Below are positions 1 to 33,785 of a stretch of DNA of 33,785 nt, in pieces. A program made the translations under genes and the position numbers. The notes under the pieces are model-generated. The model saw nothing but the letters and a program-made list of their open reading frames with translations, was not told the DNA's origin and ran no database searches. The stretch comes from Marine group II euryarchaeote REDSEA-S11_B3N4 (GTDB lineage: Archaea; Thermoplasmatota; Poseidoniia; Poseidoniales; Thalassarchaeaceae), in NCBI GenBank assembly GCA_001628485.1, contig LURR01000035.1, positions 1 to 33,785 of the forward strand. Reading direction: 5' to 3'. The number at the start of each line of letters is the position of its first letter. The stretch's first letter is position 1.

Positions 1-297
1 CTCGACATGAGGAGGGCATGCATCGGGCAGATATCGATAATCCTCTCTGGGCAAGAACTGAGGGAGGCAGCAGGCGAACTCCTGAAGAAGGAGAAGGACC
101 CAAGCCTCAGAAGGAGGCTCAAATCCCTCGCCATGGACCCCGACTTCGAGGGAACAGAGCAAGAGAAGAACCTGAAGCTCGCTGCGGCGGACTATGTGCC
201 CAAGGACGACGATGTAGAGGACATCCCCCCTCCCAGTTCCATGGGTGAGGCTGATAAACGCCAGTCAGGTCGGCCGGGCAGCGAGGAAGGCAGATGA
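1..297 (+). CDS. C-terminal end of an unknown protein (5' partial)
   Basis: The reading frame is open from the first base and ends at TGA 295-297, so this is probably the tail of a longer gene starting outside the window. An ATG at 7 could start a 96-residue protein, but nothing favours it over read-through from upstream. The visible residues are charged and helix-prone (Glu, Lys, Arg, Leu), then become acidic and proline-rich with a basic, Gly-rich end. No family is recognised. The stop codon overlaps the next start in an ATGA arrangement at 294-297, which indicates co-transcription and translational coupling with the 95-residue gene and probably the helicase. Confidence 0.6.
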   Translation, partial: LDMRRACIGQISIILSGQELREAAGELLKKEKDPSLRRRLKSLAMDPDFEGTEQEKNLKLAAADYVPKDDDVEDIPPPSSMGEADKRQSGRPGSEEGR

Positions 298-581
298 GTG
301 ACGATTTCGACGGTAAGCTTGAGAGATTCGAGAGACTCTGGGAAGGAGTGACCCCAAAGGGAATTAACAGAACAAAGGCTCTGAAGTTCAGGCAGTACAT
401 GAGAAATCACGTCCTCCAGAAGTTCCACAAGCGCAGTAAAGAACAGTGGGCAAATGCGGACAAGGGGCACTATAACCACGGTTTCTCCAGCAAGGACCAG
501 TTCCTGACCAAGGACAATTGCAGGAAATACTGGATGGGCGAGCTCCAGAAGGACATCAGAGAAGCTGAGACCTGGTCCTGA
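294..581 (+). CDS. Small basic protein of unknown function
   Basis: This is a 95-residue soluble protein with no signal peptide or membrane segment. It is rich in Lys, Arg, Trp, Tyr and His, with a basic middle part (roughly residues 24-50) and a C-terminal segment carrying a YWMGELQKDI stretch. I do not recognise the family. The start overlaps the previous stop by ATGA, and the stop lies 9 nt before the DEAD-box helicase start, so the three genes look like one operon. A role around RNA or ribosomes could be guessed from the helicase neighbour and basic charge, but nothing in the sequence proves it. Gene reality rests on tight packing and protein-like composition. Confidence 0.7.
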   Translation: MSDDFDGKLERFERLWEGVTPKGINRTKALKFRQYMRNHVLQKFHKRSKEQWANADKGHYNHGFSSKDQFLTKDNCRKYWMGELQKDIREAETWS

Positions 582-590
582 GGACAAAAG

Positions 591-2003
591 ATGGCCTCGC
601 TATCATTCAATGACTGGGACCTCGAGAAGCACGTGGCTGATGCCATAGGACAACTTGGCTGGGAAGTGCCGACGCAGATACAGGTTGAGGCCATACCATT
701 CGCAAGAAAGGGGATGGACGTCGTAGGACAGGCCAGGACGGGCTCCGGAAAAACCGCTGCTTTCGGGATTCCAATCATAGAGTCCTGCGAACCGAACGGT
801 TCGACGCAGGCCATAGTGCTCTGTCCCACCAGGGAGCTCGCCGTACAAGTGGCGGAGGAGTTCCAGTCCCTGCAAGGAAAGAAGGGACTCAGTATCGAGA
901 CTGTCTACGGAGGGACGGACATAGAGAAGCAGGCAAGGCTCCTGGAAAAGGGGGTCGACGTGATTGTGGGGACCCCTGGCCGTGTAATCGACATGAGCAA
1001 GAGGGGCCACATAGACCTCTCCGAAATAGGAATCTTCTGCCTTGACGAAGCGGACAGGATGCTAGACATGGGATTCTTCCCCGACGTCCTATGGATCGTC
1101 GAGAAGATGGGCGAGAGGGATCAGACCCTTCTCTTCAGCGCCACCTTCCCACAGGAGGTACTAGATGCCACAGAGGAGTTCACCGACGACCCCATCCACG
1201 TGATGAGCGAGGACCTCGAAGTGGAGGTGCCGGAGATAGACCAGTTCGCCATCAAGGTAGGGCGACTGAACAAGATGTGGGCACTGGGGAGGATCGTGGC
1301 CAGCATGACCGAGGAGGACCAGATGCTCATATTCACCAACACCAAGAGGATGGTGGACATGCTGGGAGAGAGACTGGACAGACAGGGAGTGGACTCCGCC
1401 TCGCTACACGGGGACATGGCACAGAACAAGAGGGAGAAGATCCTCGACAGATTCAGGGATGGAAGCAAGAAGATACTCGTCGCCACTGACGTGGCAGCCA
1501 GAGGCCTCGACGTCGACGGAATCACGCACGTCGTGAACTACGACCTACCCGACGAGACTGAGGTGTACGTGCACAGGATCGGGAGGACCGGCAGAATGGG
1601 GAGGAGCGGCCAGGCCTGGAGCTTCGTCAGTGGCTCAGAGATTGGGCAACTGGACAAGATAGCGAACACATGGGCCATGAGCATCCCCGTGGTCGAGGCG
1701 CCAGACCTACCCAAGGGCGTCAAGGAAATGGCGAGGCTGAAGGAGGACTGGGACGAAATCTCGGACAGCTTCGGGATGGTCACCGTCAGGGTCTCCGTGG
1801 GAAGGGGAGATGCCAGCAAGCTAGCCCTATCAGACTGGATAGTGAAACAGGCCCGGGTCCCGGAGGTAGCGATAGGCGAGATATCGATAGGCGACTCAGA
1901 GTCGACTGTTGAGGTCCACATGAAGAAGGCGTCCTACGTGATCGACGTGCTGAAATCAAGGGAGTTCGAGGGCAGGAGCCTCGAGCCAGCCATAGTCAGC
2001 TAG
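591..2003 (+). CDS. DEAD-box ATP-dependent RNA helicase (DbpA/DeaD-type)
   Basis: This 470-residue protein is an ATP-dependent RNA-unwinding enzyme of the cytoplasm. All core motifs are visible: the Q-motif region (PTQIQ, 27-31), Walker A ARTGSGKT (48-55), PTRELAVQ (79-86), TPGR (128-131), DEAD (152-155), SAT (183-185) and HRIGRTGR (328-335). The second RecA domain carries ATDVAARGLD near 298-307. The last 75 or so residues (396-468) resemble the DbpA RNA-binding domain, with a typical IGEISI segment at 428-433. DbpA and CsdA/DeaD act in ribosome assembly and cold adaptation; the precise substrate here is unknown. A GAGG lies 7 nt before the ATG, overlapping the preceding stop, which supports this start. 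A nested hairpin follows the stop. Confidence 0.95.
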   Translation: MASLSFNDWDLEKHVADAIGQLGWEVPTQIQVEAIPFARKGMDVVGQARTGSGKTAAFGIPIIESCEPNGSTQAIVLCPTRELAVQVAEEFQSLQGKKGLSIETVYGGTDIEKQARLLEKGVDVIVGTPGRVIDMSKRGHIDLSEIGIFCLDEADRMLDMGFFPDVLWIVEKMGERDQTLLFSATFPQEVLDATEEFTDDPIHVMSEDLEVEVPEIDQFAIKVGRLNKMWALGRIVASMTEEDQMLIFTNTKRMVDMLGERLDRQGVDSASLHGDMAQNKREKILDRFRDGSKKILVATDVAARGLDVDGITHVVNYDLPDETEVYVHRIGRTGRMGRSGQAWSFVSGSEIGQLDKIANTWAMSIPVVEAPDLPKGVKEMARLKEDWDEISDSFGMVTVRVSVGRGDASKLALSDWIVKQARVPEVAIGEISIGDSESTVEVHMKKASYVIDVLKSREFEGRSLEPAIVS

Positions 2004-2043
2004 CCCAGGGGATGGAAACGATTCATCCCGAAGGCTGGGGGCT
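2002..2043 (+). terminator. Nested hairpin after the helicase gene
   Basis: Directly after the helicase stop, GGGATG (2009-2014) pairs with CATCCC (2024-2029) around a 9-nt loop. AGCCC (2002-2006) can pair with GGGCT (2039-2043) outside it. There is no T-run afterwards, so this may be a processing or pausing structure rather than a classical terminator. It separates the helicase operon from the TATA-like element of the next gene. Confidence 0.4.
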
Positions 2044-2052
2044 TCCGCATCC

Positions 2053-2060
2053 TAAATATA
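2053..2060 (+). promoter_or_regulatory. TATA-like box for the coiled-coil protein gene
   Basis: TAAATATA is AT-rich in a GC-rich region and its centre lies about 26 nt before the ATG at 2082. That is the usual distance from an archaeal TATA box to the transcription start, so the transcript would be leaderless and begin at or next to the ATG. No Shine-Dalgarno sequence precedes the ATG, which fits. Confidence 0.65.
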
Positions 2061-2081
2061 TCCGGACTAACAAGACCCCTC

Positions 2082-4556
2082 ATGGCTGACGCCAAGGGAG
2101 GTAGCGCGGCCAAGGACAAGCAGGCCGCCGAGGCCGCCAAGAAGAAGGCGGAGGCCGAGAAGAAGGCCACTGAGGCCGCCAAGAAGAAGGCGGAGGCCGA
2201 GAAGAAGGCGGCAGCGGACCAGAAGAAGGCGGCGGAGGCAGCCTCGAAGGACAAGGCAGCAGCCGAGAAGAGCCTAGAGGCAGCCAAGAAGGCGAGGAAG
2301 AAGGCCGAGGAAGACCTCCAGAAGGCCAGGACCTCAGCCAGCGACGCGACGAAGAAGATCAGCGCCCTGAAGAAGGAGAAGGCGAGTGCCGACCGGGACC
2401 TCAAAGTCCAGGAATCGGCCAGGAAGAAGGCAGAGTCTGACCTCGCGAGGACGAAGAAGTCCAGTAGCGGGGACGTCAAGAAACTAGAGAACCTGGAGAG
2501 GCAGGTCGAGTCAGCAAAATCCAGGCTGGAGGACTCCAAGAAGGCAGCCTCCGAGGCTAAGAGGCAGCTGGAGAAGGAGAAGGAGAGCGCAGGAAAGAAC
2601 TCCAAGAAGATCGCAGACCTGAACAAGGAGCAGAACAGCCTGCAAAGCGATCTGAAAGCCACTCAATCAGAACTGAAGAAGGCGGAGGCGGAGCTAGCCG
2701 CGGAGTCAAAGAAGGGGGCGTCCGAGAAGGCCAAGCTACAGCAACTGACAGACTCGACCAGGGGCCTGAAGTCCCAGATATCGGACCTCGCCAAGAAGGT
2801 GAAGGAAATCAGGACGAAGACGGAGGACCAGGCCAAGACCCTCAGGGACTTCGAAAGCAGGCTCGCAGAGGAGACCAAGGCGAAGAAGGAGGCCGAGGCG
2901 AAGCTCGAGAAAGCCAGGAAGGCGACGGATGCCGCGGACAGCAAGAGGAAGGCAGCAGAGGCCAAGACCAAGGAGGCCGAGAAGGCCTTCCAATCAACAG
3001 TAAAGCCCAGGAAGGACGCAGAGGACATGGCGAAGAAGGCCGACTCCGACAGGATCAGGGCCGAGAAGGAGCTCGAGAAGAGGATAGCGCTGCAGAAGAA
3101 GGCAGAGGAAGAGGCCAAGAAAGGCGCCGAGGACAGGAAGAGCGCCGAGAAGAGGAAAGCGGACGCCGAGAAGGCGAAGGCCGACGCTGAGAAGGCCAGA
3201 GACAAGAGCATCCAGGAGGCCGACAAGGCGAGGAAGTCCCTTTCAGAGTCCAGGGCCAAGCTGAAGGATATCAGCGAAGACCTGAGGAAGGCAGAGGCGG
3301 AAAGGAAGGCAGCCCAGGAAAAGGCGGCAAGCGCGAAGTCTGAGGCCGACGAGCTGACCAAGAAGGCGGAGAGCAGCAAATCAAGCGCTGAGAGCGCGAA
3401 AAAGAGGCTCAAGGAGGAGAACGCCGCCGGCAAGGAGGCCAAGGCCCAGCACGCCGAGAGCAAGAAGAGAGGCGAGGCCGCCAAGAAGGAGCTCGCAACA
3501 GCAGACGAGGAGCGCAAGAAGGCAGCCGCCAAGATGGAGGAGGTCGTGAAGGCGAAGCAGGCCTACCAGAAGAGGGCCGCCGAGGAGAGGAAGAAGGCCG
3601 AGGAGGTCGAGGGACAGGTATCCCAGAAGAGGAAGCTTACAGCCGACACGAAGAAGAAGTCCGAGTTCGAGGCGAAGGCGAAGGCCGAGGCCGATGCGAA
3701 GGCGAAGGCCGAGGCCGACGGCCACAAGAAGGCGAAGGACGACCTGAAGGCGGAGACCGAGAGGTGGAAGGAGGCCGAGAAGGTGCTCGGGAAGACGACG
3801 AGCGAGCGGAAGAAGGCCCAGGCGGAGTCCAAGAAGGCCAAAGAGGCGAGGGAGTCGACCCACAAGGAGTTCCTGGACGCGAAGCAGAACAGAATCGAGG
3901 CCGAGAACGCGGCCAAGCAAGAGGAGAGGGACCTGAAGGACGCCCAGAGGAGGGCAGAGGCCGAGGCGAGGGCCAGGAAGGACCTAGAGAAGGAGATCGA
4001 GGAGGAGGAGAAGCGAAGGAAGATCGCCAAGGCCAAGAAGAAGGCCCTCGAGAAGAAGAAGCTGACGGCCGAGGAGCTGGCCATGGAGGAGGCCAGGAAG
4101 CGGCAGGAGGCCAAGGACCGGGTCAAGAGGAAGGCCGAGAAGAGGAGGAAGAGGGCCGAGGAGGAGCGCCAGAGGAAGATGCTGGCGGCATCCGAGGCCG
4201 AGCAGCTCGCCGAAGTGAACAGGCTCGAGGTGGAGATGAGGCTCAACGACCTGAAGACCCAGGAGGGCACGATGGCCAAGGAGGACTACATCCTAGCGAG
4301 GATCAACATCAAGGCCATAACCATCGACTTCGAGGTCATCGGGGAGGCCAACGGCCACACCGACGACCTGCAGCAGATCGACGGCATAGACGAGGGCCTT
4401 GAGCGGAGGCTGAACACCCTGGGCATATCCACCCTCTCGCAGATATCGAAGATGGACGACGACATGAGCGACACCGTGAACGACGCGATAGAGTACATGC
4501 CGGGAAGAATCCGAAGGCAGCTCTGGGCAGAGCAGGCCCAGATCCTCCTGGAGTGA
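2082..4556 (+). CDS. Long cytosolic coiled-coil (TolA-like) protein with C-terminal HhH module
   Basis: This is an 824-residue protein with no signal peptide or membrane helix. Residues 1 to about 740 are almost entirely Lys, Ala, Glu, Asp, Arg and Ser in heptad-like or ER/K-helix patterns, such as KKKAEAEKKA. They predict a single long alpha-helix or coiled-coil rod, comparable in composition to TolA domain II. Residues 748-824 form a globular module: a short IDFEVIG lead-in, then LQQIDGIDEGLERRLNTLGI, QIS, and a PGRI..W..QA end. This resembles the helix-hairpin-helix (HhH) domains with a GIG turn that bind DNA or mediate protein contacts. The same module occurs twice at the C-terminus of the giant membrane protein encoded immediately downstream. 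The product is likely an internal scaffold, but its function is unknown. Confidence 0.85.
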   Translation: MADAKGGSAAKDKQAAEAAKKKAEAEKKATEAAKKKAEAEKKAAADQKKAAEAASKDKAAAEKSLEAAKKARKKAEEDLQKARTSASDATKKISALKKEKASADRDLKVQESARKKAESDLARTKKSSSGDVKKLENLERQVESAKSRLEDSKKAASEAKRQLEKEKESAGKNSKKIADLNKEQNSLQSDLKATQSELKKAEAELAAESKKGASEKAKLQQLTDSTRGLKSQISDLAKKVKEIRTKTEDQAKTLRDFESRLAEETKAKKEAEAKLEKARKATDAADSKRKAAEAKTKEAEKAFQSTVKPRKDAEDMAKKADSDRIRAEKELEKRIALQKKAEEEAKKGAEDRKSAEKRKADAEKAKADAEKARDKSIQEADKARKSLSESRAKLKDISEDLRKAEAERKAAQEKAASAKSEADELTKKAESSKSSAESAKKRLKEENAAGKEAKAQHAESKKRGEAAKKELATADEERKKAAAKMEEVVKAKQAYQKRAAEERKKAEEVEGQVSQKRKLTADTKKKSEFEAKAKAEADAKAKAEADGHKKAKDDLKAETERWKEAEKVLGKTTSERKKAQAESKKAKEARESTHKEFLDAKQNRIEAENAAKQEERDLKDAQRRAEAEARARKDLEKEIEEEEKRRKIAKAKKKALEKKKLTAEELAMEEARKRQEAKDRVKRKAEKRRKRAEEERQRKMLAASEAEQLAEVNRLEVEMRLNDLKTQEGTMAKEDYILARINIKAITIDFEVIGEANGHTDDLQQIDGIDEGLERRLNTLGISTLSQISKMDDDMSDTVNDAIEYMPGRIRRQLWAEQAQILLE
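2130..2209 (+). repeat. Two perfect 38-bp direct repeats, 42-bp period
   Basis: The same 38-bp stretch occurs at 2130-2167 and 2172-2209, giving a 14-residue protein repeat (two heptads) at the start of the rod. Identity at third codon positions suggests recent duplication. A similar short duplication encodes repeated AKAKAEAD units near 3675-3720. Confidence 0.75.
4323..4553 (+). other. HhH module at the end of the 824-residue protein
   Basis: Residues 748-824 match the two C-terminal modules of the downstream giant protein. Shared features in order are an I-D-F-x-[VI]-[IL]-G lead, an LQ-[EQ]-I-[DK]-G-I turn, an L-N-x-[LI]-G-I helix start, an S-Q-I or A-Q-I element, and PGRI followed by a W..QA helix. 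In this copy the turn reads GIDEG rather than GIGxF, and the RD of RDEW is replaced by RQLW. Confidence 0.75.
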
Positions 4557-4562
4557 GGAAAT

Positions 4563-4584
4563 AGACACCCCCTAAGGGGTGTCT
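4563..4584 (+). terminator. Perfect 9-bp hairpin between the rod gene and the giant gene
   Basis: AGACACCCC (4563-4571) pairs perfectly with GGGGTGTCT (4576-4584) across a CTAA loop, six nucleotides after the stop of the preceding gene. It may end or stabilise the 3' end of that transcript. The GTG assigned as the start of the giant gene lies inside the right arm, so it either controls translation of that gene or shows that the true start is further downstream. Confidence 0.55.
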
Positions 4585-7500
4585 AAGCCGGAAAAAGAGC
4601 GCATCCCTCGGATAGAATCAAAAGCGGATTTTCCCGATAGTGAAAGCGTGCGAGCGGAAGCGAGGTCACGAGTGCGGGCACTGATGCTGATCCTGCTGAT
4701 GCTGGCCAGCACCCAACTAATTCTACTAACCTCACTTGATTACACAGAGCTGGAGCTCGGGCCGGATTCCAGGAGTTCCTCGATTGACAACACACAGGTC
4801 GCAACAATAGAGGTGGGTCTTGACCACGCTTGCGCGATAGGTACCGCCGGGCAGATGAAGTGCTGGGGGGACGGGACGAACGGCAAGACTGGTCATGAGA
4901 ATACTGACGACTACGGAGACCAAAGTGAGGAGATGGGGCAGTACCTCATGTTCACAGATGGGGGTGATGGCCTAACCTTCGACGATGTTTCTGCAGGTAA
5001 CAGGTTCACTTGCGGCCTAATGAGCGATGCGTCCGTTAAGTGCTGGGGCAGCAACGAATTCCTCGGTTCCAATGCGGGGGTCGCCGGATCGGGATCATTG
5101 GGTGACGGCTACCTAGAGATGGGAGAAGGTTTGCAGAAAGTCAACCTAGGAGATTGGAATGCTACATCCATAGCCGCTGGAGGTTCGCATGCCTGCGCCA
5201 TAGTCAACAACGGATCTGCGGACTCCTTGGCCTGCTGGGGCAACAACGACTTTGGAGAATTAGGGGTCGGGAATACGCACAATGCCTATGGAAATGTGCA
5301 GATAGGACATGTGGACCTACCCGAAAGGGGATCTGACCTTTCTCAAGTCGCCCTAGGAAGTAGGCATTCCTGCCTGCTCTGGAGTGACGGAGAGATTGGC
5401 TGCTGGGGCAGCAACTCGTTCGGTCAGCTCGGCATTGGAAGCACGGAGGACATAGGTGACGAGGCGGGGGAGATGGGTTCCAGTATGACGCTGGTAGACC
5501 TGCCTTCAGATAGGACTGCTACTCAAATCTCCGCTGGACACAACACGACCTGCGCCATCCTCGACAACGGGCGTCTGTCATGCTGGGGTTTCGGCTCCTA
5601 CGGCATGCTCGGTTCAGAGGGTACGAACCATCTGGGAGACTCGGCTGACGAGGTGGGGGAAGATATGCACATCCTCGAACTAGGGGAGTACCCCAACGGA
5701 ACCCCGTTACTTGTCGAAGACATCTCGGTTGGCCACCACCATGCATGCGCGATCACTGACGGCGGAAGCAACGCGAACCAGATGAAGTGCTGGGGCTCGG
5801 GAATCGGAGGCGCTCTGGGTTCGGAGAATCAAGACAACCTTGGAGATGGGCAGTTCGAAATGGGAATTCTTCTCCCATTCCTGGATCTGGGTACCGGCAT
5901 CCAACCCATTTCAGTCGAAGCGGGCGAATCATTCACATGCGCCCTGATGAACACAACCGAGGTCAAGTGCTGGGGCTCCGGCCTGGATGGAAGGACTGGC
6001 CAGGGAGTCAGCGGACAGCTCGGTGACCTCCCCGGAGACATGGGGGACAATCTGCCATTCGTCGAACTGTACCTGCCCGAGGAAACCTTCGACCAGCCTT
6101 GCGACCTGCCAGCAGAGGGATCTCCACTGTCCATCTCAACCGTCGATTCTTCCACGCCCCGAACCGGGAACAAAACCGCCACGGCCCTTACTCCCGAGTC
6201 CTGCGGGGCGATCGCTTACTTTGACGAGAGCGACAATTTGCTCAAGTTCGGGATTTTCACCAAAGGAAGATGGGCCACGGAGGTCGTTAGGGACTACGAC
6301 TCCATCTGGAATAACCTTCACGACGTTTCAATCACGATCGGCAGCGATGGGGTGCCTCACATCGTCTCATCCGGGAGCTTGAACACAAATAGCGGTCAAG
6401 CGCACTACTACACCAAGAAGGACGGGGGGTGGACAGGCGCAAATCAGTATGCCTCTACGTCGGGAGTTGGCGACGCGGGAATCTTCGCAGTGGGCTTGGA
6501 GATTGACGGTTCCGGTGACATCTACGCCATCGCGCAGAAATCCTACACGACGGCTTGGGGATCGCACTCGGTCATAGACGCCTACAGATGCACGGCTGTG
6601 GGGCATGCCAACAACAGCTGCACAGACAGGTGGGACGGTGGATTCGATCTCAACAACAATTACATTGGCAGAATTTCCGAGGCATCCTGGTCCGCCTCAT
6701 TGGACACGGATGTGGACTCTGACGGCACTGTTTACGTCGCCTACCTAGGGGATGCGGACTCTTTTGGGGAGGAGTCAGGGAGCGTAGAGGTCGTGGAGCT
6801 CGACTCAACTGGGTTCGGCACGCCGATGGATGTGGGTGGCACGTTAAGCAGAACCACCGCCAACTCTTCGCTTTCCATGGACCTGGGTCCAGATGGCTCT
6901 TTTCACCTCGCTTACCCCAATCATGGCGGGGGATTGAACTACTCTATCTGCTCATCAAGCTGCGACCTGCCGGCATCCTGGTCGACAGAGTACGTCAACC
7001 AGTCGGTTGCCGTGTCCGACACTGGCGTGATTGACATCTCGGTCGGGCCTGACATGTCGGTTGTAATTCTGGCTGGAGCGTCGGAGGGCACATCCGCCCT
7101 CCACAAGACCGATGGAAGCTGGGAGAAGACCGAGCTAGAGACATCTGGAGGGGCGGACTGGACCGGGGTAGAAATCACCGACCAGGGGATGATGTGGGCC
7201 TACGCGTACTTCCCGAACACTGGTTCTACACTCAGCCTGTACAAGCAGGAGGGAATGACATCGCCCGGGCTGGGATCGGATATCGACGGGGACGGCTGGT
7301 CGAGGCTTGAAGAGCTCCGCTGCGGGACCGACTACACCAACTCGTCCTCGACCCCGGCGGATGCCGACGGGGACGGAGTCTGCGACCTATTCGACGACTG
7401 GGAGGACACCTCCGTCTCGGCCGAGTCCGATGCCCTGGCGATAGGCGAGGAGTTCGGGTGCGCTGTGCTCTCGAACCGATCCGTTGCATGCTGGGGCGAC

Positions 7501-10500
7501 AACTCCGAGGGGCAGCTGGGCAGCCCCTCTGCGGGATCGAGCAGCGCCTACGCGGTCATGGTCGACCTGCCGGCCGGATTCGAGGCCGGAGCAGTGGATG
7601 CGGGGTCCGCCCACGCCTGCTCGACCGGTCTGGATGGGAAGCTGGTATGCTGGGGCAGGAACACCGACGGGCAGCTGGGCCGTGGGAACTCTTCACCAAG
7701 CGAGTCCCCGGGCTACGTGAACCTTCCCTCCGGTGTGACCGTCTCGCAGTTCGCTGCTGGCGCGGACCACAACTGCATGACGGGCACGGACTCGAACATG
7801 TACTGCTGGGGGAACGGGAGCGACGACAGGACGGGCAAGATAGTCAACAGCGACAACACCGTCATCCAGTACGAGAACTTCACCGACGACTCGAGGTCGT
7901 GGACGAGCACTTCCCCGACTTACCTGCTGGGCCCGGGACAGGGCACCGATTACATAGACAAGGTGTATTACAGCTGGTGGCTCTACCCCCAGATATACTC
8001 CGACCAGTCCTTCGACGTAACGGCTGGTGACGTCATCTCATTCAAGATGAGAGGGAGGAATCACGGGGACAACGGTTACACCAGCGAGGTGGTGAAGTTC
8101 TACGCCGGTAGCAGCCTGTTGGCGCAAATAGACTCCAACACGACCACACAATACTCTTACTGGTCGGGATGGCAGGACGTCTCGTTCACCGTGCCCGACT
8201 CGTATACGGGAACGGGTGCGACCTCGATCAAGATTGAGATCTGGGGTTACAGGAACTACGTCCAAATTGACGATCTGCGAGTAAAGAATCTCGCATATGG
8301 CTCCATTGGATCGGTGCTAGAGCCCAGCATGGTGCGTTGGGACGAGTCTGGGGGGGTAAACCAGATATCACTGGGAGCCCGTCACTCCTGCGCACTGATG
8401 TCCTCCGGGAGCGTGAATTGCTGGGGATACAACGGCGGCAGCTACGCGAACATACTCGGCAGCCCCTCCTACAAGGGCGAGAGCACGTACGATCCCAAGG
8501 AGGTCGACCTCTCGGGGACTAGCAGCCTGGCCGCCTCGAACTGGACCAGCAGCACCGTGGAAGGGATAAACGCAGGAGATGGGGTGACTTGCGCGATCAT
8601 GAGGAGCACCGAGGCGCTCTGCTGGGGGTCATCCACCCAGACGACCTACGCAGACCCGGTCGTCAGCACCATTGCCAGCACGGGTGACGTGGGCAGGAGC
8701 CCCGCCCTGACCACCGACGGCAGCGGAAACTGGCTACTGGCCTACAACGACGCAGGCGGCATCTCGTACGCGAGGTACGACGGCTCGACCTGGAGCACAT
8801 ACTCCGCATGCGCCTCATCGGACGCCTGCGACTCCACGCACGGAGTGGGTGTCGGGGAGGACTCCCTAGGGGACTTGCACTTTCTCAGCTACAACGAGGC
8901 AGGGGAGCAGCTCATGCACACGAGAACCCCGAGGAACATCACCACCACGGCCGCGGTGACCGGAGAAGAATCCAGATTCTTCAGCATCTCCAGGGACCCC
9001 TCGACCGAGGACCTGCACCTGACCTACCAGCAGATGAGCGGTAGGAAGCTGATGCACACCATCTTCAATGGAACCAGTTGGTCTACGCCTACTGTGATCG
9101 ACGATACCGATGACAGGACCGGTGAGTCCTACAATGGCATGAAGATAGACTCGTCGGGGAACCTGCACCTCTCCTACTGGGACTGGAACACGGGCGGCAC
9201 CGACGATACGTGGCTAAAGTATGCCTACTACAACGGGACGTCCTGGTCCGTCGAGACGCTTCAGTCGATCATGGACCAGAACAACCCAACGCTGCACACC
9301 TCCCTGGACATAGACAGCAGCGGCAACCCCCACATCTCATACTACGACCACAAGAACGACACCCTTCGCTACACCTACCACAACGGCACAGCCTGGGTGG
9401 ACCAGACCCTGACGCTCGACGACTCCAACGACAACGGGAGGTTCAACTCGATAGCGCTGGACAGCAGCGACCACCCCCGGATAGCCTACAGGAACGAGAC
9501 CTCCGACGACCTTGAGCTCGCCACGTGGGACGGCACAGAGTGGACCAGGGAGGTGGTCGACAGCCTAAACAACGTCGGGAGCTGGGCATCGATAGCGATC
9601 GACAGCAGCGACCTGAGCAGGATAGCCTACTACTACGACTATCACTCCGACCTCAGATACGCCTCCCACGACGGGTCGGCATGGTCATTCGAGGACATCG
9701 ACACCAGCGTGAAGACCTCCAGGATAGTGCTCGACCTAGACGACAGCGACCGACCGAGAATCGCCTACAAGGACTGGGACAACGAGCCCTGGCTCGCATA
9801 CAACAACAGCGGGACCGAGGGCACGTGGGAGACCGTCCAAGTCAGGAACGGGTACGACCTTGGGGGGCACATGGCCATGACGCTGGACTACTCGACTGGC
9901 ACCGCCTACATGGCGTACCGCCAGTACCAGTGGCCGGCGTACGCCGGGCTGGTCTCCAGCGTCTACACCGGGACAGTCCTCGCCACAGACCCTGTGTCCG
10001 ACAGCGGTGAGGCCGCAAACTCCGTTGGCATGGGGCCAGAGATACACATCGCCGGCACCACCGTGTTGGCCCCGTTCATGAACGGCACGGACGGCGAATC
10101 ACCGGCTTACGTGGAGATGGCCACGATAAGGGCCCCTGGTCCGACGATCACGAGCGTGGACGGCGAGTCCCACTACGTCGGAACCTACGGCATATCAATG
10201 GCCCTAGACCAGGCAGGGAACCAGCACATCTCCTACTACAACGCAAGCGCGTCAAGCCTGATGTACGCTCGGTTCGACGGCTCCTCATGGCAAGTCGAGG
10301 AGGTGGACAACGGGGGTGCCTCAGGGACCTACTCCTCGATAGCGATAGACCCCTCAGGAAACCCCCACATCTCCTACGTGAACACCACCCCTAATCCCGA
10401 TGCTGTGATGTACGCGCACCACAATGGCACCGCATGGACGATCGAAGTCATCGACGCGACCCCCTACTACGCCTATGACACGTCGATAGACCTGGATTCC

Positions 10501-13500
10501 AGCGGAAGCGCACACATCACATACCAGGTGTACAACAACTCATGCGGGACCTGCTACAACCTGAGATACTCGTACCACAACGGCTCGGAGTGGGTATACG
10601 AGGACATCAAGGACTACAGCTCCAACTGGGCATACTCAAACACCGGGAGGAACAATCAGATCAAGCTGAACAGCACCGACGTCCCGCACGTGGTCTTCTT
10701 CGATGACTACTACGACGACGTGTACCTCTCCGTGAGAGTCAACGGATCCTGGTCATCGAGCAGCGTCGACGACTACGGAGGCATATACACTATTTACGGG
10801 GAGAGGGCAATATCGCTCGCAATCGACTCAACTGACGGCCTTCACGTCGCATACTACGACTTGGGCGGGAGGTTCCTGGAGTACGCACACAGGGGCCCCG
10901 GCGAGTCCTCCTGGACGAAGACCAACGTCCACGACCAGGGCAACCACTACATCGGAACATCGGTCTCCATCGCCTTAGACAGTGCAGACAGGCCGCACAT
11001 CGCCTACCATGACAGGACCCACTGGGACTTGGAGTACGCTCGGTTCGATGGCTCCGAGTGGCTGGTTGAGACCTTGGACGAATATGGCAATTCCGGCAGG
11101 TATCCGAGCATCGCCCTGGACGGCAACGATCAGGTGCACATCGCCTACGAGAACTCCTCCTCGACCAGGCTGATGTCGATAGTGATAGCCGATGGGCTCG
11201 CAGCGACGGAGAAGGTCGCGCAAGTAGGCACGCACGGCTACGGGATGGGCTTCGTGGTAGGGGCCTCCGGAGGGATGCACCTTAGCTTCTACAACGGGTC
11301 CGACTCCTCGGGCTCCCTGCAGTACGCAACCAAGAGCGGCTCGACCTGGAATAGCGTGACGGTCGATGACGGCTCGACAATGGTGGGGACCCACTCAGAC
11401 ATAGCACTCGACGGCAGCGACAACCCCCACATCTCGTACGTGGACTCGACGAACGGACTGCTGCGCTACGCGTATCACAATGGGGAATCATGGGCTCTCT
11501 CCACAGTGGACCCCAGCGGCAGCGTCCTTGGGCGCACCTCGATAGCCGTGGACGCCGATGGGAACCCCCGCATAGCCTACCACGACGGCACCCTCCGCCT
11601 AGCGGAATGGGACGGAGTATCGTGGACCCTGACCACACAGGACCCTGGGTCAACCGGGCAGGGCACCCAGATCGCTGTCGACGCGAACGGGAAGACGAGG
11701 ATCGCCTACTTCGACGAGGACAATGACGACCTCTCCTTCTCACTCGCCGGGCACCAATCCCCTGCGGTCATGGGCAACTCGCAGTCCCACCCCACCGGGT
11801 CAGCGATGGGTTCGGGGGCCTCGGGCCTGGCCTCCCTCGACCTGGGGGAGACACACGGATGCGCGGTCTCGTCCAGCAGCGTGATCTGCTGGGGGGTAGC
11901 CACTGACGGGCAACTCGGAAACGGGGCATCCGCATTGACCTCGCGGGACCCGGTCAGCGTCACCACAGTGACCGGATGGACCCCGCTGGAGGTCTCCGTG
12001 TCCACCAGCTCCGGCATTGGGGGGGGAACCTCCTGCGCACTCTACTCGAGCGACTCCACGGGTGAGCGCAGAGTGATGTGCTGGGGAGGCGGGGGGTCCG
12101 GACAGATCGGGGATGGCGGGACCTCCTCCCTCTCATCGCCAGCATCCACCGACCTGGTGATGCTGGACTCAACTACCCCCCTCGGGGCATCTGACGGCAG
12201 CGAAACCCTGTCCTCGAGCCCATACGACGTCGTGGAGGTCTCCCTGAGCGAGATCGGGAAGTTCGGCTGCGCCAGGTCCTCGCAGGGGCATGTGAAGTGC
12301 TGGGGCTACAACGCGTACGGCCAGCTCGGGCATGGCAACACCTCCACTGCCTCCGACGGGGAGAACGAGATGGGCGAGGACCTCGCCTTCGTGCCGCTGG
12401 GAGCCAACAGGACCGCGACTAGAATATCAGTGGGCGAGAACCACGCCTGCGGCCTGTTAGACGACGGTAGCGTGAAGTGCTGGGGCAGGAACAACTACGG
12501 GCAGCTCGGGATGGGCAACACAACGCAGATCGGAGACGGCCCCAACGAGATGGGCGACTTCCTCGCTGCGGTGGACCTTGGCACCAGCAGGACCGCGACC
12601 GAGATAGCCACGGGGCAGCACCACTCGTGCGCCCTGCTCGACGACGGTAGCGTGAAGTGCTGGGGGCTCAACAGTTACGGCCAGCTCGGGATAGGAAACA
12701 CCTCCACAAGGGGGGACGGCGCCAACGAGATGGGCGACGACCTGGTGGCAGTCGACCTGGGGACCGGGAGGACCGCGATATCAATCGAGGCGGGTGCCAC
12801 CTTCACTTGCGCAATACTAGACAGCGGCGTCCTGAAGTGCTGGGGCCAGAACAGCTTCGGACAGCTGGGCCAAGGGCACAACGAGAACATAGGCCACGGG
12901 CCTGACCTCGATGGCAACGGCATCTCATGTCACCCGGCGGTGAACTCGCCTGACAATACCAGGGAGTGCAATGCGCGGCTGGGGGACGGCCTGGCAGCGG
13001 TGGACCTGGGGGATGGCAGGACAGCAGTCTCGGTATCTGCAGGCTACTCGTCGACATGCGCGATCCTGGACAACGGCAGCGTCCGCTGCTGGGGGCACAA
13101 CCAGTACGGAAGGACTGGGCTGGGGACGACCCCTGGAAACACTGGCGACGAAGACGGCGAGATGGGCGACAACCTGGCCACAGTGGAGCTCGGCACCGGG
13201 CGAACGGCCTCCTCAATCAGCGTAGGATACTCCCACGCATGCGCACTCCTGGACAACCTCAGCATAGCATGCTGGGGGCACAACGGACAAGGGCAGATAG
13301 GGATCGGCACTAACAACGACGTAGATACCACTGCGGAGATGGGTGCGGGCCTGGTGACGGCGGACCTGCCGACAACCAGGTCATCCTCTGTCTCCTCCGG
13401 CTGGTACTACTCATGCGCGATAATCCAGGACGGCACGGTCAGGTGCTGGGGCGAAAACTCCGACGGTAGGCTGGGGGTCTACGATGGCGTGGACGACGAC

Positions 13501-16500
13501 ATCGGGGACGAGAGCGGGGAGATGGGTAGCGAAATGCAAATCACCAACCTGTACATGGTCCCCCCAGACTTCGACGGGGACGGGTGGATAGACCTCTGGG
13601 ACTCTGACGACGACAACGACGGATACCTAGACACGGAGGACGACCTGCCGTTCGACGAGAGGGACTGGTTCGATCACGACGGGGACGGACTGGGGATAAA
13701 CGTGGACACCGACGACGATGACCCGTCCGTCAAGACAGCGGAGGAGGACACCGCGGAGAAGTGGTCAGACGCCGAGGAGGAGGCCTGCGGCACGCTCTGG
13801 TGGAGCAGCCTCTCAGAGCCCAGCGACTACGACGGGGACGGGATATGCGACGAGGTAGACGACGACGTCGATGGCAACGGGTGGAACGACTCCTACCAGT
13901 GCGAGTGCTCGGGGCTCGAGGACTCGGATGACTGGAACAGAGAATCCCTCTTCGGATACAACACTGGACTGACTAGTTTCTCGTCGGACCAAGGACAGTA
14001 TGGATACGACTTCGAACTCTCGGAGCACGGAGTGAGGTACTATTCGTCATACTACAACGACGCAGCGTACGTATGGCTACAGAGGCATGATTCCTCCACG
14101 TACGGGGCTCAGAGTTTTGGGGCTTGGGACGACTTTAACTACTGGGGGATAGAGAGCCAGAACGGATTCACCTACCTAGCATACCAGGAGGGCGTCTGGA
14201 GGTTCTCCGACACCAATGGCTCGGTGGCAGCGTCCGGTACCGGAATGAGCCACTCCCAGACCACCTCCTCGGACATCGCCATCTCGATGGATGGCGATAT
14301 GGTGGTCAGGTGGCACGAGTCCGACAGCGGCGGGACCATCAGGGGCGCCTACCTGAACGGCACCACGTTCCAAGCGAACGCGCCCGGCGGCCTTGCTCCG
14401 CCCGACACCGGGGGGAACAACCAGCACGGCCAGATCGCCTTCGGGCCGGATGGGAGGCTGCATGTCCTGATGGTGAACAACTCCTCGGGAGTCATAGGGT
14501 TCTACCACTTCTATGCGGATCTGGGCAGCGACCTGTCAGGTGACGTGAGCCTTTCCTGGAGCACCCCCGAGCTCCTACTGGAGAGGAACCAGAGCACCGG
14601 GTGGTCCTCCGGGGCATCTCACTCTGCCACGGAGGACCACTCGGCAGAGCTGCACTACTCGAGCGACGGGAAGATGTACGCGGGCATGTACAACACAACC
14701 GACCTGTGGCTCTCGACCCACGACGGGTCATCATGGACCACCGAGCTTGTCGCCGAGTCGACGGGCAAGAACGAGGGTGTCGAGATAGCCACGAACTCCA
14801 CCGGGGTTGTCCACGTCGCATGGATCAACCACTCATCGGGGCAGCTCGTGCTCTCCCACAAGTCATCCGGGTCGTGGTCGCACGAGGAGGTCTGGCTCAG
14901 CGACGGCTGGCCCACGTCCACATCGACCCAGACCCTCAACTGGGCACGCCTGACCCTCAAGTTCGACAGGCTGGACGACCCCTACATCCTCTCACTGGAC
15001 GCAAACGACTCCTCCTCCGCCTCTGCGCTGCTGCACTACAAGGGATCCCTGCTCGATCCCTCGTACACTTACCAACCCGCTGACGCCAACGGGGACGGGG
15101 TGTGCGACACCCTTCAGTACGCGGTGATGGAGTACGACACCACAGAGCTGATCGTCACCAGCGGGGAGTCCGTCTCCATGATTCCTACCTTCTCGGGCCA
15201 GGAACTCGTGGAGGTATGGGCGCCATCACTGCCTGACGGGCTCTCAGTCAACAACACGACGGGAGTGATCTCCGGGGCCCCGACCACGGTCGACACGGCA
15301 GGGACCGCCTACGTGATCTACTCCAACAGCAGCAGCGCATCCTACCCGTTCACCATCACATTCACCGTCAGGACGCACGCGCCCATGCACGCGGGATACG
15401 GCTCGTGGCAGGATCACAAGTACCTATCAACCAGCAATGGCAGGGGATACACGCTGCACGAGTACGACGCGAGCGGGAACCTGTACTACTACGGCATCTA
15501 CCAAACATCCTCGGCGTGGACAGCGGACGGGTTGAGTGTGAGCATAGGCAACGGAGACCACTACGTAGCCAAGCGGTGGGCCAACGGGACGTGGGCATGG
15601 GTGGTCCCCATAGACACGAGCTACGGCGGGTCGCCAGGGGCATTGTCCGTTGACGGTTCCGGGAACTCGTACGTGGCCGGAATGAGGGCCAACGGCGCAC
15701 TTGACCTGCCCGGCACGGATCACGACCTCCCGAGCAGGGAGGCTGCCTACTTCTTCTCCCTCGACACCAACGGCAGCACCAGGTGGTCGCAGGACGCCTA
15801 CATCGATGGTTCCAGCAGTGCGAACTGGCATGTCTCGACCTCGGCCAGCATCGGCAACTACGGCTCCACCAGGATGAGCTACAACGAGAGCAATGGGGAG
15901 CTGACTGTGGCAGGACAGGTTTCGACCAGCTCGATCAGCGAGAGGACCGTGAGCCTGGGCAACCTTACCATGGAGATACCAATTACCAACTACAACTACT
16001 ACAGGCCGTTCGTGATCAGGATCAATTCCACTGGAGAGTTCTCGTGGGCCACCACGGTCACCCCGTCCTCCACGTATCACAGGTCCCTCCAGGGGATGGG
16101 GGTGCACGCAGACGGTAGCGTCGACATCCTCATGCAAACCCACGGCGAGACGCAACTGGGCGATCTCACGGCTGGTAACGAGAGCCGCCACTACCTGGGC
16201 GCGAGGGTAAACGACACGGGCTCGTGGGTAGCTGCCACTGAAATAACAGAGCTGGCGATGGACGTCGGGACGGGATTCCGTTCTGGTTATGACTCGGCGA
16301 TGATGGAAATAACGCCCTCTGGTGAGCTGATCGTGGCGATTTGGTCGATTGATGACATCAGCAACCTGAGCGTGAACGGCACGTCCACGTTGTTCAACGA
16401 GACCTGCCAAGACAGCCTGGTGATGGTTTCCCTGAGCGGATCCGAGTGGAACGTGGAGGCCTCCAGGGAATTCTGCCTGGCTGCCCAAGGGTCTAGGTAC

Positions 16501-19500
16501 GGGGAGTACTACAGCATTCTGGAGATCGACAATCGGGGCCTGCCAGTCCTCTTCCTCGGTCAGAGGGACAACTACCAAGCCAATCACCACAGGATAATCA
16601 GGCTCGACTCGAACCTGAACCCTGAGTTCGAGGAGTTCATCACATACGCCAACAACCCTGCCAACAGCTTCCTACTGGACTGGGAGGACGTCGCCTTCGA
16701 CCCCCTCGGGAACATGCTGGTGAACTTCTACTCTAACCAATGCTCCCTCTACTGGAACGGGAGCTACATGGGCAGGCCATCTACCTATTGCAATTACAAC
16801 AGCCAGTTCTTCATGGAGGCCGTGGGGCACACCATCGGCGGCTCGTCCCTGGTGGCGGGAGAGCCCAGCACCCTCTGGGGCGTCATGGGCCTGAGCGCGA
16901 TGGGCGCGACCTGCAGCCAGGGCACCAGCTACTGCGACGAGTACCTCGACTCGTGGGCATCGTCGTCCCTGCCGGGGGGCCTCAGCATCGACTCGGACAC
17001 CGGGATGATCTCGGGCGAGGCGGCCTCCAACATGTCAGAGTCTTCATTCACGCTCTGGATGAACGACACCGTACTGGGGAGCAACCAGCTGAACGTGTCC
17101 TTCTCCATACTCAACGGCAGGCCGACGGTATCCTACAACGAGACGTCCTTCGTCCTGGAGCGGGGCACAGAGATAGAGCCCATATCGCCCTACGAGGTCG
17201 AGGGCAACATCCTCAATTGGACCTTCGTCCCAGACCTGCCGCCAGGTCTGCAACTCGGAGCCAGCAACGGGACGGTATGGGGGACTCCGACGGTGAACCT
17301 GACGCAGCAGACGTTCCAGCTCCGAGTGACGAGCGACGGGGGGACGACAAGAGTGAACTTCGACTTCACGATCAACGAGCCGATCGCCAACATCTCGTAC
17401 GGCAACGGGACGTACATCATACCGAGGGACGCCTTGGTGGACATCGCCCCGACCATCGTCGGCGGGGCCGTCGCCAGCTTCGCCATCAACTCGACCTCCT
17501 TCCCGCTCGGGCTGACCTTCAACACCACGAACGGACACTTCGAGGGAATCCCCCTCCTAGTCACGAACCAGACGACCTACACAGTCACTGCGAGCAACTC
17601 CGGAGGAACATCAAGCACGGAGGTGACCCTCTGGATAGTGGGGAACGGGATCTTCCTGAGCTTCCCTACCAGCGACCTGATGCTGACCGAGGGAGTGGCC
17701 ATGCAGCCCATCGCGGGGCAGACCTCCGGCTCGACGCCCGAGAGCTGGGAAATCTCCCCGGGCCTGCCAGACGGGTTGCTCTTCGGTGATGAGAACGGCA
17801 CTGTCTGGGGGACTCCAGAAAACGTACAGAACCAGACCAACTACACCATATGGGCGAATGCATCGGGAGCGCAGACAAGCTCGGTAGTCATCACCATAAC
17901 CGTGCTCGTGGATACGGACGGCGACTCCATAGCGGACCTATACGACGATGACGATGACGATGACGGTTGGAACGACACGGCGGAGTTGGATTGCGGCACG
18001 GAGCCCCTGAACTCAACGAGCACCCCCGCCGACACGGACAGCGACGGGATTTGCGATACCCTGGATGACTCTGACGATAGAGCGATAGCACTCGCATACT
18101 CCGTCAACAGCCTCGACCTAGTGGTCAACATCTCGGTGGTTGACCTAGCCCCCATCACATCCGGAGGCACCATCTCGTCATGGGAGGCAGGCTCCGGCCT
18201 GCCATCCGGGATCAACTTAGACAACAGCACGGGAGTGATATCGGGAACTCCCACGGAGGTCTTCAACTCGACATCCTACGTCATATGGGCCAACAACACC
18301 GCATTCTCGGCGTCTTTCAGCCTGAACATCTCCTCGTCCCTACTCGACACCGATGGGGATGGAATCCCAGATGAGACAGACACTGATGACGACAACGACG
18401 GCTGGGATGACGCCAACGAGACTGCCTGTTCCACGGATCCACTTGAGGAGGACGACTACCCAGAGGACGGGGACGGGGACGGTATCTGCGATGCAAACGA
18501 CCCAGCGGACGATTCCCCAGTCCTCCTAGCATACCCAGACCCTCTGCTCAACCTGACGACCAACATGTCAATCGTCCAAATCCATCCGATAGTCTTCGGC
18601 GGGGACGTAGTCTCATGGGAAGTGTCTCCAGACCTGCCTCCAGGACTCGTACTCGACAACTCCACCGGATATCTATCCGGCACCCCCAGCATCGAATTCG
18701 AACTCACTAACTACACAATCTGGGCTAACAACAGCCTGCATGGATCCCATTTCACAATAGGGATATCCTCGTGGTTGCTTGACTCCGATGGGGATGGGGA
18801 TCCCGATGAGACCGATCCTGACGATGACAACGACGGCTGGGGGGATGAGGAAGAGGGAGACTGTCTGACAAGTACTCTGGATCCCACTTCGTTCCCAGAG
18901 GACGGGGACGGAGACGGCCTGTGCGACGGTCTGGACCAGGTGGACGACTCCGAGATATTCCTCGTCTACAGCATGACATCCCAACTTCTCTTCGTCAATG
19001 AGCCGATAGAGCCGATCGTCGGCACCACCTACGGCGGAGACGTGCGCACCTGGGAGGTCTGGCCAGAGTTGCCAGAGGGCCTCACCCTCAATGGTGCACT
19101 TTCGAGAACAACGCCAGTGAACGGGACCATCTCGGGAGCACCGATGGGGGAGTTCGAGATGCAAGTCTTCACAGTATGGGCCAACAACTCGCAATACCAC
19201 AGCTCTGTGGAGATAACCCTCCAATCGGTCTTGCCCGACCCCGACGATGACGACATCGACCTGATTTACCTGGACGATTTCCTCAACCTAACCACCAATG
19301 TGGATGAGGTGTACTTGGAGCCCCAGATTTTCGGAGGCAACGTTACGTCTTGGTCCATCTCCCCGTCCGCACCCGACGGACTGGACTTCAACAACACCAA
19401 TGGCCTGCTGACAGGGACGATAGCAGTCGAGCAGAACGAGACCGTCTACACAATCACTGGGAGCAACTCACTGTTCTTGGATACCTTCCAAATCACGATA

Positions 19501-22416
19501 GTGGCCAGATACCTCGACACCGATGAGGACGGCTTGCCTGACCTGTTCGACCCGGATGACGACGGGGACGGTTGGAACGACACGTTCGAGATAGCCTGCG
19601 GAACAGACCCCCTGTACATCGTCGAGAGTCCCGAGGATCACGACGAGGACTGGATATGCGACCCACTGGACGAGTTCGACGACTCCCCGATCGTCTTCTT
19701 CTACCCCAATGACAAGCTTACGCTCACCGTTGGGGAGGAGATGGAACCACTGGAGCCACTAATCGCCCCTAACAGCGGAGGAATACTCCTGTTCACTGTG
19801 ATTCCCGACCTACCTAAGGGACTGCTCCTGGACAACAGCACGGGAGTCATCTCGGGGACTCCCGAGGAGGCCTTCAGACACATGCTGATCGAGTACTCGC
19901 ACCGATTCACGGCCCATAACTCACAGTGGGACTTCTCCTACAGGGTGGACTTCGACGTATTCTGGCCAGAGGACAACACCACCGACGAGGACGGTGATGG
20001 CTGGCCGGACCTTATCGAGCTAGAATGCAACACCGATCCTACCGACCCCTCCTCTTTCCCGGAGGACATAGACCTCGATGGGGTTTGCAGCTACATCGAT
20101 GAGGACGACGATGGGGACAACATAGGGGACCCGATCGACAGGTTCCCGAAGGACCCCACGGCATGGGATGACACCGACAACGACACCATGCCTGACGAGT
20201 TGACCTGCAAGTACCTCACGGACTCAGCCAACTGCACATTCGAGCTGGTAGAAGACCTGGACGACGACAACGACGGTTGGCTCGACCTCAACGAGACCAG
20301 TTGCGGGACGAATCCGAAGGACAACCTGTCAGTCCCTGAAGACGACGATGGGGATGGGGTCTGCAACCTCTTGGAGGTGTACGTCCCAGATGCAGTCAGG
20401 ATTCTCTGGATTTGCTGCTTCCCAATCCTCCTGCTGCTGCTCCTGCTCCTATGGGTAATCAACCCCTTCACCGTCAGGGAAGAGGAGATACTGGGCCCAG
20501 AGCCAGAGTACACGACCACAGAGTTCGGATGGCAAGGAGGGACGGGCGAGTATGACGACCCGTACGTCCTAATGCCCGTTAAGGGAATAAGGAAGGGCTC
20601 TTTTGCCAGGAGCCACGAGATCATCCAGGTTTCCAACATAACGCCAAGGCTCGATTGCGACTTCACCGATATGTCATCCGAGGAGAACGGCACTAGGTTC
20701 AGCATGAAATCGAAGAAGGCCAACTCGAGAGGCAATCTGGAGTTCAGGCTGGAGTTCAGCGACAACGGAGAAACCACGGAGACCACCGAATACGTCGGGC
20801 TCATCAGACTAGGTAAGGCCACGGTATACTTCCAGTGGGCGGTAGAGGTGGAGGTGTATCGGGACACGCCAGAAGAGGAGATCGCCAAGAAGAGGGCTAG
20901 GAGAATCGAGAGAGAGGCCAAGAGGAGGGCCTCCGAGATGGAGAAGGAGGTCGAGGAGAGGGTCGCAAAGGCCGAGATCGATGCAAAGAAGAAGGCAGCG
21001 GAGATGCAGAAGGACCTGAAGGCCAAGGTCGCGGAGGTCGAGAAGGAGGCCCAGGAGAGGGCCGCAGCGGCCGAGGAGGCTGCCAAGAAGGCCGAGGAAG
21101 CCCAAAAGGAGGCTGAGAGGAAGCAAGCCGAAGCAGAGAGCGAGGCCCGTAGAAAAGACAGTGAGCGCCTGGAAAGGGAAGCACGTGAGAAGAGGCTCGA
21201 GGAAGAAGAAAGGGCCCGCATAGAGGCCGAGGAGGCTGCAGAGGAGGAGCGCAAGGCGGAGGAAGAGGCCGCAGAGCTAAGGGCGATGCTCAGAAAGAAG
21301 GCAGAACAAAGGAAGGCTGAGGAAGAGGAGCGCAAGGCGGAGGAAGAGGCTGCCAAGAGGGCTGCAGAGGAAGAAGCGGCGAGAATCGAGAGGGAGGCCC
21401 AGGAGAAGGCCGAGCAGCTACAGAGGGAGGCCCAGGAGAGGGCCGCCATGGTCGAGAGGGAAGCAGCAAGGAAAGCTGCTGAAGTCGAGCGTGAGGCTGA
21501 GATAAAGGCCATGGAGGCCAAAGAGAAGCTGAGGAAGAGGGCGATAGAGAGGAAGCGTCAGATGGACCTGGAGGAAAAGGAGAACCAGGTCGCTCGGGAC
21601 AAGGCTGCGGAGAGGTTCAGTGCCATGGAAAAGGAGCTCGAGGACAGGAGGTCAAAGATCGAAGAGTTGGATGCCGAGGCCATGAAGAAGGAAAAGGCCC
21701 TAATCAGGGTTGCAGAGAAGTCCAAGGACATCGACTTCGGAATACTAGGATTCGCAACCGCAGACCAGAAGGACCCACTCCAGGAAATCAAGGGGATTGG
21801 TCCGTTTATCGAAGAGAAGTTAAACGCACTTGGCATCTACACATTCGCACAGATTTCCAGAATGAACTCAGACCTGGAGGATAAGATAAACGAGGCGATA
21901 GAGTTCTTCCCAGGTAGGATAAAGAGGGACGAATGGGCAAAGCAGGCAAGATCCATGGTGGACAAAGAAGACACGGGTGACGTCCCCTCTGAGGATCCTG
22001 ATAGTGCAGACATTTCTCAGAATGAGCTTATCGAGAAGGCTAGGGGGGAAGTCAGGAGAAAGGAGGAAGAGGAAGAGAAGAGGAGGGAGATCGAAAGGAG
22101 GAAGAAGAGGGCAGCAGAACTCCTTAGCAGGGTCACCTCCGAGAGGGTGATCGAGAGGGAGGAAGAGGATGATGCTGGGATCGATTTCACAGTAATCGGA
22201 TTCGGATCGGAGGAAGACCGGGACAACCTCCAGCAGATAGACGGAATTGGGAGATTCGTAGAGAAGAAATTGAATGGCATCGGGATATACAAGATTTCCC
22301 AAATAGCAAGTATGACACAGGAAATCTCTGAAGAGGTAAACCAGGCAATAGGCCTAGGTCCGGGCAGGATAGACAGGGACGAGTGGGTCCTTCAAGCAAA
22401 GAGATTGATACGATAA
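4579..22416 (+). CDS. Giant multidomain surface protein with cytosolic coiled coil and two HhH modules
   Basis: This is one uninterrupted frame of 5945 codons. In order it contains: basic N-region and hydrophobic helix (about 35-55); RCC1 repeats (74-497); propeller repeats (541-888); a calcium spacer (901-944); RCC1 repeats with a jelly-roll-like insert (951-1354; insert 1097-1244); about 20 propeller repeats (1358-2391); RCC1 repeats (2418-2993); a calcium spacer (to about 3111); more propeller-like sequence (3121-3494); an Ig-like domain (3511-3598); SBBP-like repeats (3608-4084); and an Ig/calcium stalk (4095-5271). A membrane helix (5275-5297) follows, then a cytosolic beta domain (about 5308-5431), a coiled coil (5434-5714) and HhH modules (5718-5794, 5868-5945). 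Export is predicted for the first 5200 or so residues. The start is uncertain: GTG 4579 sits in a hairpin, and GTG 4648 or ATG 4684 also give a good signal sequence. Adhesion or ligand capture is likely, but the ligand is unknown. Confidence 0.9.
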   Translation: MSKPEKERIPRIESKADFPDSESVRAEARSRVRALMLILLMLASTQLILLTSLDYTELELGPDSRSSSIDNTQVATIEVGLDHACAIGTAGQMKCWGDGTNGKTGHENTDDYGDQSEEMGQYLMFTDGGDGLTFDDVSAGNRFTCGLMSDASVKCWGSNEFLGSNAGVAGSGSLGDGYLEMGEGLQKVNLGDWNATSIAAGGSHACAIVNNGSADSLACWGNNDFGELGVGNTHNAYGNVQIGHVDLPERGSDLSQVALGSRHSCLLWSDGEIGCWGSNSFGQLGIGSTEDIGDEAGEMGSSMTLVDLPSDRTATQISAGHNTTCAILDNGRLSCWGFGSYGMLGSEGTNHLGDSADEVGEDMHILELGEYPNGTPLLVEDISVGHHHACAITDGGSNANQMKCWGSGIGGALGSENQDNLGDGQFEMGILLPFLDLGTGIQPISVEAGESFTCALMNTTEVKCWGSGLDGRTGQGVSGQLGDLPGDMGDNLPFVELYLPEETFDQPCDLPAEGSPLSISTVDSSTPRTGNKTATALTPESCGAIAYFDESDNLLKFGIFTKGRWATEVVRDYDSIWNNLHDVSITIGSDGVPHIVSSGSLNTNSGQAHYYTKKDGGWTGANQYASTSGVGDAGIFAVGLEIDGSGDIYAIAQKSYTTAWGSHSVIDAYRCTAVGHANNSCTDRWDGGFDLNNNYIGRISEASWSASLDTDVDSDGTVYVAYLGDADSFGEESGSVEVVELDSTGFGTPMDVGGTLSRTTANSSLSMDLGPDGSFHLAYPNHGGGLNYSICSSSCDLPASWSTEYVNQSVAVSDTGVIDISVGPDMSVVILAGASEGTSALHKTDGSWEKTELETSGGADWTGVEITDQGMMWAYAYFPNTGSTLSLYKQEGMTSPGLGSDIDGDGWSRLEELRCGTDYTNSSSTPADADGDGVCDLFDDWEDTSVSAESDALAIGEEFGCAVLSNRSVACWGDNSEGQLGSPSAGSSSAYAVMVDLPAGFEAGAVDAGSAHACSTGLDGKLVCWGRNTDGQLGRGNSSPSESPGYVNLPSGVTVSQFAAGADHNCMTGTDSNMYCWGNGSDDRTGKIVNSDNTVIQYENFTDDSRSWTSTSPTYLLGPGQGTDYIDKVYYSWWLYPQIYSDQSFDVTAGDVISFKMRGRNHGDNGYTSEVVKFYAGSSLLAQIDSNTTTQYSYWSGWQDVSFTVPDSYTGTGATSIKIEIWGYRNYVQIDDLRVKNLAYGSIGSVLEPSMVRWDESGGVNQISLGARHSCALMSSGSVNCWGYNGGSYANILGSPSYKGESTYDPKEVDLSGTSSLAASNWTSSTVEGINAGDGVTCAIMRSTEALCWGSSTQTTYADPVVSTIASTGDVGRSPALTTDGSGNWLLAYNDAGGISYARYDGSTWSTYSACASSDACDSTHGVGVGEDSLGDLHFLSYNEAGEQLMHTRTPRNITTTAAVTGEESRFFSISRDPSTEDLHLTYQQMSGRKLMHTIFNGTSWSTPTVIDDTDDRTGESYNGMKIDSSGNLHLSYWDWNTGGTDDTWLKYAYYNGTSWSVETLQSIMDQNNPTLHTSLDIDSSGNPHISYYDHKNDTLRYTYHNGTAWVDQTLTLDDSNDNGRFNSIALDSSDHPRIAYRNETSDDLELATWDGTEWTREVVDSLNNVGSWASIAIDSSDLSRIAYYYDYHSDLRYASHDGSAWSFEDIDTSVKTSRIVLDLDDSDRPRIAYKDWDNEPWLAYNNSGTEGTWETVQVRNGYDLGGHMAMTLDYSTGTAYMAYRQYQWPAYAGLVSSVYTGTVLATDPVSDSGEAANSVGMGPEIHIAGTTVLAPFMNGTDGESPAYVEMATIRAPGPTITSVDGESHYVGTYGISMALDQAGNQHISYYNASASSLMYARFDGSSWQVEEVDNGGASGTYSSIAIDPSGNPHISYVNTTPNPDAVMYAHHNGTAWTIEVIDATPYYAYDTSIDLDSSGSAHITYQVYNNSCGTCYNLRYSYHNGSEWVYEDIKDYSSNWAYSNTGRNNQIKLNSTDVPHVVFFDDYYDDVYLSVRVNGSWSSSSVDDYGGIYTIYGERAISLAIDSTDGLHVAYYDLGGRFLEYAHRGPGESSWTKTNVHDQGNHYIGTSVSIALDSADRPHIAYHDRTHWDLEYARFDGSEWLVETLDEYGNSGRYPSIALDGNDQVHIAYENSSSTRLMSIVIADGLAATEKVAQVGTHGYGMGFVVGASGGMHLSFYNGSDSSGSLQYATKSGSTWNSVTVDDGSTMVGTHSDIALDGSDNPHISYVDSTNGLLRYAYHNGESWALSTVDPSGSVLGRTSIAVDADGNPRIAYHDGTLRLAEWDGVSWTLTTQDPGSTGQGTQIAVDANGKTRIAYFDEDNDDLSFSLAGHQSPAVMGNSQSHPTGSAMGSGASGLASLDLGETHGCAVSSSSVICWGVATDGQLGNGASALTSRDPVSVTTVTGWTPLEVSVSTSSGIGGGTSCALYSSDSTGERRVMCWGGGGSGQIGDGGTSSLSSPASTDLVMLDSTTPLGASDGSETLSSSPYDVVEVSLSEIGKFGCARSSQGHVKCWGYNAYGQLGHGNTSTASDGENEMGEDLAFVPLGANRTATRISVGENHACGLLDDGSVKCWGRNNYGQLGMGNTTQIGDGPNEMGDFLAAVDLGTSRTATEIATGQHHSCALLDDGSVKCWGLNSYGQLGIGNTSTRGDGANEMGDDLVAVDLGTGRTAISIEAGATFTCAILDSGVLKCWGQNSFGQLGQGHNENIGHGPDLDGNGISCHPAVNSPDNTRECNARLGDGLAAVDLGDGRTAVSVSAGYSSTCAILDNGSVRCWGHNQYGRTGLGTTPGNTGDEDGEMGDNLATVELGTGRTASSISVGYSHACALLDNLSIACWGHNGQGQIGIGTNNDVDTTAEMGAGLVTADLPTTRSSSVSSGWYYSCAIIQDGTVRCWGENSDGRLGVYDGVDDDIGDESGEMGSEMQITNLYMVPPDFDGDGWIDLWDSDDDNDGYLDTEDDLPFDERDWFDHDGDGLGINVDTDDDDPSVKTAEEDTAEKWSDAEEEACGTLWWSSLSEPSDYDGDGICDEVDDDVDGNGWNDSYQCECSGLEDSDDWNRESLFGYNTGLTSFSSDQGQYGYDFELSEHGVRYYSSYYNDAAYVWLQRHDSSTYGAQSFGAWDDFNYWGIESQNGFTYLAYQEGVWRFSDTNGSVAASGTGMSHSQTTSSDIAISMDGDMVVRWHESDSGGTIRGAYLNGTTFQANAPGGLAPPDTGGNNQHGQIAFGPDGRLHVLMVNNSSGVIGFYHFYADLGSDLSGDVSLSWSTPELLLERNQSTGWSSGASHSATEDHSAELHYSSDGKMYAGMYNTTDLWLSTHDGSSWTTELVAESTGKNEGVEIATNSTGVVHVAWINHSSGQLVLSHKSSGSWSHEEVWLSDGWPTSTSTQTLNWARLTLKFDRLDDPYILSLDANDSSSASALLHYKGSLLDPSYTYQPADANGDGVCDTLQYAVMEYDTTELIVTSGESVSMIPTFSGQELVEVWAPSLPDGLSVNNTTGVISGAPTTVDTAGTAYVIYSNSSSASYPFTITFTVRTHAPMHAGYGSWQDHKYLSTSNGRGYTLHEYDASGNLYYYGIYQTSSAWTADGLSVSIGNGDHYVAKRWANGTWAWVVPIDTSYGGSPGALSVDGSGNSYVAGMRANGALDLPGTDHDLPSREAAYFFSLDTNGSTRWSQDAYIDGSSSANWHVSTSASIGNYGSTRMSYNESNGELTVAGQVSTSSISERTVSLGNLTMEIPITNYNYYRPFVIRINSTGEFSWATTVTPSSTYHRSLQGMGVHADGSVDILMQTHGETQLGDLTAGNESRHYLGARVNDTGSWVAATEITELAMDVGTGFRSGYDSAMMEITPSGELIVAIWSIDDISNLSVNGTSTLFNETCQDSLVMVSLSGSEWNVEASREFCLAAQGSRYGEYYSILEIDNRGLPVLFLGQRDNYQANHHRIIRLDSNLNPEFEEFITYANNPANSFLLDWEDVAFDPLGNMLVNFYSNQCSLYWNGSYMGRPSTYCNYNSQFFMEAVGHTIGGSSLVAGEPSTLWGVMGLSAMGATCSQGTSYCDEYLDSWASSSLPGGLSIDSDTGMISGEAASNMSESSFTLWMNDTVLGSNQLNVSFSILNGRPTVSYNETSFVLERGTEIEPISPYEVEGNILNWTFVPDLPPGLQLGASNGTVWGTPTVNLTQQTFQLRVTSDGGTTRVNFDFTINEPIANISYGNGTYIIPRDALVDIAPTIVGGAVASFAINSTSFPLGLTFNTTNGHFEGIPLLVTNQTTYTVTASNSGGTSSTEVTLWIVGNGIFLSFPTSDLMLTEGVAMQPIAGQTSGSTPESWEISPGLPDGLLFGDENGTVWGTPENVQNQTNYTIWANASGAQTSSVVITITVLVDTDGDSIADLYDDDDDDDGWNDTAELDCGTEPLNSTSTPADTDSDGICDTLDDSDDRAIALAYSVNSLDLVVNISVVDLAPITSGGTISSWEAGSGLPSGINLDNSTGVISGTPTEVFNSTSYVIWANNTAFSASFSLNISSSLLDTDGDGIPDETDTDDDNDGWDDANETACSTDPLEEDDYPEDGDGDGICDANDPADDSPVLLAYPDPLLNLTTNMSIVQIHPIVFGGDVVSWEVSPDLPPGLVLDNSTGYLSGTPSIEFELTNYTIWANNSLHGSHFTIGISSWLLDSDGDGDPDETDPDDDNDGWGDEEEGDCLTSTLDPTSFPEDGDGDGLCDGLDQVDDSEIFLVYSMTSQLLFVNEPIEPIVGTTYGGDVRTWEVWPELPEGLTLNGALSRTTPVNGTISGAPMGEFEMQVFTVWANNSQYHSSVEITLQSVLPDPDDDDIDLIYLDDFLNLTTNVDEVYLEPQIFGGNVTSWSISPSAPDGLDFNNTNGLLTGTIAVEQNETVYTITGSNSLFLDTFQITIVARYLDTDEDGLPDLFDPDDDGDGWNDTFEIACGTDPLYIVESPEDHDEDWICDPLDEFDDSPIVFFYPNDKLTLTVGEEMEPLEPLIAPNSGGILLFTVIPDLPKGLLLDNSTGVISGTPEEAFRHMLIEYSHRFTAHNSQWDFSYRVDFDVFWPEDNTTDEDGDGWPDLIELECNTDPTDPSSFPEDIDLDGVCSYIDEDDDGDNIGDPIDRFPKDPTAWDDTDNDTMPDELTCKYLTDSANCTFELVEDLDDDNDGWLDLNETSCGTNPKDNLSVPEDDDGDGVCNLLEVYVPDAVRILWICCFPILLLLLLLLWVINPFTVREEEILGPEPEYTTTEFGWQGGTGEYDDPYVLMPVKGIRKGSFARSHEIIQVSNITPRLDCDFTDMSSEENGTRFSMKSKKANSRGNLEFRLEFSDNGETTETTEYVGLIRLGKATVYFQWAVEVEVYRDTPEEEIAKKRARRIEREAKRRASEMEKEVEERVAKAEIDAKKKAAEMQKDLKAKVAEVEKEAQERAAAAEEAAKKAEEAQKEAERKQAEAESEARRKDSERLEREAREKRLEEEERARIEAEEAAEEERKAEEEAAELRAMLRKKAEQRKAEEEERKAEEEAAKRAAEEEAARIEREAQEKAEQLQREAQERAAMVEREAARKAAEVEREAEIKAMEAKEKLRKRAIERKRQMDLEEKENQVARDKAAERFSAMEKELEDRRSKIEELDAEAMKKEKALIRVAEKSKDIDFGILGFATADQKDPLQEIKGIGPFIEEKLNALGIYTFAQISRMNSDLEDKINEAIEFFPGRIKRDEWAKQARSMVDKEDTGDVPSEDPDSADISQNELIEKARGEVRRKEEEEEKRREIERRKKRAAELLSRVTSERVIEREEEDDAGIDFTVIGFGSEEDRDNLQQIDGIGRFVEKKLNGIGIYKISQIASMTQEISEEVNQAIGLGPGRIDRDEWVLQAKRLIR
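4798..6070 (+). repeat. RCC1 repeat block 1 (seven units)
   Basis: There are seven units of about 60 residues, each with an S-x-G-x-x-H/F-[ST]-C-A-[LI] element, then a Cys-Trp-Gly nine or more residues later, then a G-x-[LT]-G turn. Seven units suit one closed seven-bladed propeller. Each unit carries a cysteine pair, usually C-x9-C-W-G, as expected for a disulfide in an exported protein. Units at 4861 and 5041, and at 5401 and 5581, are exactly 180 bp apart. Confidence 0.8.
7430..8640 (+). repeat. RCC1 repeat block 2 (five units) with inserted beta domain
   Basis: Five C-x9-C-W-G units are visible (Cys-Trp-Gly near 7490, 7650, 7800, 8420 and 8620). Between the third and fourth lies a roughly 148-residue insert (about 7868-8310). 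It is rich in Tyr, Trp, Ser and Thr, with a DVTAGDVISFKMRG strand and an IKIEIWGYRNY strand ending in QIDDLRV. This pattern resembles jelly-roll carbohydrate-binding modules. That assignment is tentative. Confidence 0.65.
8650..11750 (+). repeat. Long beta-propeller repeat array (about 20 units)
   Basis: I count about 20 copies of a unit centred on a [SD]-I-A-[ILV]-D-[SG]-[SD]-[GD]-x-P-[HR]-I-[SA]-Y-x-[DN] motif. Each is followed by L-x-Y-A-x-x-[DN]-G-[ST]-x-W. Unit length is about 45-55 residues. The pattern fits BNR/NHL-like four-strand propeller blades, enough for about three propellers. A related but more diverged array occupies about 6200-7240. Confidence 0.7.
11820..13560 (+). repeat. 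RCC1 repeat block 3 (nine units)
   Basis: Nine Cys-pair RCC1 units are visible. Four consecutive Cys-Trp-Gly sites fall at 12301, 12481, 12661 and 12841, spaced exactly 180 bp. Two neighbouring units share a perfect DDGSVKCWG-coding stretch (about 12461-12485 and 12641-12665), which points to recent duplication or gene conversion. One unit near 12890-13000 carries an insert with two additional cysteines. Confidence 0.8.
16860..20390 (+). repeat. Membrane-proximal stalk of Ig-like and calcium-binding modules
   Basis: About nine putative Ig (He_PIG-like) domains each end in a P-x-G-L-x-[LF]-x-[NS]-x-[TN]-G-x-[IVL]-x-G-[TIA] signature. From about 17915 onward most are separated by acidic spacers of the D-x-D-G-D-G-x-x-D type with a paired Cys, as in thrombospondin type 3 repeats. 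The last spacers run into the membrane helix. Calcium would be expected to stiffen such a stalk. Confidence 0.75.
20401..20470 (+). other. C-terminal transmembrane helix of the giant protein
   Basis: Residues 5275-5297 form a hydrophobic run with ICC near its start and eight consecutive leucines, followed by VREEE. It divides the acidic, calcium-binding outer part from the charged cytosolic tail, which contains no further membrane segment. Confidence 0.85.
21730..22413 (+). repeat. Two HhH modules at the cytosolic end of the giant protein
   Basis: Module 1 (21730-21960) reads IDFGILGF, then LQEIKGIGPFIEEKLNALGI, AQIS and PGRIKRDEW. Module 2 (22180-22413) reads IDFTVIGF, then LQQIDGIGRFVEKKLNGIGI, SQIA and PGRIDRDEW. 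They are clearly homologous to each other and to residues 748-824 of the upstream 824-residue protein. A charged linker of about 70 residues separates them. The GIG turns are typical of helix-hairpin-helix folds. Confidence 0.8.
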
Positions 22417-22437
22417 GCATTTGATACATGGACGATT

Positions 22438-22442
22438 GGAGG
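22438..22442 (+). promoter_or_regulatory. Shine-Dalgarno sequence for the MscS gene
   Basis: GGAGG lies 7 nt before the ATG at 22450 and so selects it over the out-of-frame ATG at 22446, which meets a stop after three codons. A weak TATA-like TTTGATAC also lies about 26 nt upstream (near 22420-22427), so both leadered and leaderless expression are conceivable. Confidence 0.6.
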
Positions 22443-22449
22443 CAAATGG

Positions 22450-23787
22450 ATGGCTGACCCGATTACAGATGGATTTTCGGCATTGGCCGAGTTACTCGAC
22501 GAAATAGAGGAAATTGGAATAATCGCTCAGATTGGTGTCTCGTTGGGACTCACGCTGTTCGCACTTGTTTTCTCTAGGTACATCATTCTCAAAGCAGCCT
22601 GGAGGGTAGTGAGAAGAACAGAGGCGGAGTGGGACAACGAAATCCTGGATCCGCTGTTCAACCGAGTTTACATCTTCGTTCTGACGGCGGGGGTGGAGTT
22701 GACAATGATGTGGACATTGGGAAGAAACGATGGTTTCTACACCGCTGTATCGCCCTACTTCTCGGCAATCTACATACTCCTTAGCGCATCAATAATCAGC
22801 GTTGGCATCAAGTTCATCGTTCCCGCTGCAATGGAGAGATACAATACCAACAAAAGCGTAACAGTTACCGGAGGAAACCCCATTGTCACTTTCGTCTTGA
22901 GGGGCGTGGTCGGATTCATGGGGATATACCTGGCCCTGCAGGAGGTTGGCATCGAACTACTGGGAATTCTCGCATCACTGGCAGTTTTCTCACTTATCAT
23001 AGGATTGGCAGTACAACAGACTCTAGGGAACATGTTGAACTCATTCATGCTAGCAGTGGACCAGCCATTCGAAGTCGGAGACAGGATCCTGGTGGAAGGA
23101 GTCACTGGGACTGTGATGTCAGTGGGAATCCTATCAACGAAGATACTGACCCTAACCGAGGAACTAGTCGTGATTCCGAACAACAGATTGGTCGACTCCA
23201 CTATCACCAACTATGCGAGAGGAGGCGGTGACGGATTGGGATCGAGAGTAACTCTGACGCTTGACATAGGAGTGGACTACGACGAGCGCTCCGCTCACGT
23301 GAAGCAGGTGATAATGGATGTGGCGAAGAAGTGCCCGATGGTGGAGGACGACCCCCCGCCGAGAGTCCTTCTGAGGGAACTAGCGGACTTCTCCAAGAAC
23401 TACAGGCTATACGTATGGATCAGCGACTACAGCGAGGAATTCCTGGCAACCGATTGGTTACTCCGAGAAGTGGACATCGCGTTCGGAAGAGAAGGAATCA
23501 GCATCCCATACCCAGTGGGAGTAGAGCTGAAGGACAAGCCCAGCCCATTCCCAGAAGGCGAAGCAGGAGAGAGGATGAGGAGGATGAAAGCCACCAGGCA
23601 GCACGTTTCAAGGATCAAGATGCTGAAGGACGAGGCAGACCTAGAAGAAGAGAGGGACTCGGCCAGAACAGAGCTAGAGGTGCTACAGGCGAGGCTGGCA
23701 GAGGGCGACTTGAGGAAAGTCGAGAAGGAAACCCTCGAGAACGACATCAGGGCACTCGAAACATTGCTAGCACAGTTCACTGAGTGA
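22450..23787 (+). CDS. MscS-family mechanosensitive ion channel
   Basis: This 445-residue membrane channel opens under membrane tension to release solutes during hypo-osmotic shock. Predicted helices lie at about 28-50, 72-92, 104-127 and 146-165. The pore helix is about 170-200, with the Gly/Ala pattern and GLAVQQTLGN motif of MscS TM3. The beta domain follows: DQPFEVGDRILVEGVTGTV (204-222), then VVIPNNRLVDSTITNY (240-255). The C-terminal 60 or so residues (about 385-445) form a charged coiled coil that extends beyond the usual MscS vestibule. The gene starts 33 nt after the giant-protein gene on the same strand. Family assignment is firm; gating properties cannot be read. Confidence 0.93.
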   Translation: MADPITDGFSALAELLDEIEEIGIIAQIGVSLGLTLFALVFSRYIILKAAWRVVRRTEAEWDNEILDPLFNRVYIFVLTAGVELTMMWTLGRNDGFYTAVSPYFSAIYILLSASIISVGIKFIVPAAMERYNTNKSVTVTGGNPIVTFVLRGVVGFMGIYLALQEVGIELLGILASLAVFSLIIGLAVQQTLGNMLNSFMLAVDQPFEVGDRILVEGVTGTVMSVGILSTKILTLTEELVVIPNNRLVDSTITNYARGGGDGLGSRVTLTLDIGVDYDERSAHVKQVIMDVAKKCPMVEDDPPPRVLLRELADFSKNYRLYVWISDYSEEFLATDWLLREVDIAFGREGISIPYPVGVELKDKPSPFPEGEAGERMRRMKATRQHVSRIKMLKDEADLEEERDSARTELEVLQARLAEGDLRKVEKETLENDIRALETLLAQFTE

Positions 23788-23800
23788 GTATGCGAAACCT

Positions 23801-23808
23801 CTTCAAGC
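23801..23808 (+). promoter_or_regulatory. TATA-like element for the topoisomerase gene
   Basis: CTTCAAGC is centred 25.5 nt before the ATG at 23830, the spacing expected for a leaderless archaeal transcript. A near-identical CTTGAAGC stands at the same distance before the ATG at 26255. The AT-rich TTATGCATAAT at 23810-23820 is an alternative but is too close to either ATG. Confidence 0.4.
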
Positions 23809-23829
23809 CTTATGCATAATAGCCGGGCT

Positions 23830-25137
23830 ATGAAAACTGAGGACTCTGGAGCGTCTGCGAAGGGAGCAGGTCTGGAATTGAGCGATAGGGAAAAGCCTGG
23901 AATAACGAGGAAGAAGATCGAGATCCCCGCCGAGAAGAAGGGCGACAAGCCGACCTTCTCGTGGGACTACTTCCAGCCGAATGGGAAGAAATTGACTGAC
24001 AAAGACAGGGTAGAATTCCTCAACTCACTTGCAGTCCCTCCGGCATGGACTGATGTGTGGTTCTGCTCGAATGAAAATGGGCACATACAGGCCACAGGAA
24101 AGGACTCGAATGGCCGGTTACAGTACAGATATCACCCCAAATGGATAGAATACAAATCAAAACTGAAGTATGCGAATATAGACGAGTTTGCAGCAGAATT
24201 GGATAGTCTGAGAGATCTAGTAAAGGAAGATTTAGCGAAGAAGGAAATGAGTAAAAATAAAGTTGCTGCACTAGTAGTTTGGTTGATTGACAGATATCAC
24301 ATCAGAGTAGGTTCGGACCAGTATGCACAGGAGAATGAATCCTATGGCCTAACTACTCTCAAAGAGAGCCATATATCTTACAAAAAGGGTGAGAAGGCAA
24401 TAGTTGAAGGAATGAGAGTACTCAAAGGTAGCAACAAACCTCTCCCAAAGATCAATGCAATGATGAAATTCACAGGAAAGTCTGGGAAGGACTGGAAAAT
24501 TTACATTCGACACCCTGAGATTTCCAAACTAATCGAGGACTCCGCCAAGATAGGAGGCAAAGACAAGGAACAGGACCTATTCAGATACGTTGACGAAAAT
24601 GGAAATGACTTCGATATCAAGGCAGAGCACATCAACGAATATCTTAACCAGAAAATGGAAAATAAGTATACTGCCAAGGACTTCAGGACCTGGGCCGCAT
24701 CATGGAAGACCGGCGCTAGACTAGCAATGGTATCTGAAGCAAGTGAGAAAGAGATTAGCGAGCTACCGGAACTACATCAAGAAGCAGTTGAGAAATCTGA
24801 GAAGGACGGTTTTCCACCATATGTAGAATGGTGCGGGAGATACCTCAAGGGCACAGAGGGACTGGCAAAGCTGGCAGAATCAGGAAACCTCCCGGGAGAG
24901 ACCGATAAGGAAAGAATGGCAACAATGCTTGCAGTCATAGACACTGTGGCCGCAGACCTGGGTAACACCAGGGCAGTCTGTAGATCTTCATACATCAGGC
25001 CTATGTTCATGGAAGATTGGGAAGAGAGAGTCTTTTTGGATAGATGGAACGAGGCAAAGAAGGGCCAAATAAGGGGAGAAAATATGTGGCCAGATGAGAC
25101 GGCCGCGATTAATTACATGAAGAAATGGGAAGACTAG
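23830..25137 (+). CDS. DNA topoisomerase IB (poxvirus/bacterial type)
   Basis: This enzyme relaxes supercoils by nicking one DNA strand through a 3'-phosphotyrosine link. The protein is 436 residues from ATG 23830; ATG 23812 would add six. Visible elements are a WTDVWFC..NGH.QATG.D..GR.QY.YH N-terminal pattern, HIRVGSDQYA with the catalytic-site Arg, TGKSGKDW with the presumed catalytic Lys, KDFRTW with the second Arg, and NTRAVCRSSYIRP with the nucleophilic Tyr (residue 388). The position that is His in vaccinia TopIB appears to be Asn, as in bacterial relatives such as the Deinococcus enzyme. The C-terminal extension is longer than in the poxvirus enzyme. Thaumarchaeal TopIB is of the larger eukaryotic type, so this copy more likely has a bacterial or viral origin. 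Confidence 0.92.
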   Translation: MKTEDSGASAKGAGLELSDREKPGITRKKIEIPAEKKGDKPTFSWDYFQPNGKKLTDKDRVEFLNSLAVPPAWTDVWFCSNENGHIQATGKDSNGRLQYRYHPKWIEYKSKLKYANIDEFAAELDSLRDLVKEDLAKKEMSKNKVAALVVWLIDRYHIRVGSDQYAQENESYGLTTLKESHISYKKGEKAIVEGMRVLKGSNKPLPKINAMMKFTGKSGKDWKIYIRHPEISKLIEDSAKIGGKDKEQDLFRYVDENGNDFDIKAEHINEYLNQKMENKYTAKDFRTWAASWKTGARLAMVSEASEKEISELPELHQEAVEKSEKDGFPPYVEWCGRYLKGTEGLAKLAESGNLPGETDKERMATMLAVIDTVAADLGNTRAVCRSSYIRPMFMEDWEERVFLDRWNEAKKGQIRGENMWPDETAAINYMKKWED

Positions 25138-25170
25138 AATGTTGAAGTGAAGCCTGTTCACGGTGATTAG

Positions 25171-25404
25171 ATGGGCATAGGTAGAAGCATAGACTTGCTC
25201 GGATTTCTGTGCCCCATTCCAGTCCATGAGACAAGGAGAGTTCTACAGCATTGTGAAGATGGCGAGATTATTGAGGTAATATGCGACGATCCGGAGACCC
25301 TACACGATATTCCCGCCCTGTGTGACAGGATGGGCGTAATTCTTGAGAAAGTGGAAGAGAAGGACGGAGAATTCAGGTTCCTCATAGCCAATGTGACTGG
25401 GTGA
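25171..25404 (+). CDS. tusA: TusA/SirA-family sulfur carrier protein
   Basis: This 77-residue protein shows the family signature LLGFLCPIPVHETRRVL, with the persulfide-bearing Cys14 in a CPxP motif followed by an alpha-helix. The rest gives the expected beta-alpha fold with D-D-P near 39-41. TusA-like proteins receive sulfur from cysteine desulfurases and pass it to tRNA thiolation, molybdenum cofactor or other sulfur pathways. Which pathway is served here cannot be told, because no partner gene is adjacent. GGTGA lies 4 nt before the ATG and supports this start. The RibA gene begins 13 nt after the stop, so they are probably co-transcribed. Confidence 0.85.
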   Translation: MGIGRSIDLLGFLCPIPVHETRRVLQHCEDGEIIEVICDDPETLHDIPALCDRMGVILEKVEEKDGEFRFLIANVTG

Positions 25405-25417
25405 CTATAGTATTGAA

Positions 25418-26071
25418 ATGGCCGATTCAACTGGAAAAGGCATGAACAGCGCGCGGGTCTACGAACTGGGGGAGGTGCCTGCCGATGCTCGCTTACCCAC
25501 TGAGCACGGAGATTTCAGAATCAAGGTATTCCACGAGGAGGAGACGGGGTTGGACCACGTGGCCCTGCTTCTCGGAGATATGGAAGGACCGGACCCTGTT
25601 CTAGTCAGAGTACACTCGGAATGCCTGACTGGGGATGCCTTCGGAAGTCTGAGATGCGACTGTGGGCCGCAATTGCAAACTGCGCTCAGAATGATACAAG
25701 ATGCAGGGTGGGGGTGCCTAGTTTACTTGAGGCAGGAAGGGAGAGGCATAGGTCTGCATGCCAAGATACAGGCATATAACTTGCAGGACAGAGGAATCGA
25801 TACACTAGATGCCAACCTAATGCTAGGCCACCCCGCCGATGCGAGAGACTACGGTATAGCCTCAGAGATACTTGACTCGGTGGGAATAGAGAAGGTGAAT
25901 CTGATGACCAACAATCCAGACAAGGTGGAGCAGCTTTCTGAGTATGGAATAAACGTAGTAGAGAGGATGGCAATAGTAGCCGGAGTGGGGGAAGGAAACT
26001 TGGATTATCTATCCACCAAGGCCAACAGAATGGGGCATCAAATCAGCGAAGATAACCTGGAGAAGCAGTAG
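25418..26071 (+). CDS. ribA: GTP cyclohydrolase II (riboflavin synthesis)
   Basis: The enzyme converts GTP to the diaminopyrimidine precursor of riboflavin, the first committed step. The 217 residues align well by eye with E. coli RibA. Landmarks are LPTEHGDF (26-33), RVHSECLTGDAFGSLRCDCG with zinc-binding Cys69, Cys80 and Cys82, RQEGRGIGL (105-113), DANLMLGHPADARDYGI, and LMTNNPDKVEQLSEYGI. It is a stand-alone RibA, without the RibB domain often fused in bacteria. ATG 25442 (residue 9) is an alternative start closer to the E. coli length. Many archaea begin riboflavin synthesis with ArfA (GTP cyclohydrolase III) instead, so a bacterial origin is likely. The convergent tRNA-His gene ends 3 nt after the stop. 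Confidence 0.95.
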   Translation: MADSTGKGMNSARVYELGEVPADARLPTEHGDFRIKVFHEEETGLDHVALLLGDMEGPDPVLVRVHSECLTGDAFGSLRCDCGPQLQTALRMIQDAGWGCLVYLRQEGRGIGLHAKIQAYNLQDRGIDTLDANLMLGHPADARDYGIASEILDSVGIEKVNLMTNNPDKVEQLSEYGINVVERMAIVAGVGEGNLDYLSTKANRMGHQISEDNLEKQ

Positions 26072-26074
26072 TTC

Positions 26075-26150
26075 TGGGGCCGTGACCGGGACTCGAACCC
26101 GGGCCGGCGGGACCACAACCCACCGTGCTAACCGCTACACCATCACAGCC
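26075..26150 (-). tRNA. tRNA-His (GUG) with encoded G-1 and CCA
   Basis: On the minus strand the sequence folds as a cloverleaf. The acceptor GCTGTGA pairs with TCACGGC (one U-G pair). The D arm is GTG/CAC around TAGCGGTTAG, the anticodon stem is GTGGG/CCCGC, and the loop TTGTGGT carries anticodon GTG. The T stem CCGGG/CCCGG encloses TTCGAGT. An extra G at the 5' end (G-1, complement of 26150) can pair with discriminator C73 (complement of 26078), the identity mark of tRNA-His. CCA is encoded at 26075-26077. There is no intron. Confidence 0.95.
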
Positions 26151-26177
26151 AGAATTAAGTTGGGCGTGAGTCAGCCC

Positions 26178-26186
26178 GTATTTCAA
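26178..26186 (-). promoter_or_regulatory. Possible TATA-like element for tRNA-His
   Basis: Read on the minus strand this is TTGAAATAC, centred about 32 nt before the tRNA 5' end. Transcription would then begin roughly six nucleotides before the mature end, leaving a short leader for RNase P. The support is composition and spacing only. Confidence 0.3.
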
Positions 26187-26224
26187 CAGTTTTGCAAGAT
26201 TGGCCAGAAGCCAAACACCAACGC

Positions 26225-26232
26225 CTTGAAGC
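26225..26232 (+). promoter_or_regulatory. TATA-like element for the surface-protein gene
   Basis: CTTGAAGC is centred 26.5 nt before ATG 26255 and nearly repeats the element before the topoisomerase gene. It supports ATG 26255, which begins directly with a signal peptide, over the longer frame from 26192. Confidence 0.35.
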
Positions 26233-26254
26233 GGGGAAAGCCGTCGTTGACCCC

Positions 26255-28621
26255 ATGGGATATTGCAGGGCGGCCTCATTTCTCGTGGCACTATTCCTAA
26301 CTTCCCTATCCCTTCCCGTAGCCTTTGGAGATACTGTAATCTCTTCGGAGGAAGTCGAAATTCTGGAGGCTGGAAGTTTCCAAATACCCTCGGAGTGGTC
26401 CTTCGAAACTACTACCGGTTTCTCAACCGATCAGGCAGAGTACACCATTGGAATGGTGGCAGATGGCGAGATGTCCTTCACCCATGCCAGACCGGACAAC
26501 TTCGCTGAATACACATCTTGGGCAAGCAGTGGATGTAGTTCCTGTAATGCCACATTCGGGGAAGCGGATGGATTCTACTCGTGGTCCAGGGGTCCGGACA
26601 TAACAATGGGGGGATACAGTTACTCTGGACTGGATTCTATGGAAATTGAACAGGTATCACTAGTTTTACACATCTCCATCCCTGATGCTCTTCCTTCAGA
26701 TGAGGTGAATGTGATTATGCAGAATCACGGTTCTGACATTCTCGTGACCACATTTGCGAGAACTCTGGGCCCACTTAATCGCATGATCAACCCGCTTGTG
26801 GTGAACCTGGATAGTCACTTGGACTGGGATTGGCCGAAATTAGAGCAAACCCAGTTCAATGTGGACTACGTGTCTGACAACCAAGGAGCTGATGACTCCG
26901 AGGTCAGGGTCGATGCTGTAGGATTGAGGGTGAAGTACCACCAGCCTTGGTTCTCTTTCGAAAACGCTAGAGCAGAGCACTCATCGATACTGGAAAATGT
27001 GCCAGTTTTCGACATTAGTACCTACGATGGAGAAATATCAGGACTTGAACATAGCACGTGTGGGCTCGTCCCTAGTGGAGAGGAGAGTGGAATTTGGGAA
27101 TTCCGGGTTTCAGCACCATCCGACCAGAAAATAGGAAGAGTGCATGTTTCTGGAGTGGGGAATCACAGCATTTGGTTCTCTCATGAGGGTACAGACGGAG
27201 AGTATGTGGAGATTGATTCTGGCGATTTGGTCTGGGGTAAGGCTGAGATCGTTGATTTCAGAATCCTAGTGGAAGATGGTTGTATCTCTGGATCCAGAGT
27301 TGACTTGAACGACCCCCACCTAATTGTCAGTGGAAGGGTTTCAGGTGGTTTTGCTGGACTCTCGAGCGAGTCGAGTAATATCAGATTCGCCATAGGGCCA
27401 TTCCTAGTACACACAGAGCAAATGGACTCTGGAGAGTTCGAGTTCTCAGTGCCTGTTGGATATGCACTCCCTCCCGAAGGTGAGGCCCTCAGAATAGGGG
27501 TTGCTGCGAGATTCCAATGGTCTTCAAATGGAACCTCAGAGAACACTGTTGTTCACATAGGTTCGATGTCAATTTCTGGGGGATTCTCGCTAGAGTGGGA
27601 TAGATCTCCAATCTGTGAGGAAATCGCTGATGTAAGCCTCATCGAGGACGAAGGCGGAGAGATAATCTCTGTCTATTCAATTTGCAATGATGACATCACA
27701 GGACCTCAGAGTCTGGAAGTCAGGGCTCATAGTTCTGACAATAGTACCCTCCTGGCTTACGGCGAGGGAGGACTTCTGATGATTGAGCCAGAAGATGAGG
27801 CAAGTGGTACTGCCGAGGTTTTCGTCCAAGTGATTGACGAAGTTGGGAACATTTGGACCGATTCCTTCTTCGTGGAAGTAGAGCCAGTCATGGACCCCCC
27901 GGAGTTTGGCTATGTACCAGGTATCCTTTACATCGAACTAGGCGAGTCTGGAGTCATAGCTCCAGAAATTTTCGATCCGGATACGGAGTCCCTCTCCATC
28001 ACCACTAGCAAATCCTGGGCCTCAGTAAACGATGCAGGTGAGATATTCTTACAACCTGTAGAAACGGGCGAACACCTACTAACGATATCCGTCACTGACG
28101 GAAATTCAATGATCACTAGAGACGTGGTAATCATTGTTACCTCTAAACCAGATCTAATGGTAGAGTCTATGGAAATTAGGATTGGAGGACTAGAGGCAGA
28201 TGATCTGGAGAATGGGGATGTTGTAGAGGTGATTGGATTCATCCGTAATCAAGGAAGGGAGGCTGCTCAGAATGTATCATTCTACTGTATGTTGAATGGG
28301 ATTCTGGTTGGGACGGGAGAGATTTCGGAATTAGACCCTGGAGGCCTTTCTATGGCGACTTGTGACATCCAACTGATTGTGCCTTCTGAAGTAGCCATCT
28401 TCACCGTTGAGATAGATGGAACGAACTCGATTGAAGAGACAATAGAAGGTAACAACGTTCATTCTGTAGAATTCCCAATTGGGAGCCCAAGTACTGGGAC
28501 CGATGAGGGCAATGCGAGTTCGGCCATAGTGGCCTTATCCGTTGTGGCGATTCTGTTTTCGCTAGCAGCGTTCCAGATGAGTCCGAAATCACCCAAGAAG
28601 GAGTTCCAACGAAGGAAATAG
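26255..28621 (+). CDS. Membrane-anchored surface protein with cadherin/Ig-like and CARDB-like domains
   Basis: This is a 788-residue protein from ATG 26255. The first 25 or so residues (MGYCRAASFLVALFLTSLSL) are a signal peptide ending near VAFG. A large beta-rich ectodomain follows, with about seven cysteines, among them a CSSC motif in its first part. Near residues 545-630 lies a cadherin/Ig-like segment (P-E-F, DPDTESLSI, ISVTDGNS). Residues about 630-745 look like a CARDB adhesion domain, with a VIGFIRNQGREAAQNVSF strand pattern and an IEETIEGNNVHSVEF end. A single membrane helix (about 754-773) and a short basic tail (KSPKKEFQRRK) finish the protein. It is likely an exported cell-surface protein anchored by its C-terminus. 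I recognise no enzymatic motif. An in-frame ATG at 26192 would place 21 hydrophilic residues before the signal peptide and is less likely. Confidence 0.8.
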   Translation: MGYCRAASFLVALFLTSLSLPVAFGDTVISSEEVEILEAGSFQIPSEWSFETTTGFSTDQAEYTIGMVADGEMSFTHARPDNFAEYTSWASSGCSSCNATFGEADGFYSWSRGPDITMGGYSYSGLDSMEIEQVSLVLHISIPDALPSDEVNVIMQNHGSDILVTTFARTLGPLNRMINPLVVNLDSHLDWDWPKLEQTQFNVDYVSDNQGADDSEVRVDAVGLRVKYHQPWFSFENARAEHSSILENVPVFDISTYDGEISGLEHSTCGLVPSGEESGIWEFRVSAPSDQKIGRVHVSGVGNHSIWFSHEGTDGEYVEIDSGDLVWGKAEIVDFRILVEDGCISGSRVDLNDPHLIVSGRVSGGFAGLSSESSNIRFAIGPFLVHTEQMDSGEFEFSVPVGYALPPEGEALRIGVAARFQWSSNGTSENTVVHIGSMSISGGFSLEWDRSPICEEIADVSLIEDEGGEIISVYSICNDDITGPQSLEVRAHSSDNSTLLAYGEGGLLMIEPEDEASGTAEVFVQVIDEVGNIWTDSFFVEVEPVMDPPEFGYVPGILYIELGESGVIAPEIFDPDTESLSITTSKSWASVNDAGEIFLQPVETGEHLLTISVTDGNSMITRDVVIIVTSKPDLMVESMEIRIGGLEADDLENGDVVEVIGFIRNQGREAAQNVSFYCMLNGILVGTGEISELDPGGLSMATCDIQLIVPSEVAIFTVEIDGTNSIEETIEGNNVHSVEFPIGSPSTGTDEGNASSAIVALSVVAILFSLAAFQMSPKSPKKEFQRRK

Positions 28622-28682
28622 TGCGGTAATGCACAGTTACTGGGCTACGTTTGGCTGATAATCTGAGCAAAATAGGCAATGG

Positions 28683-28690
28683 TTATACAA
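28683..28690 (+). promoter_or_regulatory. TATA-like element in the convergent intergenic gap
   Basis: TTATACAA is centred about 25 nt before position 28711, the first base of the stem-loop described next. It is the best TATA match in the gap and would fire away from the upstream gene. Confidence 0.35.
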
Positions 28691-28710
28691 GGAGCGAAAG
28701 CCAAAGCAAA

Positions 28711-28746
28711 CTACCGCGCTAGTGGCTCCGGTCACGGATGCGGTGG
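28711..28746 (+). ncRNA. Possible small structured RNA
   Basis: The outer stem pairs CTACCGC (28711-28717) with GCGGTGG (28740-28746): seven pairs, one of them U-G. Within it GTGGC (28722-28726) pairs with GGTCAC bases 28731-28735, closed by a C(UCCG)G loop, a stable UNCG-type tetraloop. Four unpaired bases lie on each side between the stems. No known RNA family is recognised. A 21-codon reading frame (28759-28824) follows, so this could instead be a structured leader. The rest of the gap (28622-28829) shows no convincing gene. Confidence 0.3.
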
Positions 28747-28829
28747 TGTGTGTGAAAAATGATGGTATTGAAAATTAGGCTGGAAACAGACGAGTGGATA
28801 TACGAAGAGCATGAGACTGCGTAAGCGAT

Positions 28830-29810
28830 CTAATCCTTCGACCAAGTCTGCGGATATGTCCCAGGTGGCATTATCACTGTCTTTGGTGCTGCTATCTGGC
28901 CGGATTTCATTTCCGGGATAGAATCCGAGTGGACCGAAAGTTCGGAGATTGCTACAGCCTCCCCCTTTAGGCTAGAGATCAAGACTGACGAACCAAGAGG
29001 TAGTCCTTTCGGGACTGAGACGACTCCGGGCCTAGCGAGTGGGGCTCCGTGCGAAAGGGCCGACACCGCCCCATCCTTGATCACTATCCTGGGAATGTCG
29101 TTTAGCACCGTTTCTACGGGGCAGACCAGTCTCTCCAGTCCCCTGGGGTCATCATGCTCCTTCCAGAGGAAGACTGCATCTGCGAGTTGCTGCATCGAGC
29201 ATGCCATATGATGCTCGAGAGGGCCGCTCCTGGTTCTATGAAGTTCCAATAACTCACACTTGTTTCCCGAAAGAAGGCCCAAATCCTTCACCATTGTCCT
29301 GATGTAGGTTCCAGCCTCGCAACTGATCGAGAGCAAGTGCACCCTATCCCCCTCTTCTGTTTGGACCAGTCTAGACTCAGAAACCTCCCTTGTCCGGACT
29401 TGGATCTTTACTGCAGATTCCTTCGGTGGGACATTGAATATCTCGCCTTTCATTGCGTTTACCAGGGAATTTAGTTTATCTTCCGGAACTGGTGTCTTGA
29501 AGCGTATCACAGCAACGTAACTTTTTGGCTTCCTAAGGAGTTCCGCCGTGATCTTTGTCGATCTGCCGCAAAGAAGGGTGAGTAGACCGGTTGCAAATGG
29601 ATCCAACGTTCCACCATGTCCGATTCGTTTGATCCCTAGCATGGATCTAGCCCATGCTGCTAGTTGGTGGCTTGACGGTCCGGGGGGTTTGTCCACCAGG
29701 ATAATGCCGCATTCGAGGAGTTCTTCCAATGGTCTTTCCTCGGGATTGCAGCCAAAGGAATTGTTTGTTTTCGCGGAAGGATCTATCGACCATGTTTCCG
29801 AATCCATCAT
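28830..29810 (-). CDS. tRNA/rRNA pseudouridine synthase Cbf5/TruB family
   Basis: This 326-residue protein isomerises uridine to pseudouridine. In archaea it works either alone at tRNA U55 or as the catalytic core of H/ACA ribonucleoproteins. Landmarks are GIILVDKPPGPSSHQ (35-49), GHGGTLDPFATGLL with catalytic Asp70 (64-77), SYVAVIRF (97-104) and a C-E-A-G-T-Y-I-R-T motif near 180-190. The last 75 or so residues form a PUA domain with HGAPLARPGV. Length and PUA domain fit archaeal Cbf5 better than bacterial TruB. The start follows the cytidylate kinase stop by one nucleotide (TGA-A-ATG), so translation is coupled. Two adjacent ATGs make the start uncertain by one codon. Confidence 0.93.
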   Translation of the reverse strand: MMDSETWSIDPSAKTNNSFGCNPEERPLEELLECGIILVDKPPGPSSHQLAAWARSMLGIKRIGHGGTLDPFATGLLTLLCGRSTKITAELLRKPKSYVAVIRFKTPVPEDKLNSLVNAMKGEIFNVPPKESAVKIQVRTREVSESRLVQTEEGDRVHLLSISCEAGTYIRTMVKDLGLLSGNKCELLELHRTRSGPLEHHMACSMQQLADAVFLWKEHDDPRGLERLVCPVETVLNDIPRIVIKDGAVSALSHGAPLARPGVVSVPKGLPLGSSVLISSLKGEAVAISELSVHSDSIPEMKSGQIAAPKTVIMPPGTYPQTWSKD

Positions 29811-29811
29811 T

Positions 29812-30360
29812 TCACCTTTCCAGTATGGCGTCTACTTCGTTGAATACTTCAGACTCGTCCTTGCTATCTGCGTCGATAACAAGGTGATACGGCGACATGT
29901 CATCCAAATCTATCCCATATAGTGACGAGTACCTATCCATGTCATCTTCCTGTCTCTGCTGGGAACGTTGGAGACAATCGGAGAAATCGCCCCCTTCCCT
30001 CTTTTGAATGCGCCGTGCCCTCTCTTTGTCCGAAACGCTCACCCAAATTCTTAGGCATTCAAGATCGTTCTTATGTGCCCACCAGCCACTGAGTCTGCTC
30101 TCCACAATCTCGGGAGATTCTGGGGATGACATGCGTTTCTGGAGAAGTTCGTCTAGATGCCTGTCTACATCGGTGTCCTTTTTTGCTTCTGCGCTTAATT
30201 CCTCTACGGATAAGCCGCGGGATCTGGCTTCTTCCCTGAAAACGTCGCCGCCATTCATGGATCTCCAGCCTCTCGATTCTGCAATCTTGGCCACCAGTGT
30301 CGTTGTCCCACTTCCTGGGGGGCCGCTGATCGTCACCTTTAGCAAAGTGATCATCTCCAC
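29812..30360 (-). CDS. cmk: Cytidylate kinase (archaeal type)
   Basis: The enzyme phosphorylates CMP or dCMP with ATP. This 182-residue protein carries the nucleotide-binding loop GPPGSGTTT (13-21) typical of archaeal Cmk, where the usual Lys is replaced by Thr. It also has NGGDVFREEA (36-45), a central DRHLDELLQKR element and an R-I-x-x-R-E lid segment near 116-122. The end is a DLVID-like strand (HLVIDADSKDESEVF). The start overlaps the DUF106 gene by 10 nt and the stop nearly touches the Cbf5 start. ATG 30354 (residue 3) is an alternative start. Clustering of cmk with DUF106 and cbf5 is a conserved archaeal arrangement. Confidence 0.92.
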   Translation of the reverse strand: MEMITLLKVTISGPPGSGTTTLVAKIAESRGWRSMNGGDVFREEARSRGLSVEELSAEAKKDTDVDRHLDELLQKRMSSPESPEIVESRLSGWWAHKNDLECLRIWVSVSDKERARRIQKREGGDFSDCLQRSQQRQEDDMDRYSSLYGIDLDDMSPYHLVIDADSKDESEVFNEVDAILER

Positions 30361-31274
30361 TCGCTTCTACACACGTCGCACCTGAGGAGCCCTTTTGGGG
30401 TTCTGGAAATCATATCGGAATTGCAAATCTTGCACTTTGAACCCTCTCGAGGGGGCGCTACATGCTTATTTCCCGAACGTCTTTGGTCGATATTCTTGGA
30501 GCTCCCCCCTGTTTTCCTTGGTCCCGACCTCCTCTGTGATTTTCTAACTGAAGATGATGCTGACTTCCCCTTTGCATCATCGAGCATGTGCATTAGAGGC
30601 TCTGGGATGGTCTCTCCTGACAGTACCAGAGGATGCCGGGAGAAACGGACGATCTTGATGTGTCTGTCCAGAATTCTTCCCAAGGGAGCACTCATTGCTA
30701 TGTAAGTCGCTATCCAAGCCGGGAATATCCAGAGTACTCTGGCATTGAAGCTCCACATGGGGTCCCATGGTAAGCTGACGAATCCTACTCTGAATGATTC
30801 CACGGAACCCGCCATCCAACTGAAAATTGCGATTATGAAGACCATTGTGAAGACCATCGGTTTCATCATCGAGGATTGCATTTTCATTTGCTCGGGCATC
30901 ATCTCGAGCTGAATCTTTTGCATCTTATCTGCCATGGCTGTGTCTCTGGCCATCCTTGCTTCTCTGAGTTGCTTCCCAATCTGTCTGCTCCTGTGGGAGA
31001 AATGAGCTTGCTGTAGTGGGTCCATGAAGAATGAGCGAATGATTGTGTTCACGACCATAATTGAAGAGCCGACAATGAAAACAGTCGGGACAAAGTAGGT
31101 TTGATGGAAGGGCAACATAGGTTCTAGTACCGAACCTGCTGAATCTGATAGTCCGACTCTTAGACCGGGATAGAACATCAACATGACCATCATCCCAAGG
31201 AGCAACAACATGGGAAGCATCATTGATGCCATGGCATCCGCTTGGGCATCCCCGCCCGATTCTGCTGGTGCCAT
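30351..31274 (-). CDS. DUF106 family YidC/EMC3-like membrane insertase with zinc-ribbon tail
   Basis: This 307-residue membrane protein belongs to the archaeal DUF106 (Ylp1) family, related to YidC, EMC3 and Get1, which helps insert membrane proteins. Helices are predicted at about 18-36, 60-79, 136-156 and 180-200. A Met-rich, charged cytosolic hairpin (about 90-135, with MMPEQMKMQSSMMKPM) lies between the second and third, a typical family feature. A basic, low-complexity linker (235-278) leads to CKIC...CDVC (281-302), a predicted zinc ribbon. That tail is not part of the core family fold. ATG 31274 is supported by a TATA-like GTTATTCT centred about 26 nt upstream. The gene overlaps cmk. 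Confidence 0.88.
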   Translation of the reverse strand: MAPAESGGDAQADAMASMMLPMLLLLGMMVMLMFYPGLRVGLSDSAGSVLEPMLPFHQTYFVPTVFIVGSSIMVVNTIIRSFFMDPLQQAHFSHRSRQIGKQLREARMARDTAMADKMQKIQLEMMPEQMKMQSSMMKPMVFTMVFIIAIFSWMAGSVESFRVGFVSLPWDPMWSFNARVLWIFPAWIATYIAMSAPLGRILDRHIKIVRFSRHPLVLSGETIPEPLMHMLDDAKGKSASSSVRKSQRRSGPRKTGGSSKNIDQRRSGNKHVAPPREGSKCKICNSDMISRTPKGLLRCDVCRSEWR

Positions 31275-31296
31275 AACGCATCGACACGAAGGACTG

Positions 31297-31304
31297 AGAA
31301 TAAC
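31297..31304 (-). promoter_or_regulatory. TATA-like element for the DUF106-cmk-cbf5 operon
   Basis: On the minus strand GTTATTCT is centred 26.5 nt before ATG 31274, again implying a leaderless transcript. It lies in the 63-bp gap after the preceding minus-strand gene, so the three-gene operon can be expressed separately. Confidence 0.45.
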
Positions 31305-31337
31305 ACTTCGGTGATGGAGGGTGGGGGCTACACTATG

Positions 31338-33785
31338 TCAGGATAGTTTGTGCCCGCATACCACACATATCGAAGACCCTATGCCCACTTCGAATCCACA
31401 TGCCGGACATGTGTTTGATTTGTCCTCAGATTCTTCCGATTCCTCATGTTCTTCGGACTCTGGTTCTGATTCTACCTCGTCCTCTTTATTCTCGGGTTCT
31501 TCTTCTACTACTGGTTCGCTTTGGTGTTCTACTTCTATAACATCCTTGGATGCAGACGGCATTTCCTTTTCTTGTTGTTCCAGCCATTGTGGGACATTTG
31601 GCTCCTCGTCCACCTCGTCACCAAATGTTGCACCATGGAAATCCTGGGCATCGGATACCTTGTACTCTGCCTCTGGATCTCCTTGAATCGTATACAGGAC
31701 TTCTATTCTTTCTCCTTGAAGAATTCGTCCTATCGCCCAAGTTACCTGAGTGCCGTCCCTTGCAGACTCCTTTGTTATCGAAGAGTCCCTTTCTCCGTCT
31801 TTATCGGAGCGGACAACTGATTCTTCTATGGAGAACGTCCCGGGCACGATGTCGTGAAGGGCGAGGTCATCTAGTGCGCTGTCAGAACTATTGTGGAACA
31901 TTAGCATTATTTCGTATTGCCCTGGTTTCCCGCCTGGGAAGACCTCCTTCCCTGTGCTGATGTTCCTCCTTTTGTGGACTACCGAAATTATCGGAGGCTT
32001 GTCTACCGTCCTAGTGGCGACTGGTCCGAACCTTTCTGAGCTGAAATCAACCTTTATCGGAGCAACCAGTAACTCATTTCTAGGGGATGGATCGGGTGCT
32101 AAAAGAGGGTATCTGATTACTACTGCCTTTCCTGGTTGTAAGCCCAATGGAGCAGAGGTACCTATTGTCATCCTAAGGGAGTTGCCCTCCCTATCGGGAG
32201 AGATATGTTTCTCCTCTAATTGTGTCCCATTTACCAGATCGATTCTGTATTGCTCCTGTTTGAGTTCAGTACCCTCTATCTCTATGGAAATATCTTCTGT
32301 GTTCGGAATGTCAAAAATCCCGGGAATATCATCAAGAACTCGGAGAACATTGATCTCAGAGGTTCCAGTGTTCTCAAGGGTGATCACTGTTTCTACCTTG
32401 GATGAGATGTATGATTTTATCCGTGACTTGTCAAACCTCTTTTGAAGAGCCGCGTCAAGAACCGTGAGTTGCTGTTCCTTCAATTCCACGGTTCCTGAAG
32501 ATTGTACTGAAACCCTTGGAAGTATCGAGAATCTGATTTCTTGAGTGAAGCTTGGTTGATCATCAGATTCAACTCTCTTCACCATAGAGTCCCATTTACC
32601 CTCTGGTGGAACATCTTGCCTAATATCTGAAACTTCCAATATTGGATCTTGCCGCCCTATTAGCCTCACAGTTGCACCAGATAGTGAGACTACGAAGGAT
32701 GATTTATTTTCGAAGACACATGTACAGTGCCATACGCCTGGTCTGTCATCCTCCTCTGCGTTTACATATGAAAATTGACGTCCCGATCCGCTCACCCTGT
32801 CGAATCGTGCTCTAGAGACTGTTGCCTCTGAGGAGTAAGTTGCTGAAGTGGCCCCAGCATTTATTTTTTCAACCGATTCTGTGTTTACTCTCGCGGAGAT
32901 GGTTAGATTTCTTTTCTCCCCTATGTTCATCCGTCCTATATCCCAGACAACTGAGTCTTTCTCGACACTGTAGACGCTGTCATCTGGAAGAATGAAAGAT
33001 TCCGGAATTGTCCTCTTAACCTCTACATCGTAAAGTGGAGCTGGTGAGACATTCTCAATCTCAATATTAATTTCAATTTCCTGAGGGGAGTCAGAGAAGA
33101 CCATGGATAGGCTTGGCTCCTCGTCTCTGGAGCTCTCTGTATCTATCGACTCCTTCAGAACCAACATTCTTGGTCCAGAGGCGGTGTAAGGTATCGCCGT
33201 CTCCTCGGTAGGGTCTAGCTCCTTAACAGATGATACTCGATCTCCGAAATCTGTGGATTCTATTGATTCTAGATGAACCTCAATATCCCAAGCCCTGTGT
33301 TTCTTACTTGAGTTCCTCAGAATAAGTTCCCCATCAATGAGCTGTTTCCTTATTGTCCCGTCTGGGTTCAATACTGATTTTTCCGTTTCACTTAGCGTAG
33401 CATGTAGTTTGTCTCCAGGAATAGAGTCTACTTCTGATGCGGATCTCAGGAATGGGGATTGTCTGGGCGTCTTTGTCTCATCTGGTTGATTTAACTGGGG
33501 TTCGCTTACCAGTTCGAATGAGTCTATTGCTTGGGCTACTTCTGATTGGCTTATTTCCTGATCAGTTGATCCTGTAGGCCACTGATTTTGTTCTGAAGAA
33601 ATATTACTTTCAAAAGGATCATCGGGCAATACGTCTGAATCTGGCTCCCATTCATCCTCTAGAAGGGACAAGGAGTCAGCTAGCGAATCTATAGAAGAAA
33701 TATCACTCTCAACAGCCATCTCATCGGGAATTGGAGGAGTATCCCCCTCCTCTTCCTCGGGCTCTTCGGAGAACCCTGGCGGCGG
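31338..33785 (-). CDS. Large DUF11-like repeat protein with C-terminal zinc ribbon (5' partial)
   Basis: The frame is open from the right window edge to TGA at 31338-31340, about 815 residues. An internal ATG at 33719 gives 793 residues, but acidic, proline-rich sequence continues upstream in frame, so the true start may lie outside. After an acidic N-terminal 150 residues come several Ig-like beta repeats of the DUF11 kind, with recurring P-x-[ST]-F-x-[IL], V-x-W-x-I-G-R and [RK]-x-[VI]-x-[VL]-x-[YA] patterns. An acidic Glu/Ser/Pro linker (about 730-770 counted from 33719) leads to CPACGFEVGIGSSICVVCG, a predicted zinc ribbon. No membrane helix is visible. DUF11 repeats are usually extracellular, yet zinc ribbons are usually cytosolic. 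The function is unknown. Confidence 0.8.
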   Translation of the reverse strand, partial: PPPGFSEEPEEEEGDTPPIPDEMAVESDISSIDSLADSLSLLEDEWEPDSDVLPDDPFESNISSEQNQWPTGSTDQEISQSEVAQAIDSFELVSEPQLNQPDETKTPRQSPFLRSASEVDSIPGDKLHATLSETEKSVLNPDGTIRKQLIDGELILRNSSKKHRAWDIEVHLESIESTDFGDRVSSVKELDPTEETAIPYTASGPRMLVLKESIDTESSRDEEPSLSMVFSDSPQEIEINIEIENVSPAPLYDVEVKRTIPESFILPDDSVYSVEKDSVVWDIGRMNIGEKRNLTISARVNTESVEKINAGATSATYSSEATVSRARFDRVSGSGRQFSYVNAEEDDRPGVWHCTCVFENKSSFVVSLSGATVRLIGRQDPILEVSDIRQDVPPEGKWDSMVKRVESDDQPSFTQEIRFSILPRVSVQSSGTVELKEQQLTVLDAALQKRFDKSRIKSYISSKVETVITLENTGTSEINVLRVLDDIPGIFDIPNTEDISIEIEGTELKQEQYRIDLVNGTQLEEKHISPDREGNSLRMTIGTSAPLGLQPGKAVVIRYPLLAPDPSPRNELLVAPIKVDFSSERFGPVATRTVDKPPIISVVHKRRNISTGKEVFPGGKPGQYEIMLMFHNSSDSALDDLALHDIVPGTFSIEESVVRSDKDGERDSSITKESARDGTQVTWAIGRILQGERIEVLYTIQGDPEAEYKVSDAQDFHGATFGDEVDEEPNVPQWLEQQEKEMPSASKDVIEVEHQSEPVVEEEPENKEDEVESEPESEEHEESEESEDKSNTCPACGFEVGIGSSICVVCGHKLS

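Follow-up and report, generated by a model that had tools for sequence, protein, structure and literature searches.

In Caulobacter crescentus, the phasin PhaH tethers PHB granules to the nucleoid through an HhH domain that binds DNA, according to the account of Salinas et al. 2023 in the accessible part of PMC13052382. By sequence, the same C-terminal module is found on the alphaproteobacterial NuoE, S2 and L21 extensions, on protein-O of RC-LH1 (8yy9) and on the 41-kd subunit of complex I (9wqv); in the available portion of their report, the authors of the protein-O work termed the function of this domain obscure. In the available portion of PMC6461757, the Poseidoniales (MGII) are described as exceeding other planktonic archaea in abundance at the ocean surface and as having no cultured members, and their thrombospondin genes as widespread and linked to adhesion. 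On the giant adhesins and the surface proteins with thrombospondin repeats in these archaea, that same portion mentions neither an HhH tail in the cytosol nor a partner rod nor a pairing with MscS.

Here we describe a locus in which such modules end two neighboring proteins, a soluble rod and a giant, with an MscS gene directly behind. The giant-MscS pairing in two families, the split of the module into two classes (G and D) and the kinship of the module to the C-terminal domain of PhaH are new. The giant shares a large repeat-rich outer part with the MGII surface proteins mentioned above. The PhaH model (NCBIfam NF045508) aligns through its C-terminal part with the end of the giant (E 2e-15), and by analogy one end would sit on a large body while the other docks inside the cell. 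Unlike PhaH, the giant is a predicted membrane-spanning surface protein and no phasin, with a whole-protein score of 57.4 bits where the cut-off is 250. The bacterial carriers differ in host protein, in that archaeal L21e and bacterial L21 are not named as one family and the archaeal complex I carrier takes the NuoI position, not that of NuoE; no giant or rod was seen among the bacterial module systems compared. The channel gene has both MscS Pfam domains and differs from MscS channels in general by being paired with the gene of a giant surface protein; our searches of an open-licence library gave no report of this pairing or of that between rod and giant. The proposed general layout would also resemble that of integrin-talin type animal links, in which an adhesive part outside the cell connects through the membrane to a rod inside. 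This is an analogy only; Pfam and NCBIfam scans found no homology to animal adhesion-to-cytoskeleton proteins.

Layout of the locus

The window is a 33,785-nucleotide stretch of DNA from Marine group II euryarchaeote REDSEA-S11_B3N4, and the genes and protein features given below lie on its plus strand. The rod gene (2082..4556) encodes a soluble protein of 824 aa without a TM segment, in which a Lys/Ala/Glu coiled coil of ~730 residues is followed by a D-class HhH module (4323..4553, residues 748-824). The coiled coil has an exact 7/3.5 periodicity, with a power of 34 at period 3.5 where about 1 is expected; over ~730 residues this power reaches 34-46 in seven rods of the window's genus (g1), and it is weaker, at 12-14, in two rods of genus g11. 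The structure model of the rod's C-terminal end (pLDDT 89.9) consists of a single helix and then a helical module, and a Foldseek search with this end, a query dominated by the long helix, gave no match at E<=0.001.

A hairpin, formed by a perfect 10-bp inverted repeat (4562..4585), separates the rod gene from the giant gene (4648..22416). The true start of the giant is probably GTG 4648, giving 5922 aa, rather than GTG 4579, from which the longest frame runs for 5945 aa, because 4579 sits inside the 3' arm of the hairpin and because stops close the same frame in two related genomes, G008 and G016, whose reading frame is open from ‘MRAQAR’. From this conserved start, the 5922-aa protein would have an ordinary-looking signal peptide (4648..4743), with hydropathy peaking over residues 31-55 when numbered on the 5945-aa frame. 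The predicted outer part (4744..20376) has RCC1 repeats, He_PIG domains and TSP3-like repeats, the TSP3 match being under the Pfam cut-off, and contains 81 Cys and 106 sequons (55.1±6.7 in shuffles). Towards the C-terminal end, one strong TM segment (20377..20475) leads into a juxtamembrane, putatively cytosolic beta domain (20476..20865) with no PDB sequence match. It is weakly Ig/PapD-like, the best hit of a fold search with the tail having E 5.4e-3 and none falling at E<=0.001. A charged Glu/Lys/Arg/Ala helix (20869..21729) and two G-class HhH modules (21730..21960 and 22180..22413; residues 5718-5794 and 5868-5945 of the 5945-aa frame) complete the protein. The position of the TM segment and the contrasts in sequons, cysteine and lysine favor the arrangement first proposed for the giant, with an outer domain and an inner tail on one membrane protein.

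The original prediction also had a long coiled coil preceding the modules of both proteins. For the rod this holds, with heptads in 9/9 rods measured; for the giant, heptads were not detected, the spectral power at period 3.5 being only 0.8-2.1 across nine g1 tails. The helix of the window's giant has other periodicity peaks, at 5.34, 3.64 and 3.8 residues (powers 11.2, 9.9 and 9.2), and may form a non-heptad coil.

The MscS-type mechanosensitive channel gene (22450..23787) starts 33 bp 3' of the giant gene. Its product scores 67.2 bits (cut-off 20.2) and 50.6 bits (cut-off 21) against the MscS beta and C-terminal Pfam domains, MS_channel_2nd and MS_channel_3rd, and matches the NCBIfam MscS family below cut-off. 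A viral origin was considered and rejected: the phage collection contained no match, and neither the rod nor the tail of the giant had a PHROG hit at E<=0.001.

Two classes of HhH module and their carriers

The three module copies predicted at the rod and giant ends lie exactly where they had been placed, with 37, 37 and 36 identities over ~77 residues in pairwise global alignments and scores 16-20 s.d. above shuffles (n=2000). In the source genome there are six copies across four ORFs (E<=0.1). The HhH assignment is built on NCBIfam and PDB sequence relatives (9wqv and 8yy9). In Pfam, HHH_5 and Cdd1 reach the modules of the giant with scores that fall under the curated cut-offs, and nothing matches the module of the rod at E<=0.1. 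Besides PhaH, the giant's end matches NuoE (1e-30), S2 (5e-26) and L21 (6e-21). The rod matches S2 (8e-9), NuoE (2e-7) and L21 (6e-6), with no match of the PhaH model at E<=0.1. There are also weak matches of the module to NusA (E 0.0016), whose domains are protein-binding.

Among 201 distinct module sequences, 195 were used for class counts after those with X were dropped; modules of related genomes are non-independent observations here, and a partial match at a contig edge in G132 stayed outside the classes. The G-class keeps the hairpin Gly and is carried by giants, archaeal L21e, the complex I subunit and the bacterial homologues, whereas the D-class, carried by rods and their kin, has Asp in its place. 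The hairpin G-h-G is intact, as GIG, in both modules of the window's giant (IKGIGP and IDGIGR) and in 167/195 modules overall, while the rod's module reads GID. G-class modules (n=167) have the hairpin Gly throughout, Lys21 in 142 and mostly Pro25; Asp occupies the hairpin in 26/26 D-class modules, and Thr is found there in the giant's second module in G004 and G011. In a tree of 74 rows, comprising all 26 D, both T and 46 sampled from the 167 G sequences, all D rows fall on one side of one branch. The G-class is acidic, with a mean net charge of -2.6 (range -9 to +5), which is unusual for a DNA binder. The original prediction took rod and giant to end in the same module; the rod's module is D-class, with a diverged hairpin, and is without a PhaH match, and the two ends are therefore not functionally the same.

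Nor is the module peculiar to this pair of proteins, since it sits on many unrelated proteins across the clade, an outcome that largely goes against the original prediction. It is C-terminal on L21e, on the complex I subunit at the NuoI position, on a multi-TM EF-hand/SAP protein and on a HEAT protein, and a TM kinase contains it internally. On a membrane carrier other than the giant, the module is followed by a SAP domain, which is a DNA-binding motif. An identification of the multi-TM carrier as a heme-copper oxidase was dropped, there being no such Pfam or NCBIfam match. In alphaproteobacteria, a gene between nuoF and nuoG joins NuoE, S2, L21 and protein-O among the carriers, and complex I and the ribosome are tagged with the module in both lineages.

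Gene order in related genomes

Two gene associations were observed. The expected side-by-side arrangement of a soluble coiled-coil gene and a membrane-anchored giant gene is consistent and not unique to this contig, occurring for 18/18 rods examined in two genera and for a 19th. Two apparent exceptions were set aside. In g11, the module-bearing gene of G062:C1 is another giant, and the giant N-terminal region follows the g11 rod. In G016, the giant's C end lies on the opposite strand of the rod's contig and runs, with MscS, off the contig end; the giant's N and middle segments follow the rod, and the arrangement is possibly an assembly fold-back. The junction hairpin is present in 8/8 g1 rod-giant junctions read, and its core pattern occurs once per genome in 11/28 g1 genomes; a consensus scan did not report it as a simple terminator. 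In G017, the giant is without both modules, yet the rod and MscS still flank its two ends.

The second association is that of giants with MscS genes, scored for genes on the same strand when MscS either began <=700 nt behind a module or, lying ahead of the module ORF, ended <=2.6 kb short of its estimated start. By this rule, 29/49 MscS genes in family f1 and 19/78 in family f2 are paired with giants, in differing gene neighborhoods, and the other 20/49 and 59/78 do not adjoin a module ORF. These counts use 49 of 65 (f1) and 78 of 90 (f2) MscS rows, the lowest-scoring 16 and 12 (remote or fragmentary) being left out, and 105 (f1) and 84 (f2) module rows, from which second copies per ORF and weak partial matches are excluded. 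No giant-MscS pairing was found in the loci of genus g12 that were read. Passive synteny was rejected as the sole cause of the pairing: among 20 loci, TopoIB and GCH2 lie behind MscS only in G017 (g1), a comparison that is incomplete in so far as some loci end soon after MscS.

Possible roles of the locus

There are several possible explanations for this arrangement. Our preferred reading, held tentatively and at somewhat less than an even chance, is a cell-surface anchoring locus. The giant would be exported to serve as an adhesin or receptor on the outer side of the membrane; its TM segment, Ig-like domain and charged helix would lead into the cytosol, where the two PhaH-type G-class modules would attach it to a partner inside the cell, in the likeliest case nucleoid DNA or a nucleoprotein. 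The rod's D-class module, its hairpin glycine lost, would probably dock to protein rather than DNA, making the rod a spacer or cross-linker at the same docking sites, and the MscS channel may act in the same setting, for example in an attached or tensed membrane. In its favor are the adjacency of rod and giant, the recurrent MscS pairing, the matches of the giant's end to PhaH, NuoE, S2 and L21 with the DNA tethering reported for PhaH, the Gly and (mostly) Lys21 kept in the G-class, the SAP domain on a membrane carrier, the topology contrasts and the rod heptads. The sequences, the topology signals, the kinship of the modules, both gene associations and the class split are observations, and DNA binding, rod-giant contact and a mechanical role are our inference. 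Against the anchoring reading stand the spread of the module as a general tag on unrelated proteins, the acidic G-class, the module-less giant of G017, the Thr hairpins, the unpaired MscS genes, the g12 loci and the NusA matches that hint at protein binding.

Alternatively, the module would be a general protein-docking tag, homotypic or using a common adaptor, that gathers large assemblies (ribosomes, complex I, surface proteins) at one cytosolic scaffold without DNA, with the rod as that scaffold or part of it. This is a real possibility, though we would not call it probable. Most of its carriers belong to big assemblies or to the membrane (L21e, the complex I subunit, giants, multi-TM proteins), the alphaproteobacterial carriers run parallel, and acidity and NusA likeness suit protein docking; the DNA binding reported for the HhH domain of PhaH in the accessible part of PMC13052382, and the hairpin glycine retained in the G-class along with mostly Lys21 and Pro25, speak for DNA instead. 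We consider it unlikely that the three genes share only regulation or envelope-stress physiology, the modules of rod and giant being the leftover of a common ancestor with separate roles now. The class difference between rod and giant and the single-branch placement of the D rows would fit, as would the gene order retained in G017 and the junction hairpin, which hints at separate expression levels; that genes with paralogous ends stay neighbors in two genera does not, and MscS pairing that recurs in differing surroundings favors some functional tie. It is very improbable that the rod forms cytoskeletal filaments, with modules as end caps, and that the giant's tail does no more than bind along the rod. 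The strong heptads of the seven g1 rods and the opposite charges in g1, where the rod coil carries +6.1 to +9.0 and the giant helix -0.7 to -4.7 per 100 aa, are in its favor, but g11 rods have weaker heptads, the giant helix has just 65-69 residues in g11 (n=2 measured), f2 tails are basic (n=4 measured) and the Foldseek search with the rod end gave no match at E<=0.001.

An extension of the anchoring reading is that the chromosome of marine archaea is in mechanical connection with the giant surface proteins, with G-class tails gripping nucleoid DNA in the manner of PhaH on granules, the rod spacing or cross-linking the tails and the co-encoded MscS reading the resulting tension. We regard this as a decidedly long shot; if true, the tag on L21e and complex I would be a general nucleoid-tethering tag common to marine archaea and alphaproteobacteria. 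Should the linkage be wrong, clean experiments on the module's binding partner are still possible with the G/D split and with the fusions to L21e and complex I. If it is right, the locus would provide a gene-level candidate for an archaeal outside-to-inside linkage tied to a mechanosensitive channel, and an obscure module would gain a testable role that two unrelated lineages share across their ribosomes, complex I and surface proteins.

Conservation of the rod-giant locus

Contig C29, which the window covers entirely (33.8 kb), belongs to a 1.30-Mb genome that is 92% complete. Its plus strand carries, in order, a DEAD-box helicase, the soluble 824-residue rod (2082-4556), the giant membrane protein (start judged from relatives as GTG 4648, end 22416), an MscS channel (22450-23787), topoisomerase IB and GTP cyclohydrolase II. 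The rod-giant-MscS locus is real, conserved and odd. We fetched all 18 recognised rods, 11 in the window's genus g1 (window counted) and 7 in a second genus, g11, and found a giant N-terminal region downstream on the same strand in 18/18, so other contigs besides this one show the adjacency. The giant directly follows the rod in all 11 g1 loci; in g11 it lies about 1.5-1.6 kb past the rod in six loci and immediately after it in one, and the two gaps read hold a small membrane-protein-like ORF. A further g1 genome (G370) has the same arrangement, and both genes also share one contig in isolate AG-457-A01 (G013), whose record has no MAG tag; AG names of this kind usually denote single-cell genomes.

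Between rod and giant, a perfect 10-bp inverted repeat (4562-4585) lies in a stretch with a folding energy of -20.5 kcal/mol; a consensus scan did not flag it as a terminator. A form of this hairpin was seen in all 8 g1 junctions read (loops vary, and G007 differs slightly) and not in the two g11 junctions read. Of 28 g1 genomes searched for its core pattern, 11 have exactly one copy; the other 17, many of which are incomplete, gave no match. The copy sits just 3′ of the rod by coordinates in 9 of the 11 and, in G370, by tblastn. The hairpin may set the rod:giant ratio or serve as a protein site.

Wherever a g1 or g11 adjacency contig extends far enough past the giant's C end, an MscS gene follows, and such pairs occur in two families (window, L208, L215 and others). 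Coordinates put a module ORF next to 29 of the 49 closer MscS homologues counted in family f1 (MscS behind the module in 21, ahead of the ORF in 8) and next to 19 of 78 in f2 (16 behind, 3 ahead). Inherited synteny of a single block fails to explain the pairing because the surroundings differ across the 20 loci read. The topoisomerase IB and GTP cyclohydrolase neighbours appear in G017 only; KaiC-like, T2SSE and T2SSF genes, archaellum-like in order, precede the pair in G059 (L215:594-6278); a TraB-family gene lies near it in G069; and in G184 MscS flanks the giant on both sides, with a 229-aa ORF on one. The two loci read in genus g12 (L219, L224) are without the pairing. The G017 giant (L223:5005-8097), which stops less than 50 nt before the MscS frame, keeps TM segment, beta domain and helix and has no module at its end; either modules are dispensable or the assembly is wrong.

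Topology and helices of the two proteins

The giant's N terminus resembles a signal peptide, and its RCC1 and He_PIG repeats exceed Pfam cut-offs while TSP3-like repeats fall below. A single strong TM segment around residue 5270 is followed by a beta domain, a charged helix of about 290 residues, a module, a linker helix and a second module (tail structure model: mean pLDDT 77.9, pTM 0.34). A fold search with the beta domain gave Ig and PapD-like domains as top matches, none at E<=0.001. The outer part holds 106 N-x-S/T sequons (shuffles 55.1±6.7) versus 2 in the tail, 81 Cys versus 1, and 1.1% Lys versus 9.6%, contrasts that support the outside/inside assignment. In several giant tails (L090, L092, L095, L099), an insertion of about 50 residues separates the N-terminal IDF..LG motif from the remaining module.

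The rod has no TM segment. A coiled coil had been predicted for both proteins and is borne out in the rod, where hydrophobic/Ala positions give a spectral power of 34-46 at period 3.5 in g1 (n=7) and 12-14 in g11 (n=2), but not in the charged helix of the giant (0.8-2.1 in nine g1 tails measured). Prominent periods of 5.34, 3.64 and 3.8 make the window giant's helix periodic, not heptad. The suggested rod span of about 110 nm is the right figure for about 740 residues in one fully extended helix, and would apply to the rod only if its coil is unbroken. The rod coils measured carry a positive net charge (+5.3 to +9.0 per 100 aa). The giant's helix is mildly acidic in g1 (-0.7 to -4.7 per 100 aa, n=9), short (65-69 residues) and more acidic in g11 (n=2), and basic in f2 (n=4); opposite charge of rod and giant is therefore limited to the rod-bearing genera measured.

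Classes, carriers and kin of the end module

The three module copies on rod and giant are genuine, far above chance. They are related, as the original prediction had it, but the rod and giant copies belong to different classes. The hairpin column, read in 195 distinct modules free of X, holds Gly in 167 (G class, the giant's), Asp in 26 (D class, the rod's) and Thr in 2. Lys21, Pro25 and Asp67 are kept in 142, 154 and 164 of 167 G-class modules versus 7, 1 and 0 of 26 D-class modules; Arg63 (167/167 and 25/26) and Trp69 (165/167 and 26/26) are conserved in both. The D class is carried by soluble coil proteins and their hydrolase fusion; the sole exception is a TM-anchored kinase in G016 (L046:4026-6398), which has TSP3 repeats outside and, inside, a Ser/Thr kinase domain together with the module. 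In a 74-row tree all 26 D rows fall to one side of a single branch (96/85), which allows a single D-class origin without proving it from 77 columns. In HhH motifs, the backbone of the hairpin glycine contacts phosphate. Since this glycine is kept in the giant and is Asp in the rod, the giant's module is, on sequence grounds, a fair candidate for DNA binding via the hairpin and the rod's a poor one. Mean net charge (G class -2.6, range -9 to +5; D class -6.7) counts against DNA binding.

A G-class alignment run against named genomes gave 355 relatives. Named relatives are mostly Candidatus Poseidoniales or Marine Group III archaea. The best 80 of 355, sorted by eye using N termini and TM segments, comprise 42 one-TM giants or giant fragments, 19 complex I subunits in the NuoI position, 6 archaeal ribosomal proteins L21e (one checked, Pfam E 4e-31), 6 multi-TM proteins with EF-hands and SAP (two checked), 6 HEAT proteins (one checked) and 1 small TM protein. 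The L105 operon reads Oxidored_q6, 30-kDa, 49-kDa, NADHdh, module protein (L105:6882-8249, NuoI position), Proton_antipo; L21e is fused to a G-class module at L093:5098-5772 and in L124-L128 and L174. Four of the best 80 (L115, L143, L182, L184) bear bacterial titles (Rhodobiaceae or Flavobacteria MAGs) on proteins the same as those of MGII-type archaeal loci, and are probably binning errors or contamination of public bins. Four carriers are encoded in the window's own genome: rod, giant, a coil protein of 519 aa (L007:14448-16007) and a UPF0227 hydrolase-like protein of 571 aa that bears two modules (L007:5638-7353). The latter two genes lie about 7 kb apart, and a pair of similar frame sizes recurs on a single contig in several relatives. 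Modules are present in 54/118 f1 genomes at E<=0.001 (G041 by weak match only), in 60/96 f2 genomes and, phylum-wide, in 28/194 (25 in f1, f2 or f3, families of the same taxonomic class, and 3 weak). The module is a general tag.

The giant's end matches NCBIfam models for NuoE (PRK12373, E 1e-30), S2 (PRK12311, 5e-26), L21 (PRK12278, 6e-21) and the phasin PhaH (NF045508, 2e-15), all under whole-protein cut-offs, as a shared domain would be. The rod matches S2, NuoE and L21 at E 8e-9 to 6e-6, and NusA domains match the module weakly (E 0.0016). In NCBIfam the module that archaeal L21e carries is also on bacterial L21, which by its name belongs to another family. In Sinorhizobium meliloti a gene with this C-terminal module sits between nuoF and nuoG, and all 7 plasmid records found with it are from Sinorhizobium, Rhizobium, Shinella or Methylobacterium. 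PDB relatives are the complex I '41 kd' subunit (9wqv) and RC-LH1 protein-O (8yy9). In the protein-O paper only residues 8-59 are traced, so the C-terminal domain is not seen; its authors point out that NuoE, among other proteins, ends in the same domain, and term the domain's function obscure.

Proposed docking of the giant's tail

That rod and giant form a transmembrane linkage, from an adhesive outer domain to an internal scaffold or the nucleoid, is plausible by analogy with PhaH, whose N-terminal end binds granules and whose HhH domain binds DNA non-specifically according to the review PMC13052382. The giant's end shares this PhaH-type domain, whereas the rod gave no match to the PhaH model at E<=0.1. 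The linkage reading is tempered by the differing classes and by the general nature of the tag. We tentatively favour a view in which the giant's tail docks inside the cell, with the nucleoid as the most probable site, for which the kept hairpin glycine makes the module a candidate; against it stand the module-less G017 giant and the Thr in the second-module hairpin of the G004 and G011 giants.

It is quite possible instead that the module is a protein-docking tag with no DNA involved: its acidic charge and its varied carriers are consistent with this, and the reported DNA binding of PhaH's domain is not. An operon without linkage seems unlikely, and a cytoskeletal filament, despite the heptad rod, very improbable. 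Of the broader patterns, the most suggestive is that ribosome and complex I both carry the tag in two unrelated lineages.
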